64,000 nt of DNA from Erythrobacter donghaensis (GTDB lineage: Bacteria > Pseudomonadota > Alphaproteobacteria > Sphingomonadales > Sphingomonadaceae), in contig NZ_MUYG01000008.1 of NCBI RefSeq assembly GCF_002155425.1, positions 1-64,000 of the forward strand. The letters are read 5' to 3'. Made by a program: the position numbers and the translations under genes. The notes under the pieces were generated by a model. It made no database searches. It saw nothing but the letters and a program-made list of their open reading frames with translations, and was not told the origin of the DNA. Numbering within the stretch: the stretch's first letter is position 1; each line of letters opens with the position of its first letter. Shown here one piece after another: positions 1-64,000 of this stretch.

Positions 1-3000
1 CTCCCCGGTGATGAAGGTGCCCGCATCGGTCAGGCGGCGGCCATAGGCGAAGACATCCAGCGGCGCGGGGTTGGCAAAGCCCCCCACGCCCGACCCGCCC
101 TGATTGACCGCAGGATCGAAGCCGATGATCGACAGGCCCCCATTACCCACCAGAATCCCGCCCTGTTCGAGCGCGGTCCCGGTGTTGCGCACCAGCAGCC
201 CGCGGCTGAGGGCGATGTTGACCTCGCGCGCCCGGATATAGCCGAGCGGATCATTGCTCCCCGGTGCGGCAACGGCGAGCAGCGCGTCGCGTCCGGCGAA
301 TTCGGGATCGAACCGCAACTGCGCGATCATGTCGGCATCGGCGACCCAGATATAGCCCGATTGCAGCGACAGGATCCCGGAGAGCGCATTCGCTTCGTCG
401 GTGATGCGGATGCTGCCCGGCGTGACCAGTTCGATCCGCTCGCCCGAGCGGATTGAAAGCTCGTCGGCTAGGCCGGCGCCGATCAGGGCGAGATCGCCCT
501 CGATCCGGATAATCCCGCTGGCGAATGCCCCTGCGCGGATGCTAACCCCGGCGAAACCGCCGTCCTGGCTGCCAATCAGCGACAGGTCACGGATGATAAG
601 ATCGGGCTGGTCGGGGTCGCTGGTGGCGGTCACCTCAGGCACCCGGATCGTGAGCCCGCTGCCGGTGATCCGGCGCGCCTCGTCCGCGGTGAGGCTCCAG
701 CCTTCGCCTTCCGTATTGCCGCCCAGAATCGCGGTGAAATCGGTGTTGAGCGAGGTCAGCACCACACCGGCCGCGGCGATGCGCGCTCCGGGAAGGATGT
801 CGATCTGGCGCGAGGTCAGTCTGATCCTGTCGCCCCGGAGTCCGGCGAAGCCATCATCATCGCCCAGAATGGCGATCGCGCCCTGACTGGTGATGTCGAT
901 CACGGTCACCGGCTGCGCGGTGTTGGCGGGCGTACCGATGAAGCCGGCCTGACCGGTCTCGATCCGGATATTGCCGGTGGCATTGGCGCTCAGCGTATCG
1001 GCAACAGCGATGATGCCGCTGATCGCGCTCAGCACCGATGAAGGCGGCGTGCCGTCGACCCGATCGCCGGTGGCCAGCGCGGTCAGGTTGACGGCATTGA
1101 CCACACCGCTGGCGATATCGACCACGAAGCGCCCGGCGAAGTTCTCTGGCAGGGCGTCTGTCGATCCGCTGGCATTGGCGAAGAGGTTGATTGTGCCAGC
1201 GGTGATGGCCGCATCGCTGTCGTCGCGGATCTGCAGCACGGCAGTGCCGCCGAAGGCTTGGCCGGTGGCGCCGGTGACGGCATTGGCCGCAATCTCGATC
1301 AGGTCGGCGCCGATCTGCGAGGTGCCGCCAATGGAGACCCGCGCCTCGCCCGCACGCGCGATTCCCCCCTGCCCGCGCTCGGCGAAGGCATTGGCGGTGA
1401 CAAACAGCTCGTCAGCCGTCACCGTGGAGCGAGCAAGATTGAGCTCCACCCGCGCGCCGGTGGCATTGCCCGAGGTCGCGCCCTCGCCGCCGCGATAGAT
1501 CGATTCGACTCGCAGGATCCCGGCGCTGCTCTGATTCTGGTTCACGGTCAGGCTCGAGTTGTTCAGCGTGACGCTGACCGGGCCCTGATTCGAGTTGATC
1601 GGCAGCGCATTGCCGCCCCGCAGCGCGCCATCGCCGCCGGTGACATTGTTGGCGATCAGCAGCTCGCCGCCGACGGTGAGGTTCGAATCGAGCAGATCGA
1701 CGAACAGGAACCCGCTCTCGGCATCGCCGCCCACCCCGTCTGTCGCCTGTGCATCGCCGCCGCGTGCGGTGGTCTCGATCCGCAAGGTGCCGCCGCTGAA
1801 ATCGGTCTGCGACAGGTTGAAGCTTGCGCTCGCACCCTGCGCATCGCCGCCGCGCGCGAAGCCAAGCCCGCCCTGCGCCGCGCCGCCCAGCACGATCCCG
1901 CTCTGGCCCTGCCCGTCGGGCGTGAAATTGATCGTCGCGCCGCTGGCGCTGAAACTGACCACCCCGGATTCGCCGTTGCTGATCGCATCGCCGCCGCGCT
2001 GGCCGCTGCCGCCGGTGATCTCGTCACGCACCGTCAGCACGCCGATCACGTTGAGTGTCGCGTCGCGCACCTCCACCTCGTTGCGCCCGCCAAAGGCGTC
2101 GCCGCCATCGCCGGTGCCCGAGCCATCGCCGCCGATCCCGCCGCTACCGCTGCCGATCAGCCCGAGGGTCGCCTCGGCCCCGTTCAGGACCCGGATCTGG
2201 CGCGAGCCGCCGAAAGCTGTCCCGCCGTCGACGTTGCTGGTCGAAGCCCCGCTGTTGCCGCCTTGCGAGAAGACAGTGAAGACCGTCTGGCCGGTGATGA
2301 TCCGCGATCCGGCCCCATCGGCCAGTATCTCGGCAAACCCGCCCCCGCCGAGGCCGCCGGTGCCGCCCTCGACCGAAGAGCTTCCGCCGAACCCGCGCGC
2401 CGTCAGGGTGATCACCGGGATCGCGCCGATATCCGCCGCCGGATCGAGCGGCAGTTCGATGCCGCCGCCTGCCTCAGCACGCAGGCGGATGGTGCCGCCG
2501 TTGCCATCGCCGCCAAAACCGTCGCCGCCATTGGTGCTCCCACCGAATCCGTCGGCGTTGAGGATCGCGCCATCGCCGGGGGCGAACTGGAGGTCGGTCG
2601 GGACGTTGCGCTGCACGATCAACCGGCTGCCGGCGCCGATGCTGACAAGCTCGGCCTGCCCGCCAAAGCCGTCGCCGCCTTCGTGCACCGCGCCGGTGCC
2701 GCCGCGCCCGGTGGCGATGGCTTGCAGCGAGCCGAAGGTGAGGCTCGTCCCCCCCTGCGCCTGCACCAATGCGCGTCCGCCCGTGCCATTGCCCGCGGCA
2801 AAATCCGTCTGGCTTTCGCCCCCCTGTCCGCTGGCGAACAGCTGGGTGTGGCCTGTAGCGGTGAGGCTGCCGGGCGCGGTCGCCCCGATGTTGCCGATGA
2901 AGGCATCGCCGCCCAGCCCTTCGCCGCCCGCGCCGTCGGCGCTGGTTCCGCCGGTGCCCGAGGTATCGAGCAGCACGCTGCCGAGGGTGATGATGGTGCC

Positions 3001-5928
3001 ATCGGTCTCGATCGCGGCGCGCCCACCGATCCCGTCGCCGCCGCGCCCGAGATTGGCAAAGCCGCCCGATCCGGTGGCCAGCAGGCTGAGGTCGAGGCTG
3101 TCGAGCCGCCCGCCCTGCCCGCCGACCACGCTGGCCGTGCCGCCGAGCCCGGTGCCGCCCGTGCCGCCAGTGCCGCCGGCGCCGAGCGCCTGAATCAGGA
3201 CCTCGCCGACACTCACCGCCCCGGCGTTGAGCTTGAGCGAGGCATTGCCGCCGCTGCCGTCTCCGGCACGACCGGCGCGCAGATTGACGCTCGCATCCAG
3301 ACCGCCGCTACCGCCAAAGCCGCTGGAGTCGATTGTGAGGAAGGCAAAACCGGCCGTGCCGTCACCCAACGCGCCGGTGCCGCTTAGCAGCGCCACGCCC
3401 GCTTGCGCGGTCCCGCCCGTGCCGTTGCCGCCGCGTCCGGCAGAGGCTGCGGTGGCCCCCGCACCGCCGGTCCCGCCTGTCCCTTGCGCCGAGGCGAGCG
3501 CATTGCCGCCGACGCTGAGTTCGCCGAAATCGCCGTCGGCCAACAGATAGGCCCCGCCATTGATGGTGGGATCGGCCTGATTGGCGGTTCCGGCATCGCC
3601 GCCGAGGCCATCACCACCCGCGCCGCCTGCGCCGCCGCCTTCGCCGCCGAACCTGCCGTCCCCCCCGCGTCCGTCGACACGGACGCTGGCGAGCCCGGCG
3701 ATGGCGAGACGCCCGCCCTCGTCGGCGGAGCCGACTGCCTGAAACAGCGCCGTGCCGCCGCGGCCGATCCCGCCTGTACCGCCTACGCCGAATTCGGCAT
3801 TTCCGCCGCTGGCCGAAGCATCGGCGGAAGCGTTACCGCCGAGTTCGATCGTTCCGCTTTCGGCCAACGCGCCCGCCACGCCGCCGAAGGCATCGCCGCC
3901 GGTGACACCGCCGCCGCCACTCGCCCCGGCCTCTGCGAGGAACGTGCCGCCCACCCGCGCCAACCCGCGGTCGCGGGCGATCATCCGCGCCACCCCGCCA
4001 AGTGCGAGCCCGCCGCTTCCGCTGACGTTCTGCCCGCCCGAAGCGAGCGCCAGCAGGTTGAGCGCGCCCTCGATGGCAAGCACCCCGTTCCGGTCGACCA
4101 CAATCGTCGCCTCGCCCGCATCGGCCAGCGCGCCCGGGCCGGTGATGCTGGAACTGGCATTGGCAAAGGCATTGGCGCTGAGAACGGCATCGCCGCGCAC
4201 CGTGATATTGCTCGATCCGGTGATCGCGATCCGGGCATTGCCGCCGAAGGTATCCGACGCGGTGGAGGGGCTGGTCGTGTCGCCGTTCGCTCCGGTCGCA
4301 TCGGCCAGCACGAACAGGTTGCTGCCGAAGCTTGCCTGCCCGCCGCCGCTCACCAGCACTTGCGCGGTGCCGCCGCGCGCTTCGGCGCCGGTGCGGATAT
4401 TGCCGAGCGTGGTGCCGAACGCCCCTGCGCGCACGTTGGTGAGCCCGCCGATCGTCACCTGCCCGCCGTCAATCGCGATCTCCGCCAGCCCGCCGCGCGC
4501 GCTGCCGGCGGTGCGGTTGAGGTCCTCCGCCCCGCCAAAGGCCTCCGCGGTGACCGTCACCCGGCCACCGATCGTGAGCACCGAGGTCGACCCGCTCGAC
4601 ACGATCCGCGCGGTTCCGCCGGTAGCATTGATCTCATCAAGCGATTGCAGGCTGGAACTCACCACCCCGTAATCGCGCGCGTCGACCAGCACGTCGCCGT
4701 CGATCGTGAAAGTGCCGCCCGACACCGATCGGACCGCTGCGCCAAGGCTGCCGACCAGCCAGAGGTTGCCCGCATAGGAGGAATTGCCAGCGGCGGTTTC
4801 AGCCACCGTCTGCCCGGTGCCGATCGCCAGCACGTTCGATGTCGCGGCCAGATCGCGCAAAGTGATATCCGCCCGCACGTCGCTGGTCGCGCGGGTACCG
4901 CGGAACTCGACCGAATCGAAATCGTCGCGGATCGAGCCGGTGTCGACGTCGCGGCCCGAGACGTCGTAATTGGCCGCCAGAATGATCTCGCCGTTGATCA
5001 CGCCTGCGCTCTGCGCCGGATCGAAGCCGAGATTGCCCGAAAACAGCATCGAAATCGGATCCTGCGAGGCACGGGCCAGCGCGTAGATCATGTGATTGTC
5101 GCCCGCGCCGGTGCTCGACGGGCCGCCGATATTGCCGTCAAGCGTCACCACCTGCCCGCTCGCCGCGGTGCCGACGGGGATGGAGATATCGAACAACCCG
5201 TTCGACAGGCGCAGGTTCACTACCTCGCCCGCGACATAGGCGTGGGTGCCGTTGACCCGCGCCGTGCCGGACATCTGCACGTCTGCGGCGACAACGGCAA
5301 AGAAGGAATTCTCCGCCAGCGCGCTGATCCGCGCGCGCGGGTTCACCTGCACCCGCGCAGTCGATCCGGGCTGGCCCTGCAGGGTCAGGAACCCGCCGCC
5401 GACGAAATCGTCGAAGCTCTGCGGCGTGGTGTCGAGCGTGGTCAGCAGCAGACTGCCGACATCGAAAGTCGCGGTCTCGCCCACCAGAATGCCGGTCGGC
5501 GAATAGAAGGCGAGAAACCCGCCCGGCACGAACTGGCCCGATGCATCGCGCACCTGCCCCAGCACGCTGCCGTTGATGACGACGATGTTGTTGTTCTGGG
5601 TCGGCAGGATGCGGTTGAGCACCGCGAAATTGTCCCCCTGCGCGGCGCGGAAGATCGCGGTGGCCCCGGTGCGCAAGAAATCGAGCGCATTGCCCGAATT
5701 GTCGACATCCGGTGTCCAGTCGATCACCGCGGTGGGCGAGAACACGTCGACCTGCGTGGTGGTGCCGTTGGGGGTGGTGATCTCGGCCGATCCGACCACG
5801 ACATTGCCGCCCGCGGCAATCCCCTGCGCCGCCGCGCGCTGGGGCACGCCCAGCACCAGCGCGAGCGCCAGCGCCGTGCTGCCGCAACCGACCATCAGGC
5901 GTGAACGTTTGGCATGCGTGCGGGTCAT
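1..5928 (-). CDS. Giant TpsA-type exoprotein (haemagglutinin-like adhesin), 3' end outside window
   Basis: Secreted partner of a two-partner secretion system. The frame is open from an ATG at 5928 to the left edge (at least 1976 residues), and I checked it at several points without finding a stop or frameshift. The N-terminus is a signal sequence with a hydrophobic core ending near AAAQG. A TPS/haemagglutination domain follows, with the typical phrase SPTGILVG and then FDVGSLLLTT around residues 130-150. From about residue 550 to 1550 the protein is a long run of beta-helix-like repeats with a GGDGxGGxA signature about every 60-70 residues. The part nearest the left edge loses the glycine blocks and looks like ordinary filamentous beta-helix. 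It starts one base after the TpsB stop (TGAGATG), so the two genes are probably translationally coupled. The family is clear; the bound target is unknown. Confidence 0.85.
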   Translation of the reverse strand, partial: MTRTHAKRSRLMVGCGSTALALALVLGVPQRAAAQGIAAGGNVVVGSAEITTPNGTTTQVDVFSPTAVIDWTPDVDNSGNALDFLRTGATAIFRAAQGDNFAVLNRILPTQNNNIVVINGSVLGQVRDASGQFVPGGFLAFYSPTGILVGETATFDVGSLLLTTLDTTPQSFDDFVGGGFLTLQGQPGSTARVQVNPRARISALAENSFFAVVAADVQMSGTARVNGTHAYVAGEVVNLRLSNGLFDISIPVGTAASGQVVTLDGNIGGPSSTGAGDNHMIYALARASQDPISMLFSGNLGFDPAQSAGVINGEIILAANYDVSGRDVDTGSIRDDFDSVEFRGTRATSDVRADITLRDLAATSNVLAIGTGQTVAETAAGNSSYAGNLWLVGSLGAAVRSVSGGTFTIDGDVLVDARDYGVVSSSLQSLDEINATGGTARIVSSGSTSVLTIGGRVTVTAEAFGGAEDLNRTAGSARGGLAEIAIDGGQVTIGGLTNVRAGAFGTTLGNIRTGAEARGGTAQVLVSGGGQASFGSNLFVLADATGANGDTTSPSTASDTFGGNARIAITGSSNITVRGDAVLSANAFANASSSITGPGALADAGEATIVVDRNGVLAIEGALNLLALASGGQNVSGSGGLALGGVARMIARDRGLARVGGTFLAEAGASGGGGVTGGDAFGGVAGALAESGTIELGGNASADASASGGNAEFGVGGTGGIGRGGTALFQAVGSADEGGRLAIAGLASVRVDGRGGDGRFGGEGGGAGGAGGDGLGGDAGTANQADPTINGGAYLLADGDFGELSVGGNALASAQGTGGTGGAGATAASAGRGGNGTGGTAQAGVALLSGTGALGDGTAGFAFLTIDSSGFGGSGGLDASVNLRAGRAGDGSGGNASLKLNAGAVSVGEVLIQALGAGGTGGTGGTGLGGTASVVGGQGGRLDSLDLSLLATGSGGFANLGRGGDGIGGRAAIETDGTIITLGSVLLDTSGTGGTSADGAGGEGLGGDAFIGNIGATAPGSLTATGHTQLFASGQGGESQTDFAAGNGTGGRALVQAQGGTSLTFGSLQAIATGRGGTGAVHEGGDGFGGQAELVSIGAGSRLIVQRNVPTDLQFAPGDGAILNADGFGGSTNGGDGFGGDGNGGTIRLRAEAGGGIELPLDPAADIGAIPVITLTARGFGGSSSVEGGTGGLGGGGFAEILADGAGSRIITGQTVFTVFSQGGNSGASTSNVDGGTAFGGSRQIRVLNGAEATLGLIGSGSGGIGGDGSGTGDGGDAFGGRNEVEVRDATLNVIGVLTVRDEITGGSGQRGGDAISNGESGVVSFSASGATINFTPDGQGQSGIVLGGAAQGGLGFARGGDAQGASASFNLSQTDFSGGTLRIETTARGGDAQATDGVGGDAESGFLFVDLLDSNLTVGGELLIANNVTGGDGALRGGNALPINSNQGPVSVTLNNSSLTVNQNQSSAGILRVESIYRGGEGATSGNATGARVELNLARSTVTADELFVTANAFAERGQGGIARAGEARVSIGGTSQIGADLIEIAANAVTGATGQAFGGTAVLQIRDDSDAAITAGTINLFANASGSTDALPENFAGRFVVDIASGVVNAVNLTALATGDRVDGTPPSSVLSAISGIIAVADTLSANATGNIRIETGQAGFIGTPANTAQPVTVIDITSQGAIAILGDDDGFAGLRGDRIRLTSRQIDILPGARIAAAGVVLTSLNTDFTAILGGNTEGEGWSLTADEARRITGSGLTIRVPEVTATSDPDQPDLIIRDLSLIGSQDGGFAGVSIRAGAFASGIIRIEGDLALIGAGLADELSIRSGERIELVTPGSIRITDEANALSGILSLQSGYIWVADADMIAQLRFDPEFAGRDALLAVAAPGSNDPLGYIRAREVNIALSRGLLVRNTGTALEQGGILVGNGGLSIIGFDPAVNQGGSGVGGFANPAPLDVFAYGRRLTDAGTFITGE

Positions 5929-5929
5929 C

Positions 5930-7774
5930 TCAGAATCTCCACGGGAACAGGCGGGCGGTGAGCGTGAACATGAAGCGCACGTCGCCCCTTTCGGCAGCAA
6001 GATCGGGGCGGGTCAGGGGCACCGCGACGAGGAAATCCCCCTGCACCCCCGGCCCCCAGGCCATGCGGACCCCGGCGCCGGCCGACCACAGCCGGTCGGG
6101 GTTGGTCGCGCGGCGGCTCGGGTCTTCGTTCCAGACATGGGCCACGTCGGTGAACAGGTAGGTCTGCCAGGCAGTCGCGGTGATGCTTTCAGGCATCAGG
6201 GTGCCGAAGCGCACTTCGAAACTGTTCATGATGCCGCTGTCACCCAGCACCGCGCCCGGATCATAGCCGCGCCCGATCGAGAAACTGCCCGCCGCGATCT
6301 CCTCGAAGGCGGGGAGCGCATCGCCGGTGATCTGCGCCTGATTTTCCAGCACGAAAGCGAGCTTGGGGATCGGGCGATATTCGAGATCGGCGTTGAGCCG
6401 CAGCAGGCTGGGGGTGGGATCGGCCTCGATCCGGCTCGGCGGCGCCACCCCGCCGAACAGGCAGGCGAGCAGGTTGGGACGGCAATCGGGACTGGCCGAG
6501 AGCACATCGAGCCCCTGCCGCGCCTCAAGCGCATAGCGCAGCCGGAATTTAGGCTCGAACGGGGTGTAGCCGTCCCCGCGCTGCACCGAACCGCGGTCCA
6601 GCACCTCGCCCGCAACCCGCGCAAAGACCATCCGCACCCGGTCGCGCGTCAGGGCAATGTCGTTCACATCGACATCCTGATCGACCAGATCGACCCCGCC
6701 ATCGACATAAAGGCTGTGCTGGCGCGAGCGGATGATCGGATAGCTGGCGAACAGGCTGGCAAACAGCGTGTCGGCCTCGACATCGAAGCCCGCGATGCCG
6801 GTGTCGGGATCGGTTTGGCTGAGCGTCAATTGCCCGCCCAGCCGCAGGCCTTCGCTGCCCACCCGAAAATCGTGGCCGATCTGGACGGTCTGCTGCTCGC
6901 GGAATTCGAGCGTGCTGAACACCGCCACAGACGTGCGGTCGCCGAGGCCCGTGACGTCGTAGATCTCGCCCCGCACCGTGCCCCCGAACCGCCCGATCGC
7001 GCGCGAGCCCAAATTCTGGACGTTGACATCGACCATGCCCTTCTGGCGCAGCACCGCGATCTCGCCCACCAGATCGCCCGGCGCGCCGCCCGCAGCCGGA
7101 CGCAGCGACAGGCGCACGTCGAGCCCGGGCAGATCGTCGGCGAGCAGCAGGTAACGCTCGGCCTCGTTGGTGTTGAACACCTCCGCTTGCGTCAGCTTTT
7201 CGAGATAGCCCGCGACCAGCCGTTCCGAAGGCCCCGCCTCGCCGCGCACGCGCACTGCCGTCAGCCGTCCGAACACGACCGTGAAATCGGGGACGCCATC
7301 CGACAGGCTCTGCTCGGGGATTTCGACCGTGGCGAGATAGCCTTGGCGGCGCAGGATGGCGTTGGCCTCGGCGCGGATGTCGCACAGCACCGCCACCGGC
7401 AGTTCGCGCCCGACGTAATCGGCATAGGCGCCTTCAAGCGAGAGGCCCGGCACTCGCTCCAGCCCGGCAAAGGCCGCGCCTTTCACGGTGAAGCGGATGT
7501 CCTTGAAGTCGGGCCGGTCGAGCGCGCAGGGCGGGCGCTCCATGTCGCCACCGATGGTGAGCGTCGGGGCCTGTTCGGCGCGGCGCAGTTCGGGCGGGAT
7601 CAGATCGGTGCGGTTGGGCGGGGTGATGCCGGGCGGCAATTGCTGCTGGGCAAGCGCCGGGCTGGCCACAGCCGCCAGCGCGGTGGCCGACGCGGCGAGC
7701 GCGAGCAGACGGCGGAGCGCAAGCGGCACGGGGCCGGGCCGCTCAGCTGGCAGGCTGGTAAGACGGTGCAGCAA
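5930..7774 (-). CDS. TpsB outer-membrane transporter (ShlB/FhaC/HecB family)
   Basis: Omp85-superfamily pore that exports the adjacent exoprotein. It has a signal peptide (LRRLLALAASATALAAVASPALAQ), a short proline-rich linker, a POTRA region with the family-like stretch LRRQGYLATVEIPEQSLSDG, and a C-terminal 16-strand-type barrel ending in TARLFPWRF, with terminal Phe as in outer-membrane proteins. The start is uncertain. The frame opens at 7951, but that extension looks non-coding. I chose TTG 7774, which has a G-rich ribosome-binding site about 4 bases upstream; GTG 7729 at the signal peptide is the alternative. It lies immediately upstream of the exoprotein gene, the usual tpsB-tpsA order. 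Confidence 0.85.
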   Translation of the reverse strand: MLHRLTSLPAERPGPVPLALRRLLALAASATALAAVASPALAQQQLPPGITPPNRTDLIPPELRRAEQAPTLTIGGDMERPPCALDRPDFKDIRFTVKGAAFAGLERVPGLSLEGAYADYVGRELPVAVLCDIRAEANAILRRQGYLATVEIPEQSLSDGVPDFTVVFGRLTAVRVRGEAGPSERLVAGYLEKLTQAEVFNTNEAERYLLLADDLPGLDVRLSLRPAAGGAPGDLVGEIAVLRQKGMVDVNVQNLGSRAIGRFGGTVRGEIYDVTGLGDRTSVAVFSTLEFREQQTVQIGHDFRVGSEGLRLGGQLTLSQTDPDTGIAGFDVEADTLFASLFASYPIIRSRQHSLYVDGGVDLVDQDVDVNDIALTRDRVRMVFARVAGEVLDRGSVQRGDGYTPFEPKFRLRYALEARQGLDVLSASPDCRPNLLACLFGGVAPPSRIEADPTPSLLRLNADLEYRPIPKLAFVLENQAQITGDALPAFEEIAAGSFSIGRGYDPGAVLGDSGIMNSFEVRFGTLMPESITATAWQTYLFTDVAHVWNEDPSRRATNPDRLWSAGAGVRMAWGPGVQGDFLVAVPLTRPDLAAERGDVRFMFTLTARLFPWRF

Positions 7775-7999
7775 TGTCCCCCCCACAAATGTGCGGGACG
7801 ACAAGAGGGCAGGCAGTGCGCAATCCCCCGTCGTCACGCCCGTTGGCAACAGCACGAGCGACACGGCACTTCCCTTGTGCCGGTCGTCGTTTCGTTGCGA
7901 CCCCTTCCTTGCGGCGGAACCTACTCTTGCGTCCCGCAAACACAAGCGCACAGCGCACTTGCCGTGCGTCGGCAGGACACTTTGTCGCGTTTACACAAA

Positions 8000-8013
8000 T
8001 GTTAGCGCTGTCA
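8000..8013. promoter_or_regulatory. LacI-type operator-like palindrome upstream of the TPS operon
   Basis: TGTTAGCGCTGTCA is a near-palindrome around AGCGCT with outer TG/CA, the shape of LacI-family operators. It resembles the sugar-responsive operators described in Caulobacter. It sits between the end of the lipoprotein gene and the tpsB start. No LacI gene is adjacent. Assignment is by symmetry only. Confidence 0.35.
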
Positions 8014-8054
8014 CCGGCGCGCAGGTGGAGTGCGAGGCCGGTGGGCGGGGCCCG

Positions 8055-8906
8055 TCAGCCAGCCGCGGAGAGCATCACCTTGGCCGAAGCGCCCGACAAG
8101 GCGCCGGGCTCGGCGGGGAGCTTGGCCGGGCGGGCCGCGCCGGGATAGGCCTGCTTCAGAAGCGCCAGTGCCTCAGTGATGCGGGCATGGGCGGCGGGGT
8201 TCTCGGCCTTGATCGCCGCGCCGTGGGTGGCAAAGGCGCTGGCGGCGACGGCGGCAAAGCCATAGCCGTCGAGATAGGGCTCGTAGGCGTCGTTGCTGGC
8301 AAGCTGGCGATACATCGCGCTCGACCGCTCGATCATGTCGGCGATCACCCCGGTGGCGACCTTGGCGCTGCTGGCGTCGCTCTTGGGCGCCTTGGTCGCG
8401 GCCTGACGCAGCGCGGCGATGATGGCGTCATAGGCTGTATTGACCTCGGCCACCGGCTTGCCCGCAAAGGCCGCGTCGGAGGCAGCGGTGAACAGCGGCT
8501 TCACATCCTTGACTCCCAGCTTGGTGAAGGTCGGGTCTATTTCGACCAGCACTTCGCTGACCGGGTGGGCGAACATCTCGGCAGCGGCCTGCTTGTTGCC
8601 CGCCGCATAGGCATCGCGCGCGGCGGCGACATGGGCTTCGGCGACCGCAAGCGCGATGCCATAGGCGACCGGATCGGTGGCCGCATCGGCAGCTGCGACG
8701 CCGCCCTCGCCTTCGCCGCCTGCCCCCACAGCGCCTTCACCCTCGCCCCCGGCGCTCTCGCCGCTCTCGCCCGCGACTGCCGCGCTTTCGCCGCCAGCCT
8801 CGCCCCCGGCCTCACCGCCCGCTTCGCCGCCGCAGGCCGCGAGCAGACCGCCCGCCAGCGCCGTGCCGAGGCCGAGCTGGGTCCAGAGTTTGAGCGTGCT
8901 GTTCAT
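8055..8906 (-). CDS. Lipoprotein with Gly/Glu/Ala-rich N-terminal linker, function unknown
   Basis: A 283-residue protein starting at ATG 8906 with a lipoprotein signal: LGLGTALAGGLLAAC, lipobox Cys at about residue 25. The next ~50 residues are low-complexity Gly/Glu/Ala/Ser, beginning with four GGEA-type units, and probably form an acidic flexible tether. The rest is Ala-rich and helical, with phrases such as AYDAIIAALRQAATK and IADMIERSSAMYRQLASND, and looks like a helical bundle. I do not recognise a family with confidence; an imelysin- or EfeO-like helical bundle is possible. The frame stays open a long way upstream of this start, but that extension is antisense to the peptidase gene and is not credible. 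Divergent from the S46 peptidase across about 255 bases. Confidence 0.7.
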   Translation of the reverse strand: MNSTLKLWTQLGLGTALAGGLLAACGGEAGGEAGGEAGGESAAVAGESGESAGGEGEGAVGAGGEGEGGVAAADAATDPVAYGIALAVAEAHVAAARDAYAAGNKQAAAEMFAHPVSEVLVEIDPTFTKLGVKDVKPLFTAASDAAFAGKPVAEVNTAYDAIIAALRQAATKAPKSDASSAKVATGVIADMIERSSAMYRQLASNDAYEPYLDGYGFAAVAASAFATHGAAIKAENPAAHARITEALALLKQAYPGAARPAKLPAEPGALSGASAKVMLSAAG

Positions 8907-9161
8907 GACGGGCGTGATCCTTCGGTGGGGAGAAATTACGTAGTGCGCTCCCCATGGAGCAGATGATAATGGTTCGCAAGAGCCTATCGCCTGGAATGTC
9001 GCTCGCCGAACGGCGTGGGCGGTTCGTCGATGGCGCACAATGCCTCTTCCCAGCCGCTGCGCATCTGGCCTAACAGCGCGCCTTCGCCCGTCCGCGGGCC
9101 AAGCCATAGCCACTGCGTCCCTGCGGGCGCGGTGCAGCGCAATACCAAGGGGAAGCACCTG

Positions 9162-11300
9162 ATGAAGAATTTCCTGCTCGCCGGGGCCAGCGCCCTGATG
9201 ATCGCCGCGCCCGTCGCAGCCACTGCCGACGAAGGCATGTGGCTGCCGAGCCAGACCGGCGCCATCGCCGAAGACATGAAGGCCGCCGGGCTTGAACTCG
9301 ACGCCAAGACGCTGGGCGACCTCAATCGCCCGCCGCTGACCGCGATCGCCTCGCTCGGTGGCTGTTCGGCCGCGTTCCTTTCGCCGCAGGGCCTCGTTGC
9401 CACCAACCATCACTGCGTTGCGGGCTCGCTGCAGTACAATTCCTCGCCCGAGAACGATTATCTCACCAACGGCTTTCTCGCGAAGACGCTGGGTGACGAA
9501 CTCCCCGCCGCGCCGGGCAGCCGGGTCTATGTGATCGAGGATCTGCGCGACGTGACCACCGCGATGCTCAAGGGCGCCGACAAGCTTGAAGGCCGCGCGC
9601 GTTACGACCGGCTGCAGGCCAACCGCACCGCGCTGATCGAGGCGTGCGAGAAGCAGGCGAACCGCCGCTGCGACGTGCGCGCCTATTTCGGCGGCGCCCA
9701 ATATTGGCTCCAGCAGCAGCTCGAGATCAAGGACGTTCGCCTTGTTTATGCTCCGGCGGCAGGCGTCGGCAATTTCGGCGGTGAGAAGGACAACTGGATG
9801 TGGCCGCGCCACACCGGCGATTTCTCCTTCTACCGCGCCTATGTCGCGCCCGATGGCTCCTCGGCCGATTTCTCGAAGGATAACGTGCCCTTCAAGCCCA
9901 AGGCGTTCCTGCCGATCGCCAAGACCGGCGTGAAGGAAGGCGACTTCATCATGGTCGCAGGCTTCCCCGGCACCACCGAGCGCCTGCGCACCGCCGAGGA
10001 AGCGCGCTTCGAATTCGCCGAACTGCTGCCTTACCAGCAGCGGATGCTGGCCGAATATGGCGATCTGATCGACGCGCTGACCGCGGGCAACCAGGCCGCC
10101 ACCATCGCCTATGCCGCGACGCTGCAGGGCGTTGAGAACTACGAGAAGAAGATCGCGGGCCAACTGGCCGGAGCCGATGCCATCTCGCTGATCGAAAAGA
10201 AGCAGGCCGAAGAAGCCGCCTTCCGCGCATGGATCGCGGCCGATCCCAAGCGTGAGGCGCAATATGGCGCAGCGCTGGCCGAGCTCGATCGGCTGATCGC
10301 CGAAGAAAATGCCGAGGCGCTGGCCGATGCCCGCCGCGGGATGCTGGGGCGCAGCCAGATGCTGGGCGCCGCCACGCGCCTCTATCGCTGGGCCAACGAG
10401 CAGGCCAAGCCCGAAAAGGACCGCGAGCCGGGCTACCAGCCGCGCGACAAGGCCTTCTTCGTTCAGTCGATGCAGCGCATCGAGCGCCGCTATGTGTCCG
10501 AGATCGAGCAGGCGATCTGGGCCGACGCGCTGGAGGAATATCGCCAGCTGGCGCCGGAAGACCGCAACCAGAGCTTCGATGCCTATATGGAAAGCCGCGA
10601 CATCGCCTCGCTCTATGCCGCCACGCAGCTGGGCGACACCGCCACGCGCATGGCATGGATGGACAAGCCGGTCGCCGAATTCCGCGCCAGCAACGATCCC
10701 TTCATCCAGCTGGCGGTCGCCATGTATGACGAAGGCCTCGCCAATGAAGCCGAAGCCAAGGAACGCTCCGGCACGGTCCAGAAGGCCCGCTCCAAAGTGA
10801 TGCAGGCCCGCCTCGCCTATGCCGCCGCGCAGGGCAAGACCATGTATCCCGACGCCAACGGTTCGCTGCGCTTCACCTATGGCAAGGTTACCGGCAAGGC
10901 GGTCGACGGGCAGATCTGGACGCCCTTCACCACTGCCGAGGGGATCGTCGCCAAGCACACCGGCCGCGGCGAATTCGATGCGCCCGACACAATGATCAAG
11001 CTGATCAAGGCGAAGGATTACGGCCAGTATGCCTCGCCTGAGCTGGGCACCCTGCCGGTCGATTTCATGTCGACAGTCGACATCACCAACGGCAATTCGG
11101 GCTCCTCGACGCTGAATGCGCGCGGTGAGTTCGTGGGGCTGGCTTTCGACGGCACGATCGAGGGCGTGGTCAGCGACTGGATGTATGATCCCGCGATCAA
11201 CCGCACCATCCACGTCGACAGCCGCTTCATGCTGTGGACCATGGAAAAGGTCGACGGCGCGACCCGTCTGCTTGAGGAAATGGGCGTCGCCGCCGAGTGA
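9162..11300 (+). CDS. S46 family serine dipeptidyl-peptidase (DPP7/DPP11-like)
   Basis: Periplasmic peptidase that removes dipeptides from the N-terminus of peptides. The 712 residues match the family length. It has a signal peptide (MKNFLLAGASALMIAAPVAATA) and the three S46 landmarks: the His region TNHHC at about 81-85, the Asp region RHTGDFSFYR near 225, and the Ser region NGNSGSSTLN near 650. The family-typical phrases KDNWMWPRHTGD and GLAFDGTIEGVVSDWMYD are present. Start ATG 9162 follows AAGGGGAAG. P1 preference (hydrophobic versus acidic) cannot be read off reliably. It stands alone, with a hairpin after it in the glk leader. Confidence 0.93.
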   Translation: MKNFLLAGASALMIAAPVAATADEGMWLPSQTGAIAEDMKAAGLELDAKTLGDLNRPPLTAIASLGGCSAAFLSPQGLVATNHHCVAGSLQYNSSPENDYLTNGFLAKTLGDELPAAPGSRVYVIEDLRDVTTAMLKGADKLEGRARYDRLQANRTALIEACEKQANRRCDVRAYFGGAQYWLQQQLEIKDVRLVYAPAAGVGNFGGEKDNWMWPRHTGDFSFYRAYVAPDGSSADFSKDNVPFKPKAFLPIAKTGVKEGDFIMVAGFPGTTERLRTAEEARFEFAELLPYQQRMLAEYGDLIDALTAGNQAATIAYAATLQGVENYEKKIAGQLAGADAISLIEKKQAEEAAFRAWIAADPKREAQYGAALAELDRLIAEENAEALADARRGMLGRSQMLGAATRLYRWANEQAKPEKDREPGYQPRDKAFFVQSMQRIERRYVSEIEQAIWADALEEYRQLAPEDRNQSFDAYMESRDIASLYAATQLGDTATRMAWMDKPVAEFRASNDPFIQLAVAMYDEGLANEAEAKERSGTVQKARSKVMQARLAYAAAQGKTMYPDANGSLRFTYGKVTGKAVDGQIWTPFTTAEGIVAKHTGRGEFDAPDTMIKLIKAKDYGQYASPELGTLPVDFMSTVDITNGNSGSSTLNARGEFVGLAFDGTIEGVVSDWMYDPAINRTIHVDSRFMLWTMEKVDGATRLLEEMGVAAE

Positions 11301-11317
11301 GCGGGACCGCTAAAATC

Positions 11318-11331
11318 TGAATAAGTATGCG
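11318..11331 (+). promoter_or_regulatory. 14-bp motif shared with the zwf leader
   Basis: TGAATAAGTATGCG occurs here, 68 bases before the glucokinase ATG, and identically at 17973-17986, 60 bases before the zwf ATG. In both places a strong hairpin follows within 20 bases. It could be part of a common promoter (TGAAT as a -35-like element) or a binding site for a shared regulator of glucose catabolism. Confidence 0.5.
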
Positions 11332-11355
11332 GCGCGTGGGATTTCCACGCGCCGC
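11329..11355 (+). other. Hairpin in the glk leader
   Basis: Perfect 11-bp stem, GCGGCGCGTGG with CCACGCGCCGC, and a five-base GATTT loop, directly after the shared 14-bp motif. No T-run follows, so it is not a typical intrinsic terminator. It could end S46 peptidase transcripts weakly or structure the glk 5' leader. Confidence 0.5.
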
Positions 11356-11399
11356 CTGCTATTGCTCCTCGCCAGACGGCAACAAGCGGGGAGAGAGCA

Positions 11400-12386
11400 A
11401 TGCAGGACGTGGTGGTGGTCGATATCGGCGGGACGCACGCCCGCTTCGCGATTGCCAGCATCGCTGCCGATGGCGCGATTGCTCTCGACGAGCCCGAAAC
11501 GCTCCACACCGCCGATCACGCCAGCTTTCAGACCGCCTGGCAGGCCTTCCGGGAGCGCAAGGGCGGCACCCTGCCCAAGGCGGTGAGCATGGCGATTGCC
11601 GGGCCGGTTGGCAGCCCCGGCAAGCCCAATCCGGTAATCCGTTTCACCAACAATCCGTGGATCATCCGCCCCGCGCTCATCAACGAAAAGCTGGGGGTGG
11701 AGCGCTTCACCCTCGTCAATGATTTCGCCGCCGTGGCCCATGCCGTTGCGCGTGCGGATGACAGCCAGTTCCTGCATCTCGCCGGCCCCGACCAGCCCTT
11801 GGGCCGCGAGGGCACGATCAGCGTGATCGGCCCGGGCACCGGGCTTGGCGTGGCGCATCTCTACCGCTCGCCCGGCCACTACCGCGTGCAGGCGACCGAG
11901 GGCGGGCATATCGACTTCGCCCCGCTCGATTCCATCGAGGACGCGATCCTTGCCCGGCTGCGCCAGCGACATATCCGGGTCTCGGCGGAGCGTGTGGTCG
12001 CCGGCCCCGCCATCGTCGACATCTATCAGGCGCTCGCCGCTCTGGAACACCGCACCGTGCCCGAACAGGACGCAATCACGATCTGGAACCTTGGCACCAG
12101 CGGCGAAGACCCGCTCGCCGCCGCTGCGGTCGACCGCTTCTGCCTCTCGCTGGGCTCGGTCGCGGGGGACCTGGCGCTGGCGCAGGGCGGCTTTGCGGGC
12201 GTGGTGATCGCCGGCGGGCTCGGCTACCGCATCCGCGAGACGCTGCTCGCCTCGGGCTTCGGCTCGCGGTTCAAGGCCAAGGGGCGCTTTGAAAGCCTGA
12301 TGGCGGGCATCCCGGTCAAACTCATCGTCCACCCGCAGCCCGGCCTGTTCGGCGCGGCAGCGGCCTTTGCTTCGGAACATTCATGA
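11400..12386 (+). CDS. glk: Glucokinase
   Basis: Phosphorylates glucose with ATP to glucose-6-phosphate in the cytoplasm. The 328-residue length and sequence fit the bacterial glucokinase family (PF02685). Visible are the N-terminal phosphate-binding segment DIGGTHARFA at 8-17, the substrate-site phrases LVNDFAAVAHAV and GPGTGLGVAHL, EGGHIDFAP, and the C-terminal nucleotide-site VVIAGGLGYRI. Ribosome-binding site GGGGAGAG precedes the ATG. Its stop overlaps the next start as ATGA, so it is probably coupled to the PEP-carboxylase-like gene. It would feed the zwf-edd-eda genes 6 kb downstream and would capture glucose released by the sucrase and the sulfoquinovose route in this window. Confidence 0.95.
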   Translation: MQDVVVVDIGGTHARFAIASIAADGAIALDEPETLHTADHASFQTAWQAFRERKGGTLPKAVSMAIAGPVGSPGKPNPVIRFTNNPWIIRPALINEKLGVERFTLVNDFAAVAHAVARADDSQFLHLAGPDQPLGREGTISVIGPGTGLGVAHLYRSPGHYRVQATEGGHIDFAPLDSIEDAILARLRQRHIRVSAERVVAGPAIVDIYQALAALEHRTVPEQDAITIWNLGTSGEDPLAAAAVDRFCLSLGSVAGDLALAQGGFAGVVIAGGLGYRIRETLLASGFGSRFKAKGRFESLMAGIPVKLIVHPQPGLFGAAAAFASEHS

Positions 12387-15157
12387 AAACCATCGCCTCC
12401 CTCGAAGCCCGGCTGGGCGACCTGCACCAGCGCACGCGCGAGACCCCGCTGTTCAACCCGGTGTTTCAGCTGTCGCTCGATCTGTCGCGCGCGCTGGAGG
12501 GGGGCGAGGTCAGCCTCGACGATCTGACCGCGCTGGTCGCCGAGCTGGAATGCGATGGGCTGAAGGCCCGCGCGGGCAAGCTGCGGCGGCTGCTGGCCCC
12601 GCCTGCTGACCCCGCGACGCTCGCCGAAGATGGCGAGGATTTCGAAAGCTTCGCCGCGCGCTGGCAGCGTCCGCAACTGCATGCGGTGTTCACCGCGCAC
12701 CCGACCTTCCTGCTCACCCCGGCGCAGGGCGAGGCGGTGGCGCGCGCGGCTTCGGCCGAAGGCGCGATTGGCGATGCCGCCTGCACCGTTTCGGCGGCGC
12801 GCGAGCCGGTGACGCTCGATTACGAACACGGTGCCGCGATGGCCGCGATGGCCCGCGCGCAGGACGCGCGCGACGTCATCACCGCCCGCATCCTGACCGA
12901 AGCGCAGGGGCGCTGGCCGGACGAATGGCGCTCGCTTCGCCCCCTGCCGTTCCGCTTCGCCAGCTGGGTCGGCTACGACATGGACGGGCGCACCGATATC
13001 GGCTGGCACACCTCGATCGGCTTCCGCCTCGCCGAGAAGGCCGAGCGGCTGGCGCGCTACACCGCCAGCCTTGAAAGCCTCGACGCCGCCCACCCGCTGC
13101 TCGCCACGCTGAAACCCGCCGCCGCCTTCGCCAGGGCGCGCGCCGAGGATTTCGCGGGCGACCTCTCCAGCGCCGATGCCCTCGCCGCCGCCGCCAACCG
13201 GCTGACGACGCACAGCGCGGACAACCTGCTCTCGCTCACCCCGCTGATCGCTGCGCTGGAAAGCGAGGCCGAGACCGCCGCGCCTGATCTCGCCGTCAAG
13301 CTGCTGACGCTCGCCGCCGCGATGCGCGCCGATGGGCTCGGCATGGGCTGGATCCACTTCCGCGTGAACGCCAAGCAGCTCCACAACGCGATCCGCCGCC
13401 GCCTCGGCGAGGACGAGCCGATCGACCTCGCCAGCAAGGGCGCAATTGCCACGCTGCGCCGCATGGTCGAGGAGGCGCGTCCGCTGCGCACCAATTTCGC
13501 CGCGCTCGCCACCGAAAGCTCGACCGCGATCCGCCAGTTCCTCGCGATGGCGCAGATTTTGAAGCACATCGATGCCGACGCGCCGATCCGGATGCTGGTC
13601 GCCGAATGCGAACAGCCCGCCACGGTGCTCGCCGCGCTCTATTTCGCGAAGCTGTTCGGGGTGGAGGACAAGGTCGATGTCTCGCCCCTGTTCGAGACCG
13701 AGACCGCGCTGGAGCACGGCGGCCGCTTCCTCGACGCGCTGCTCGCAGAGCCCGCCTACCGCGCCTACGCCCGCACCCGCGGGCGCGTGGCAGTGCAGAC
13801 CGGATTTTCGGACGCGGGCCGCTTTGTCGGCCAAGTACCCGCCGCCCTCGCGATCGAGCGCTTGCAGGGGCGTCTCGCCGAAGCGATGGCCGCCAACGGC
13901 CTCGGCGATGTCGCTGCGCTGGTGTTCAACACCCACGGCGAAGGCATGGGCCGCGGCGCGCATCCGGCGAGTTTCGCCGACCGGCTCGAATGGCCGCTGT
14001 CCCCTTGGGCGCGGCGGCGATTTGCACGCGCCGGCATCCGGCTGGAGCCCGAGGTCAGCTTTCAGGGCGGCGACGGCTATCTGTTCTTCGCCACGCCCGA
14101 ACTGGCGCTCGCCACGCTCACCCGCATCGCCGAACTGCGCCCCGCCGAAACCGACATGGCCGCGCCCGCCGATCCCTTTTACCACCGCACCGACATCAGC
14201 CTCGATTTCTATCGCGCGATCAAGGAGCATCAGAGCGATCATCTGGCCAGCCGCACCTATGCCCGCGCGGTGACGGCTTTCGGGCTCGGCCTCTTGAACC
14301 CCACCGGCAGCCGCGTCTCGCGCCGCCAGAGCGACATCAACGCGGACCGCGAGATGAGCCTGCGTCAGATCCGCGCGATCCCGCACAACGCGATCCTCCA
14401 GCAGCTCGGCTACCCGGTCAACATCATCGCCGGGATCGGCAGCGCCGCCGACACCAACCGCGAGGAAATCGCCGCGCTGCTGACCGATTCTCCGCGCGGA
14501 CGGCAGATCATGCGGTTGGTGAGCGCTTCCAACGCGCTCGCCAGTATCAAGACCGTGGCGGCCTATGGCGAGCTCTACAATTCGGCCTACTGGGCGAGCC
14601 GCACCTATCGCGGGACCGAAGATCACTTGGCGGGTGCCTGCGCCGCGCTGGCCGAATATCTGGTCGGCGACGACCGGACGGGCGTGTTTCGCCGCCTCGC
14701 CTCGCGCCTCAGGATCGATGCGATCAAGCTCCACCGGCTGACCGACCTGCTGCCCGAAGCGACGTGGGGCGCAGCGCGGGACGAGGCGCGCGAGCATGTG
14801 CGCCGCCGCATCGGGGTGTTGCAGGCGCTGCGTCTCGCGCTGCTGCAACACATGTTCCTCAAAGCCGTCGCCGTCCCTGCCTTCAGCCGCGCCAACGACA
14901 TCAGCCGCGGCGACGTGATCGAGATGGTGATGACCTTGCGCGTCGAGGAAGCCCTCGCCCAGCTGCGCCGCGCCTTCCCCGTGCGCGTCCCCGGCCCGCG
15001 CGATTTCCCGCTGGACGAGGCGAGCGACTACCCCGACGGCGGCGAGGAAGGCTATGGCGCAATCGAGCGCGACTTCATGACGCCGATCGCGCGGGCGCAT
15101 GAATTGTCGCTGCGGATCAGCACCGCGATCGCGAATGAGTTCGGCGCGCACGGGTAA
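12383..15157 (+). CDS. Divergent phosphoenolpyruvate carboxylase-like protein
   Basis: A 924-residue protein of PEP carboxylase length and layout. Recognisable landmarks are FTAHPT near residue 110 (family TAHPTE), TGFSDAG near 475 (family GYSDSGKDAG), THGEGMGRGAHP near 520 (family FHGRGGSVGRGG), GSRVSRR near 645 and LRQIRAIPHN near 665 (family LRAIPW). The catalytic His, the GSRxxxRR arginines and parts of the glycine loop remain. However, the Glu after AHPT is Phe, the Lys of GYSDSGK is Arg, the central GRGG becomes GEGM, and the first glycine-rich motif GGDRDGNP is GYDMDGRTD. It may carry an altered carboxylase activity or another role. Four-base overlap with glk. Family membership is fairly sure; activity is not. 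Confidence 0.75.
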   Translation: MKTIASLEARLGDLHQRTRETPLFNPVFQLSLDLSRALEGGEVSLDDLTALVAELECDGLKARAGKLRRLLAPPADPATLAEDGEDFESFAARWQRPQLHAVFTAHPTFLLTPAQGEAVARAASAEGAIGDAACTVSAAREPVTLDYEHGAAMAAMARAQDARDVITARILTEAQGRWPDEWRSLRPLPFRFASWVGYDMDGRTDIGWHTSIGFRLAEKAERLARYTASLESLDAAHPLLATLKPAAAFARARAEDFAGDLSSADALAAAANRLTTHSADNLLSLTPLIAALESEAETAAPDLAVKLLTLAAAMRADGLGMGWIHFRVNAKQLHNAIRRRLGEDEPIDLASKGAIATLRRMVEEARPLRTNFAALATESSTAIRQFLAMAQILKHIDADAPIRMLVAECEQPATVLAALYFAKLFGVEDKVDVSPLFETETALEHGGRFLDALLAEPAYRAYARTRGRVAVQTGFSDAGRFVGQVPAALAIERLQGRLAEAMAANGLGDVAALVFNTHGEGMGRGAHPASFADRLEWPLSPWARRRFARAGIRLEPEVSFQGGDGYLFFATPELALATLTRIAELRPAETDMAAPADPFYHRTDISLDFYRAIKEHQSDHLASRTYARAVTAFGLGLLNPTGSRVSRRQSDINADREMSLRQIRAIPHNAILQQLGYPVNIIAGIGSAADTNREEIAALLTDSPRGRQIMRLVSASNALASIKTVAAYGELYNSAYWASRTYRGTEDHLAGACAALAEYLVGDDRTGVFRRLASRLRIDAIKLHRLTDLLPEATWGAARDEAREHVRRRIGVLQALRLALLQHMFLKAVAVPAFSRANDISRGDVIEMVMTLRVEEALAQLRRAFPVRVPGPRDFPLDEASDYPDGGEEGYGAIERDFMTPIARAHELSLRISTAIANEFGAHG

Positions 15158-15307
15158 TCCCGATCCGACCCGCACTCGCCGGCTAAGCACTGGTCGGTCG
15201 CGGAGCGACCGCAAGGGCGCCAAAGCTTTCAGGCGCCCGCCCGCAGCGGAAGCGAAGCTGAACAGCCGAAGGCTGGACACCCGGCCTTAAGGCCGCATGA
15301 GCGAGGA

Positions 15308-15333
15308 TTTCGCACGCCGGATGGCGTGCGAAA
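15308..15333. terminator. Perfect 11-bp hairpin between convergent genes
   Basis: TTTCGCACGCC, loop GGAT, then GGCGTGCGAAA, located between the PEP-carboxylase-like gene and the convergent LacI gene whose stop is a few bases away. It lacks a downstream T-run on either strand, so terminator function is plausible from position and symmetry but not certain. The preceding 150 bases (15158-15307) hold nothing else that I recognise. Confidence 0.5.
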
Positions 15334-15338
15334 AACAA

Positions 15339-16358
15339 TTACCTCACCGTACTGCCCCGCACGATCAGGCTCACCGGCACGCGGCGGCGCGCTGCGGCGG
15401 TGTCATCCAGCACGGCTTCGACCAGCGCCGTGCCCGCTTCGGCGGGATCGGGCGCAATCGTGGTGAGCGGCGGGCGGCTGTAGCGGCCTGCCACCAGATC
15501 ATCGAAGCCCATCACGCCGATATCCTGCGGCACGGCAATATCGGCGGCAGCAAAGGCCTCGATTGCGCCCAGCGCCATTGCGTCGCAGGCGGCGAAAAGC
15601 GCGTCGATATCCTCTCCCCGCTCGATCAGGCGCCTCGCCGCGCGGCGGCCTTCCTCCTCGCGGGTCGGGGCGTTGACGGTGGGAGCAAGGCACGGCTCGA
15701 GGCCCGCTGCACGCATGCCTTCCGCATAGCCTTCGTAGCGTTCGGTAAACTGCACCTGAGGGGTATTGAGCGCGCCGAGGAAGCACGGTCGCTTGTAGCC
15801 CGCCGCCAGCAAATGCTCGACCGCCAGCCGCCCCGCCGCACGATTGTCCGAACGCACCCAGTCGAGCTCGTCGAAGGGCGATCCCCAATAAGCCACCCGC
15901 CGGCCTTCGCTTTCGAGGCTGCGGAAATGCTCCCACGCCGCCTGATTGGTAGTGGTGCCGATCACAACCAGCCCGTCCGCGCGGCCCTGTTCCTGATGGT
16001 GACCGAAGAATTCGCCGGGCCGTGCCTGAAAGCTCACCAGCGTCTCGAACCCGCGTTCCGAGGCGGCGACGCACACAGAGCCGAGCAGGGCATAGGCGAA
16101 GGGATTGATGCTCGCCGCGCTGTCGCCTTCGCGGCAGATCACCACCACCGCGAGCGTTCCGGTCGAGCCCCGGCGCAGGCGCGCGGCGCGTTCGTCGACG
16201 AAATAGCCGAGCGCCTCGGCCGCCTCGATCACCTTGCGGCGGGTCGCCTCGGCAATTGCGGGGCTGCCCGACAGCGCACGGCTGACGGTCGGCTGGCTCA
16301 CGCCCGCCCGCTCCGCCACATCGAAGGATGTCGGCCGTCTTTTCGGTCCCCCGTTCAT
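15339..16358 (-). CDS. LacI family transcriptional regulator (sugar)
   Basis: A 339-residue DNA-binding repressor. The N-terminal helix-turn-helix is at about 8-30 (TSFDVAERAGVSQPTVSRAL) and the hinge helix near 60. The periplasmic-binding-protein-like effector domain follows (LVVIGTTTNQAAWEHF; IGVMGFDDLVAGRYSRPPLTTI). ATG 16358 was chosen because it starts just before the helix-turn-helix; the open frame upstream adds an unlikely extension. It is divergent from a FucP-type sugar transporter, with an operator-like palindrome between them, so it probably controls that transporter and possibly the neighbouring glucose genes. Confidence 0.92.
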   Translation of the reverse strand: MNGGPKRRPTSFDVAERAGVSQPTVSRALSGSPAIAEATRRKVIEAAEALGYFVDERAARLRRGSTGTLAVVVICREGDSAASINPFAYALLGSVCVAASERGFETLVSFQARPGEFFGHHQEQGRADGLVVIGTTTNQAAWEHFRSLESEGRRVAYWGSPFDELDWVRSDNRAAGRLAVEHLLAAGYKRPCFLGALNTPQVQFTERYEGYAEGMRAAGLEPCLAPTVNAPTREEEGRRAARRLIERGEDIDALFAACDAMALGAIEAFAAADIAVPQDIGVMGFDDLVAGRYSRPPLTTIAPDPAEAGTALVEAVLDDTAAARRRVPVSLIVRGSTVR

Positions 16359-16479
16359 AGGCCAAGCTTCTAGGGCGGGAAGGCGCGCGCACGCAAGCGC
16401 GGGCGTGCATTTGCCCTGCATTGCTATTCGCACTGGATTTGTGGGGCGAGGTCTTGCATTTCTCGGACAGCGCGCGGAT

Positions 16480-16493
16480 TGTGAACGTTAGCA
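16480..16493. promoter_or_regulatory. LacI-type operator-like palindrome
   Basis: TGTGAACGTTAGCA, symmetric around AACGTT with outer TG/CA, lies 31 bases before the transporter ATG and 121 bases before the LacI ATG. It fits the LacI-family operator pattern and probably mediates control by the divergent regulator. Confidence 0.6.
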
Positions 16494-16524
16494 AAAATAT
16501 TGCGCGCTATGGGAGAGAGCGACA

Positions 16525-17958
16525 ATGGCGATGGCACCTGGGGTGAGCGCGGCGGCGACGGCGGGGGATGAGCTGGGCGATGAACGCCAGATCCATGCTC
16601 CGGGGCTGAATTATTTCGTCTTCGCGCTGTTCTTCATCTTCGGCGGGATCACCAGCCTCAACGATGTCATCCTGCCCAAGCTGAAAGAGCTGTTCACGCT
16701 CAGCTACACCGAGGCGATGCTGGTGCAGTTCTGCTTTTTCACCGCCTATCTGCTGATCGGCATTCCCGGCGCGGAGCTGGTCAAGCGCGTGGGTTATATG
16801 CGCGGCGCGGTGGTTGGCCTCTTGACGATGATGGCGGGATGCCTGCTTTTCATTCCGGCAAGCCAGACCGCGACCTACGGCTTGTTTCTGGGCGCGCTTT
16901 TCATTCTCGCCAGCGGCGTCGTGGTGGTGCAGGTCGTCACCAATCCGCTGATCAGCCTGCTCGGCCCGCAAAAGACCGTGCACAGCCGGTTGACCTTCGC
17001 GCAGGCGTTCAACAGCCTCGGCACCACGATTTTCCCGCGCGTCGGATCGGGCCTGATCCTCGGCGGGTTGGCAGGCGTGTCCGCCGCGGAGCTGAGCGGC
17101 GCCGAGCTCGACGCCTATCGCACCGCCGAAAGTTCGGCGATCGTTTCGACCTATATCGGCCTTGCCGTGGCGCTGGCAGTGATCGCGGCGGTGGTGTGGA
17201 TCTATCGCAACAAGCTCCCCGCCGATGCCGGGGCCGGCAACGAAGCAGCGCTGACGACGCCCGGCCGCTATGTCGCCGGTCTGGTGCCGATCGTTCTTGG
17301 GGGCTGGCTGGTCATTCAGGGCGGCTACTGGATCGCGGGCAGCGAACTCATCGGCATCGCGCTGCTGATCGGGGGGCCGGCGGTGTGGTTGTGGGGCAAC
17401 CCGCTGCTGACACGCACGCGCTTCTCTTATGGCGCGGCCTGCATCTTCCTCTACGTCGGCGCGGAAGTCGCGATTGGTTCGCTGATCGTCAACTACCTGA
17501 TGCAGTCGAACGTCATGGGCCTCACTGAACGGGCGGCGGGTGATCTCATCTTCCTCTACTGGGGCGGCGCGCTGGTCGGGCGGGTCATCGGTTCGGCGGT
17601 GCTGCGCTTCGTTAGCCCCGGCATGGTGCTGGCGGGCGTGGCGGCAGGCGCGATCCTGCTGGTCCTATTCTCCACCAACGCCACCGGCACCACTGCGGGC
17701 TACAGCCTGCTGATGGTGGGCCTGATGAATTCGATCATGTTCCCGACGATCTTCAGCCTCGCCTGCGAGAAACTGGGGGCCAAGGCCGCGGATGGATCGG
17801 GGATCATCAACATCGCCATCTTCGGCGGCGCGGTCATCCCGCTGCTGACCGGAATGCTCGCCGATGCCAGCGGCAGCCTCGGCACCGCGATGCTGCTGCC
17901 AATCGCCTGCTACGCGGTGATCGCGGGCTTCGGCTTCTATGCGAGAAGGCCCGCCTAA
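16525..17958 (+). CDS. FucP/GluP-type sugar:proton symporter (MFS)
   Basis: A 477-residue inner-membrane transporter with about 12 hydrophobic segments. The sequence resembles the glucose/galactose (GGP/FucP) branch: FALFFIFGGITSLNDVILPKLKE in the first helix, FCFFTAYLLIGIPGAELVKRVGY after it, and NPLISLLGP with LTFAQAFNSLGTT near residues 140-170. Glucose or a related monosaccharide is the likely substrate, supported by glucokinase upstream and zwf-edd-eda downstream. ATG 16525 follows GGGAGAGAG. The substrate is inferred from family and neighbours. Confidence 0.88.
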   Translation: MAMAPGVSAAATAGDELGDERQIHAPGLNYFVFALFFIFGGITSLNDVILPKLKELFTLSYTEAMLVQFCFFTAYLLIGIPGAELVKRVGYMRGAVVGLLTMMAGCLLFIPASQTATYGLFLGALFILASGVVVVQVVTNPLISLLGPQKTVHSRLTFAQAFNSLGTTIFPRVGSGLILGGLAGVSAAELSGAELDAYRTAESSAIVSTYIGLAVALAVIAAVVWIYRNKLPADAGAGNEAALTTPGRYVAGLVPIVLGGWLVIQGGYWIAGSELIGIALLIGGPAVWLWGNPLLTRTRFSYGAACIFLYVGAEVAIGSLIVNYLMQSNVMGLTERAAGDLIFLYWGGALVGRVIGSAVLRFVSPGMVLAGVAAGAILLVLFSTNATGTTAGYSLLMVGLMNSIMFPTIFSLACEKLGAKAADGSGIINIAIFGGAVIPLLTGMLADASGSLGTAMLLPIACYAVIAGFGFYARRPA

Positions 17959-17972
17959 GCCATCGCCCGACT

Positions 17973-17986
17973 TGAATAAGTATGCG
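17973..17986 (+). promoter_or_regulatory. 14-bp motif shared with the glk leader
   Basis: Second copy of TGAATAAGTATGCG, ending 60 bases before the zwf ATG. An imperfect -35-like TTGAAT (17972-17977) and a -10-like GATAAT (17997-18002) with a long 19-base spacing can be drawn here, so the motif may belong to the zwf promoter. Confidence 0.5.
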
Positions 17987-18001
17987 CCCACTGGCGGATA
18001 A

Positions 18002-18034
18002 TTCCTCGTGCGCCTAGGTAGGGCGCACGAGGAA
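18002..18034 (+). promoter_or_regulatory. Perfect hairpin covering the zwf ribosome-binding site
   Basis: TTCCTCGTGCGCC pairs perfectly with GGCGCACGAGGAA (13 bp) across a 7-base loop. The right arm contains GAGGAA, the start of the zwf Shine-Dalgarno stretch GAGGAAAGGG, and ends 12 bases before the ATG. As RNA it would hide the ribosome-binding site. As DNA it is also an operator-size palindrome. Confidence 0.6.
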
Positions 18035-18046
18035 AGGGCACTCTGC

Positions 18047-19486
18047 ATGAGCTTCACCGCTGACCGTCTGCTGCTGTTCGGAGCCACCGGCGACCTTGCG
18101 CAGCGGATGCTGCTGCCGAGCCTCTTCGCGCTCGACGCCGACGGGCTGCTCGCGCCCGGCCTCAAGATTATCGGCACTGCCCGCAGCAGCATGTCCGACA
18201 GCGAATACCGCAATTTCGCGCGCGCGGCGCTGGAGAAATATCTCCCCGCAGACCGGCGCGGGCGGATGGCGGATTTCCTCAACCGGCTGAGCTACCAGAC
18301 GCTCGATGCCACCACGCTCGAAGGCTATGACGAACTGGCGAAGAAGGTCGGCACGCCCAAGCGCGGCCTTGCGATCTTCCTATCCACCGCGCCCAGCCTG
18401 TTCGGCCCCACCATCAAGGGCCTCCAGTCCGCCGGGCTGACGGGGGCCAATGTGCGGATGTGCCTCGAAAAGCCGCTCGGCACCGATCTTGCCACCAGCT
18501 GCGAGATCAACGACGCGGTCGCCGAGGCTTTCCCGGAAGAGCGGATTTTCCGCATCGACCACTATCTCGGCAAGGAGACAGTGCAGAACCTGCTCGCCTT
18601 GCGGTTCGCCAACATCATGTTCGAGCCGCTGTGGAATGCGGCGCATATCGACCATGTGCAGATCACCGTCGCCGAGACCGTCGGTCTCGAAGGCCGCGTC
18701 GCCTTCTACGACGATGCCGGCGCGATCCGCGACATGGTGCAGAACCACATGCTCCAGCTGCTCGCGCTCGTGGCGATGGAGCCGCCCGCCCACTTCGATG
18801 CGACCGCGGTGCGTGACGAGAAGGTCAAGGTGCTGCGCGCGCTGCGCGATGTCGACAAGGGCGAGACCGTGACCGGCCAGTACCGCGCGGGCGCGATCGG
18901 CGGGCAGGCGGTGCCGGGCTATGACGAGGAGCTGGGCAAGGACTCAGACACCGAAACCTTCGTCGCGATCAAGGCGCATGTCGACAACTGGCGCTGGAAG
19001 GGCGTGCCCTTCTACCTTCGCACCGGCAAGCGGATGCCCAAGCGCGTGACCGAGATCGTGATCCAGTTCCGCTGCGTGCCGCACTCGATTTTTGCTGGAA
19101 AGGGCGCGACCATGCAGCCCAACCGGCTGGTGATCGGCATCCAGCCCGAAGAGAACATTACCCTGTCGCTGATGGCCAAGGTGCCCGGCCTCGACCGTGA
19201 GGGCATTCGCCTGCGCTCCGTGCCGCTCAACATCGCCATGCCCGATGCCTTCAGCGGCGCGGTGCGGCGCATCGCCTATGAACGCCTGCTGCTCGATCTG
19301 GTCGAGGGCGACCAGACCCTGTTCGTCCGGCGTGACGAGGTCGAGGCGCAGTGGGAATGGGTCGATGCGATCCGCGCCCTGTGGGATGCCGAGGGCCTGA
19401 CCCCCAAGACCTATACCGCTGGCAGCTGGGGCCCCTCTGCGGCCATCGCGCTGGCCGAACGCGACGGAGTAACGTGGCATGAGTAA
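18047..19486 (+). CDS. zwf: Glucose-6-phosphate 1-dehydrogenase
   Basis: Oxidises glucose-6-phosphate to 6-phosphogluconolactone with NAD(P)+. A protein of 479 residues, normal length. N-terminal dinucleotide-binding motif [16 protein letters not shown] at about 11-26. Active-site signature RIDHYLGKE near 175. The substrate-region phrase [13 protein letters not shown] near 325 is present. ATG 18047 was chosen for its position after GAGGAAAGGG and the good N-terminus. It overlaps edd by 8 bases and begins the Entner-Doudoroff operon zwf-edd-eda. No 6-phosphogluconolactonase gene is seen between them. Confidence 0.97.
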
Positions 19487-21293
19487 GCCTCTCAACGATA
19501 CCCTCCACCGGGTCACGCAGCGTGTGATCGAGCGTTCGAAGCCCTCGCGGCAGGCCTATCTCGACCTGATCCGGCGCGAAGGCGACAATATGGGCGAGCG
19601 TAGCGCGGTCTCGTGCTCCAACCTCGCCCACGCCTATGCGGGTGCGCTGGAAGATCAGACGGCGCTGATGACGGGCAAGGGCGCCAATATCGGGATCGTC
19701 ACCGCCTATAACGACATGCTGAGCGCCCATCAGCCCTATGGCCGCTATCCCGACCGGCTGAAGATTTACGCGCGCGAGATCGGCGCCACCGCACAGGTCG
19801 CAGGCGGGACACCCGCAATGTGCGACGGGGTGACGCAGGGCGAGACGGGCATGGAGCTCTCGCTGTTCAGCCGCGACGTGATCGCACTCAGCACCGCGGT
19901 CGCGCTCAGCCACGCGATGTATGACGGCGCGCTGATGCTCGGCATCTGCGACAAGATCGTGCCGGGCCTGTTGATGGGTGCGCTGCGGTTCGGGCATTTG
20001 CCGACCATCTTCGTGCCCTCCGGCCCGATGCCCACCGGCATACCGAACAAGGAAAAGCAGCGCGTCCGCCAGCTTTATGCCGAAGGCAAGGCGACCCGCG
20101 CCGAACTGCTCGAAAGCGAGATGAAGAGCTACCACTCGCCGGGCACCTGCACCTTCTTCGGCACCGCCAATTCCAACCAGATGATGATGGAGATGATGGG
20201 GCTGCACATCCCCGGCAGCGCCTTCATCCAGCCCGGAACGCTGCTGCGGCAGGCATTGGACCGCGAGGCGGTGCACCGGGTCGCGGCGCTGGGGCGCAAG
20301 GGCGAGGATTACCGTCCGCTCGGCCACGTCGTGGACGAGAAGGCGATCATCAACGCGGCCGTCGGCCTGCTGGCGACCGGCGGATCGACCAACCACGCGA
20401 TCCACCTGCCCGCCATGGCGCGCGCGGCAGGCGTGATCTTCGATTGGGACGATCTCAGCGAGCTTTCGGGCGCCGTCCCGCTGATCGCGCAGGTCTATCC
20501 CAATGGCTCGGGCGACGTGAACAACTTCCACAACGCCGGGGGCATGGGCTACGTGATCGGCGAATTGCTCTCCGAGGGGCTCGCGCATCCCGACATTCTC
20601 ACCGTCGGGCGCGGCGATTTCTCCGACTACGCCCGCGAGCCCGGCCTTGATGCAGAGGCGCTGGTGTGGCGCGAGGTCGGCCCCTCAGGTGACGACACGA
20701 TGCTCCGCCCGGTCACGAACCCGTTCAAGCCCGATGGCGGGATGCGGCTCCTGCAAGGCAATCTTGGCCGCGCCTGCTTCAAGACCTCGGCGGTGGATGA
20801 AAGCCGCTGGACGATCGAGGCGCCGGCCCGCGTGTTTCAGGATCAGGCCAGCGTTGCTGCCGCCTTCAGGGCGGGCGAGCTTGACCGCGACGTGGTGGTT
20901 GTCGTCCGTTTTCAGGGCCCGCGCGCCAACGGGATGCCGGAACTGCACAAACTCACCCCGGCCCTCGGCGTGTTGCAGGACCGCGGGTTCAAGGTCGCGC
21001 TGCTCACCGACGGGCGCATGTCGGGCGCGAGCGGCAAGGTGCCCGCCGCGATCCACTGCACGCCCGAGGCGCTCGGCGGCGGCCCGCTTGCGAAATTGCG
21101 CGACGGCGACATCGTCAAGGTCTGCGCATTCACCGGCACGCTTTCGACCACCGCCGATCTCGCAGGCCGCGAGCCTGCCGCAGATCCGCAGCCAGACATG
21201 GGTACGGGCCGCGAATTGTTCGGCATGATGCGCCGCTTTGCCGACGGGGCCGAACAAGGCGCCAGCGCGATGCTCGCCACCGGAGGAATGTGA
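19479..21293 (+). CDS. edd: Phosphogluconate dehydratase (Entner-Doudoroff)
   Basis: Converts 6-phosphogluconate to 2-keto-3-deoxy-6-phosphogluconate. It has 604 residues and belongs to the IlvD/Edd iron-sulfur dehydratase family. Landmarks include [16 protein letters not shown] near 70-85, [15 protein letters not shown] near 115, a Cys-containing [18 protein letters not shown] near 225, and [14 protein letters not shown] near 305. Start ATG lies inside the zwf end and the stop is just before the eda start. Dehydratases of this family carry a 4Fe-4S cluster, for which the conserved cysteines are visible. Confidence 0.97.
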
Positions 21294-21295
21294 CA

Positions 21296-21904
21296 ATGAA
21301 TATCGACGCCATCATGCGCACCGCGCCGGTCATCCCGGTGATCGTCATCGACGATGTCGCTCACGCCGTCCCGCTGGCCGAGGCGCTGGTGGCAGGGGGC
21401 CTGCGCGTGCTCGAGGTCACGCTGCGCACGCCTGCTGCGCTCCCCGCGATCCGGGCGATGAAACAGGTCGAAGGCGCGATCGTTGGCGCTGGCACAGTCA
21501 CCAACCCGCGCGAGCTGGACGCGGCGCTGGAAGCGGGGAGCGAATTCATCGTCTCTCCCGGCCTCACCGAAAACCTCGGCAAGGCTGCGGTGGCGGCAGG
21601 CGTGCCCTTCCTCCCCGGCATCGCCAATGCGGGCGACATCATGCGCGGGATGGATCTGGGGCTGGATCGCTTCAAGTTCTTCCCGGCGATGGCGGCGGGC
21701 GGATTGCCCGCCCTCAAGGCTTTGGCTGCACCTTTCGGCCAGTGCCGTTTCTGCCCCACGGGCGGGATCAGCCTCGACAACGCGCCCGAATGGCTCGCCT
21801 TCGATCCGGTGCTGTGCGTGGGCGGTTCCTGGGTCTCCCCCAAGGGCGCGCCGGACAAGGCCATGGTGGAGCGGCTGGCGAAAGAGGCTTTCGGCTTGCG
21901 CTGA
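21296..21904 (+). CDS. eda: 2-keto-3-deoxy-6-phosphogluconate aldolase
   Basis: Cleaves KDPG to pyruvate and glyceraldehyde-3-phosphate. A protein of 202 residues, the normal length. [10 protein letters not shown] (Glu about 40) and the Schiff-base lysine motif FKFFPA near 120 are present, as are AGTVTNP and [13 protein letters not shown] sits 9 bases before ATG 21296, so I prefer it to GTG 21290. It closes the zwf-edd-eda operon. Confidence 0.96.
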
Positions 21905-21913
21905 TTGCAGACA

Positions 21914-22004
21914 CCGTTCGCCCTGAGCCTGTCGAAGGGCCGCATTTTCTTTCGGCAATCGGCGCAGAAAAAGAACGGTGCTTCGACACGCTCAGCACGA
22001 ACGG
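21914..22004. repeat. Dispersed inverted repeat (REP-like), copy 1
   Basis: Arms begin CCGTTCGCCCTGAGC and end CTCAGCACGAACGG, 24 bases each and about 21/24 complementary, around a 43-base centre. A second copy is at 37231-37321. It sits in the gap between the converging eda and esterase genes. Such elements are common in sphingomonad intergenic DNA and may act as bidirectional terminators. Confidence 0.75.
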
Positions 22005-22012
22005 CGTTTGTT

Positions 22013-22936
22013 TTACTTCTTCAGCAGCCAGCCGAAAATCTCCGGCAGGCGCGCGGCCCAGGCGTTTTCTTCGTGCTCGGCGCCTTCATAGACCCGGCTC
22101 TCCCAGTCGCGGCCCCGCTGCCAGCCTGCCGCGGCAAAGCGCGCGTCGACGACCTGCTGATAGGGCGCATAGAACTGATCGAGCGTCGCGGTGCCGTGGT
22201 CCAGCCACACCCGCCGCCCGTCGGGTGCGCCCAACCTTGCGGCGAACCATGCGTCCCACAGCGCCTTTACGCTCTCGCTCTCGCGTTCAACGCTACGCGG
22301 ATCGACCGCTGGCCAGTGCGACGAGACGCAGCCTGCCCGGCCGAACACTTGCGGCGCTTCGAGGAAGGCATAGCAGCTCATCAACCCACCCATGCTCGAT
22401 CCGACGATGGCGGTATCGTCGCGCCCCGGCCGGGTGCGGAAGGCGGTGTCGACCCATGACTTGAGCGGCCCGGTGAGCCAGGCGAGATAGCGGTCCGACA
22501 CAACCTCGCCGCCCGCCGCCGCGTCCATCTGCGCCTTGAGCGCCGGCGGTGCGGCGTCATAGGCGCTGCGGGGGAGATACTGGCGATAACGGTCCGCTCC
22601 CGGTGCCCAGATGCCGACGATGATGTGCGGTTCGACCGTGCCGCTCGCCATCGCCGCCAGCATCGCCTGATCGGCGGCCCAGATCTTGTTGAAGTTGGAC
22701 TTGGCCACGTCGAACAGGTTGTGCCCGTCATGCATGTAGAGGACAGGATAGCGACGTTCAGAGCCGTCGTAGCCGGGGGGCAGCCAGATCGTCAGGCGTT
22801 GGTCCGGCAGGCCCGCTGCGGGGAACTGCTGATACTCGATCAGCCGCGCCGGATACTCGAAGACAACGGGGGCCTCGGCGTGGAGCGGTGCGGTCAGCCC
22901 CAGCAGGGCCAGACATGCGACAAGCCAGCGAAACAT
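22013..22936 (-). CDS. Secreted alpha/beta-hydrolase (esterase D / enterochelin esterase-like)
   Basis: A 307-residue hydrolase with a signal peptide (MFRWLVACLALLGLTAPLHA). The nucleophile elbow is GSSMGG near residue 175. The phrases RLTIWLPPGYDGSERRYPVLYMHDGHNLFD and FGRAGCVSSHWP are typical of the putative-esterase family PF00756. A late His (EGAEHEENAWAARLPE) completes the likely triad. ATG 22936 has AGAGGG at good spacing. The substrate is unknown; a role in removing acyl or carbohydrate esters outside the cytoplasm is possible. Confidence 0.85.
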   Translation of the reverse strand: MFRWLVACLALLGLTAPLHAEAPVVFEYPARLIEYQQFPAAGLPDQRLTIWLPPGYDGSERRYPVLYMHDGHNLFDVAKSNFNKIWAADQAMLAAMASGTVEPHIIVGIWAPGADRYRQYLPRSAYDAAPPALKAQMDAAAGGEVVSDRYLAWLTGPLKSWVDTAFRTRPGRDDTAIVGSSMGGLMSCYAFLEAPQVFGRAGCVSSHWPAVDPRSVERESESVKALWDAWFAARLGAPDGRRVWLDHGTATLDQFYAPYQQVVDARFAAAGWQRGRDWESRVYEGAEHEENAWAARLPEIFGWLLKK

Positions 22937-22987
22937 CTGCAACCCTCTCTCCGGACAGGCCGACTATCGCTGCGAGGGGGCGCGGAC

Positions 22988-23848
22988 TCAAGCCTCGAGC
23001 GCGGCCTCGGCCAGCATCAGGGCTCCGGTGATCCCAGAATCGCCACCGAGCCGCGGGCGGATGATGGCATGGCGCGCGCCGCCGGGGAGGTAGCCCGCGT
23101 CGAGCTCCCGGGCGCGGGCGGCGATGCGCTCGACGAGGCTGGGGGTGTTCGACACGCCGCCGCCGAGCACCACCTCGCCCACCGCGAGGCTGGCGAACAG
23201 GGTGTGGCAGGCCTGCGCGATGGTCTCAGCGATGATCGCGTGAGCCGGGTGATCGGCGGGCAGTTCGGAGAGCGAGGCACCCCAGCGCGCGGCGATGGCG
23301 GGGCCGCTGGCGAGCCCTTCGAGGCAGTCGCCATGCACCGGGCAGATGCCGGGAAAGTCGCGGTCGTCCGCGTGGCGACGCGGGAAGAAATGGCCCATCT
23401 CGGGGTGAGCGATGCCGTGGACGGGCTTGCCATCCAGCACCAGCCCGCCGCCGATGCCGGTGCCGATGGTGAGGTAGGCAAGGCCCCCCTCGCCTCCGCC
23501 CGCTGCGGCGTGCTCAGCGAGGGCGGCGGCGTTGACGTCGGTGTCGAAGCCCACCGGCACGCCCAGCGTCTGGCCGAGCCAGCCGGCGATATCGCAGTCC
23601 GCCCAGCCGGGCTTGGGGGTGTTGGTGATGAAGCCCCACTTGGGCGCACGGCGATCAAGCTCCACGGGGCCGAAGCTGCCGATGCCGAGCGCGGTGAGGC
23701 CGCCCTGCCCCGCCAGCCACTCCGCCGCCTCGGCCAGCGTGGTCTCGGGCGTGCGGGTGGGGATCGTGTGGCGAGCGAGGATACGGTCCGGCGAGGGGCC
23801 GACCGCGAGCACGAACTTGGTGCCGCCCGCCTCGATGCCCGCGAGCAT
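22988..23848 (-). CDS. ROK family fructokinase
   Basis: A sugar kinase of 286 residues. The N-terminal ATP-site IEAGGTKFVLAVG is at 4-16, and GTGIGGGLVLDGKPVHGIAHPEMGH is near 130-155 with the ROK substrate Glu/His. The zinc-type segment CPVHGDCLEG near 170 is the fructokinase variant of the ROK Cys-rich loop. Its start ATG shares a base with the stop of the GH68 gene (TGATG). Fructose released by the sucrase is the natural substrate. Confidence 0.9.
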   Translation of the reverse strand: MLAGIEAGGTKFVLAVGPSPDRILARHTIPTRTPETTLAEAAEWLAGQGGLTALGIGSFGPVELDRRAPKWGFITNTPKPGWADCDIAGWLGQTLGVPVGFDTDVNAAALAEHAAAGGGEGGLAYLTIGTGIGGGLVLDGKPVHGIAHPEMGHFFPRRHADDRDFPGICPVHGDCLEGLASGPAIAARWGASLSELPADHPAHAIIAETIAQACHTLFASLAVGEVVLGGGVSNTPSLVERIAARARELDAGYLPGGARHAIIRPRLGGDSGITGALMLAEAALEA

Positions 23849-24939
23849 CAGGCGGCGCGCTCGGGCGCAAGCGCGGCGAGGTGCGCGCGCTCGCCATCGA
23901 GCGTCAGTTTGAGCAGCGGCGCGGGCACCCCGCCAAAGCCGCCGCCCGGCAGCACATCGACGAAGGAACACACGGTGAGGCTCGCATCGACATACCAGCT
24001 ATAGGTCTGCTGCGGCCGGTCCGCCGGGTTGGCGAGCACCAGTCCGGTGCCGTTCAATGGCCGCCACGGTCCTGCCATGCTGTCTGCGACCATGCCGTAG
24101 AGCCCTCCCGGTGCGTGGCGCAGGCCTTCCGCGAAGGTCACGGTCTGCGTCGACCAGAAGGCGTAATATCGTCCGGCGTGAAACACCAGATGCGCGCGTT
24201 CGAGCTCGTTGTTCACGCCCTCGGCGTGGAGCAGCGGGGCGGCCAGTTCCCAGCCCGCCGCACTCTTGCGGGCGAGGCCGAAGGCGCCGTTGAAGGCGTT
24301 GGTCGATCCCGCCAGCGAGGCGGTGAAGGCGATGTAGTCGGTGCCATCCGCCGGGTCGCGGAAGAAGGCGGGGTCGCGGAAGGCCTTGATCTTGCCTGCT
24401 TCGCCCTCATGCGCGTCGGCGGGCATGTAGTGCGGGCCGTAGCCCGTCACCAGCGGGGCGGGCTGCGACCAGTTCTGGGGCCAGCCATCCGCGCCGAGCC
24501 GTGCGTGCGAGGCCCACAGCTCCTGCTGGTAGCCCCCCGCCTTGGCGCTCGTCCCGGCGGCGGTGAAGAACAGCGTCAGCACGCCGTCGTCGAGCAGCGC
24601 CGAGCCGGCCCACTCGCGCTCGTAAGGCACGGCGAAATCGGGGAGCACCGGGCCGCAATCGGTCCAGCCATCGCCGACGCGCTCGATCCAGTGGATCTTG
24701 GCCTCGAAGTGCCGCAGCGCCGGATCGCCGCGGTCGGGCGCGGTGAGCGCCATCCACATGGTGCGGCCCGCCAGCATGACGCGCTGCCCGGCGGCGTACT
24801 GCACCGGCCACATGTCCCAATAGTAGCGCGCCGGATCGAGCCCCGAGCGGTCGGGCGCGCCCACCGGCGGGATCAGCGCCGCGTCGCTACTCGCGGGCCC
24901 GAGCGCGCGCACATGTTCGGCTGTCCAGGCGCTGGTCAT
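23848..24939 (-). CDS. GH68 family sucrose-active enzyme (invertase/levansucrase type)
   Basis: A 363-residue five-bladed beta-propeller enzyme that cleaves sucrose. The landmarks fit GH68: YYWDMWPVQ near 55 with the nucleophile Asp, REWAGSAL near 110, IKAFRDPAFF near 180 with the transition-state Asp, and NNELERAH near 240 with the acid/base Glu. There is no signal peptide, whereas most GH68 levansucrases are secreted. Together with the kinase and transporter this suggests intracellular sucrose hydrolysis rather than levan synthesis. ATG 24939 was chosen over upstream starts that would add an unlikely tail. It may also retain transfructosylation. Confidence 0.85.
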   Translation of the reverse strand: MTSAWTAEHVRALGPASSDAALIPPVGAPDRSGLDPARYYWDMWPVQYAAGQRVMLAGRTMWMALTAPDRGDPALRHFEAKIHWIERVGDGWTDCGPVLPDFAVPYEREWAGSALLDDGVLTLFFTAAGTSAKAGGYQQELWASHARLGADGWPQNWSQPAPLVTGYGPHYMPADAHEGEAGKIKAFRDPAFFRDPADGTDYIAFTASLAGSTNAFNGAFGLARKSAAGWELAAPLLHAEGVNNELERAHLVFHAGRYYAFWSTQTVTFAEGLRHAPGGLYGMVADSMAGPWRPLNGTGLVLANPADRPQQTYSWYVDASLTVCSFVDVLPGGGFGGVPAPLLKLTLDGERAHLAALAPERAA

Positions 24940-24975
24940 GGCGGCAGTCTGTCCCACTTCATGCATCACAAGACA

Positions 24976-25028
24976 GGCTGGCCGCACGCACCCCAAGTCT
25001 TGGGGGAGATCAGGTGCGGCGGCCAGCC
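24976..25028 (-). terminator. Long hairpin between the TonB receptor and sucrase genes
   Basis: GGCTGGCCGCACGCACC at 24976-24992 pairs with 25013-25028 (one bulged A), enclosing a smaller CCAAG/CTTGG stem. It follows the receptor stop on the minus strand and is then followed by TGTCTTGTG. It may partly terminate transcription, keeping the sucrase and kinase below receptor levels. Confidence 0.55.
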
Positions 25029-25050
25029 CATGGGCCTCGGCGGCGGTTCG

Positions 25051-27525
25051 TCAGAAGTCGAACCGCACCGAAGCAAGCACCGTGCGCCCGGCGATCGAGC
25101 GGGCCCGGACGATGTTGTTGCCCGGGATCGAACCTTCTTCTGCCTCGGTATAGCCGGTGGCGTTGAACAGGTTCTGGGCGTTCAGCCCGACCTCGATCCG
25201 CTCGATCGGGCGGAAGGCGAGGAAGGCGTTGACCTGCGCGAAGGCGGGCAGGACGAGATCATTGTTATCCTGCGTGAAGCTTTCGGTGGTGCCCACGATG
25301 TTCGCGCCCAGCGTGAACATGTCGGCATCGTATTGCGCGGTCGCTTGATAGACGAGATCGGCCTGACGGCGCGGCGTGTTGCCGATGGTGGCCGTGTTGA
25401 GCGCGTCCTTGATCTCGGCATCGGTCCAGGTCGCACCCGCCGAAAGGCTGAACGGCCCGCTGCGATAGCTGCCTTCCAGCTCGATCCCGAAGGCCTCGAA
25501 AGTGGTGTCGAACAGCACCAGCGGGGCGATGTCGACATTGGTTTCCGAGGTTTCGGCATAGAAGCCGGTGGCATAGAGCGCGAGCCCGCCGGATTGATAC
25601 TTCAGACCCGCCTCGAGCTGGTCGACCCGTGCGACCACCCCGGCATCGCCGCCCGGCAGGCTGCCGTCGGTGGTGCTGACCGCCGGGCTGAACAGCGAAC
25701 GGTCCGCGGTGTGGCGGCCGCCCTGACTGTAGCGCGCGAAGATCCCCAGATCGTCGGTGAGCAGATAGTTCGCGCCCAGCGAGAAGCTGAAATAGTCGAA
25801 GTCGTAATTGACCGGGCGCGCATTGGTAAGCGGGAGCACGGCGGTCTGCGCTTCGGCGGGGCTGATCGTCCCGTCATTGTCGAAGTCGAAGCTGGCGATC
25901 CCGGCGCCGAAGCCGCTGTCCGATCCGGTGATCGTGCCGCTGGCATCGCCATAGTCGTAACGGATCGAGGCGTCGATCGTCAGGCGGTCGAAATCCAGCG
26001 AGACCGAGGCGAAGGGCGCATAGGTCGAATAGTCGACATCATAGCTGCGGCGGCAGCAATTGCCGAAGAAGCTGGCGCTGTAGCCGACCGTGCCGTTCTG
26101 GGTGACGAGATCGCCGCCCGCATCGCGGATGTCGACCAGCACCGCCTGCCCCTTGCCTTCCACGGTCTGCACATGGCTGGTCCACAGCCAATCGGTATCG
26201 ACCGTCTGGCGCGACATGTAGAAGCCGGTGGTGAAGTTCGCCGTGCCGCCGCCGAAATCGAATTCCTTGTTCACGCGGAAATCGTTGGTGACGTTGTCGA
26301 GGCTGTTGAGGCGGACGTTGAAGACCACGATGTTGGCGAGCAAGCCATTGCCGCCGATATTGGCCGCGTTGGCAACCTGCCCGGCATTGGGGCCAGTGGC
26401 GAATTCGATGGTCGAGCCTGCGCCGCCGATGCCGTTGGCGATGGTCTGCGCAGAATCGGCCCCGGCCGGGAAGGGCGACTGGAAGCTGCCCGAATTGTCG
26501 GCGAAGCGGAAGCGGTTGGTCAGCGTCCAGCCGCCGCCCACGTCGATCTCGGCCTCGATCCCGAAGGCCTTGGACTGCACCGAAAGACCGTCACGGAAGT
26601 CGTAGCTGGCCGGGTTGTTGCCCCCGTCAAGGCTGACGGCCGGGGTCAGGAAGGGGCTGTAGAGCGAATCGGTGCGCGGGTCGAAACCGGGGATCGCCTG
26701 ATAGTCGGGATTGCCGCCCGAGCCCGTGACGCGCACCGGCTGGGGCAGGATCGTCGGGGTCTTGTCGTCGAGATACTTGGCATGGAAGCGCACGTATCCG
26801 CCGTCGAATTCCTTGGTGATATTGGCCTTGATCTGGCCGCCGTCATAGCCGTTGTAGCCGATGTCGCGCGGGCCTTCGCCGGTGCGGTAGAAGCCGCCGA
26901 CGTGAAAGTAGAGATCGTCCGCGAGCGGTGCGCCGTAATCGAAATCGAGCCGGTAGCTTTCGAAATCGAGGCCGACCGAACCCTGGATCGCGCCGCCTTC
27001 CTGCGCGCCGGTCTTGGAAATGAAGTTGATCACCGCGCCCGGCGCGTTCGACGCAAAGGTCGAGGCCGAGCCGCCGCGCACCGCTTCGACGCGGGCAACC
27101 GAGCGGTCGGCGCGCAGGAAGTTGTCGGCGTTGCCGAAGATGATGTCGCCGAATTCGAGGATCGGCAGGCCATCTTCCTGAAGCTGGATGTAGCGCGCAC
27201 CGCCGGTCGAAACCGGGATGCCGCGAACCGCGATATTGGCGTTGCCCTCACCGCCCGATGCTTCGGAGCGGATGCCCGGAATCTGGCGGATAAGATCGGC
27301 CGAGGACGGCGCATTGAGATTGGTCAGGGTGTCGGCGCCGATGGTGCTGACCGAGACCGAGCTTTCGATCCGGTTCTGCCCGCGCGCAACCGCGGTGACG
27401 ATGATTTCTTCGCCCTCGGCCTCGTCCATGGCGGCATCGCCGGTGGCATTGTCCTGAGCAAAGGCGGGGGTCATCAGCAGGCCGGACAGGGCTGCACTGG
27501 CGCAAAGCGCATAACGCAATTTCAT
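25051..27525 (-). CDS. TonB-dependent receptor, probable sucrose uptake
   Basis: An outer-membrane receptor of 824 residues. Signal peptide MKLRYALCASAALSGLLMTPAFA, TonB-box-like EEIIVTAV at about 39-46, plug domain (IRQIPGIRSEASGGEGNANIAVRGIP; VARVEAVRGGSASTFASNAPGAVINFISK), and a C-terminal beta-barrel ending in VRFDF. ATG 27525 follows AGGAG. It leads the leftward operon with the GH68 sucrase and fructokinase and is divergent from an MFS transporter and LacI regulator. This is the arrangement of sucrose TonB systems such as Xanthomonas sux. Substrate assignment is from context. Confidence 0.9.
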   Translation of the reverse strand: MKLRYALCASAALSGLLMTPAFAQDNATGDAAMDEAEGEEIIVTAVARGQNRIESSVSVSTIGADTLTNLNAPSSADLIRQIPGIRSEASGGEGNANIAVRGIPVSTGGARYIQLQEDGLPILEFGDIIFGNADNFLRADRSVARVEAVRGGSASTFASNAPGAVINFISKTGAQEGGAIQGSVGLDFESYRLDFDYGAPLADDLYFHVGGFYRTGEGPRDIGYNGYDGGQIKANITKEFDGGYVRFHAKYLDDKTPTILPQPVRVTGSGGNPDYQAIPGFDPRTDSLYSPFLTPAVSLDGGNNPASYDFRDGLSVQSKAFGIEAEIDVGGGWTLTNRFRFADNSGSFQSPFPAGADSAQTIANGIGGAGSTIEFATGPNAGQVANAANIGGNGLLANIVVFNVRLNSLDNVTNDFRVNKEFDFGGGTANFTTGFYMSRQTVDTDWLWTSHVQTVEGKGQAVLVDIRDAGGDLVTQNGTVGYSASFFGNCCRRSYDVDYSTYAPFASVSLDFDRLTIDASIRYDYGDASGTITGSDSGFGAGIASFDFDNDGTISPAEAQTAVLPLTNARPVNYDFDYFSFSLGANYLLTDDLGIFARYSQGGRHTADRSLFSPAVSTTDGSLPGGDAGVVARVDQLEAGLKYQSGGLALYATGFYAETSETNVDIAPLVLFDTTFEAFGIELEGSYRSGPFSLSAGATWTDAEIKDALNTATIGNTPRRQADLVYQATAQYDADMFTLGANIVGTTESFTQDNNDLVLPAFAQVNAFLAFRPIERIEVGLNAQNLFNATGYTEAEEGSIPGNNIVRARSIAGRTVLASVRFDF

Positions 27526-27584
27526 GGCTGTTCTCCTCTCGGGTGCGCGCTTCTTTGGCGGCGACGACCTATGGCCTAACCAAC

Positions 27585-27624
27585 TTGCAAACGTTTGCAA
27601 CAGGAATCTTGCAAACGTTTGCAA
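27585..27624. promoter_or_regulatory. Two identical LacI-type operators in the divergent sucrose promoter
   Basis: The perfect 16-bp palindrome TTGCAAACGTTTGCAA occurs at 27585-27600 and again at 27609-27624, 24 bases centre to centre. Both lie between the TonB receptor start and the MFS start. They are the likely binding sites of the LacI regulator encoded at 29040 and could control both transcription directions. Confidence 0.85.
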
Positions 27625-27702
27625 ATGACGTGGAAACATGTCACTTCTGTGCCACAGCATGGCATAGACCATGCAGCAAAGCTTTTGGGATTGAGGGATC
27701 AT

Positions 27703-29031
27703 ATGTCGGAAAAGCCGCGCCTTTCGCTGCTGCGAATCATCGAGATGAATATCGGCTTCTTCGGCCTGCAGTTCAGCTTCGGGCTGCAGCAGGCCAATAT
27801 GGGGCCGATCTACGGGTTTCTCGGCGCGGACGAGGCGGAGATGCCGCTTTTGTGGCTGGCTGGGCCGATGACCGGCCTCATCATCCAGCCGATCATCGGC
27901 GCGATGAGCGACCGCACCAACACCCGTCTCGGCCGCCGCACACCCTATTTCCTGATTGGCGCGGTGATCTGCACGCTCTCGCTGTTCGCCATGCCTTATT
28001 CCTCGGCGCTGTGGATGGCCGCGAGCCTCTTGTGGATCCTTGATGCGGGCAACAACATCACGATGGAGCCCTACCGCGCCTATGTCGCTGACCGGCTCGC
28101 GCCCGACCAGCGATCAACCGGGTTTCTGACTCAGAGCGCCTTCACCGGCCTTGCCCAGACGCTGTCCTACCTCGCCCCCAGCCTGCTGACCGCCTTCGTC
28201 GCGAAGGACGTGCTCGACGCCAACGGTATTCCGGTGATCGTGCGGGTGGCTTTCATCATCGGCGCGATCCTCTCGATCTCGACCATCGTGTGGTCGGTGT
28301 GGCGGGTGCGCGAACTGCCCCTCTCCGCCGAGGAACAGGCCGAGCTGGCCGCCAAGCCGCTGACGGTGCGCGCCACCTTCGCCGAAATCGGTGACGCGAT
28401 CCGCGACATGCCGCGCCCGATGCGCCAACTGGCCGGCGCGATGCTGTGCCAATGGTATGCAATGTTCGCCTATTGGCAGTACATCACCTTCGCGGTGGGC
28501 CGCTCGCTCTACGACACCAGCGATCCGGCGAGCTCTACTTTCCGCGACGCGACGCTGACCACCCAGCAGGCGGGCGCGTTCTACAATTTCATCGCCTTCC
28601 TCGGCGCGCTGGTGCTGATCCCGGTGGTGCGCCGCTTCGGCGCGCGCCACACCCACGCGGCGTGCCTTGCCGCCTCGGGCGCGGCGATGCTGCTGATACC
28701 GGGCGTTTCCACTCCAATCGCGCTGTTCGTGCTGATGATCGGGATCGGGATCGGCTGGGCCGGAATGATGGGCAACACCTACGTCATGCTCGCTGACTGC
28801 ATCCCTCCGGAACGCAACGGCATCTACATGGGGATCTTCAACCTCTTCATCGTGATCCCCATGCTGATCCAGACGCTCACCATGCCGCTGATCTACCGTC
28901 CGCTGCTGGGCGGCGATCCGCGCCATGTGCTGATGCTGGGCGGGGTCTTGATGCTGGCGGGCGCTGTGGCTACGCTGCTGGTGGACGCCGGGCATCGTGC
29001 CCCGCGCGGACGGGAACTGTCCCTTCACTAG
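27703..29031 (+). CDS. MFS transporter, SLC45/sucrose-type
   Basis: A 442-residue inner-membrane protein with about 12 transmembrane segments. The N-terminus [21 protein letters not shown], then [19 protein letters not shown] and [12 protein letters not shown], matches the sucrose/maltose SLC45-SUC branch of MFS carriers. It would carry sucrose from the periplasm for cleavage by the cytoplasmic GH68 enzyme. ATG 27703 has GAGGGAT upstream. It lies 8 bases before the LacI gene, with which it is probably co-transcribed. Confidence 0.9.
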
Positions 29032-29039
29032 GAACCACC

Positions 29040-30062
29040 ATGCCCGACCGGGACACCAAGGCGACGGTTCGCAACATCACCGATCTGGCCCGGCTGGCGG
29101 GGGTCTCTCCCGGCACGGTCAGCCGCGCGCTGGCGGGCAAGAGCCTCGTGAACACCCAGACGCGTGAAAAGATTCAACGTCTGGCGCGCGAACATGGGTT
29201 CCGCCCCAACCAGATGGCGAGCGGCCTCAGGCGCCAGAAGACCGGGGTGATCGGCGTGGTGATCCCGCTGGGGCATGACAGCCGCCAGCAGATTTCCGAC
29301 AGCTTCTTCATGACCCTGCTAGGCTTCCTCGCCGACGAGCTGACGCGCCACGGATACGACCTGATGCTGCGCCGGGTGGTGCCCGAAACCGACGCCGACT
29401 GGCTCGACCGTTTCATCGGTTCGGGCATGATCGACGGGGTGATCGTGATCGGCCAGTCCGACCAGTTCGATCGGATCGAGGAGGTCGCCGACGGCTACAC
29501 GCCGATGGTGGTCTGGGGCAACCATGCCGAGGGCCAGCGCCACTGCGTGGTGGGCAGCGACAACCGGCTCGGTGGCAGGCTCGCAGCGGAGCGGCTGATT
29601 GCGGCCGGTGCGCGGCGGATCGCCTTTCTCGGCGATACCACCGCGATCGAATTCGCCGCGCGCCTCGCCGGAGCGCAGGATGTCGCCGCGCGCATGGGCC
29701 TGCCCCCGGTGCTGGCGCTCCCCACCCACCTCTCCCCCGACCGGGCGAGCGAGGAAATCGCAGGCCACCTTGCCGCCCATGCCGGTGAGATCGATGGGAT
29801 CTTCGCCGCCACCGACACGCTTGCCGCGCTGTGCCTGACCGAATTGCGCCGCCAGGAAATCGCCGTGCCCGATACCGTGCGGCTGGTCGGCTTCGACGAT
29901 TTGCCGATCGCGCGCCAGACCGTGCCGCCGCTCACCACCGTGCGGCAGGATATTGCCGCCGGCGCGCGCGGGCTGGTCGATCTGCTGCTGCGGCGGCTGG
30001 CGGGGGAGACCACCGAAAGCCTCGTCCTGCCGCCCGAGCTGGTGGTGCGCGAAACCGCCTGA
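29040..30062 (+). CDS. LacI family regulator of the sucrose locus
   Basis: A repressor-like protein of 340 residues with helix-turn-helix NITDLARLAGVSPGTVSRAL at 12-31, hinge near 60 and an effector-binding domain (GVIGVVIPLGHDSRQQ; VRLVGFDDLPIARQTVPPLTTV). The gene directly follows the sucrose-type transporter, and the paired palindromes at 27585-27624 are its probable operators. The ligand is likely sucrose or a derivative such as fructose, by context only. Confidence 0.92.
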   Translation: MPDRDTKATVRNITDLARLAGVSPGTVSRALAGKSLVNTQTREKIQRLAREHGFRPNQMASGLRRQKTGVIGVVIPLGHDSRQQISDSFFMTLLGFLADELTRHGYDLMLRRVVPETDADWLDRFIGSGMIDGVIVIGQSDQFDRIEEVADGYTPMVVWGNHAEGQRHCVVGSDNRLGGRLAAERLIAAGARRIAFLGDTTAIEFAARLAGAQDVAARMGLPPVLALPTHLSPDRASEEIAGHLAAHAGEIDGIFAATDTLAALCLTELRRQEIAVPDTVRLVGFDDLPIARQTVPPLTTVRQDIAAGARGLVDLLLRRLAGETTESLVLPPELVVRETA

Positions 30063-30102
30063 GCGCTTGCCACCGGCATCGCCCACCCCTAGGCCCGCCG
30101 CG

Positions 30103-30378
30103 ATGGACATGGCCGACCTTCTCCAGCGCTATTTCGGCACCCGCGACCTTGCGGAGGTCTCACCGGCGGCGCTACCTGCCGGGACCGAGCGGATGCGGGT
30201 CGATCTCGGCATGACCGCCGATCCCGGCCACCGCTTTGCCCTGTGGAGCCTGCTGCTGGTGCTGGGCGAGGGCCCCGATCTCGATGTCGCCTTCAAGGAC
30301 GAGGAAAGCCGCGAGGCTGCGCGCAACCTGATGGACCTCATCAACGCTGCCCCGCCGGAAGATGCCCCGACTGAATAG
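30103..30378 (+). CDS. Small conserved-looking protein, unknown function
   Basis: A 91-residue acidic soluble protein beginning MDMADLLQRYFGTRDLAEV, with no signal peptide, membrane segment or motif I recognise. Coding character is supported by codon use and a compact globular composition rather than by homology I can name. ATG 30109 is an alternative start. It lies 40 bases after the LacI gene and before the helicase. A 132-base leader (30379-30511) to the helicase holds no gene. Confidence 0.6.
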   Translation: MDMADLLQRYFGTRDLAEVSPAALPAGTERMRVDLGMTADPGHRFALWSLLLVLGEGPDLDVAFKDEESREAARNLMDLINAAPPEDAPTE

Positions 30379-30511
30379 GTCTGCCCTTGCGATGAAAGCG
30401 CAAGCCAAACCCGGCAAAAGCGTGTATGGGGCCCGCTTTGACGCTTCGCGCGTCCCCGATTTTGCCTGTCCGCCTGGTGCGAACGGCCCTTTTTCCTGAA
30501 AGCTTGCCTCC

Positions 30512-32308
30512 ATGTCCTTTCCCGATCTGCCCGCTGGCCTCGCCGAGGCCCTGACCGCGCGCGGCTATGAAACGCTCACCCCTGTGCAGTCCGCCGTGCT
30601 CGAACCCGAAGCCCACGGGCGCGATCTCGTCGTCTCGGCGCAGACCGGCTCGGGCAAGACGGTCGCCTTCGGCCTCGCCTTTGCCGATCAGGTGCTGGGC
30701 GAGGATGGCCGCGTGGCCCGCGCGTCGGGCCCGCTCGCACTTGTGATCGCCCCGACGCGCGAACTCGCGCTCCAGGTCGCGCGCGAGCTTGACTGGCTCT
30801 ACAAGTCGGCAGGCGCGCGCATCGCCACCTGCGTCGGCGGCATGAGCCCGCAGGTCGAACGCCGCGCGCTGCAAGCGGGCGCGAGCATCGTCGTCGGCAC
30901 GCCGGGCCGGTTGCGCGATCACCTCGAACGCGGCGCGCTCGACCTTTCGGCGCTCGCTGCCGTGGTGCTCGACGAGGCGGACGAGATGCTCGACATGGGC
31001 TTCCGCGAGGAGCTGGAAGAAATCCTCGACGCGACGCCGGATGAACGCCGCGTGCTGATGTTCTCGGCCACCATGCCCCGCCCGATCGAGGCGCTCGCGC
31101 GCCGCTATCAGCGCAATTCGCTGCGGATCGAGACCGGCGGCTCGGAGCGCGGGCACGGCGATATCGCCTATCAGGCGGTCACCGTCTCGCCTTCGGAAAT
31201 CGAGAACGCGGTGGTCAATCTGCTGCGCTTCCACGAGGCGGAAACCGCGATTTTGTTCTGCGCCACCCGCGACAATGTCCGCCACCTCCACGCAACCTTG
31301 CAGGAGCGCGGCTTCGGCGTCGTCGCACTGTCGGGCGAGCATTCGCAGCAGGAACGCAACCAGGCCTTGCAGGCCCTGCGTGACCGCCGCGCGCGGGTGT
31401 GCGTGGCGACCGATGTGGCCGCGCGCGGGATCGACCTGCCCAGTCTCAGCCTTGTGGTTCACGTGGAGATCCCCCGCGATGCCGAAACGCTCCAGCACCG
31501 TTCGGGCCGCACCGGGCGCGCGGGCAAGAAGGGCATTGCCGTCCTCATCGTCCCCTTTCCGCGCCGCAAGCGGGTGGAATCGATGCTCCGCCACGCGCGC
31601 ATCAACGCCGAATGGATCGGAGCGCCGAGCCGCGAGGATATCGTCGCGCAGGATCGGGTGCGGCTGCTCGACAGGCTGATGCAACCGGTTGAAGTGACCG
31701 ATGGTGACCGCGAGCTGGCCGACAAGCTGCTCGAAACCAAGAGCCCGCAGGAAATCGCGGCGATGCTGGTGCAGGCGCACCGCGCATCGATGCCCGAGCC
31801 GGAAGAACTGCTGGCGCAAAGCCAGGAGGCCCAGCGCGAGGCGCAGAAGGCCCGCCACCGTGAAGGGTTCGAAGACACGGTCTGGTTCCGGATGGATATC
31901 GGCCGCCGCCAGAACGCCGATCCGCGCTGGATCATGCCGCTGATCTGCCGCCGCGGGCACATCACCCGCAACGAGATCGGCGCGATCCGCATCGCTCACG
32001 CCGAAACCTATTTCCAGATCCCGCGCGCCATCGCAGGCAAGTTCGCCGAGGCGGTCGCCGCAACGGCAGGCAGCGAGGAGAACGGCGGCTATATCGCGAT
32101 CGAGCACTCGCAAGAGCCGCCGCGCATGGCCGCGCGCGAAAATGCCCGGCGTGGCAAGCCCAATGCCGGTCCCGCGCCGCAGCGCCACTTCAAGGCCAAG
32201 CCTTCCGCACCCGGCGGCGCCCACGCCAAGCCGAAGCACTTCGCCAAGGGGCCCGGCAAGCCGGGCGGCCCGTTCAAGGGCAAGGCGAAACCCAAAGACC
32301 GCGGCTGA
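30512..32308 (+). CDS. DEAD-box ATP-dependent RNA helicase
   Basis: RNA-remodelling helicase of 598 residues with all core motifs: Q-motif phrase YETLTPVQSAVL, motif I AQTGSGKT at about 46-53, Ia PTRELALQV, Ib TPGRLRDH, motif II DEADEMLDMG, motif III SAT, motif V ARGIDLPSLS and VI HRSGRTGRAGKKG. After the core come a DbpA/CsdA-like RNA-binding domain (residues about 450-530, with MPLICRRGHITRNEIGAIRI) and a basic Gly/Pro/Lys-rich tail. It probably acts in ribosome assembly or cold adaptation. It converges on the NrsF gene with a 7-base gap. Confidence 0.95.
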   Translation: MSFPDLPAGLAEALTARGYETLTPVQSAVLEPEAHGRDLVVSAQTGSGKTVAFGLAFADQVLGEDGRVARASGPLALVIAPTRELALQVARELDWLYKSAGARIATCVGGMSPQVERRALQAGASIVVGTPGRLRDHLERGALDLSALAAVVLDEADEMLDMGFREELEEILDATPDERRVLMFSATMPRPIEALARRYQRNSLRIETGGSERGHGDIAYQAVTVSPSEIENAVVNLLRFHEAETAILFCATRDNVRHLHATLQERGFGVVALSGEHSQQERNQALQALRDRRARVCVATDVAARGIDLPSLSLVVHVEIPRDAETLQHRSGRTGRAGKKGIAVLIVPFPRRKRVESMLRHARINAEWIGAPSREDIVAQDRVRLLDRLMQPVEVTDGDRELADKLLETKSPQEIAAMLVQAHRASMPEPEELLAQSQEAQREAQKARHREGFEDTVWFRMDIGRRQNADPRWIMPLICRRGHITRNEIGAIRIAHAETYFQIPRAIAGKFAEAVAATAGSEENGGYIAIEHSQEPPRMAARENARRGKPNAGPAPQRHFKAKPSAPGGAHAKPKHFAKGPGKPGGPFKGKAKPKDRG

Positions 32309-32315
32309 CGCGTCT

Positions 32316-32978
32316 CTACCAGCGGATCAGCCGGGGCACGATCGCGCGGCCCAGCAGCGCCATCGCGAACACCGGCGCGCTGTGCCACAGCCCGATATGG
32401 ACGATATCATTGTCCGGGCAGTGGAGCGCAAAGGCAAACGTGCCGAAGGCCCCGGCGGCGATCCCGGCGACCAGCCCCGCCCGGTCAGGCGCGGTTGGCG
32501 CGCCCCGGCGCAGCCACATGACCAGCGCGGCGAACACGATCAGCGAAGCCGCCGCGCCCACGGTGAAACACTGCACCCCGTGATTGGCAAGGTGGAGCGG
32601 GATCGTGTCCCCGCCTCGGCTCAGCCCGATAATCAGCGCCGCCAGCGGCAGCGCACCGGCCATCCCTGCCGCCCAGCGCCATCCGCCATGTTCGTTGCCC
32701 ACCAGCGGACGGCTCATCACGATCACGGCGAAGCTGGCGGCAAGGCCGAGGCCCAGAAACAGCCCCGTCGATACGAGATGCATCGGATCGAACCGGCCCG
32801 CCGCAAGATCGGCGCGCAGCCCGTACATTGCCACGACCAGCACCGTCGCAGCAGCGGCCGCGATCAGCGTCAGCGCCATGCCGGTCCCGAAGCGCAGCGG
32901 CTTCACGGGCTCAAGCCCGCCGACCAGTTCTGCAATCAGGGCCTCGGAGTTGCGGGAGGGGGTGCGGGGCATTGTCAT
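32316..32978 (-). CDS. NrsF-type membrane anti-sigma factor (DUF1109)
   Basis: A 220-residue inner-membrane protein with six predicted hydrophobic segments and a short cytoplasmic N-terminus (SEALIAELVGGLEPVKPLR). It resembles NrsF/DUF1109 proteins that restrain ECF sigma factors in alphaproteobacteria. The conserved Cys residues seen (VQCFTVGA; ALHCPDND) are of the kind linked to metal sensing in this family. It overlaps the upstream ECF sigma gene by 4 bases, the standard pairing. Confidence 0.88.
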   Translation of the reverse strand: MTMPRTPSRNSEALIAELVGGLEPVKPLRFGTGMALTLIAAAAATVLVVAMYGLRADLAAGRFDPMHLVSTGLFLGLGLAASFAVIVMSRPLVGNEHGGWRWAAGMAGALPLAALIIGLSRGGDTIPLHLANHGVQCFTVGAAASLIVFAALVMWLRRGAPTAPDRAGLVAGIAAGAFGTFAFALHCPDNDIVHIGLWHSAPVFAMALLGRAIVPRLIRW

Positions 32979-33499
32979 TCTTTCTCAATCATGTGGGCGA
33001 GCTTCTTCAGCCCGCGGTGAATATTGACCTTGACCAGCGCCTCGCTCTGCCCGGTCGCGGCGGAGGCTTCGGCGATGCTCAGGCCCTCGATCTTGACCAG
33101 CGCGATCACCCGTTCCTGCGCAGGCGGTAGCAGGCCGAGCAGCCGGTCGAGGCTGATGCGCGCCGCGATCGCGGGCTCGTCGTCGGTGCCGATCAGCTCC
33201 TCGTGCAATTCCTGCGCATCGGCGCGGTAGAGGCGGCGCAGGTGATCGACCCAGCGATAGCGCGCGATCGCTGCGAGCCACGGCAGGAATGGCCGCGCCG
33301 GGTCCCACGAAGCGCGCTTGGTGTGGAGCGCGATCAGCGTTTCCTGCACCAGATCGTCGAGCTGCGCGGGCGCGATCCGGCGGCTGTAATAGCCGCGCAG
33401 CCAGCGCTGGCAGCTTTCGAGCAGCGTCGCATAGGCCTGCCGGTCCCCGGCTTGCGAGAGCGCCATCAAGCGGGCGAGCGTGGCTTCATCGGCTCTCAT
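32975..33499 (-). CDS. ECF RNA polymerase sigma factor (NrsF-paired)
   Basis: A 174-residue ECF sigma. Region 2 is at about 20-85 (DDLVQETLIALHTKRASWDP, FLPWLAAIARYRWVDHLRR), and region 4 at about 110-165 (LLGLLPPAQERVIALVKIEGLSIAEASAATG). Together with the overlapping NrsF gene it forms a sigma/anti-sigma pair that probably responds to metal or oxidative stress, as known for Caulobacter SigF. It is preceded by a bidirectional terminator. I do not see its own promoter clearly. Confidence 0.94.
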   Translation of the reverse strand: MRADEATLARLMALSQAGDRQAYATLLESCQRWLRGYYSRRIAPAQLDDLVQETLIALHTKRASWDPARPFLPWLAAIARYRWVDHLRRLYRADAQELHEELIGTDDEPAIAARISLDRLLGLLPPAQERVIALVKIEGLSIAEASAATGQSEALVKVNIHRGLKKLAHMIEKE

Positions 33500-33544
33500 G
33501 CCTCGCGGTTCGCGCAGGCGCGGCGCAAGGTTACACCGCGCAGC

Positions 33545-33584
33545 AAAAAGCCCCGCCCTCGGCTGGCCGGGAGCGGGGCTTTTT
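33545..33584. terminator. Bidirectional intrinsic terminator
   Basis: AAAAAGCCCCG and CGGGGCTTTTT form an 11-bp stem with A- and T-runs on both sides, the textbook bidirectional form. It ends the leftward acyl-CoA dehydrogenase operon before the ECF sigma gene. Confidence 0.9.
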
Positions 33585-33602
33585 GCATTTGGGCAAGCGT
33601 CC

Positions 33603-34733
33603 TCAGCTGAGCGCGACGTGGCGCTTCAGGTGGTGGTCGACATTGCCGAACTCGCTGTCGAAGATCGTCAGCCGCTTGAAATAGTGGCCGATGGCATATT
33701 CGTCGGTCACGCCGTTGCCGCCGTGGATCTGCACCGCTTCCTGCCCGATCAGGCGCGCGGCCTGCCCGACGCCGACCTTCGCCGCGCTGACCGCCTTCTT
33801 GCGCTCGACCTCGTCCGAGCCGAGGCGCAGCGTCGCGAGATAGGTGAGCGAGACGGCCTGCTCGTAAGCGGTGTACATGTCGACCATGCGGTGCTGGAGC
33901 ACTTGGAAGGAGCCAATCGGCACGCCGAACTGCTTGCGCTGGCGGCTGTATTCCACCGTCATCGCATGGGCGACCTTCATCGCCCCGCAGGCCTCGGCGC
34001 ACAGCGCGGCGATGGCTTCGTCGGTCACGAGCTCGATCAGCGCCAGCCCCTCGCCCTCGGCACCGATCAGCGCTTCGGCAGGGACCGACACGTTCTCGAA
34101 ATAGACTTCCGAGGCGCGGCGGCCATCGACCGTCACATAATCGCGGGTTGTGACCCCAGCGGTGTCCTTGGCCAGCACAAAGACCGAGACGCCCGAACGA
34201 TCCCGCCGCTCTCCGCCGGTGCGGGCGGTGACGATCAGGTGGCTCGCCCAAGGCGCGCCGATCACGACCGCCTTGTGGCCATTGAGCACATAGCCCGCAC
34301 CGTCCTTCTTGGCGGTGGTTTCGAGGTCGGCATAGTCATAGCGGCCCTTGGGCTCGGCATAGGCAAAGGCGAAGACGCAGCTGCCCGCCACGATCCCGCC
34401 GATATGCTCTTCCTTCTGCGCCGCGGTGCCGCCGTGCTTGAGGAAGCCGCCCGCGCAGACCACGGTGGGCAGGAAGGGCTCGATCACGAGGCCCTTGCCG
34501 AACTCTTCCATGATGACCATCGCATCGACCGCGCCGCCGCCGAAGCCGCCGTCGGCTTCGGAGAAGGGCATCCCGAGAATGCCGAGCTCGGCCAGCTGCG
34601 CCCACACTTCGGGCCGCCAGCCTTCGCTCGACGCGATCGCCTTGCGGCGCTGCTCAAACCCGTATTGCTCACGCACCAGCCGCGAAAGGCCGTCGCGCAC
34701 CATGCCTTGTTCTTCGGTGAAATTGAAATCCAC
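33603..34733 (-). CDS. Acyl-CoA dehydrogenase, PimD-like small subunit
   Basis: A flavoprotein of 376 residues from the acyl-CoA dehydrogenase fold. N-terminal helical domain MDFNFTEEQGMVRDGLSRLVREQYGFEQR, middle beta domain with FAYAEPKGRYDYADLETTA near 125, and C-terminal helical domain with QIHGGNGVTDEYAIGHYFKRL. It resembles the pimeloyl-CoA dehydrogenase small subunit and follows a PimC-like gene. The pair probably forms a heteromeric enzyme acting on a dicarboxylic, branched or otherwise unusual acyl-CoA. The substrate is unknown. Confidence 0.88.
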   Translation of the reverse strand: MDFNFTEEQGMVRDGLSRLVREQYGFEQRRKAIASSEGWRPEVWAQLAELGILGMPFSEADGGFGGGAVDAMVIMEEFGKGLVIEPFLPTVVCAGGFLKHGGTAAQKEEHIGGIVAGSCVFAFAYAEPKGRYDYADLETTAKKDGAGYVLNGHKAVVIGAPWASHLIVTARTGGERRDRSGVSVFVLAKDTAGVTTRDYVTVDGRRASEVYFENVSVPAEALIGAEGEGLALIELVTDEAIAALCAEACGAMKVAHAMTVEYSRQRKQFGVPIGSFQVLQHRMVDMYTAYEQAVSLTYLATLRLGSDEVERKKAVSAAKVGVGQAARLIGQEAVQIHGGNGVTDEYAIGHYFKRLTIFDSEFGNVDHHLKRHVALS

Positions 34734-34757
34734 GAATTCTCTCCCGTCGTCAGCCGC

Positions 34758-35954
34758 TTAGAGGCCGAGGATCATCTTGGTGATGATGTTGCGCTGGATC
34801 TCGTTCGATCCGCCATAGATGCTGGTCTTGCGCATGTTGAAATAGGTCGCCGCAGCATGGGCCGCATAGTCCGGGCCGACCGGGTGCTCGTTCGACCCGT
34901 TGTCGTTCGACACCCCGCCCATGTACGGCGCAGAGTATGTGCCGACCGCTTCCAGCGTCAGCTCGGTGAGGCGCTGCTGGATCTCGGTGCCCTTGATCTT
35001 GAGGATCGAGCTTTCCGGCCCCGGCCCCTTGCCCGCCTGCTCGCCCGCCAGCGTGCGCAGTTCGGTGATCTCGAGCGCGGCCAGATCGATTTCGAGCTGG
35101 CTCACCTTCTTGGCGAAATCGAAGTCCTTGATCAGCGGCGCGCCGTCCAGCGTCTCGTGCGTGGCGATCTCGCGCAGCTTTTCCACGCCGCGCTTGGAGC
35201 GGGCGACGCCGGCAATGCCCGAGCGTTCGTGGGCGAGCAGGAACTTGGCATAGGTCCAGCCCTTGTTCTCGACCCCGACAAGGTTTTCGACCGGCACGCG
35301 CACGTCAGTGAGCCAGGTCTCGTTGACCTCGTAGCCGCCGTCGAGCAGCTTGATCGGCTTCACTTCCACGCCCGGCGTCTTCATGTCGATAAGGATGAAG
35401 CTGATGCCTTCCTGCGCCTTGGCGGTGGGATCGGTGCGGCACAGGAAGAAGCCCCAGTCGGCGTGCTGTGCCAGCGTCGTCCAGGTCTTCTGGCCGTTGA
35501 TGACGTAGTGGTCGCCGTCACGCACCGCGGTGGTCTTGAGGCTGGCAAGGTCGGAACCCGCGCCCGGCTCCGAGTAGCCCTGACACCACCACACTTCGCC
35601 GCTGCGGATGCCCGGCAAGTGCCGCGCCTTCTGCTCTTCGTTGCCGAAGGTGTAGATCACCGGGCCGACCATCGACACGCCGAAGGGCAGCGGCATCAGC
35701 GCGTTCACGCGGGCGTTCTCTTCCGACCAGATATAGCGCTGGGTCGGGGTCCAGCCGGTGCCGCCGTATTCCACTGGCCATGCGGGCACGGACCAGCCCT
35801 TCTGGCCCAGCACCTTGTGCCAGGCGAGGAAGTCTTCGCGCACCATGTCCTCGCGCATGCCAAAATCGGCGAGGTGCTTGGGATAGTTCTCGGCGATGAA
35901 GGTGCGCACTTCCTCGCGGAAGGCCTGCTCTTCGGGGGTGAATTCGAGGTTCAT
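34758..35954 (-). CDS. Acyl-CoA dehydrogenase, PimC-like large subunit
   Basis: A protein of 398 residues. MNLEFTPEEQAFREEVRTFI at the N-terminus, the FAD/substrate region WWCQGYSEPGAGSDLASLKTTA near 135, and LLAHERSGIAGVARSKRG near 255. The C-terminal GGSNEIQRNIITKMILGL is typical of active acyl-CoA dehydrogenases. It pairs with the PimD-like gene 24 bases downstream. The 170 bases upstream (35955-36125) contain a hairpin that ends the next gene and no open reading frame of note, so this pair is probably a separate operon from the sulfonate genes. Confidence 0.9.
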   Translation of the reverse strand: MNLEFTPEEQAFREEVRTFIAENYPKHLADFGMREDMVREDFLAWHKVLGQKGWSVPAWPVEYGGTGWTPTQRYIWSEENARVNALMPLPFGVSMVGPVIYTFGNEEQKARHLPGIRSGEVWWCQGYSEPGAGSDLASLKTTAVRDGDHYVINGQKTWTTLAQHADWGFFLCRTDPTAKAQEGISFILIDMKTPGVEVKPIKLLDGGYEVNETWLTDVRVPVENLVGVENKGWTYAKFLLAHERSGIAGVARSKRGVEKLREIATHETLDGAPLIKDFDFAKKVSQLEIDLAALEITELRTLAGEQAGKGPGPESSILKIKGTEIQQRLTELTLEAVGTYSAPYMGGVSNDNGSNEHPVGPDYAAHAAATYFNMRKTSIYGGSNEIQRNIITKMILGL

Positions 35955-36091
35955 GGTCGCTCTCTCCAGATGGCCGTTTGTGCTTTGACATACGCTTTGT
36001 CATGCCCGGCGGACGCGGAAAAGAGGCAATTGTGAGGGCCCGCGTCGCCGTAGCGGCAAGGCGAGCGGTATTAGGCGACGGGGCGAGCCAA

Positions 36092-36121
36092 GGGGGCGAA
36101 TCGGGCTGCGCCGATTCCCCC
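36092..36121 (-). terminator. Hairpin after the monooxygenase gene
   Basis: GGGGGCGAATCGG pairs with CCGATTCCCCC (one bulged base) a few bases beyond the monooxygenase stop on the minus strand. It probably ends the leftward sulfoquinovose group before the acyl-CoA dehydrogenases. There is no strong T-run. Confidence 0.55.
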
Positions 36122-36125
36122 GATC

Positions 36126-37211
36126 TCACATTTCGAGCGGGCCATGCTGGATATGCGGCAGCACGTGCCGCGCGAAGAGATCGGCTTCCTGCATGTGCGG
36201 ATAGCCCGATAGGATGAACGCCTCGATCCCTTCAGCCTGATAGGCGCGCAGCTTGGCGAGCACCTGATCGGGCGTGCCGACGATCGCCGCCCCGCAGCCG
36301 GAACGCGCCCGGCCGATGCCGGTCCACAGGTTCTCCTCGACGAATCCGTCGCCGTCGGCAGCCCCGCGCAGTTCCTGCTGCCGCTGGACACCGTAGTTTT
36401 TGGCATCGAGGCTCTTCTCGCGGATCGCGCGGCCCGCCTCGTCGTCGAGCTTCGAGAGCAGCCGGTCGGCATAGGCGCGCGCCTCGTCCTCGGTCTCGCG
36501 TACGATCACGTGGACGCGGTAGCCGAACTTGAGCGTGCGGCCATAATTGGCGGCCCGCGCCTTAAGGTCGGCGATGTTCTCGCGCACCTTGTCCATGGTG
36601 TCGGGCCACATCAGGTAGACGTCCGCCGCCTCGGCCGCACATTCGCGCGCTTCGTGGCTGAGGCCGCCGAAATAGAACGGCGGGCACTTGCCGCTGAGCG
36701 TGGTGATGCGCGGCGGATCGAGCTTCAGCTTGTAGAACTCGCCTTCGAAATCGAGATGCTCGCCGTTCAGCAGCGTTTTCACGATCTTCATGATCTCGGT
36801 GCCTCGGCGGTAGCGCGGGCCGCTCTCGATTTTCTCGCCCGGCATGTCGGACGAGATGATGTTGACGTTCAAACGCCCGCCGGTGCCGGCGGCATTGGGG
36901 CCGAGGATGCGGTCCAATGTCGCGATCCGGCGCGCGAGCTGCGGCGGCCAATCCTCGCCCATGCGGGTCGCCCACAGCAGCTTGATGCGCTTGACCTGCG
37001 TGGCGACGGCGGCGGCGAAGATCGTGGTGTCGACGCCAAGCTGGTAGCCCGAAGGCAGCAAGATGTTATCGAACCCGCCCTCCTCGGCGCGAGTGACGAT
37101 GTTGCGGCAATGCTCCCAGCTGGATTGCAGATAGGGATCGGGGACGCCGAGTAACTCGTAATCATCGTCGCACAGCGCGGAAAACCACGCGATTTCGCAT
37201 TGTTGGGTCAT
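36126..37211 (-). CDS. SsuD-like flavin-dependent sulfonate monooxygenase, probable sulfoquinovose monooxygenase (SmoC-like)
   Basis: An LLM-fold enzyme (361 residues) that would use FMNH2 and oxygen to cleave the C-S bond and release sulfite. It tracks alkanesulfonate monooxygenase SsuD closely: ILLPSGY near 50, ARRIATLDRI, GRLNVNIISSD near 115, FYFGGLSHEA near 180, FGYRVHVIVRETEDEA near 230 with the active-site Arg and His, and a C-terminal NLWTGIGRARSGCGAAIVGTP and SGYPHMQEADLF. The SsuD active-site Cys54 position is not Cys here, so a different sulfonate is likely. The neighbouring sulfoquinovosidase and aldo-keto reductase point to sulfoquinovose. A strong GGAGGAACC precedes ATG 37211. 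Family is certain; substrate inferred. Confidence 0.85.
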   Translation of the reverse strand: MTQQCEIAWFSALCDDDYELLGVPDPYLQSSWEHCRNIVTRAEEGGFDNILLPSGYQLGVDTTIFAAAVATQVKRIKLLWATRMGEDWPPQLARRIATLDRILGPNAAGTGGRLNVNIISSDMPGEKIESGPRYRRGTEIMKIVKTLLNGEHLDFEGEFYKLKLDPPRITTLSGKCPPFYFGGLSHEARECAAEAADVYLMWPDTMDKVRENIADLKARAANYGRTLKFGYRVHVIVRETEDEARAYADRLLSKLDDEAGRAIREKSLDAKNYGVQRQQELRGAADGDGFVEENLWTGIGRARSGCGAAIVGTPDQVLAKLRAYQAEGIEAFILSGYPHMQEADLFARHVLPHIQHGPLEM

Positions 37212-37230
37212 ATCAGGTTCCTCCGATTTC

Positions 37231-37321
37231 CCGTTCGCCCTGAGCTTGTCGAAGGGCCGTTTTTCTTTTGGGCTGGGGTGGAAAAGAATGTGCAGGGCTT
37301 CGACAGGCTCAGCCCGAACGG
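37231..37321. repeat. Dispersed inverted repeat (REP-like), copy 2
   Basis: Arms begin CCGTTCGCCCTGAGC and end CTCAGCCCGAACGG, 24 bases each and about 22/24 complementary, with a centre unlike that of the first copy. It occupies the whole gap between the aldo-keto reductase stop and the monooxygenase start, so it may separate expression of these two genes. Confidence 0.75.
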
Positions 37322-37328
37322 TGAAAGG

Positions 37329-38243
37329 TCAAGGCAAAGGCACGCCCCGCGCCGCGATCAGCACGGCGTACCAGTCGGTGCGCGTCCAGCGCACCTTGAG
37401 CGCCTCGGCCCCTTCGGCGATCCGCGCGGCGTTCTGCGAGCCGATGATCGGAATGATGCCCGCCGGGTGTGCCATCAGCCAGCTATAGGCACAGGCCGTG
37501 CGCGAGACGCCTTGCGCCTCGGCCACAGCATCGAGCGCCGCCGCCACAGCCTTTTCGCGAGCGGTTTCCGGCGCGGCGAGCCTGCCGCCCCCCAGCGGCG
37601 ACCATGCCATCGGGGTGAGGCCAAGCATCATCGCCTGATCGAGTTCACCGTTCTCGAAGCAGTCGATCCGCAAGGGGCTGATCTCGGGCTGGGTCGTCGC
37701 CAGCTTGTTTCCGAGGAAGTGCTGGAGCGCCGCGATCTGCGCTTGCGTGAAGTTCGAGACGCCCAGCGCGCGCACCTTCCCGCTCGCCACGGCGTCGTCC
37801 AGCACCCGCGCGACCTCCTGCGGGTGAGCGAGAATATCGGGGCGATGGATCTGCCATAGATCAACCGAATCCACCTGAAGGCGGCGCAGCGAATCGTCGA
37901 TCGCCTTGCGCAGATAGTCGGCGCTCTGGTCGTAGGGCAGCGGCGGGAGAATGCCGCCCTTGGTCGCCAGCACCATGCGGTCGCGCAAGGCAGGTTCGGC
38001 GGCGATCACCTCGCCCAGCAGCACCTCGGCATCGCCGAAGCCGCCAGAACCGTCAAAGCCATAAATGTCGGCGGTGTCGAGGAAGGTGATCCCGGCATCG
38101 AGCGCCGCATGCACAAGCTTCGCGGCGTCCGCTGTGGTGCGCCCGTCCTCGGCCAACCGCCACATGCCCCAGGCGATGGGCGAAACCTCGATAGTGCTCG
38201 CGCCAAGGCGGCGCGTTGCAGGCGGCAGGGGCAGTTCACTCAT
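37329..38243 (-). CDS. Aldo/keto reductase, probable 6-oxo-glucose reductase (SmoB-like)
   Basis: A NAD(P)H-dependent reductase of 304 residues with the TIM-barrel tetrad visible: Asp in ITFLDTADIYGFDG near 50, Tyr in the same motif, Lys in MVLATKGG near 85, and His in LWQIHRPD near 120. The cofactor region WSPLGGGRL and SQNAARIAEG is present. In the sulfo-SMO pathway the enzyme reduces 6-dehydro-D-glucose, the product of monooxygenase attack on sulfoquinovose, to glucose. Here it lies 2 bases after the LacI gene and beside the monooxygenase and sulfoquinovosidase. ATG 38243 has GAGGAA upstream. Substrate inferred from context. Confidence 0.85.
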   Translation of the reverse strand: MSELPLPPATRRLGASTIEVSPIAWGMWRLAEDGRTTADAAKLVHAALDAGITFLDTADIYGFDGSGGFGDAEVLLGEVIAAEPALRDRMVLATKGGILPPLPYDQSADYLRKAIDDSLRRLQVDSVDLWQIHRPDILAHPQEVARVLDDAVASGKVRALGVSNFTQAQIAALQHFLGNKLATTQPEISPLRIDCFENGELDQAMMLGLTPMAWSPLGGGRLAAPETAREKAVAAALDAVAEAQGVSRTACAYSWLMAHPAGIIPIIGSQNAARIAEGAEALKVRWTRTDWYAVLIAARGVPLP

Positions 38244-38245
38244 GG

Positions 38246-39250
38246 TCAGTTCCTCTTTGGGGGCGCGACCGAGGCGCGCTCGACAAGGTCGTGGGGCAGG
38301 CGCTTGTGGGTGATGTCCCCGCCTGTGATCAGGATTTGGGTGGCGGTGCGGGCAAGCTCGGCCATCGGCTGGTGGATGGTGGTGAGCGGCGGCCACACGG
38401 TGCGCGCCAGCGTGGTATCGTCGAAGCCCGCGACCGACAGTTGATGGGGCACGTCGATCCCGCGATCATGCGCCACGGCGAGCACCCCGGCGGCCATGTC
38501 GTCATTCGACGCGAAAATCGCCGTCGGCCGGTCAGGCAGGCCCAGCAGCGCATTCGCCCCGGCGACACCGCTGTCGAAATCGAACGCGCCATCGACCACG
38601 AGGCCGGGCTCGAACGGAATGCCCACGCGGTCGAGCGCGCGGCGGTATCCGAAAAGGCGGTCGTCAGAGGCCATGTGGTTGGTGTGGCCCTTGATGAACC
38701 CGATCCGCCGATGCCCTGCGTTGATCAGATGCGTGGTCATGTCGTCGGCGGCCTGCGCGTCGTCCATGAACACGCTCGAGGTCAGCGCATGATTGGTCCC
38801 CGGCGAAATCCGCACGAAGGGCACGTCCATCCCCTCCAGCGCGCGCAGCACGGGATCGCAATCGGTGACGGGGGAGGAGAGGATGATGCCATCCACATGG
38901 GTCTCGCTCACCAGCCCGCGCACCTGATCGCCGACCCGCGGATCGGCGACGTCGACGGGCTGGGCGAGCAGGCGGATGCCGGCCTCGTGGCACACATCCC
39001 AGCAGCCCTTCTGGATCTGGAACATGTAGTACGGGCTATGATTGTCGTAGATCAGCGCGACCTGATTGGACTTTGCGCCCGACAGGATGCGCGCGGCGAC
39101 CGAGGGGCGGTAATCGAGATCGACCATTGCCCGCTCGACCCGCTCCCGCAGCTCGGCACTTACGTAAGGGTGGCCGTTGAGCACCCGGCTGACGGTCTTG
39201 ACCGCCACCCCGGCGCGTGCGGCGACATCCCGGATATTGGCGCGGCTCAT
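38246..39250 (-). CDS. LacI family regulator of the sulfoquinovose locus
   Basis: A 334-residue repressor with helix-turn-helix NIRDVAARAGVAVKTVSRVL at 5-24 and an effector domain (VALIYDNHSPYYMFQIQKG; VAGFDDTTLARTVWPPLTTI). It overlaps the GH31 stop by 4 bases and is followed after 2 bases by the aldo-keto reductase, so it is embedded in the leftward operon and probably autoregulated. The candidate operator lies in the divergent promoter around 41273-41295. A sulfoquinovose-type ligand is inferred. Confidence 0.92.
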   Translation of the reverse strand: MSRANIRDVAARAGVAVKTVSRVLNGHPYVSAELRERVERAMVDLDYRPSVAARILSGAKSNQVALIYDNHSPYYMFQIQKGCWDVCHEAGIRLLAQPVDVADPRVGDQVRGLVSETHVDGIILSSPVTDCDPVLRALEGMDVPFVRISPGTNHALTSSVFMDDAQAADDMTTHLINAGHRRIGFIKGHTNHMASDDRLFGYRRALDRVGIPFEPGLVVDGAFDFDSGVAGANALLGLPDRPTAIFASNDDMAAGVLAVAHDRGIDVPHQLSVAGFDDTTLARTVWPPLTTIHQPMAELARTATQILITGGDITHKRLPHDLVERASVAPPKRN

Positions 39251-41235
39251 GCGGCTACTCCCGCGAACAGGGATGCGAAGGCACTTTCGGGGCGGTAGAA
39301 CACCGGCGGCTGCCCGATGGGCGCGGATACGTCGTGCCAACCCGGCGCGTAATCCGCGCCGCTCCACAGGTGCCGCCAATCGCCATCCGGCAGATAGACC
39401 TTGCGCATCACCGCCCCCGCCTCGATCACCGGTGCCACCATCATGTCCGCACCATAGAGGTATTGGTCCTGAATGGTGAAGCTCTGGCGGTCGTCCGGGT
39501 AGTGCAGGAACAGCGCGCGTTGGGCCGGAAGCCCCGTGGCCCGCGCCTCGGCGACGAGGTGCTGCACATAGGACGCGAGGTGCGCGTGGATGCGGCTGCA
39601 GCGGACGAAGCCTTCGATCAGTTCGGCGGTGGAATCGATCTGGAGGTTTTCGTCCGGCCGGTTGCCCTCATGCGTGCGGTACACCGGGCTGAAGGCGCCC
39701 AGCTCGTACCAGCGCAGCAGCAGTTCGGGCGTGCGGATATTGCCGAACAGGCTGGTGTAGCCGCCAACATCGGAATGGCTGAAGGCATTGCCGACGAGGC
39801 CCGATGACAGCGCGGCGGTGATCACGGTGCCGATGCCGTCATGGCGCGAGAAGTCGACCGACTGGTCGCCCGCCCACAACAAGGGGCAATGCGCCTGCAC
39901 CCCCGTGTGCCCGGCGCGCATGAACCATAGGACGTCGCCCGTCCGCCCGCGCGAGGCAACTGCGCGCGCGTTGACCTCTGCCCAGCGCACCGGCCAGCGG
40001 TTGTGCTCCTGCATCGGGTCGCCATCGAACAGGCGCAGATCGGTGGGGAGGTATTCGCCGAAGTCTGCCATCCAGCCATCGAGCCCGAAATCGAGCATCC
40101 GTTGGCCGATCACCTCCTCGGCGAACCATTCGGCGGCGGCGGGGTTGGTGAAATCGACCACGCCCGCGTGAAACTCGCCGAAGTCGACGGCATAGGGCTC
40201 GTCGCTGTCGAGGCACTTGGCGAAGTATCCCTTGGCGGCAGCCTCCGGGTAGAGCGGGCCGTCGACCGCGAGATAGGGGTTCACATAGCCAAGGAAGCGA
40301 ATGCCGCGCGCCTTCAGAGCGGCGATGCGCGCGGGGAGATCGGGATAGCGCTCGGCGTTCCACTGCCAGTCCCAGAACAGGCGGCGACCGAAGCTGGTCT
40401 CGCGGATGCCGACCCAGTCTTCGCACCACAGGCCCGCGACCGCGGCGCCTGCGTCAATCAGGGCTTCGAGCCGCTCGAAGCTCGCCTCACCCTGCTTAAA
40501 GCCGACGATCGCACCCCCCAGCGCCCACTCGGGCAGCGCCGGGCGCGAGCCGAAGCGTGCGCCAAGCTGCCGGGTGAGATCGGCGGGCGCGCCTTCGAAC
40601 AGGTCGATGCGGGCCTCGTGCGACCAGACATGAACCCGCAGCCGCCCGGCTTCGCGCGCGTCGAGTTCGACATATTCGGCGTTGGCGAGGCTGATCGCCC
40701 ACCCGGCCGAACACAGCACCGTTGGCTCGGGATAATTGGTCGTCCAGTAGTCCCCGCCGGCAAAGCTGCCGTCCGCGCTCGCCTGATCGGTCAGCGGCGT
40801 TCCCGGCTCGCGCCCGACACCCGGCTCGCTCGTCCACATCGGGAAATTGCGGCCATTGAGAACGAGGTAGCTCATCTGCTCGCCCCCACCCCACAGCACA
40901 TCATCGGGCGCGAGATCGAAGTCGATGGTGACGCGGTCATGTCCGGTCGGCGCGACGAGAGTGAGCCGGGATGCATCAGGCGCAAGATTCGCGGCCAGTT
41001 TCACGCTGCCATCGGCGCTCGAGAGCACCATCGCGTCCTCCCCCGCCACTTCGCACTGCGATAGTGGCATCGCCGCCACAGGGGCATCGGCGAGGCGAAA
41101 ATTGCCGCGCACCATCGTCACCTGAGGATCGCCCGAAGCCACGGAAATAGCGAGGCTTTCAGGCCGGTGTCGCAGCACAACCCGCCCGGCCAGCCGCAGG
41201 TCAAAACCCCCCTCGCTTGGCGTCAGCTGCACCAT
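39247..41235 (-). CDS. smoI: GH31 sulfoquinovosidase (YihQ/SmoI type, K-E-R-W-Y motif)
   Basis: Retaining alpha-glycosidase of 662 residues that releases sulfoquinovose from its glycosides such as sulfoquinovosyl glycerol. GH31 landmarks: nucleophile Asp391 in GWMADFGEYLP, acid/base Asp457 in WAGDQ, and HSDVGGYTSLF. The residues known to bind the sulfonate and sugar in YihQ and the Agrobacterium enzyme align: Lys247 (GFKQGE), Glu272 (WCEDW), Arg285 (FGRR), Trp288 (LFWDW) and Tyr493 (GGYTS). This is the K-E-R-W-Y set described for the Agrobacterium enzyme rather than the Q-Q-R-W-Y of E. coli. There is no signal peptide, so it is cytoplasmic. The assignment rests on remembered motif positions, which fit with a constant offset of two from the Agrobacterium numbering. 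Confidence 0.9.
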   Translation of the reverse strand: MVQLTPSEGGFDLRLAGRVVLRHRPESLAISVASGDPQVTMVRGNFRLADAPVAAMPLSQCEVAGEDAMVLSSADGSVKLAANLAPDASRLTLVAPTGHDRVTIDFDLAPDDVLWGGGEQMSYLVLNGRNFPMWTSEPGVGREPGTPLTDQASADGSFAGGDYWTTNYPEPTVLCSAGWAISLANAEYVELDAREAGRLRVHVWSHEARIDLFEGAPADLTRQLGARFGSRPALPEWALGGAIVGFKQGEASFERLEALIDAGAAVAGLWCEDWVGIRETSFGRRLFWDWQWNAERYPDLPARIAALKARGIRFLGYVNPYLAVDGPLYPEAAAKGYFAKCLDSDEPYAVDFGEFHAGVVDFTNPAAAEWFAEEVIGQRMLDFGLDGWMADFGEYLPTDLRLFDGDPMQEHNRWPVRWAEVNARAVASRGRTGDVLWFMRAGHTGVQAHCPLLWAGDQSVDFSRHDGIGTVITAALSSGLVGNAFSHSDVGGYTSLFGNIRTPELLLRWYELGAFSPVYRTHEGNRPDENLQIDSTAELIEGFVRCSRIHAHLASYVQHLVAEARATGLPAQRALFLHYPDDRQSFTIQDQYLYGADMMVAPVIEAGAVMRKVYLPDGDWRHLWSGADYAPGWHDVSAPIGQPPVFYRPESAFASLFAGVAA

Positions 41236-41272
41236 TCCAGCCCCGTAATCCTCCGCAGACCTGTCCCTTGGC

Positions 41273-41295
41273 TCTGTCTGACACCGCTTGACAGA
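41273..41295. promoter_or_regulatory. Inverted repeat in the divergent sulfoquinovose promoter
   Basis: TCTGTC and GACAGA, 11 bases apart, lie in the 164-base gap between the GH31 start and the TonB receptor start and overlap a -35-like TTGACA (41288-41293). It is a candidate LacI-regulator site. The symmetry is weak compared with the sucrose operators, and no other palindrome stands out in this gap. Confidence 0.35.
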
Positions 41296-41399
41296 TCGGG
41301 GTAGAAAGCGCAACCCGAAGGCTGAAAGATCGACCGCACGGGCGATGGTCTTGTGACACGCCCGAAAGAACCGATCACGACGCAGGGGAGAACATCACG

Positions 41400-43712
41400 A
41401 TGCCGACCACCACCCGTATTGCGCTCAAAGCGTTGGCCCTGTCGGCCAGTTCGCTCGCGCTGATCACCACTGCCCCTGCCATGGCGCAGGTCGAGGAAAT
41501 CATCGTTACCTCGCAAAAAGTCGAGGAAAATGTGCAGGATGTGCCGATCGCCATCACGGCGGTGAGCGGCGACCGGCTGGATCAGGCGCTGGTCTTCAGC
41601 CTCGAGAACATCTCGACCGTCGTCCCCTCGGTGACCTTCCGCAAGGGCACCACCAGCGCCAACAGCGCGATCGTGATGCGCGGCGTCGGCACCATCAGCT
41701 TCTCGGTCGCGGCCGAGCCCAGCGTGTCCACCGTTGTCGACGGCGTGGTGCTGAGCCGTTCGGGCCAGGCCTTCATGGACCTTGTTGACCTAGAACGGCT
41801 CGAAGTGCTGCGCGGTCCGCAGGGCACGCTGTTCGGCCGCAACGCCTCGGCCGGCCTCGTCAATATCGTGTCGAAGGGCGGCACCGACACATTCGAGGCT
41901 CAGGCCAGCGCCGACTGGTTCGAAGGCGACGAATACCGTCTGCGCGCCGCAATCTCCGGCCCGCTGGCCGAGAACATCAGCGCGCGCCTGACCGGTTTCT
42001 ACGGCACCTTCGATGGCAACATCACCAACATCAACGGCGGCACCAACAACACCGTCAACGGCTATGAGCGCTACGGCCTGCGCGGGATCGTCGATTATGA
42101 CGACGGCAGCAACAAGGTCCGCCTGATTGCCGACTATTACGAGGCGGACGACGACTGCTGCGCCGACGTGACCGGGGTCAGCCGTGGCAATGCGGTGCAG
42201 GATGCCGAGCTCGGCCTGCCCGGCGGCCCGGCGCAGGGCGAAGACCAGCGCTTCATCAACCACAACCTCGTCACCCGCACGCAGGACAAGCAGTGGAGCC
42301 TGACCGGCACCGGCGATTTCGACATCAGCGACACTTACACGCTGAGCGTGGTGCTGGGCTACCGCAACTGGTTCAACCGCGAGCTGCGCGAAGGCGACTT
42401 CCTGCCCCGCGCCATCGTCGGCGTGGGCGAACTGCACGATAACGGCGTGGTCAAGACCGAGCAGGTCTCGGCCGAAATCCGCATCGCATCGGACCAGAGC
42501 AAGGCCTTCTTCTATCAGGCGGGCGCCTTCATCTGGCAGTCGGACAACACGCAGGACTTCACCCGCAACAACATCACCTGCGCCAGCTCGACCTTGCCGC
42601 TCGCCCCCAGCGGGGCGCGGCCGTGCAATCTCAACGATCCGGTCAACACGATCTTCCCGACCGCCACCTCGCGCAGCGAAGTGCGATCGGTCAACTACGC
42701 GCTGTTCAGCCAGGCGACCTATCGCTTCACCGAGCAGCTCTCGCTGACCGGGGGCCTGCGCTACACGTGGGACGATCTTGAGTTCACCCACACCCGCGCG
42801 CCGGGGATCAACCGCACCACCGGCCTCCCGGCGACCGGTCCGGGCGTCAACGGCAACCCCGCGGGCGGCACCATCGCCAACGGCGGCAACGGCACCAACA
42901 CCTCCTCGGGCGAGACCACCAACGGCAACCTCTCGGGCCGCGCGGTACTGCAGTTCGAGCCGTCGGACGACATCATGCTCTACGGCTCCTACACCCGCGG
43001 CTACAAGGGCCCGGCGTTCAACGTGTTCTTCAACCACACCGCGCCCAACAACGCCCGCCCGATCGACGAGGAAATCTCCGACAGCTTCGAAATCGGGGTG
43101 AAGTCGCAGTTCCTCGATCGCCGGGTGCAGCTGAACGTCGCCGCCTTCTCGGTCGAATATGACGGGTTCCAGGCCAACAACTTCGTGCTGATCAACGGCG
43201 CGACGGTGTCGAACCTGACCAATGCCGGGACGGTGAAGAGCGAAGGCTTCGAAGCCGATCTGATCGTCAACCCGGTTGGCGGGCTGAACCTGCGCGCGAG
43301 CGCGGCCTATGCCGATGCCCGCGTCAAGGAGTTCAACCCCAACCCGCTCACCAATGCGCCGAGCGCGATCAACGGCACTCAGCTGCCGCTCGCGCCCAAG
43401 TTCGTCTACACTCTCGGCGGCGATTACACTGCCGATCTGGGCGACAAGGCGGTGCTCTACCTCAACACCGATTTCCGCCACACCAGCCGGCAGTTCTCCG
43501 ATCTGGGTGAGGCGGGGCCGATCGATCCCTATGGCATCTGGAACGCCTCGGTCGGGTTCTCCGATCCGGAGGACAAGTATCGCCTGACCTTCCACGTCCG
43601 CAACATCACCGACGAGAGCTACGTGCTGCTCAACGTCGAGAACGGACGCCGCCTGCAGATCCCGCGCGATGCGGATCGCTATTTCGGGGTCAGCTTGCGC
43701 GCCCGGATGTGA
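41400..43712 (+). CDS. TonB-dependent receptor, probable sulfoquinovose-glycoside uptake
   Basis: A 770-residue outer-membrane receptor. Signal peptide ending APAMAQ near 30, TonB-box-like EEIIVTSQK at 33-41, plug region with RGVGTISFSVAAEPSVSTVV and LERLEVLRGPQGTLFGRNAS, and a beta-barrel ending in YFGVSLRARM. The ATG follows CAGGGGAG. It leads the rightward eight-gene operon and is divergent from the sulfoquinovosidase, which suggests that it imports sulfoquinovosyl glycerol or a related glycoside. A terminator-like hairpin after it may set it above the downstream genes. Substrate by context only. Confidence 0.9.
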   Translation: MPTTTRIALKALALSASSLALITTAPAMAQVEEIIVTSQKVEENVQDVPIAITAVSGDRLDQALVFSLENISTVVPSVTFRKGTTSANSAIVMRGVGTISFSVAAEPSVSTVVDGVVLSRSGQAFMDLVDLERLEVLRGPQGTLFGRNASAGLVNIVSKGGTDTFEAQASADWFEGDEYRLRAAISGPLAENISARLTGFYGTFDGNITNINGGTNNTVNGYERYGLRGIVDYDDGSNKVRLIADYYEADDDCCADVTGVSRGNAVQDAELGLPGGPAQGEDQRFINHNLVTRTQDKQWSLTGTGDFDISDTYTLSVVLGYRNWFNRELREGDFLPRAIVGVGELHDNGVVKTEQVSAEIRIASDQSKAFFYQAGAFIWQSDNTQDFTRNNITCASSTLPLAPSGARPCNLNDPVNTIFPTATSRSEVRSVNYALFSQATYRFTEQLSLTGGLRYTWDDLEFTHTRAPGINRTTGLPATGPGVNGNPAGGTIANGGNGTNTSSGETTNGNLSGRAVLQFEPSDDIMLYGSYTRGYKGPAFNVFFNHTAPNNARPIDEEISDSFEIGVKSQFLDRRVQLNVAAFSVEYDGFQANNFVLINGATVSNLTNAGTVKSEGFEADLIVNPVGGLNLRASAAYADARVKEFNPNPLTNAPSAINGTQLPLAPKFVYTLGGDYTADLGDKAVLYLNTDFRHTSRQFSDLGEAGPIDPYGIWNASVGFSDPEDKYRLTFHVRNITDESYVLLNVENGRRLQIPRDADRYFGVSLRARM

Positions 43713-43744
43713 TGAGCACCTTCAGGTCGTGACATCACCAAACG

Positions 43745-43770
43745 GGGCCGCCGGAGCGATCCGGCGGCCC
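43745..43770 (+). terminator. Strong hairpin inside the sulfoquinovose operon
   Basis: GGGCCGCCGG, loop AGCGAT, CCGGCGGCCC, then TTCTTGTCT, 32 bases after the TonB receptor stop. It is likely a partial terminator that lets the receptor be made in excess of the MFS transporter and later enzymes, as at the sucrose locus. Confidence 0.7.
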
Positions 43771-43808
43771 TTCTTGTCTGCCCCCGCGATGAAATCTAGG
43801 AACCCTTG

Positions 43809-45071
43809 ATGCACGCCAACCCCTCGCCCATTGCCGCGCGCCTGCGCTGGTCGCTGTTCACGGTGCTGTGCATCGCGGGGGTGTTCAACGCGATGGACCG
43901 CCCGATCATCGCGATCCTCAAGCCCGACATGATGGCCGATTTCGGCTGGAGCGACAGCGATTTCGGCGATCTGGCCGCAGTCACGCAGTTCTCCGCCGCC
44001 TTCGCTTTCCTGTTCACCGGCTGGCTGGTGGACCGGCTGGGGGTCAACCGCTCGATGCAGGTGGGCGCATCTGCCTGGAGCCTTGCTGCGATGGCGCACG
44101 GCTGGGCGCTGACGACATGGCAGGTGGTCGCTGCGCGCGTGGGTCTCGGCGTGACCGAGGCGGTGCAGACCCCGCTCACCATCAAGACCGTCGCAGCGCT
44201 GTTCCCGCCCGACAAGCGCAGCTTCGCCTTCGGCTTTGCGACATTGCTAGCGGGCGCGGGGACGATTGCGATGCCCTTCGTCATTCCGGCGTTGGCGCTC
44301 AGCGTCGGCTGGCGCGGGGCGCTGGTGGCGGGCGGGATCGGCGGCTTCATCTCGCTGCTCGCATGGATGTGGCTCGCGCGCGGCATCAGCCAGCTGCGCC
44401 AGCGCGGCGGGGAGGAAACGGCGGCGGAAACCGCGGGCGGCGAGGCCTATGGCCCGATCCTGATGAACCGCCAGACCTGGGCGATCGTCGGTGCCAAGGC
44501 GCTGTCGGACATGACCTGGTGGTTCATCAATTTCTGGCTCGCCGATTACTACCGCAAGGAATTCGGGCTCTCAACCCTGGAACTGGCGGTGCCGCTGGCG
44601 ATTGCCTTTGCCGGATCGGGCCTCGGCGCACTGCTGGCTGGCTGGGCCTCGACCCGCTTGCTCGAAGCCGGGTGGAGCCCCAACCGGGTGCGCAAAGGCG
44701 TGATGCTGGTCTCGGCGCTGATCGTCGCTCCGCTGCCGCTGGTGCTGGAGCTGAACGCGTTCTGGCCGGTGGCGGTGATGATCGGCGTGGTGATGGCCGG
44801 GCATCAGGGCTTCTCGCTCTCGCTGTTTTCGACCATCACGGACGTCGTGCCGCAGGTTAAGGTCGGGCGGGTGACGGCCTTCGGTGCCTTCATGGGCAAC
44901 ATGGGCGGCGTGGCGATTTCGCTCGTCGCGGGGCGGGTGCTCGATGCGGGGCTCGGCTTCGTGCCGCTGTTCATCTTTGCCGCTTCGTCCTATCTGGTGG
45001 CACTGGCATGGTTCCAGTGGCTGCTGCCGGAGATCCGCCGTCCGGAAGAAGCGGACGCCGTCTTCGCCTGA
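43809..45071 (+). CDS. MFS transporter (anion:cation symporter-like), probable sulfoquinovose-glycoside carrier
   Basis: A 420-residue inner-membrane carrier with about 12 helices. N-terminal FTVLCIAGVFNAMDRPIIAIL, GWLVDRLGVNRSMQVGA in the first cytoplasmic loop, and FINFWLADYYRKEFGLS after the middle resemble the hexuronate/ACS branch that carries anionic sugars. ATG 43809 has AGGAA upstream; TTG 43806 is possible. Its place after the TonB receptor suggests that it moves an anionic sugar sulfonate from periplasm to cytoplasm, where the sulfoquinovosidase acts. Substrate inferred. Confidence 0.88.
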   Translation: MHANPSPIAARLRWSLFTVLCIAGVFNAMDRPIIAILKPDMMADFGWSDSDFGDLAAVTQFSAAFAFLFTGWLVDRLGVNRSMQVGASAWSLAAMAHGWALTTWQVVAARVGLGVTEAVQTPLTIKTVAALFPPDKRSFAFGFATLLAGAGTIAMPFVIPALALSVGWRGALVAGGIGGFISLLAWMWLARGISQLRQRGGEETAAETAGGEAYGPILMNRQTWAIVGAKALSDMTWWFINFWLADYYRKEFGLSTLELAVPLAIAFAGSGLGALLAGWASTRLLEAGWSPNRVRKGVMLVSALIVAPLPLVLELNAFWPVAVMIGVVMAGHQGFSLSLFSTITDVVPQVKVGRVTAFGAFMGNMGGVAISLVAGRVLDAGLGFVPLFIFAASSYLVALAWFQWLLPEIRRPEEADAVFA

Positions 45072-45145
45072 GGCCGGGCGGTTGCCAAACCGGGCGACGC
45101 GGGCTAGGAATATGACACCGTGAGACAGATAACGGATCAGCCGGC

Positions 45146-46237
45146 ATGAAGCGCGACGCGCGCCCCGATTTCGAGGCCTTTGCCGGCGATCTGTTCGGCG
45201 AGATGGTGCTTGCCGAAAGCGCGGCCGCCACTCCCCGCGCGCGCCGTCCGCTCTCGCGCTTCGTCCCCGGTCTTGCGATTGCCGCCATCGCGGGCGCGGC
45301 GGCGGCGTGGCTGGCGCAGAACTACGGGGTGCCGGTGATCCTCGCCGGGCTGCTGATCGGCCTCGCGCTCAATTTCGTCGCGGGCGATGTGCGCACCCAT
45401 GACGGGCTCGACGCCGTCTCGCGCCATGGCCTCAGGGCCGGGATCGTGCTGCTGGGCTTTCAGGTGACGGCGATGCAGGTGATGGGCATGGGCGCGGTGC
45501 CGTTCCTCGGCCTCGCGCTGGTGATGGCCGCCGCGCTCGCCGCCGCGCTCGCCGCGGCGCGGGTGACGGGGCAGAGCCCTGCCATCGGCCTGCTCGCCGG
45601 GGGCGCAACCGCGATTTGCGGCGCATCAGCGGCGCTGGCGCTCTATGGCGTGATCGGGCGCGAGCGGGTCGATCAGGCGCAGTTCACGCTGACGCTGGTG
45701 ATCCTTGCCGCCGCATCGGCCATCGCGCTGGTCACCTATCCGATGCTGGCGACCGCGCTCGATTTTTCCGACGCGCAGGCCGGGTTCCTGACTGGAGCCG
45801 CGATCCATGACGTCGCGCAGTCGATCGGCGCAGGCCTTGCCGTGTCCGACGCGGCAGGCGCGCAGGCGACGGTGGTGAAGCTCACCCGCGTCGCCCTGCT
45901 TGCCCCGCTGGTGACGCTCGCCGCCTTGTGGATCGCGCGCGTGCAGCCGCTGCCCGCCGGGGTGGGCAAGGCGCGCGTGCCGCTGCTGCCCGGGTTCATC
46001 CTCGCATTCCTGGCGCTGGTCGCGGTGAATTCGCTCGTCACCCTGCCCGCCCCGCTGGCGGCGCACGCGCTGACAGCCTCCAAGACCCTGCTGCTGCTCG
46101 CTGTCACCGCCACCGCGATGCGCACGCGCACCGACCTGCTGCTCGACCTCGGCTGGCGCGCGGTGATGCCGGTGCTGGCGGCGACCATCGCTTCACTTGT
46201 GGTCGCGCTCGCCTTCGCGATAGGGGTGATCCCATGA
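45146..46237 (+). CDS. YeiH/UPF0324 family putative sulfate/sulfite exporter
   Basis: A 363-residue inner-membrane protein with about ten hydrophobic segments. Family phrases: VILAGLLIGLALNF, GLRAGIVLLGFQVT, GGATAICGASAALAL and GAAIHDVAQSIGAG (PF03601). Members are putative sulfate exporters often found with organosulfonate catabolism. Here it probably exports the sulfite released by the monooxygenase to the periplasmic sulfite dehydrogenase encoded downstream. Its stop overlaps the glpD start by 4 bases. Confidence 0.85.
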   Translation: MKRDARPDFEAFAGDLFGEMVLAESAAATPRARRPLSRFVPGLAIAAIAGAAAAWLAQNYGVPVILAGLLIGLALNFVAGDVRTHDGLDAVSRHGLRAGIVLLGFQVTAMQVMGMGAVPFLGLALVMAAALAAALAAARVTGQSPAIGLLAGGATAICGASAALALYGVIGRERVDQAQFTLTLVILAAASAIALVTYPMLATALDFSDAQAGFLTGAAIHDVAQSIGAGLAVSDAAGAQATVVKLTRVALLAPLVTLAALWIARVQPLPAGVGKARVPLLPGFILAFLALVAVNSLVTLPAPLAAHALTASKTLLLLAVTATAMRTRTDLLLDLGWRAVMPVLAATIASLVVALAFAIGVIP

Positions 46238-47724
46238 GCACGATGTTCGATCTGGCCGTGATCGGCGGCGGCGTGAACGGCGCAGGCGTCGCGCGCGACG
46301 CCGCCGGGCGAGGGGCGCGAGTGCTGCTGCTGGAACGCGGCGATCTGGCCGAGGGCACTTCGTCCAATTCGACCAAGCTGATCCACGGCGGCCTGCGCTA
46401 TCTGGAGCATTACGAATTCAGCCTGGTGCGCGAGGCCTTGACCGAGCGCGAGGTGCTGTGGGGCATCGCGCCGCACATCATCTGGCCGCTGCGCTTCATC
46501 CTCCCCCACCGCCCCGGCCTGCGCCCGCGCTGGCTGCTGCGGCTGGGGCTGTTCCTCTACGATCACTTGGGCGGGCGGAAATATCTGCCCTCGGCCAAGA
46601 GCATCGATCTGGCGAACCACCCCGCGGGCGCACCGCTGAAGCCCGAATTCAACCGTGCCTTCGCCTATTCCGATGGCTGGGTGGACGATGCGCGGCTGGT
46701 GGTGCTCAACGCGCGCGACGCCGCCGATCGCGGCGCAGAAGTGCGCACCCGCTGTGAAGTCACCGCGCTCAGCCGTGAGGGCGATCACTGGCGGATCGCG
46801 GCGGGGGGCGAGACCTTTACTGCCCGCGCGGTCGTCAACGCAGCCGGGCCGCGCGTGCTCGATCTGCTGGGCCGGGCAGGCGAGCCGACCACCCAGCGGA
46901 TGCGGCTGGTGCGCGGGTCGCACATCGTGGTGAACAAGCTGTTCGACCATAACTTTGCCTATTTCTTCCAGCTGCCCGACGGGCGGATCTTCTTCGCCAT
47001 TCCCTACGAGAGCGACTTCACCCTAATCGGCACCACCGATGTCGATCACACCGGCAGCCTCGACGAGGTGCACGCCAGCCCTGAAGAAATCGCCTATCTG
47101 TGCGAAGGCGCCTCGGAATATTTCCGCACGCCCGTCACCCCGGCCGACGTGGTCTGGACCTATTCCGGGGTGCGCCCGCTGATCGATGATGGTTCGGGCA
47201 AGCCGGAAGCCGCGACCCGCGGCTACAGTTTTGAGCTTGATGGCGGGGCGGACGGCACCGCGCCGCTGCTCTCGGTGTTCGGCGGCAAGATCACCACCTA
47301 TCGCGAACTGTCGACCGAGGCGGTGGAGAAGCTGGCGCCCTTCCTGCCGGTGCTGCAAGGCGCGGACTGGACAGGCAGCGCGCCCTTGCCCGGCGGTGAT
47401 TTCGGGCGCTTCGATGCCCCTGCTCTCGCCCGCGAACTGATGGCGCAGTATCCCTTTCTGAGTGAGCACGACGCGGCGCGGCTGGTGCGCCTCTACGGCA
47501 CGCGGGCACGGTCGATCCTCGGCACCGCCAGCACCGCCGCCGACCTTGGCGAGGATTTCGGCCACGGGCTTACCGCCGCCGAAGTCGACCACCTTGTCGC
47601 ACACGAATGGGCCCGCACACCCGATGACATCCTGTGGCGGCGCACCAAGCTGGGGCTGCGCTTCACGCCTGAACAGACGGCCCGCCTAACGACCTATCTC
47701 GCTGAAAGGATCACCCCTGCATGA
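46234..47724 (+). CDS. glpD: Aerobic glycerol-3-phosphate dehydrogenase
   Basis: FAD enzyme of 496 residues that oxidises glycerol-3-phosphate to dihydroxyacetone phosphate and passes electrons to the quinone pool. FAD-binding start DLAVIGGGVNGAGVARDAAGRG at 6-27, then GTSSNSTKLIHGGLRYLEHYEFSLVREAL, and FGGKITTYRELSTEAVEKL near 350. All are typical of GlpD. Overlaps of four bases on both sides place it firmly in this operon. If the imported compound is sulfoquinovosyl glycerol, GlpD would serve the glycerol half. A glycerol kinase is not seen in the window. Confidence 0.95.
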   Translation: MSTMFDLAVIGGGVNGAGVARDAAGRGARVLLLERGDLAEGTSSNSTKLIHGGLRYLEHYEFSLVREALTEREVLWGIAPHIIWPLRFILPHRPGLRPRWLLRLGLFLYDHLGGRKYLPSAKSIDLANHPAGAPLKPEFNRAFAYSDGWVDDARLVVLNARDAADRGAEVRTRCEVTALSREGDHWRIAAGGETFTARAVVNAAGPRVLDLLGRAGEPTTQRMRLVRGSHIVVNKLFDHNFAYFFQLPDGRIFFAIPYESDFTLIGTTDVDHTGSLDEVHASPEEIAYLCEGASEYFRTPVTPADVVWTYSGVRPLIDDGSGKPEAATRGYSFELDGGADGTAPLLSVFGGKITTYRELSTEAVEKLAPFLPVLQGADWTGSAPLPGGDFGRFDAPALARELMAQYPFLSEHDAARLVRLYGTRARSILGTASTAADLGEDFGHGLTAAEVDHLVAHEWARTPDDILWRRTKLGLRFTPEQTARLTTYLAERITPA

Positions 47725-48293
47725 CCCGCATCGTAGCCCTTGGCGGCACGGTCAATCCCGGCTCCTCCACCGAGCAGGCGCTGCGCCTTGCCGCCAGCGT
47801 CGCGGCTGCCGAAGGGGCCGAGGTGACGGTGTTCGGCGGCGAATACCTCACCGCCCTCCCCCACTATCTCGGCCCGGATCACAGCGCCGGATTGGGCTCG
47901 GAAATGGTTGCTGCGGTGCGCGCGGCGGACGGACTGCTGGTCGCCGCACCCGGCTATCACGGCACTATCTCAGGCGTGGTCAAGAACGCGCTCGATTACC
48001 TTGAGGATCTGGCGAAGGACGAGCGCCCCTACCTCGATGGCCGGGCCGTGGGTCTGATCGCCACGGCTTTCGGCGATCAGGCCTCGATGTCGACGCTGCT
48101 GACGATGCGCGCCATCACCCACGCCCTGCGCGGCTGGCCGACCCCGATGGGCGCAACGATCCGCACCTATCGCGGGCTGTTCTCGCCCGACGGCGAGTGC
48201 CTTGACGAGCGCGCGCGCGGACAGCTGGAACTGGTCGGCAAGCAGGTCGTGCTCGGCGCGAAGAGCTTTGCCGCCGGGCGGGATCTGGCGTGA
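47721..48293 (+). CDS. NAD(P)H-dependent FMN reductase (flavodoxin-fold)
   Basis: A 190-residue flavin reductase of PF03358. FMN phosphate loop GGTVNPGSSTEQAL at 8-21, and APGYHGTISGVVKNALDYLEDL near 75-95, the family signature. It most likely supplies reduced FMN to the SsuD-like monooxygenase, the role played by SsuE or SmoA in two-component sulfonate systems. It overlaps glpD by four bases and the next gene by one. Confidence 0.9.
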   Translation: MTRIVALGGTVNPGSSTEQALRLAASVAAAEGAEVTVFGGEYLTALPHYLGPDHSAGLGSEMVAAVRAADGLLVAAPGYHGTISGVVKNALDYLEDLAKDERPYLDGRAVGLIATAFGDQASMSTLLTMRAITHALRGWPTPMGATIRTYRGLFSPDGECLDERARGQLELVGKQVVLGAKSFAAGRDLA

Positions 48294-48916
48294 TGACCGC
48301 GGCGCTCGACCACGATCTCGACGGCGCGCTCGCGGCGATTGCCGCGGGGCGGATCGTCGTGCTCGCGGGTGACCGGCTGCGCGGCGGGGATATCGACTTC
48401 ATGTGCCCGGCCAGCGCGGTGACGCCCGAGGTGATCAACTTCATGGCCACCCACGGGCGCGGCCTGATCTGCCTCGCGGTGACGCCCGAGCGCGCCGCGC
48501 GGCTGGGGCTGACGCTGATCAATCCCGGCCCGCACCGCCAGACCGGGCGCCCCTTCGCCCGCTCGATCGAGGCGGCGCATGGGGTCTCGACCGGCATTTC
48601 CGCCGCCGACCGCGCGCATACCGTGCAGGTCGCCATCACCGAAGGAGCGTGCGCGGCGGACATACACTCGCCCGGCCACGTCTTTCCGCTGATCGGTCAG
48701 CCCGGCGGCGTGCTCGCGCGGCCCGCTGCCTGCGAAGCTTCGATCGACCTCGCGCGGATGGCGGGCGTGGGCGATGCGGCGGTGATCTGCTCGATCATGC
48801 GCGACGATGGCGAAATGGCGCGGATCGACGATATCGGCGATCTGATCGCCGCGCACCGGCTCGCAGTAGCGGATATCAGCGCGCTGATCGAGCGGCTTGA
48901 AAGGGCAGACGCATGA
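48293..48916 (+). CDS. RibB-like (3,4-dihydroxy-2-butanone-4-phosphate synthase) protein with altered metal loop
   Basis: A 207-residue protein of the RibB fold. TPEVINFMATHGRGLICLAVTPERA near 40-65, SIEAAHGVSTGISAADRAHTV near 85-105, PGHVFPL near 125 and ICSIMRDDGEMAR near 165 match RibB well. The metal and substrate loop, DRENEGD in E. coli RibB, is instead DRLRGGD at 27-33, so the Mg-binding Glu and a second Glu are lost while the Arg and last Asp remain. It may be inactive for riboflavin synthesis, act on another sugar phosphate, or be a flavin-related scaffold. ATG 48293 is preferred over GTG 48290. It is followed by the sorA-like start in an ATGA overlap. Confidence 0.8.
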   Translation: MTAALDHDLDGALAAIAAGRIVVLAGDRLRGGDIDFMCPASAVTPEVINFMATHGRGLICLAVTPERAARLGLTLINPGPHRQTGRPFARSIEAAHGVSTGISAADRAHTVQVAITEGACAADIHSPGHVFPLIGQPGGVLARPAACEASIDLARMAGVGDAAVICSIMRDDGEMARIDDIGDLIAAHRLAVADISALIERLERADA

Positions 48917-50127
48917 GCGAGGGCAAGCTCACCCGCCGCACGCTGATCGCCGGGGCAGGCGTTACCGCGCTGGCCGCACCGGTGCTGGCGCAGCAGGCCG
49001 GACGGCTGATCGACCTTGGCCTCCCCGGCGGGCCGAGCCTGCGCCCGCTGGAACCCGTCTTCCCCGGCAAGGGCGAAATGATTGTCCACCGCGTCCGCCC
49101 GCCGGTGCTGGAAACGCCGATGAGCGCCTTTCGCGAGGGCGTGATCACGCCCAATGACCGGATGTTTGTGCGCTGGAACTGGCCTTTCCCGACCGAAATC
49201 AAGGCGAACGAGCACCGCGTGGCGGTCGGCGGCGCGGTGAAGCGGGCAGCGTCGCTGACGCTGGACGAGGTGGCCGCTGCGGGCGAGCATGTCTCGGTCG
49301 TCGCGGTCAACCAATGCGCGGGCAACGGGCGCGGGCTATCGCAGCCGCGCGTCACCGGTGGGCAGTGGGGCAATGGCGCGATGGGCTGCGCGAAGTGGAC
49401 CGGCGTGCGGGTGCGCGATGTGCTCGCCAAGGCCGGCGGCACCGCCCCCTGGGCCAAGCGCGTGCGCTTCGCCGGGCTCGACGTGCCGCTCACCGACGGC
49501 GCGCCGCAATTCATCAAATCGCTTCCGATGGACATGGCGATGCGCGACGACGTGCTGGTCGCTTGGGCGATGAACGACGAACCGCTCCCGATCCTCCACG
49601 GCTTCCCCTTGCGGATCGTGGTGCCGGGGTGGTTTTCGACCTATTGGGTCAAGATGCTCGCCACGATCGAAGTGATCGATGACGAGGAAGACCCGAGCCA
49701 CTATATGGCGGACACCTATCGCTTTCCGGCAGCGCCGGTGCAGCCGGGCGACAAGGGCTTCCCCACCGTCCCCATCACCACCATGCCGCCGCGCAGCTTC
49801 ATCACCAGTCATGCCGACGGAGACACCGTCGCGCTCGGCAAGCCGCTGGTGCTGGAGGGGATCGCCTTCGGCGGCGATGCCGCACTCGACCGGGTCGATC
49901 TGGTCGGAATGGGCTGGGAGATTCCCTGCACCCTCGCCCCGGATGACCTTGGCCCCTACGCTTTCCGCCGGTGGTGGGTGGAGCTGCCGCAGGTCGCGGG
50001 TGATTTCGAACAGGTCGGCGTGCGCGCCCGCAACGTGAACGGCGCGGTGCAGCCCGAAACCTTCGTCTGGAACCCTTCGGGCTATGCCCGCAACGTGATC
50101 GAACGCATCACCCTGAGGGCACAATGA
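48913..50127 (+). CDS. sorA: Periplasmic sulfite dehydrogenase, molybdenum subunit (SorA/SorT-like)
   Basis: Sulfite oxidase-family molybdoenzyme of 404 residues. A Tat signal is visible (TRRTLIAGAGVTALAAPVLAQ at 7-27). The molybdenum-ligating Cys is Cys135 in NQCAGNGRGLSQPR, followed by GAMGCAKWTGVRVRDVL, the family signature. The C-terminal dimerisation domain has VLEGIAFGGDAALDRVDLVG. It oxidises sulfite to sulfate in the periplasm and passes electrons to cytochrome c. The overlapping next gene encodes a c-type cytochrome, matching SorAB. Position downstream of the exporter and monooxygenase reductase supports sulfite disposal. Confidence 0.9.
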   Translation: MSEGKLTRRTLIAGAGVTALAAPVLAQQAGRLIDLGLPGGPSLRPLEPVFPGKGEMIVHRVRPPVLETPMSAFREGVITPNDRMFVRWNWPFPTEIKANEHRVAVGGAVKRAASLTLDEVAAAGEHVSVVAVNQCAGNGRGLSQPRVTGGQWGNGAMGCAKWTGVRVRDVLAKAGGTAPWAKRVRFAGLDVPLTDGAPQFIKSLPMDMAMRDDVLVAWAMNDEPLPILHGFPLRIVVPGWFSTYWVKMLATIEVIDDEEDPSHYMADTYRFPAAPVQPGDKGFPTVPITTMPPRSFITSHADGDTVALGKPLVLEGIAFGGDAALDRVDLVGMGWEIPCTLAPDDLGPYAFRRWWVELPQVAGDFEQVGVRARNVNGAVQPETFVWNPSGYARNVIERITLRAQ

Positions 50128-50453
50128 GAGCGCTTGCCATCCTCCCCGCACTCGCGCTGCTGGCCGCCTGCGACAGCGCGCCGGGCGTCTCCTTCGCCGA
50201 CGCCAGCATCACCCTGCCCGACGATCCCGTCGACCTTCCCGAAGGCCCGGGGCGCGAGGAAGTGCTGGCCAATTGCACTGCCTGCCATTCGCCCTCGACC
50301 ATGTTGCAACAGCCCAAGGTGCCCCGCGAAAAGTGGGAGGGCATCGCAAAGAAGATGATCGAGACCTACAAGGCCCCGGTCGACGAGACGACGATCCCGA
50401 GAATCGTGGATTACATGGTGTTCGTGCAGGAACAGGGCGAAGCGGCGCAATAG
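50124..50453 (+). CDS. sorB: Lipoprotein c-type cytochrome, SorB-like
   Basis: A small monohaem cytochrome of 109 residues. Lipobox ALLAACDS with Cys16, and haem-binding CTACH at 51-55. The Met in the KKMIETYK segment is a plausible axial ligand. It overlaps the sulfite dehydrogenase gene by four bases and is the likely electron acceptor. Lipid anchoring would hold it at the inner membrane near the oxidase chain. It ends the rightward operon, 10 bases from the converging GGDEF-EAL gene. Confidence 0.88.
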   Translation: MRALAILPALALLAACDSAPGVSFADASITLPDDPVDLPEGPGREEVLANCTACHSPSTMLQQPKVPREKWEGIAKKMIETYKAPVDETTIPRIVDYMVFVQEQGEAAQ

Positions 50454-50463
50454 GCAGCTGCTC

Positions 50464-52806
50464 TCAGGCGCGCAGCTCGCGCTGATAGCCTGCCCCGTCG
50501 CGCAGCAGCCCCGCGACCGCGTCGGCGGCGACAGGTCTGGAGAAGAGATAGCCCTGAATGTTCTGGCATCCCTCGCGTTCGAGCACTTCGAACTGGGCGA
50601 TGTCCTCCACCCCTTCAGCCAGCGTTTCCATCCCCAACGCGCCTGCAAGCATGGTGATCGCACGGATCATGGCATGGCCATTGGTGCTGGTGCCGAGGTC
50701 CTCCACGAAACTCCTGTCGATCTTGACCTTGTCGAAGGGGAAAGAGCGCAGGTAGCTGAGCGATGAATAGCCCGTGCCGAAATCGTCGAGCGCGATCTTG
50801 ACCCCAAGATTGCGCAAGCTGTGCAGCGTCGACAGCGTGGTGTCGACATCGGCGATGAAGATGCTTTCGGTGATCTCCAGCTCGAGCCGGTGCGGCGGCA
50901 GGCCGCTGGCCGACAGCGCCGACAGCACCGTGCTGGCGATCCCGCTGGCGGCGAACTGCTTGGGCGAGACATTGACCGCCACGCTGACATCATCGGGCCA
51001 CATGCTCGCCTGATGACAGGCCTCGCGCAGCACCCATTCGCCGATCGGGATGATGAGGCCGGTTTCCTCGGCCAGCGGGATGAATTCGACTGGATTGACC
51101 CGCCCGCGTTTGGGATGGTTCCAGCGGATCAGCGCCTCGAACCCGGTCAGGCGCTTTTCCGCCAGCGAATAGAGCGGCTGGAAGTGGAGCTCGAAGCCGC
51201 CGTCCTTGATCGCGGCGCGCAGGTCCAGCTCCAGCTGGCGGCGCTGGCGGGCGGCTTCATCCAGCGCGGGTTCGAAGAAGTGATACCCCGCCTTGCCTTC
51301 GTGCTTGGCCCGGTAGAGCGCGAGGTCGGCGTTCTTCATCAGCGTGATGCCGTCCTCGCCATCGACCGGGGCCATCGCGATGCCGATACTCGCCCCGCAG
51401 GTCGCGGCCTGACCATTGACCGAAAGCGGACGATCGAAGCTGCGCTGGAGTCCGTCGGCGATGTTGCCGAGGCTCGCCTTGTCGTCGATTCCATCGATCA
51501 GGATAGCGAATTCGTCGCCCCCCAGACGTGCGATCAGGGCATCGGGGTGGTCTTCCCTGAGGTGATCGGCGACCATCCGCAGCAGTGCGTCACCGGCGGG
51601 GTGGCCAAGCGTATCGTTGACCATCTTGAAGTCATCAAGATCGACATAGACGACCATCACCCGCTCCCCCGCACGGCGCCGCGCGAGGGTGTTGGCGAGC
51701 TGTTCGGTAAACAGCTTGCGGTTGGGAAGACCGGTCAGCCCGTCATGCAGGCCGACATGGATGATCTGCCGCTCGCGCTCCTCGATCGCGGCGACCATCT
51801 TGTTAAAGCTTTCCGCCAGCCGCCCGATCTCATCATCGGTTTCGACCGCAAGCGTGACTTCGCGCCCCTCGCCGATCAGCCGGGTGGCGGTATCGAGCTG
51901 CTGCAGCGGCTCGGTCACGGTGCGCGCGACCTTCCAGCTGAGGCCCAGCACCAGCGCGATCCCGCCCGCGGCGAGCGCGATCAGCCAGCCCTTGAGACTG
52001 CTGTAAGCGGCGAGCGATTCGTCCAGTGCGTGGCGCAGCACCAGCCGCGGGGCGATCCCGTCTTGCAGCACCGCCAGATCGGAAACGTGATAGAGCGAGC
52101 GTTCGCCTGCGGCTTCGCGTTCGAACACGGCATCGGCGGCGGCGTCTTTCAGCCACGGGGCCTGCGCACCCGCTTCGACCACCTGCGCATCGAGCGCGAT
52201 CGGGGCGAGTTCCACCAGCCGGTCAAGCTCGGCGCGGTCGAGGGGTTGGGCGATCACCAGCCAGCCGATCAGATCGGGCGCCTCGATCGGCGCGGCGGCG
52301 GCGAGGGCCAGCCCCTTGTCCGACGCGATGATCCCGCGGGTGCCGCCTTCATCGAGCCGGGTCCACAGCGTTTCAGGCGCGGGGACACCGCTGGCATCGG
52401 CGGCGAGCACCTCGCCCTCCAGCGTCAGCACGAAGGCCATGTCGCTGCGCACCCGGCTTTCGAGGCTTTCGAGCGCGCTGGCGATAGTCGGCGCATCACC
52501 GGTGGCGACCGCCTCGCGGAAGCCGAAATCACGCGCCAGCACTCCGGCCTGATCGCCCATCTGCCGCGCCCGGCCGGCGAGGATTTCGTCGAACACGCGG
52601 GCATTGGCACCAAGGTCGCGCGCCGCACCTGCCTCGGCAAAGCGTTCCAGACCGCCGGCGGCAAGGCTCACCACCAGTCCCAGCACCGCCGCAAACAGCC
52701 CGGCGTAAAGCAGCGCGATGCGCGCGCGCAGCGATCCGAAGCGCAGCCCCGACACGCGCGCCCATGCCGCGCGCGCGGGCAATCGCACCAGCGCCGCCGG
52801 GCTCAC
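50464..52806 (-). CDS. Membrane GGDEF-EAL cyclic-di-GMP enzyme with periplasmic sensor
   Basis: A 780-residue protein. Transmembrane segments are at about 30-50 and 273-292, with a periplasmic sensor between them. A HAMP linker follows at 293-345, then GGDEF at 429-433 in RLGGDEFAIL, then an EAL domain with EALIRW at 557-562, DDFGTGYSSLSYL and TLAEGVED. Both catalytic signatures look intact, so it could make or degrade cyclic di-GMP. I see no RxxD inhibitory site just before GGDEF. The frame runs further upstream, but GTG 52806 overlaps the stop of the cupredoxin-like gene (GTGA) and gives the correct N-terminus. Confidence 0.9.
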   Translation of the reverse strand: MSPAALVRLPARAAWARVSGLRFGSLRARIALLYAGLFAAVLGLVVSLAAGGLERFAEAGAARDLGANARVFDEILAGRARQMGDQAGVLARDFGFREAVATGDAPTIASALESLESRVRSDMAFVLTLEGEVLAADASGVPAPETLWTRLDEGGTRGIIASDKGLALAAAAPIEAPDLIGWLVIAQPLDRAELDRLVELAPIALDAQVVEAGAQAPWLKDAAADAVFEREAAGERSLYHVSDLAVLQDGIAPRLVLRHALDESLAAYSSLKGWLIALAAGGIALVLGLSWKVARTVTEPLQQLDTATRLIGEGREVTLAVETDDEIGRLAESFNKMVAAIEERERQIIHVGLHDGLTGLPNRKLFTEQLANTLARRRAGERVMVVYVDLDDFKMVNDTLGHPAGDALLRMVADHLREDHPDALIARLGGDEFAILIDGIDDKASLGNIADGLQRSFDRPLSVNGQAATCGASIGIAMAPVDGEDGITLMKNADLALYRAKHEGKAGYHFFEPALDEAARQRRQLELDLRAAIKDGGFELHFQPLYSLAEKRLTGFEALIRWNHPKRGRVNPVEFIPLAEETGLIIPIGEWVLREACHQASMWPDDVSVAVNVSPKQFAASGIASTVLSALSASGLPPHRLELEITESIFIADVDTTLSTLHSLRNLGVKIALDDFGTGYSSLSYLRSFPFDKVKIDRSFVEDLGTSTNGHAMIRAITMLAGALGMETLAEGVEDIAQFEVLEREGCQNIQGYLFSRPVAADAVAGLLRDGAGYQRELRA

Positions 52807-53462
52807 TTCACCGCGACCTTGAGCTTGTGCGCCTGCGCGCCGCCGGTGATGGTGATCGCGGATTTGCTCTCGTTGGCCATCCCGCGCAATTGCGGGTGCC
52901 ATACCGTCAGGCTCGCCCCGCCGCCCGCCATGCCGGTGAGGGTGACATAGCCATTGCCATCGGTCTTGCCCGTAAAGGGCGTGTCTGTGACGCGGATGTA
53001 GCCGCGCATCTGATCGTGGATATTGCACCCCAGCTTGACGCTGCCGGTCACGGCAAAGGTGTGGCTGCGGGTCTGATCGCGCCCATAGAGATCGATCTCG
53101 AAGCGGGCGGGCTTGGAGAAGGAATAGATCGAATGGCGCACCGTATCGAGATTGGGAAAGGCCACGGTGCTGCCGCGGGCGACGATCAGCGTGCCGGGGG
53201 TGAATTGCAGGCTCTTCTGCGCCATGCCCATCTTCCAGGGGAAGCGAATCGCGCCCGCCGGGGGCTTGGCACTGCGCAGTTCCACCACCGCATCGCGCAC
53301 CGGCAAGCCGGCCTCGTCGACCACCTGCACGCGCAAGCTGGCAGGGCCGGCTGCTTCGGCCAGTGGCGCGCCTGCGAGCACGATCCCGGCGGCGGCGAGG
53401 CCAGCAAGGGCAAGTGCCGCGCGGGGGCGGGAGACGGTGTGGGGGAGGCAAATCGGGCGCAT
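52803..53462 (-). CDS. Periplasmic cupredoxin-like protein (methylamine-utilisation-protein-like)
   Basis: A 219-residue exported protein. Signal peptide AALALAGLAAAGIVLAGAPLAEA, then a beta domain and a plastocyanin-like portion with TVRHSIYSFS near 112 and a Cys-His region LGCNIHDQMRGYI near 150. These are the His/Cys/Met residues expected of a copper site. Proteins annotated as methylamine utilisation proteins look like this, but no methylamine genes are nearby. It is coupled to the GGDEF-EAL gene. ATG 53462 was chosen to give a compact signal peptide; 53510 is possible. A sensor or copper-handling role is inference. Confidence 0.75.
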   Translation of the reverse strand: MRPICLPHTVSRPRAALALAGLAAAGIVLAGAPLAEAAGPASLRVQVVDEAGLPVRDAVVELRSAKPPAGAIRFPWKMGMAQKSLQFTPGTLIVARGSTVAFPNLDTVRHSIYSFSKPARFEIDLYGRDQTRSHTFAVTGSVKLGCNIHDQMRGYIRVTDTPFTGKTDGNGYVTLTGMAGGGASLTVWHPQLRGMANESKSAITITGGAQAHKLKVAVK

Positions 53463-53554
53463 GGCTGAGGGTGGCCTTACGGCACACCCCTTAAGAAACC
53501 TTCGCCGCATGGTTTAGGGCAATTTTACCCTTTCAGGCTAGCCGGGCAGGCGAG

Positions 53555-54619
53555 ATGACGATGTGCCTTGCCAGCCTGATAGTGCTTGCGACTGCCGCGA
53601 GCGCTGTCCCCACCCTGCCCGCCGATCCCGACGCGCCCGCAGCGACGGCCCCCGGCGTGCTTCCACCGCAGATCGCCTATATCGAGGTGCTGGACGCCGA
53701 GATTCCGGCGATGACTCCGGCCCCGCCACCGCTCGCCGCCCCGGCCACGGCGCGCGCGCTGCAACCGCTGGGTGAGAGCACGGCGCTGGCGGATGAGGGC
53801 TTGCGGCTGGGCAAGGTTGATCTGTTCAAGGGCGGCAAGCTGCTGCTCACCAATGGCGTGACCACTGTCGAAGGTTCATCGGGCGGGGGCCTTGCGCGCT
53901 GGGCGACGATCGGCGGGCGGCAAATGCCCGGCGGGATCGGGGTTTCGGCCCATGCCACTGCTGTCGAACTGCCCGACTATGGCTGGCGCTCCTACGGCGT
54001 GGCGATCGGGCTCGGCGACCGGGTGGAGCTCTCCTACGCCCGCGCCAATTTCGACACCCGCGATGTCGGCGCGCTGCTGGGCATCGGGCAGGGCTATACC
54101 TTCAATCTCGACACCTTCGGCGCAAAGCTGCGGGTGGCGGGCGATCTTGTTTACGGCGAAAGCTGGCTGCCGCAGATCGCGGTTGGCATCGAGCACAAGC
54201 GCAGCGCCGACGGCGCGCTGGTGCGCGCGCTGGGGGCGGCGGACGACGAGGGCACGGACTACACGCTCAGCGCCACCAAGCTGCTGCTCGCGCAAAGCCT
54301 GCTGGTGAATGCGACGCTGCGCTACACCGAGGCGAACGAGCTCGGCCTGCTCGGCTTCGGATCGGCAGCGGGGGCGGGCTACAGGCTGCAATTCGAAGGC
54401 TCATTGGGCTACCAGCTGTCGCGCCGCGCGCTGGTGGGGGCGGAATATCGCTCCAAGCCCGACAATCTCGGCCTCGGCGATGATGACTGGATTGACATCT
54501 TCGCCGCCTATGCCCTGACCAACAATCTGACCCTGACGGCGGCCTATGTCGACCTGGGTTCGATCGCCACTTTCTCCGATCAGCGCGGCGGGTTCCTGTC
54601 CGCGCAGGTCGCGTTCTGA
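53555..54619 (+). CDS. DUF3034 family outer-membrane-like protein
   Basis: A 354-residue exported protein with an N-terminal signal sequence and a Pro/Ala-rich linker. The DUF3034 signature KVDLFKGGKLLLTNGVTTVEGSSGG is near 90-115, and alternating beta strands follow (WRSYGVAIGLGDRVELSYARANFD), ending in LSAQVAF with the terminal Phe of outer-membrane barrels. It is probably an outer-membrane beta-barrel. Its function is unknown. It is divergent from the cupredoxin-like gene and followed by the truncated haemoglobin, so the four genes form a set. Confidence 0.82.
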   Translation: MTMCLASLIVLATAASAVPTLPADPDAPAATAPGVLPPQIAYIEVLDAEIPAMTPAPPPLAAPATARALQPLGESTALADEGLRLGKVDLFKGGKLLLTNGVTTVEGSSGGGLARWATIGGRQMPGGIGVSAHATAVELPDYGWRSYGVAIGLGDRVELSYARANFDTRDVGALLGIGQGYTFNLDTFGAKLRVAGDLVYGESWLPQIAVGIEHKRSADGALVRALGAADDEGTDYTLSATKLLLAQSLLVNATLRYTEANELGLLGFGSAAGAGYRLQFEGSLGYQLSRRALVGAEYRSKPDNLGLGDDDWIDIFAAYALTNNLTLTAAYVDLGSIATFSDQRGGFLSAQVAF

Positions 54620-54641
54620 CACTGCCTCCGGAGTTTTTGCC

Positions 54642-55181
54642 ATGCTGCTGCTGACCGCCACCACTGCCGCCGCATTGCTGATCGCCCAGCAGGCCCCAGC
54701 CGAGGGGACCGACTGGGACGCCGAATTCGGGGTCGAGGTAAAAGAGCGCGATCCGGTAACGGGCGAGCTGCCGGTTGATCCTTACGAACAGTCCAACGCC
54801 AACGCCGGGGCCGCGCCCTATGACAGCGCCGCGCTGGTCGCCGACTTCGGCGGGCGCGAGGGGATCCGCCGGATTGCCGAGCGCACAGTCGAATTATCCG
54901 AAGCCGATCCGCGCATCGCCGATATCTTCGCCGCGCATGACATGGTGCGTCTCAAGCGCACGCTTGGCGAACAGTTCTGCTACCTGCTCGGCGCGGGCTG
55001 CGATTACACCGGGCGCGACATGGCGGCCTCGCACGCCGAAATGGGCGTGACCAAGGCCGACATGAACGCGCTGGTCGAGAACCTTCAGACCGCGATGCGC
55101 GAGGCGGGCGTGCCCTTTGCCGCGCAAAACCGACTGCTCGCCAAGCTCGCCCCGATGTCGGGCAAGGTGGTTACGCGATAG
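54642..55181 (+). CDS. Exported group 1 truncated haemoglobin
   Basis: A 179-residue protein. A hydrophobic N-terminus (LLLTATTAAALLIAQQAPA) suggests export, unlike usual cytoplasmic truncated haemoglobins. The globin part shows FGGREGIRRIAERTVELSEADPRIADIF near 65-95 and, around the expected proximal His, DMAASHAEMGVTKADMNALVENLQTAM near 127-150. GGAG precedes ATG 54642. It may bind or detoxify NO or sense oxygen in the envelope alongside the DUF3034, cupredoxin and cyclic-di-GMP proteins. Confidence 0.85.
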   Translation: MLLLTATTAAALLIAQQAPAEGTDWDAEFGVEVKERDPVTGELPVDPYEQSNANAGAAPYDSAALVADFGGREGIRRIAERTVELSEADPRIADIFAAHDMVRLKRTLGEQFCYLLGAGCDYTGRDMAASHAEMGVTKADMNALVENLQTAMREAGVPFAAQNRLLAKLAPMSGKVVTR

Positions 55182-55193
55182 CGATCAGAAAAG

Positions 55194-55240
55194 CGGGTGC
55201 CGACGGGGCCTGCGGGGGGGCATTGGGCGGTCGGCACCCG
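55194..55240. terminator. Hairpin between convergent haemoglobin and autotransporter genes
   Basis: CGGGTGCCGAC and GTCGGCACCCG form an 11-bp stem with a 25-base G-rich loop in the 66-base gap between the two stops. It is probably a shared terminator, though no T-run is present. Confidence 0.55.
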
Positions 55241-55247
55241 GCGCGCA

Positions 55248-58200
55248 TCACCAGCCGAAGCGGATCGATGCGCGCAAGCTGTAGCCGATCTCGCCGAACT
55301 GTTCTTCCAGTCCGAGCTCGCCTGCGATCTTGTAGCTGCCATCCCCGCCCAGCGCGCGGGCGCGCGCGAACCAGCCGCTGTCGCGTCCTTCGGGGTTGAG
55401 CGTGAAGAGGTTACCCTCGCCATAGCGCGCGCGGGTCGCGCCGAGATCGCTGGTCAGCAATTCGCGCCAGCCGCCTTCGGCCTCGAGCCGGAACCAGCCG
55501 GTATCGCGCGCCTGCATCCCCCACAGGTCCGCACCCACGGTAACCGCGCCGTTGATGCCGACTTCCTTGCTGGCGCGGTCCTCGACCGTCAGGTTCAGCG
55601 CATCGCCGCCGCCGGTCTCGGTGTAGCCGTCTTCCTTGAGGCGCAGATAGTCGATCACCAGCGAGGGGCGGAAGAAGAAGAACTGCGACCCGCCCTCGAT
55701 CGACACGCCGCCGGTGGCGGTGACGAAATCGCCGCTCCAGTCGCGCTGGATGGTGTAGTTGACGGCATCAGTGCCCGTCCCCCCGGCAAACACGCGGCTG
55801 CCCGAGAAATCCGCCTTGCCCGCGCCGACGCGCGCAAAGCCGATCACCGGGCCGAATTTGCCGCGCCAGTGGACGCCGGCTTCATAGCTGTCGCCGAGCA
55901 CCGAATTGTCGAACGGGCCGTTTGTGTGCTTGCTCCACAGCCAGCTGCCGGTCACGCCGACCGCGCCGAAGCCGGTGAGGTATTCCGCCCCGCCCCGGAA
56001 CCCCAGCCCGGTAAGGTCGAAGGCCGCCGAATCCCCGCGCGCCTTGTCGAGATTCCAGTTGGCGAAATCGGCGATGATGCGGAACTTGCCTTCCTCGTCG
56101 AAGGGCGTGTTCGGGTCCATGAAGTGCCGGTCGAAGGCGCGCAGGCCCTGGCTCAGCCCTTCGAAGGTGCCCCCGGCGTGATCGGGCAGGGTCTGCGCGA
56201 CATAGGCCTGAAACACTTCGGCATTGTTGATCCCGAGGAACAGCCCGGCGACCTTGTCGTCCTCGTCCAGCGCGGCGAACAGGCTGTCGAAGGCCGCACT
56301 TTCCGAAGCGTTGAGGCCGAGGTCGGCGGTCGCCTTGCGGGTGATCGCGACATTGATGTTGTTGCCGCTGACCGCCAGAGCGGCCTTGTAGAGGAACGGC
56401 ACCAGCGCGCTGTCGGCGGTGAGGTTGCTTCCCCCCGTCAGGCTCCCGGCCGAGATCACCGTGTAGGTGCCGCCCGCCGTATCGAGATCGGCAAGGCGGA
56501 TGCGGATCTTCGATCCCGTGGCGAAATTCGCGGTGCCGGTGACGGTGATTGCGGTGTCGGTGCCCGCCGCGCCGCCCAGCGTCGCGCCGATGACGCCGTT
56601 CGCGCCGATATCGAGGCTGGCGATCGTGGCCGGGCCGGTCAGCGCGAGCGTGCCGCCCGCGAGATTGACCGCGACATTCTGCGCATTGGCCAGCCGCCCG
56701 CCGAAGCCTGCCGTGTCTGCAATCCGCAGCGTTCCCGCGCCGCCGCCGAAATCGGCGGTGCCGCTGAAGATCGCATCGCCGCTCATCAGGAGCTGGTTGG
56801 TGCCCCCGCCGAAGCTGACCGTGCCGCTTGCCCCGCCGTCGAGCAGCTCGAGCAGGTCATTGCCGCTGCCGAAGCGGATGTCGCCGATGATCGAAGGCGC
56901 GGGATTGCCGCTGCTGACTGCGGTCTGGCGGACAATGCTGCCCGCGGTGCGCGCCGACAGGTCGATGGCGACATTGCGGTTCGAGGCCGTGTCGGCCCCG
57001 CTCGCCGAGATGGTGCCGCTGTTCTCGATCAGCCCGAGCGTGCCCGAACGGTCGAGAATGGCGACAGCCGATCCGGCCTTGGTGGTGGCCGCCGTGATCG
57101 ACCGCGAATTGCGCAGGATGCCGAGGCTCGCATTCTGGTCGACCAGCAGCGCGGTCGCCTGGCCGGTGGTGGTGTCGGTGCCCGCGACGCTGGCGGCGAT
57201 GGTGCCCGCGTTGTTGATCACGGGCACGGTGGTGCCAGCGCCGAGTTCGAGCGCGGTAGCATTGGCCGCGCGCGCCGCGCCGCCGATCTGGCCGTTGATC
57301 TGGATCCCGTTGACGATGGCGACGTCTCCGCCGCGCCCACCGATCCGCATCCCCGTGCCGGTGACGCCGCTATAGACCCCGTCGCCCAGGATCGTTCCTG
57401 CCATGACGATGCCGAAATTGTTTGAGGTGCCCTCGGTCGCGCCGATGGCGATGTCGTTTGCGCCGCCGATCTGCACCGCCGGAGCCGCGCCATAGGCGAT
57501 GATGCGGGTGTTGCCTTCCTTGGCGTCCTCGATCCCGTCCTTGTCCTCGTCATTGTCGTTGGGCAACGCGTTGGCGGGTGCGATCTCGAAGATGATCCCC
57601 TTGGCGACATTGCCCTCGATCACCAGCGCGCTGCCGCCTTGCAGCAGATCGTCGGCATCGAGCCGCGAGACATCCGCCGGAGCAGGTACGGTCCGATAGC
57701 CGCTTACCGTGATCGCGCTCTGGACTTTCAGGGCACCGCCGAGATTTCCGCCCAGCACTGCCCCTTGCGCATTCAGCCCACGCGCGGTGATCTCGCCCGC
57801 CAGTCGGACGTTGCCCGAGATGTCGCTCATCGCCACGCCAACCGAATTGTTGCCGGTCACGGTGGTCTTGCCTTCATGCGTGAAGGTGCCGGTGATCGGC
57901 CCGGTCGCGCGGATGCCGGCGGAATTGTTGCCCTCGACCAGAATCGTGCCGGTGTGGCTGAGATTGCCGGTCAGCGCGCCGTCTATGCGGATCGCGGTGC
58001 GGCCCGTACCGATCGCGAAGAGCCCGTCGAGATCGCCGTCATTGTCGGTGTCGGTCGCGGTGTAGGTCTCGTCGATGGTGATCGTGCCGGAATTGGTGAT
58101 GTTGGCGGTGCGCGGCCCGGTCACCAGAATGCCGGTGGCGTTGTCGGCATTGCTGATCGCGATATTGCCCGCGTTGGTCACCGAATTGTTGCTGTCGACC

Positions 58201-58388
58201 GTCACCGCCGTGCCGCTCGTCACTGTCACCGATCCGGTCGTCTCGATCCGCACATCGGCGGGCTGGCCGTTGTTGACGGTCGAGGTCACCACCGGGGTTG
58301 TGCGCGCGGTGGTGATGACGGTCTGCGCGGCCAGCGGCCCTGACAGAGCGGCAAGCGCGGTGCCAGCCAGAAGCGTGCGGGTGTTCAT
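55248..58388 (-). CDS. Autotransporter-domain outer-membrane protein
   Basis: A 1046-residue protein with signal peptide MNTRTLLAGTALAALSGPLAAQ. The long passenger of Thr/Asn/Gly-rich beta-helix repeats runs to about residue 720 (for example NAGNIAISNADNATGILVTG). A C-terminal autotransporter barrel ends GYSLRASIRFGW. Two Asp-rich loops, TDNDGDLDGL near 117 and NDNDEDKDGIEDAKEG near 270, look like calcium-binding loops. It follows the STN TonB receptor by 77 bases on the same strand, so it may belong to that regulated unit. Surface adhesion or enzymatic display is possible; no catalytic motif was seen. Confidence 0.9.
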   Translation of the reverse strand: MNTRTLLAGTALAALSGPLAAQTVITTARTTPVVTSTVNNGQPADVRIETTGSVTVTSGTAVTVDSNNSVTNAGNIAISNADNATGILVTGPRTANITNSGTITIDETYTATDTDNDGDLDGLFAIGTGRTAIRIDGALTGNLSHTGTILVEGNNSAGIRATGPITGTFTHEGKTTVTGNNSVGVAMSDISGNVRLAGEITARGLNAQGAVLGGNLGGALKVQSAITVSGYRTVPAPADVSRLDADDLLQGGSALVIEGNVAKGIIFEIAPANALPNDNDEDKDGIEDAKEGNTRIIAYGAAPAVQIGGANDIAIGATEGTSNNFGIVMAGTILGDGVYSGVTGTGMRIGGRGGDVAIVNGIQINGQIGGAARAANATALELGAGTTVPVINNAGTIAASVAGTDTTTGQATALLVDQNASLGILRNSRSITAATTKAGSAVAILDRSGTLGLIENSGTISASGADTASNRNVAIDLSARTAGSIVRQTAVSSGNPAPSIIGDIRFGSGNDLLELLDGGASGTVSFGGGTNQLLMSGDAIFSGTADFGGGAGTLRIADTAGFGGRLANAQNVAVNLAGGTLALTGPATIASLDIGANGVIGATLGGAAGTDTAITVTGTANFATGSKIRIRLADLDTAGGTYTVISAGSLTGGSNLTADSALVPFLYKAALAVSGNNINVAITRKATADLGLNASESAAFDSLFAALDEDDKVAGLFLGINNAEVFQAYVAQTLPDHAGGTFEGLSQGLRAFDRHFMDPNTPFDEEGKFRIIADFANWNLDKARGDSAAFDLTGLGFRGGAEYLTGFGAVGVTGSWLWSKHTNGPFDNSVLGDSYEAGVHWRGKFGPVIGFARVGAGKADFSGSRVFAGGTGTDAVNYTIQRDWSGDFVTATGGVSIEGGSQFFFFRPSLVIDYLRLKEDGYTETGGGDALNLTVEDRASKEVGINGAVTVGADLWGMQARDTGWFRLEAEGGWRELLTSDLGATRARYGEGNLFTLNPEGRDSGWFARARALGGDGSYKIAGELGLEEQFGEIGYSLRASIRFGW

Positions 58389-58465
58389 GTTCGGGGTTCC
58401 TCCTGATCCTTTGTCTCAGGAGACGGAGACCTTGCGCGCGCGCCTTGGCCCGATGTGCAAAAAAG

Positions 58466-60919
58466 TCAGAACCGCGTGTCGAACCCGATGCGGATGGTGC
58501 GCGGCTGAAGCGGGGTGATCTGCGCCCGTCCGGTCGAGAAGGGCGTGCCCAGCGCAAAGCGATTGCCCTGACTTTCGAACAAGTTGGAAAGCGTCAGCGT
58601 CAGCCCGGCATTGTCGCGTCCGAAGCGCACGATCAGCCCGCTGTCGAGGTAATCGCCCTGCAATTCGCCCAGCTCCGGCCCGACCCCGAGGCGGGATTTG
58701 CCGACATAGCTGATCCAGCCATCGGCCAGCAGCGCGGTGCCATTGCCGAACTCGCGCCGCCATTGCAGCCCGGCCCGGCCCGAAACCTGTGCGATATTGG
58801 GGATGCGCCCCAAGCGCGGCGCAGCAAGAACGCGCGCTGCGCTTTCGGCCCCGCGGGGCGGCACGATATCGAATCCGGCCAGCGAAAACGGAGTCAGCGC
58901 GAAGAATTGCGGCACGTCGACCCGGCTGTCATTGATCGTCGCACCCGCATCGAGCCGCAGCCCCGGCGCCAGGCGCACGCTGCCCGACACGCTCGCCGCG
59001 AGGATCGTGCCGTTGCCGATATTGGCGGTCGAAGGCAGGCCGCCCTCGTCGATGAAATCGGCCTGAATGTCGCGCCAGCGGGTGTAGGAGAGGCTCGCCG
59101 AGACATCAAAGTCGCCCCGCCCCGGCACGCCCCAGCCGCCTCCCAGCTCCACCGTGCGGGCGTGGTCGGATGTGAACTGGCGCACGAAATCGCCCGACAC
59201 CGCCAGCCCGCCGGGGCGGAAGCCCTCCTGATAGCGCAGCCAAGCGCGGCCATCATCGCCGACATCGACCAGCGCCGAGGCTGAGGGAAGCCACGCGGTC
59301 TGCCGCCGGGTCGCCGTCACCGCCCGACCTGCGATCGCGACCGGCAGCGGCACGTTCTCGCCCTCCCCGCCCAGCTCGACACTGGTGACACGCAGGCCCG
59401 CCGCCAGCGTCAGCACGGGCAGCAGGCGGTAGCTCGCCTCGCCATAGCCGGTGATCTCGAACACGGTGTTCTCGACCCCGGTGCTGGCCGTTTCGGGCTC
59501 TCCCGCAGGCCCGATCCCGCGGGTCAGTGTGTTGCGGTTGTCGATGATGCTGCTGCCCAGCACCCAGCCGAGCGCACGCCCCGGCAGGGCGGGCTGCCAG
59601 ATGCGGGTCTCGTTGGCGATCATGCGCGTTTCATTGCGCTGGCGGAACACCCGTGGGATGCCGCCGGGCGCGGTCGCGTCGTAGCGTTCGGTCAGATCCT
59701 GCGCGCCGATCCCGGTCGAGGACTTGATCCTGACCCCGCCGATCGCGCCGTTCACCACCAGTTGCGCCTGGCCGTATTGCGCGCGGCTGCCTTCGGTGAC
59801 GCGGGCCGAGCTTTCGAGCCTGCGTCCCTCGCGGTCGGCATATTGGCTGTCCTGGCCCTCGGTATCCTGCCCCAGCAGGATCACATCGGCGCTCCAGTCC
59901 GGCGCAAGATCGAGCCTCAGCGCTGCCCGCCCGGCGAGGATCTCGGTGCGGTTGACGTTGCGCTGGCCCAGCGCGGGCTTGTCGATATAGCCGCCCAGCG
60001 TCGCCGCATCGAAATTGAGCCTCAACGTCGCGGTCTCGCCGACCAGCGGCAGGTTGATCGTGGCATTGGCATCGCCGCCCGGCTCGCCCCCGGCGATCAA
60101 CGCCGCCCCGCCCGAGACCACCAGACTGGTCTCACCCGGCTCCGGCGCACGCGGCACCAGCCGGATGATCCCGCCAAGCGATCCTGCGCCATAGAGCGTG
60201 CCCTGCGGCCCTTCGAGGATCTCGACCCGCTCCATGTCCGACAGGCGCAGATCGGGATCGGGCGCGTTGTAGGACAGGCGCAGGTCGCCGAAATATTGCC
60301 CCACCGTGGCCTGCGTCGGCCCGGTGAAGCTCGAATCCGCGATGCCGCGAATGAACAGCTTGTTGCGCCCGCTGCCCAGATAGGTGGAGCTGACCGCGGC
60401 GCTGCGCTGCATGATCTTCTCGGTCCCCCCCACCCCGCCGCGGGCGAGCATTTCGCCGCCCAGCAATGTCACCTGCGCTGGCACCTCGGTGAAGGTGAGG
60501 TCGCGCTTGCTGGCGGTGACGATGATCGGCGGGCCCTCGGCCTCGGGAAGGGGTTGCGGCGCGGCGGCGGATGCGCGCGGTGTTTCGGCGGCGGGGCGCT
60601 GTCGCCCGGCCTTTGCGGTGCGCGGCGGAGCGGCCACCAGCCGCCATGCATCGGGGCCGACCTTCACCGCCTGCATCCCGCTCGCGCGCGCCAGTTTCCT
60701 GACAGCGCTCGCGGCATCCATCCGGCCCTTGATCGCGGCGATCTTGCGGCGTCCCAGCGCCGGATCGGCGATGACGATGCTGGCATCGGTCGCCCGCGCG
60801 ATCGCGATGGCGGCCTCGGCCACGGTGCCGGGCGGAATCGCAAGCTCGACCGGACGCGCCGCCAGCCCAGCGGGCGCGGCGAGGACGGCTATCGCGGCAA
60901 AAGGGACGAGCTGACGCAT
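58466..60919 (-). CDS. TonB-dependent receptor with STN signalling domain (FecA-like)
   Basis: An 817-residue outer-membrane receptor. Signal peptide at 1-22. STN domain at about 25-95 (LAIPPGTVAEAAIAIARATDASIVI, then MDAASAVRKLARASGMQAVKV), then a Pro/Ala linker. The plug has TVGQYFGDLRLSYNAPDPDL and MERVEILEGPQGTLYGAGSLGGIIRL. The barrel ends in IRIGFDTRF. The STN domain talks to a FecR-type anti-sigma factor, which is encoded immediately upstream (4-base spacing) with an ECF sigma gene before it. The ligand is unknown; a siderophore or plant-type compound is possible. Confidence 0.92.
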   Translation of the reverse strand: MRQLVPFAAIAVLAAPAGLAARPVELAIPPGTVAEAAIAIARATDASIVIADPALGRRKIAAIKGRMDAASAVRKLARASGMQAVKVGPDAWRLVAAPPRTAKAGRQRPAAETPRASAAAPQPLPEAEGPPIIVTASKRDLTFTEVPAQVTLLGGEMLARGGVGGTEKIMQRSAAVSSTYLGSGRNKLFIRGIADSSFTGPTQATVGQYFGDLRLSYNAPDPDLRLSDMERVEILEGPQGTLYGAGSLGGIIRLVPRAPEPGETSLVVSGGAALIAGGEPGGDANATINLPLVGETATLRLNFDAATLGGYIDKPALGQRNVNRTEILAGRAALRLDLAPDWSADVILLGQDTEGQDSQYADREGRRLESSARVTEGSRAQYGQAQLVVNGAIGGVRIKSSTGIGAQDLTERYDATAPGGIPRVFRQRNETRMIANETRIWQPALPGRALGWVLGSSIIDNRNTLTRGIGPAGEPETASTGVENTVFEITGYGEASYRLLPVLTLAAGLRVTSVELGGEGENVPLPVAIAGRAVTATRRQTAWLPSASALVDVGDDGRAWLRYQEGFRPGGLAVSGDFVRQFTSDHARTVELGGGWGVPGRGDFDVSASLSYTRWRDIQADFIDEGGLPSTANIGNGTILAASVSGSVRLAPGLRLDAGATINDSRVDVPQFFALTPFSLAGFDIVPPRGAESAARVLAAPRLGRIPNIAQVSGRAGLQWRREFGNGTALLADGWISYVGKSRLGVGPELGELQGDYLDSGLIVRFGRDNAGLTLTLSNLFESQGNRFALGTPFSTGRAQITPLQPRTIRIGFDTRF

Positions 60920-60923
60920 CGGA

Positions 60924-61859
60924 TTAACGGGCCGCGATCACCCAGCCATCGCCGCCATTCTGCGGCTGCACCCGCACCCCCAGCAGCGGCTCCAGCGCGC
61001 GCGGATCGGCGCGCATACTTTCAAGCGCGATGCTGCCCGACAGCCGGGTTGCCCCGTCATCGCTGGTGAAGTCTATGCCGGTCGCGCGGGAAAGTTCGGC
61101 GGCGATCTCGGCGAGGCTGGCATCGGCAAAGCTGATCCGCCCGCGTCGCCATTCGCCCACTGCCGCGACGTCGACCGGGGCGACGTTAAACCGCCCTCCG
61201 GCACTGCCCACGGCCCGCTCGCCCGCATCGATCCTGACGGCCTGCGCTTCAGGGTCGATGATCACCGCGCCCTCGGCCACCGCCACGTCTAGCCCCTCGC
61301 CCGCAAGGCGCACGTCGAAGACCGTTCCGGCATCGACCAGCCGCGCCCCGCCCGCTTCAAGGACGAAGGGGTCCGCCGCATCATGTCGGATCGTGAACAG
61401 CGCCTGCCCGGCTTCGAGCCGTGCGGCGCGTGCGTCTGCGACCGCCAGACGGCTCCCGCCGCCAAGTTCGACTGTGCTGCCATCATCCAATGCGATCATC
61501 CGCGTCTCGCCCGGCGCGGTGGTGTAGAGCGTCTCGCCCTGCGGCCAGACACCGAGCAGGAAAGTGGTCGCCAGCACCAGCACCGCCGCGACCGCTCCGC
61601 CCAGCCACACGCGGTGCCCGGCCAGCCAGCCGGGGTTGTCATTGGCGGCGCTCGGCGCTGGCTCGGCCTCGGCTTCGGGTTCAGGAACCAGCGCTGCCGC
61701 CTCATCCAGCGCGGCCTGCACCGCATCATAGGCGTCGGCGTGCGCAGGGTCGGCCTCAAGCCAGTCCGTAAAGCCGTCCCAATCGGCAAAGTCGGGCTCG
61801 CCCGTCCTGATCGCCCAGGCAAGCGCTGCATCGCGGATCGCGGTCTGGTCAGGTGTCAT
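60924..61859 (-). CDS. FecR-like anti-sigma factor / signal transducer
   Basis: A membrane regulator of 311 residues. The cytoplasmic N-terminus has the FecR phrase DWDGFTDWLEADPAHADAYDAV near 25-45. One transmembrane helix is near 88-105, and the periplasmic FecR domain has ETLYTTAPGETRMIALDDGSTVELGGGSRL near 115. A C-terminal STN-like DUF4974 segment (EIAAELSRATGIDF) follows. It relays ligand binding from the STN receptor to the ECF sigma factor. ATG 61859 fits the family N-terminus. Confidence 0.92.
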   Translation of the reverse strand: MTPDQTAIRDAALAWAIRTGEPDFADWDGFTDWLEADPAHADAYDAVQAALDEAAALVPEPEAEAEPAPSAANDNPGWLAGHRVWLGGAVAAVLVLATTFLLGVWPQGETLYTTAPGETRMIALDDGSTVELGGGSRLAVADARAARLEAGQALFTIRHDAADPFVLEAGGARLVDAGTVFDVRLAGEGLDVAVAEGAVIIDPEAQAVRIDAGERAVGSAGGRFNVAPVDVAAVGEWRRGRISFADASLAEIAAELSRATGIDFTSDDGATRLSGSIALESMRADPRALEPLLGVRVQPQNGGDGWVIAAR

Positions 61860-61898
61860 TTCGAACAGTCTCCTGACTGCAAGACGGAGTCGCACGCC

Positions 61899-62495
61899 TC
61901 AAACCTCATCGAACGCCTTCCGAGCCTCAAGGATACGCGCATAGGCGCGCCGCAGATCGCTCTCGACCGTGCTCAGGCTGACGCCGAATTCGGCGGCGAT
62001 GTCGCGCTGGGCGATGCCATCGACACGGTGGCGGCGGAAGATCGCGGCGGCGCGCGGGCCGAGATCGGTCAGCGCGGCCTCTATCGCGGCGACCTGCTGG
62101 CGCGCGGCGATTGCGCGCTCGGGGCCGGGCGCCGGGGCGATATTGTCGGCTAGGCCCGGCTGCGTATCGGCCCAGGCCTTGTCGCGCAGGCGGGACTGGC
62201 GCTCGGCACGATAACGATCGATCATCAGCCGGTCGGCGGCCCGCATCATGTAGCCGATGCCCGCCGCCGCCTCGGGATCGGCCGCGCCCGACAGCCGCAG
62301 CCACAGCTCATGCAGCAGGTCCTCCGCCGCCTCCCCAGCCCCACGCGCACGCAGAAAGCGCAGCAGCCGGTCGCGCTCGGCGAGAAAGGCCTCCGCAAGC
62401 GGGGCGTTGGGGGCGGCGGGCGGTTCGAACACGGGACTCGCGGGGTCAGCATTTGACGGCCCGCTGGCTGAACGCGGGCCGAATGCCGCCCTCAT
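61899..62495 (-). CDS. ECF sigma factor (FecI-like)
   Basis: A 198-residue sigma factor. Region 2 is at about 35-100 (AFLAERDRLLRFLRARGAGEAAEDLLHELWLRL, MMRAADRLMIDRYRAE), and region 4 at about 135-190 (ALTDLGPRAAAIFRRHRVDGIAQRDIAAEFGVSLSTVESDLRRAYARIL). It stands before FecR, the canonical order. An N-terminal tail of about 30 residues is longer than usual, and GTG 62501 is an alternative start. It probably drives the receptor and autotransporter genes. Confidence 0.92.
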   Translation of the reverse strand: MRAAFGPRSASGPSNADPASPVFEPPAAPNAPLAEAFLAERDRLLRFLRARGAGEAAEDLLHELWLRLSGAADPEAAAGIGYMMRAADRLMIDRYRAERQSRLRDKAWADTQPGLADNIAPAPGPERAIAARQQVAAIEAALTDLGPRAAAIFRRHRVDGIAQRDIAAEFGVSLSTVESDLRRAYARILEARKAFDEV

Positions 62496-62551
62496 AGGCA
62501 CAAATCAAAGGCCCGAACAGGCCCGAGCAAAAGCCTCGGCGCGCCGCGCGA

Positions 62552-63955
62552 TCAGCCCTGCTGCGCGAGCCGCATGAGGTTGCCGACCGCCTGCGGCCCC
62601 GTCGCGCGCAGCTCCTGCAAGACCGCCACCCGCGCCGCATCGCTGCGGTCGACCCCTGCGGCGATCTTGCCGAACCCGTCGAGCCGGCTGCGGCGAATCC
62701 ATGCGCCCAGGCGCTCATCGCCGAACCACGCGCCCTGATTCATGATGTTGACGATGTTGGTGGTGAGGTAGCTCTTGAGATCGTGCGGGAAGGGCACGGT
62801 GCGGCACAGAGCGTTTCTCGCGGCATCGTCATCGGGGTAATGCGCCTCGACAAAGGCGATCAGCGCCGCCGAGAAGCATGGCTGCGGCACGCGCACCAGC
62901 TGGGGGACGATGCGGTCGCCTTGGAAGATCGGCACGGCAGCGCGCGGCTCGACCGCCGAGGCGGTGCAGTCGATATAGAGCGCACCCGCCACTGCCGGTT
63001 CGCTGCCCTCCTCCAGCATGATCGCGTCAGGCGTGATCGCAGTCACCCGGCCCTTGCGCACCACATTGGTCACGCGCCGCAGCTCGGCGACTTCACCGTG
63101 CGAGATCGTGGCATAGTGGAACATGGTCGGAGTCACGTCCGGGTCGATCCGCAGCACCACGCCCGCCGTTTCGAGCCGGGCGAAGATATCCTCAGGCGAC
63201 GTCCCCTCGGCAAAGGCCCGCATCTGTGCGAGCTGGCGGCCGAACACCGCGTCGAAGAACTCCTCACCCGGCTGGGTGCCGGAACGGTCGATCAGCCAGC
63301 TGTCGCGCGGCTTGATCCACTGAATTGCTTCGGAAGGCGTGCCCATCGCGAGCAACCAGCCGATCGCATCCATCGCGGTTTTGCCCGCGCCGAGCACCAC
63401 GAAGCGCGTGGGCCGCTCGCTTTCCAGCCACAGCCGGGGGAGCGCACCGGGGGGCACCATCCTGACGCCCTCCTCCACCGCGAAGCGCGGAGTGTGGTTG
63501 GCGGGAATGACCGGGCTGTTGTGGGTGGTGTCGACCGTCTTGCGGCGCACCGTGATCGCCGTCTCCTCGCCCGACATCAGCGACACCGCCCGGCCATCGC
63601 CGCGCCACTCGGTCATCGGCAGATAGGTCACCCGGCCCGAAGCCAGCAGGCTCTGGCGCATCACGCGGTCATAGTAGCCGCTCACCTCCGCGCCAGACGC
63701 GAGTTCGTAGAGCCCCGCGTTGACGCCGTGCGTGTCCTTGCGATTGGCGCCCAGCGGCAGCGAGTTCACCCCGTAAAAGGCCGAGGGCTGGTGCAAAGCA
63801 ACGAAGCCATAGGCATCGTTCCAGTGCCCGCCGGGCCGCGACTGCCGGTCGATGATCGTGATATGGGCATCGCTCTCGGCGAGGAGCGTGTCGGCAAAGG
63901 CCATTCCCACTGCGCCAGCGCCGATGACGAGATAGTCGGTTTCAAGGGACGTCAC
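62552..63955 (-). CDS. FAD/NAD(P)-dependent oxidoreductase, function unknown
   Basis: A 467-residue flavoprotein. FAD dinucleotide fold DYLVIGAGAVGMAFADTL at 7-24, then IIDRQSRPGGHWNDAYGFVALHQPSAFYGV near 34-63, which resembles flavin-containing monooxygenases. A second nucleotide fold, FVVLGAGKTAMDAIGWLL, is near 185. There is no signal peptide. It may oxidise a small substrate or be a lycopene-cyclase-like or tryptophan-halogenase-like relative, but I cannot decide. It sits upstream of the ECF sigma gene, and a palindrome precedes it at the window edge. Confidence 0.85.
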   Translation of the reverse strand: MTSLETDYLVIGAGAVGMAFADTLLAESDAHITIIDRQSRPGGHWNDAYGFVALHQPSAFYGVNSLPLGANRKDTHGVNAGLYELASGAEVSGYYDRVMRQSLLASGRVTYLPMTEWRGDGRAVSLMSGEETAITVRRKTVDTTHNSPVIPANHTPRFAVEEGVRMVPPGALPRLWLESERPTRFVVLGAGKTAMDAIGWLLAMGTPSEAIQWIKPRDSWLIDRSGTQPGEEFFDAVFGRQLAQMRAFAEGTSPEDIFARLETAGVVLRIDPDVTPTMFHYATISHGEVAELRRVTNVVRKGRVTAITPDAIMLEEGSEPAVAGALYIDCTASAVEPRAAVPIFQGDRIVPQLVRVPQPCFSAALIAFVEAHYPDDDAARNALCRTVPFPHDLKSYLTTNIVNIMNQGAWFGDERLGAWIRRSRLDGFGKIAAGVDRSDAARVAVLQELRATGPQAVGNLMRLAQQG

Positions 63956-63987
63956 GAACGGCTCCGATCCTGGGTTGGATGATTCGA

Positions 63988-64000
63988 TTTACAATGTAAA
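63988..64000. promoter_or_regulatory. TetR-type operator-like palindrome at the window edge
   Basis: TTTACAATGTAAA is a perfect inverted repeat around one base, located 33 bases upstream of the FAD oxidoreductase start. It is of the kind bound by TetR-family repressors. The adjacent regulator, if any, lies outside the window. Confidence 0.45.

Follow-up and report, generated by a model that had tools for sequence, protein, structure and literature searches.

In the 64,000-nucleotide stretch of Erythrobacter donghaensis DNA analysed here (hereinafter the window), positions 36126–50453 hold twelve genes in two divergent groups, all present and oriented as an earlier note on this DNA had described them, with Pfam, NCBIfam and the PDB confirming the families. 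The leftward group, on the minus strand, comprises a predicted flavin-dependent sulfoquinovose monooxygenase of the SmoC/SquD type in the LLM family (36126..37211; PF00296), an SmoB/SquF-type aldo-keto reductase predicted to act on 6-dehydroglucose (37329..38243; PF00248), a LacI-family regulator (38246..39250; PF00356, PF13377) and a predicted GH31 sulfoquinovosidase (39247..41235). The rightward group, on the plus strand, begins with a TonB-dependent outer-membrane receptor (41400..43712; PF00593, PF07715) and an MFS carrier (43809..45071; PF07690), followed by a YeiH-family exporter (45146..46237), an aerobic glycerol-3-phosphate dehydrogenase, GlpD (46234..47724), an FMN_red-family flavin reductase (47721..48293), a RibB-fold paralog (48290..48916), a SorA-type molybdenum sulfite dehydrogenase (48913..50127) and a SorB-like lipoprotein c-type cytochrome (50124..50453). 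Judging from translation and gene overlaps, several of the listed ORFs begin too far upstream, and the likely starts are 41235 for GH31, 39250 for LacI, 38243 for the aldo-keto reductase, 43809 for the MFS carrier and 46234 for GlpD. The six genes from yeiH to the cytochrome overlap by 4 nt at each successive junction; the earlier rightward grouping was right in its content, but this unit is tighter than described.

Against all solved structures, the GH31 protein best matches 5ohy and 5ohs (770 and 768 bits), which we take to be structures of AtSQase, and its alignment with 5ohy shows identical K, E, R, W and Y columns as well as an identical catalytic Asp. The five former columns presumably correspond to the KERWY motif, whose residues we understand to bind the sulfonate in sulfoquinovosidases. 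Inspection by eye for a signal peptide in this protein revealed none. The monooxygenase scores 363 bits against 7oh2, its best solved match and presumably a SmoC structure, versus 204 bits against the SsuD-type 7jv3, and is the only match in the genome to the P0001 search (E ≤ 0.001). The aldo-keto reductase is closest to 7bbz (203 bits), which we assume to be SmoB, the next family being YdhF at 148 bits. We take the top structures for all three enzymes to come from the Agrobacterium/Rhizobium sulfo-SMO set. By sequence comparison, the sulfoquinovosidase, SmoC-type and SmoB-type components of a sulfo-SMO pathway are each predicted to be present.

We surveyed 396 genomes of the order, 88 encoding SmoC and 308 lacking it, along with 88 loci from the SmoC-positive genomes, in which gene presence was called at an identity of at least 45%. 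The gene set, which the earlier note had proposed to look for in relatives, recurs in several rearranged orders, with the aldo-keto reductase in 84 loci, LacI in 69, GH31 in 61, YeiH in 40, the FMN reductase in 38, GlpD in 34, the RibB-like protein in 31 and SorA in 22. Because the set recurs in rearranged form in related genomes, the arrangement is more than chance; these genomes are not independent of each other, and Fisher p-values calculated from them overstate certainty.

The 3.37 Mb genome has exactly two occurrences of a 15-mer, TGACACCGnnnGACA, both on the plus strand: one, TGACACCGCTTGACA at 41279..41293, lies in the divergent intergenic region that separates GH31 from the TonB receptor gene, and the other, TGACACCGTGAGACA at 45113..45127, lies upstream of the yeiH–glpD–FMN reductase–ribB-like–sorA–cytochrome run. 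Across the 88 loci it was found 94 times, whereas 316 kb of sequence from other regions contained no site and 1.7 Mb of Markov-resampled sequence contained two. In 53 of these loci, the window included, a site lies at most 300 bp from the GH31 or TonB receptor start, and 39 of the 41 sites away from those genes lie within 130 bp of the start of yeiH, glpD, the FMN reductase, the MFS carrier or the aldo-keto reductase. Genome-wide, 31 of the 33 sites in 17 SmoC-positive relatives fall inside the locus. Twelve SmoC-negative genomes carry 10 scattered sites, while a reversed-pattern control gave three in all 31 genomes; since the former outnumber the latter, the pattern falls short of full specificity. 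The motif is present in 55 of the 56 loci with a LacI protein of at least 54% identity, a threshold chosen after the data were seen, versus one of the 32 others. It has no clean palindrome; the usual LacI operators are clean palindromes. The pair of sites at two promoter regions, together with the genome-wide counts in relatives, supports a single regulon, predicted to include sulfite disposal, in which the LacI protein would be the candidate reader of both.

The FMN_red protein belongs to PF03358 and is a candidate partner of the monooxygenase, to which it would give FMNH2 for the release of sulfite and 6-dehydroglucose; the aldo-keto reductase would then convert the latter to glucose. The previous annotation as an FMN reductase holds for the family, but the protein's sequence is only distantly SsuE-like: it scores 29.9 bits against the SsuE family model (cut-off 164) and, while sharing the flavodoxin-like fold with SsuE, is about 20% identical to it. 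In the fold search an SsuE structure came first, with ArsH, MsuE and Pden_5119 scoring nearly as high. Unlike SsuE, its gene overlaps that of a RibB paralog, and the two genes adjoin in all 31 loci with the latter. Homologs of the reductase are found in 44 of the 88 SmoC-positive and 31 of the 308 SmoC-negative genomes. As both it and the RibB-like protein are absent from over half of the fetched SmoC-positive loci, and from the annotated locus of Novosphingobium pentaromativorans US6-1, the sulfo-SMO pathway need not have them.

The RibB-like protein has the Pfam family (PF00926, 201 bits) and fold of DHBP synthase: its AF2 model (pLDDT 91.8) matches RibB structures in Foldseek, with query TM-scores of about 0.85–0.89 against RibB/RibBX (PDB 1g57, 6mnz, 4p77), and it is 35–43% identical to the top bacterial RibB hits. 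However, it lacks two residues that are conserved in RibB, Glu38 and His153, which we take to be metal ligands of the synthase. His153 is replaced in all 31 loci (Ala in 28, Thr in three), while Glu38 is kept in one and is Asp in one other. Arg37, His136 and Glu155 are kept in every locus and Asp42 in 30, and Glu40 has become Asp in 30. Among the 396 genomes searched, the paralog was seen only in SmoC carriers, in 35 of the 88 SmoC-positive versus none of the 308 SmoC-negative genomes. In lux operons, RibB-type genes raise the riboflavin supply, and the protein might likewise remain an active DHBP synthase boosting riboflavin for a flavin-hungry monooxygenase. The retained fold, the conserved Arg, His and acidic positions and the invariant proximity of the reductase gene would fit such a role, but the loss of His153 and near-universal replacement of Glu38, together with a canonical RibBA elsewhere in the source genome that retains both residues, render it rather unlikely. 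The earlier note took the RibB-like protein at face value, but the altered residues argue against ordinary riboflavin synthesis; it is likely a repurposed paralog that no longer functions as a normal DHBP synthase. The role that we favor for it, as a guess, is that of a bound partner of the flavin reductase, either keeping or passing on flavin or sensing a phospho- or sulfo-sugar. We tentatively raise the possibility, to which we give less than even credence, that a RibB fold devoid of its metal-binding catalytic residues was recruited to a two-component flavin monooxygenase system as a dedicated third member, passing or gating reduced flavin between the SsuE-fold reductase and the sulfoquinovose monooxygenase, with the whole under one locus-only sulfo-sugar operator.

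The sulfite released would be exported from the cell by YeiH, which is a PF03601 family member (150.5 bits, cut-off 24.5) scoring below the TIGR00698 cut-off (74 bits against 233). SorA (PF00174) has SorA of 2blf as its best solved match (278 bits), contains the strings LTRRTLIAG and NQCAGNGRG, and shows a Tat signal by eye. The cytochrome, for which a Pfam search gave no match and which was placed with the NCBIfam SorB model and the PDB, has a single CTACH and, by eye, a lipobox; its best solved match is SorB, 2blf_B (E = 1.7e-9). The pair would oxidize sulfite to sulfate in the periplasm and pass the electrons to respiration. We take 2blf to come from Starkeya novella, in whose SorAB the genes for the catalytic subunit and the small c-type cytochrome are adjacent, as here. 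Unlike in that system, the cytochrome here has the lipobox, and while a protein of the molybdopterin sulfite oxidase family and a c-type cytochrome partner are both present, both score under the NCBIfam equivalog cut-offs (NF052245, 409 bits against 600; NF052246, 69.8 against 93). We also take PF03601 to be the family of CuyZ. In sulfonate degraders with CuyZ/YeiH, the PF03601 protein adjoins a sulfite-releasing enzyme, as it does here, the difference being that this YeiH is tied to a sulfo-sugar locus. In R. pomeroyi, cuyZ has been named a sulfite exporter in published work.

YeiH, SorA and the cytochrome might instead serve general sulfite or thiosulfate metabolism as mere neighbors of the sulfo-sugar genes. 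SorA is found in 14 of the 308 SmoC-negative genomes and lies on another contig in three congeners (G258, G321, G371), and seven congeners without SmoC have YeiH homologs (47–60% identity); outside the genus, SorA homologs are only 44–53% identical. However, the three genes share the single run of 4-nt overlaps behind the second 15-mer, YeiH keeps its 15-mer site in rearranged loci as well, and SorA, though beside SmoC in only 22 of the 88 loci, is enriched in SmoC-positive genomes (42 of 88), all of which makes this alternative improbable.

For uptake, sulfoquinovosyl glycerol is predicted to enter through the TonB receptor (at least 60% identical in 40 of the 88 loci) and then the MFS carrier (at least 60% in 24), a putative inner-membrane importer whose nearest type is TIGR00893 (103 bits, cut-off 395). 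Hydrolysis by a cytoplasmic GH31 would yield sulfoquinovose and glycerol, with the glycerol passing via GlpK to GlpD (NF009906, 737 bits, cut-off 352). GlpK is encoded elsewhere on the contig of GlpD in the source genome, adjoins GlpD in N. pentaromativorans US6-1, and is present at an identity of at least 59% in nine of the 88 loci. The presence of GlpD, with GlpK next to it in several of the related loci, suggests that sulfoquinovosyl glycerol is the probable substrate. Degradation of another sulfo-sugar or sulfonated glycoside (e.g., of the sulfofucose or sulforhamnose types) by sulfo-SMO-like chemistry seems to us quite unlikely: 14 of the 29 plasmid matches to SmoC are below 60% identity, whence the family has at least two subfamilies, and GH31 is without trace in 27 of the 88 fetched SmoC-positive loci, but the nearest structure to the window's GH31 is presumably that of AtSQase, with identical motif residues. 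A similar pathway in Novosphingobium has been shown to be active on sulfoquinovose. The weakest alternative, an ordinary α-glucoside locus adjoining an unrelated alkanesulfonate monooxygenase, draws on the closeness of the LLM monooxygenase to SsuD and on the "alpha-glucosidase" name of NCBIfam PRK10426 (809 bits, cut-off 553), but we take that to be the YihQ model, the solved structures that GH31 matches best are sulfoquinovosidases of the YihQ type, the monooxygenase reaches 247 of the 518 bits required for the SsuD equivalog, and GH31, LacI, the aldo-keto reductase and SmoC co-recur across loci, making it highly improbable.

Taken together, we propose that the locus is likely one regulon for sulfoquinovosyl glycerol use, combining TonB/MFS import, hydrolysis, C–S cleavage by a flavin monooxygenase, and sulfite export and oxidation. 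The best matches, the recurrence and the common DNA element lend support to the sulfo-SMO, TonB/MFS import and sulfite export-plus-oxidation readings of the earlier note, all of them predictions from sequence. In Agrobacterium tumefaciens, the sulfo-SMO pathway (smoA-I) was reportedly described by Sharma et al. in 2022. Common to both are the sulfoquinovosidase, a SmoC-type monooxygenase, an SmoB-type aldo-keto reductase and a regulator, with full use of the sugar carbon and release of sulfite predicted here as well. Unlike in A. tumefaciens, ABC importer genes are absent among the twelve, which instead include those for the TonB receptor and the MFS carrier; a search of the genome for a PF01613 flavin reductase found no match; and YeiH, SorA, the cytochrome, GlpD, the FMN_red protein and the RibB-like protein lie in the locus with the common element. 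The sulfo-ASMO cluster of Novosphingobium aromaticivorans, with SquD and SquF, is said to have been reported by Liu et al. in 2021. This cluster comes from the same bacterial order and shares the core chemistry predicted here; a review describes it as lacking SsuE, with other flavin reductases presumed. The core pathway is already published for both Agrobacterium and the sphingomonad N. aromaticivorans, and the contention that the gene combination was undescribed was therefore too broad. Some accessory genes may likewise already appear in the primary papers on Agrobacterium and Novosphingobium. What appears to be new is the putative 15-mer-marked regulon that includes sulfite disposal, the overlap of the FMN reductase and RibB-paralog genes, and the predicted glycerol arm; judged from its sequence, the locus encodes a variant form of the known sulfo-SMO pathway in which a single conserved component is unusual.

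Sulfoquinovose, a sulfur-sugar of plants, has been described as among the most abundant organosulfur compounds. The review section on clusters without SsuE, the N. aromaticivorans cluster among them, leaves open the flavin reductase that serves them. The locus supplies a candidate for that reductase, a predicted full route from sulfite to sulfate, and a likely operator outlining the regulon. The conserved RibB paralog, which lacks residues on which its relatives depend, could bring to light a novel mode of reduced-flavin handling.

The window corresponds to C6:1-64000 of a genome that is 3.37 Mb in size and 100% complete by the tool's estimate, with Erythrobacter and Porphyrobacter as its closest named relatives. 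Translation of the twelve ORFs of the candidate sulfoquinovose locus (36126..50453), together with Pfam and NCBIfam scans, bears out the families originally assigned to them, with the likely starts of five of the genes being shorter than listed. In the leftward group, the GH31 and LacI genes overlap by 4 nt, the latter is separated from the aldo-keto reductase (AKR) by 2 nt, and 117 nt lie between the AKR and the LLM monooxygenase (SmoC). In the rightward group, the genes for YeiH, GlpD, the FMN_red protein, the RibB-like protein, SorA and the cytochrome show a 4-nt overlap at each junction. The locus is flanked by two acyl-CoA dehydrogenases and a CHASE4-HAMP-GGDEF-EAL protein (33603-35954 and 50464-53487, reverse strand), with no visible connection to it, and a FecIR-like set of TonB receptor, FecR and sigma-70-family genes is found at 58466-62501 (reverse strand).

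In searches of PDB sequences, the GH31 protein recovers 5ohy/5ohs (770/768 bits) ahead of two other GH31 entries (634 and 626) and E. coli YihQ (570), and in its alignment with 5ohy the columns of the KERWY motif and those of the catalytic acids are identical. The LLM protein recovers 7oh2 at 363 bits, as against 204 for the best SsuD type, and the AKR recovers 7bbz at 203 bits, with the next family at 148. We take 5ohs to be the sulfoquinovosidase, 7oh2/7olf SmoC and 7bbz/7bby SmoB of Agrobacterium and Rhizobium; the labels in the PDB file itself read alpha-glucosidase yihQ, alkanesulfonate monooxygenase or methanesulfonate sulfonatase, and aryl-alcohol dehydrogenase. Readings of the region as an ordinary alpha-glucosidase locus or as an SsuD alkanesulfonate system were rejected. 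SorAB 2blf is matched chain for chain, by SorA at 278 bits and by the cytochrome at E 1.7e-9; both proteins fall short of the NCBIfam equivalog cut-offs.

As the earlier note had proposed, the same gene set was sought in the window's order, using a sample of 396 genomes, 88 of which have a SmoC match (E<=1e-90; hereinafter SmoC+). The window's locus and stretches of at most 20 kb surrounding SmoC in the 87 others were queried with the twelve proteins at >=45% identity unless stated otherwise. The set recurs near SmoC in rearranged orders, with over half of these loci showing no FMN_red protein. The counts, which are lower bounds because they are limited by the fetched stretches, are 84 of the 88 for the AKR, 69 for LacI, 61 for GH31, 40 for YeiH, 38 for FMN_red, 34 for GlpD, 31 for the RibB-like protein, 22 for SorA and 10 for the cytochrome; at >=60% identity, TonB is present in 40 and the MFS carrier in 24. 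Gene order is variable: in L043, for instance, a GlpD-FMN_red-RibB-like block lies behind SmoC, with MFS and YeiH being divergent. A second set of named loci comprises the best 80 of 562 matches with 10 kb flanks, which exclude the RibB-like gene in the Erythrobacter layout; N. aromaticivorans is absent from these best 80.

At the level of whole genomes, the RibB-like protein (E<=1e-70) is found in 35/88 SmoC+ as compared to 0/308 SmoC− genomes, with a p-value (2e-26) that, like the others of its kind, overstates the evidence because genomes share ancestry. The FMN_red protein (E<=1e-45) is present in 44/88 versus 31/308 and SorA (E<=1e-70) in 42/88 versus 14/308. All 13 SmoC+ genomes of the window's genus in the sample code for all three, with SorA lying on a different contig in three of them (G258, G321 and G371). 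Beyond this genus SorA shows 44–53% identity. YeiH is found in 36 of 61 congeners, seven of which are SmoC− with versions 47–60% identical; thus, YeiH alone is no marker.

The glycerol genes furnish a hint regarding the substrate. GlpK is present at >=59% identity in 9 of the 88 loci, excluding two 37% kinase matches (L103 and L109), and at 54–66% in 16 named loci among the best 80 of 562, many of these being from the same genomes as the 88. On a plasmid of N. pentaromativorans, GH31-LacI-AKR-SmoC-GlpD-GlpK form a contiguous array; FMN_red, RibB-like, YeiH and SorA genes were not seen in its gene table, which is incomplete. These genes support the prediction that sulfoquinovosyl glycerol is the imported substrate.

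As regards the flavin supply of the monooxygenase, no reductase of the PF01613 family, which we take to be that of SmoA, was found in the window's genome; the search gave matches in 13 of 14 control genomes. The model of the FMN_red protein (pLDDT 81.2) has SsuE as its top match, followed closely by ArsH, MsuE and further FMN_red proteins. Where it is present, this protein is the natural candidate for the flavin reductase of the pathway. N. aromaticivorans is noted in passages of a 2022 review to be without SsuE, with other reductases being presumed (PMC9594981). The FMN_red protein also has an existence apart from SmoC: 20 fetched loci with such versions had no SmoC match, with one of the 20 genomes (G272) coding for SmoC elsewhere. 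The neighbors listed for 8 of the 20 include no partner common to all, GlpD occurring in two and an acyl-CoA-synthetase-like ORF, recognized by eye, in two. In L150-L157, from genomes without SmoC, FMN_red homologs 68–73% identical to that of the window have no adjoining RibB-like gene; those in L155 and L156 adjoin GlpD, and that in L154 adjoins a 76% identical AKR near the contig start.

The RibB-like protein yields an AF2 model (mean pLDDT 91.8) matching RibB structures, and its gene adjoins that of FMN_red in all 31 loci possessing it. The two genes share 4 nt in 21 of these loci and meet within 2 nt in 8, and start choice distorts the junction in 2. We aligned these 31 sequences to the genome's own RibBA, using E. 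coli numbering. Glu38 and His153 are, according to structural work, metal-binding residues of RibB. The His153 column holds Ala in 28 and Thr in 3, and the Glu38 column holds Gly in 24, Arg in 3, and Ser, Asp, Glu and His once each. Glu40 is replaced by Asp in 30/31, Asp42 is kept in 30/31, and Arg37, His136 and Glu155 are kept throughout; the tallies at Glu38-Asp42 include L042 (G130), which is unreliable there as its match spans only model positions 38-198. Both Glu38 and His153 are kept in the canonical RibBA of the window's genome (C5:94107). Given the altered residues and this canonical copy elsewhere, a role as a plain biosynthesis gene was rejected. The simplest reading of these sequences is that the RibB-like protein has probably been repurposed. 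It might act as a flavin partner.

A palindrome search of 48 GH31/TonB intergenic regions found none common to more than three, the GH31 starts being placed too far upstream in some loci. A 15-mer without clean palindromy, TGACACCGnnnGACA, was picked by eye in these regions of relatives and then tested by counting: the window's genome has two sites (41279-41293 and 45113-45127) and none for the reversed control. The looser TGAC[AC][AC]CGnnnGACA has 94 sites in the 88 loci. In 53 cases the site is <=300 bp from the start of GH31 or TonB, and all but two of the remaining 41 are <=130 bp from that of YeiH, MFS, GlpD, FMN_red or AKR. The total of 94 compares with 0 in other regions (L150-L169, 316 kb) and 2 in 1.7 Mb of Markov-resampled sequence. 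The looser form is present in 67 named loci, twice or more in 53, among the best 80 of 562. For TGACAMCGnnnGACA, 31 of 33 sites in 17 SmoC+ whole genomes lie inside the locus, while 12 SmoC− genomes have 10 scattered sites (including four in G346 and three in G331) and two more, unscored for SmoC, have none; the reversed pattern gives 3 sites across all 31 genomes. Thus, the pattern clusters strongly at the locus, though its specificity is incomplete when the family is considered as a whole. The element occurs in 55 of 56 loci with LacI >=54% identical versus 1 of 32 others, a split whose threshold was chosen post hoc and which GH31 presence and phylogeny confound. LacI is the predicted reader of the element.

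Several loci depart from this organization. In ten (L082-L085 and L088-L093) with SmoC homologs 70–73% identical, GH31 and the 15-mer were not found in the fetched stretch; eight of the ten have the AKR, nine have a TonB receptor and only L090 has LacI (50%). Their substrate may be the free sulfo-sugar or another sulfonate. In the Novosphingobium EMRT-2-type loci (L256, L051, L211 and L213), SmoC and AKR occur near GH31 (51–52%) and a TonB receptor, with a phytanoyl-CoA dioxygenase-family gene and a fatty-acyl-CoA ligase additionally in L256; LacI was not found in these loci, yet a 15-mer-like site, TGACAACGTGAGACA, precedes the AKR in L051. On a Rhizobium sp. WSM4643 plasmid (L257, 1-13059), a monooxygenase of the LLM type, which shares 71% identity with the SmoC of the window, adjoins LacI, an ABC importer and a sulfo-ED-like set (SDR, SMP-30 lactonase, AraD-type dehydratase, aldolase and alpha-glucosidase), with no AKR listed; two sulfoquinovose routes may lie side by side here.

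The sulfo-SMO/ASMO pathway itself is known from Agrobacterium and Novosphingobium, going by excerpts of a 2026 review (PMC12890257), PMC13372026 and PMC9594981. Those of a 2026 study name the two genera as the predominant degraders in freshwater incubations (PMC13372026), and the sulfite dehydrogenase in those of PMC9594981 belongs to sulfolactate degraders. The earlier claim that this gene combination is undescribed as a unit was too broad with regard to its core. For the combination, titles and abstract openings in the open-licence literature on sulfoquinovose with TonB, Erythrobacter or sulfite dehydrogenase present no such locus. Hence, as far as these sources extend, the locus is a variant of a known pathway, and we provisionally regard it as a new variant of the sulfo-SMO/ASMO route.
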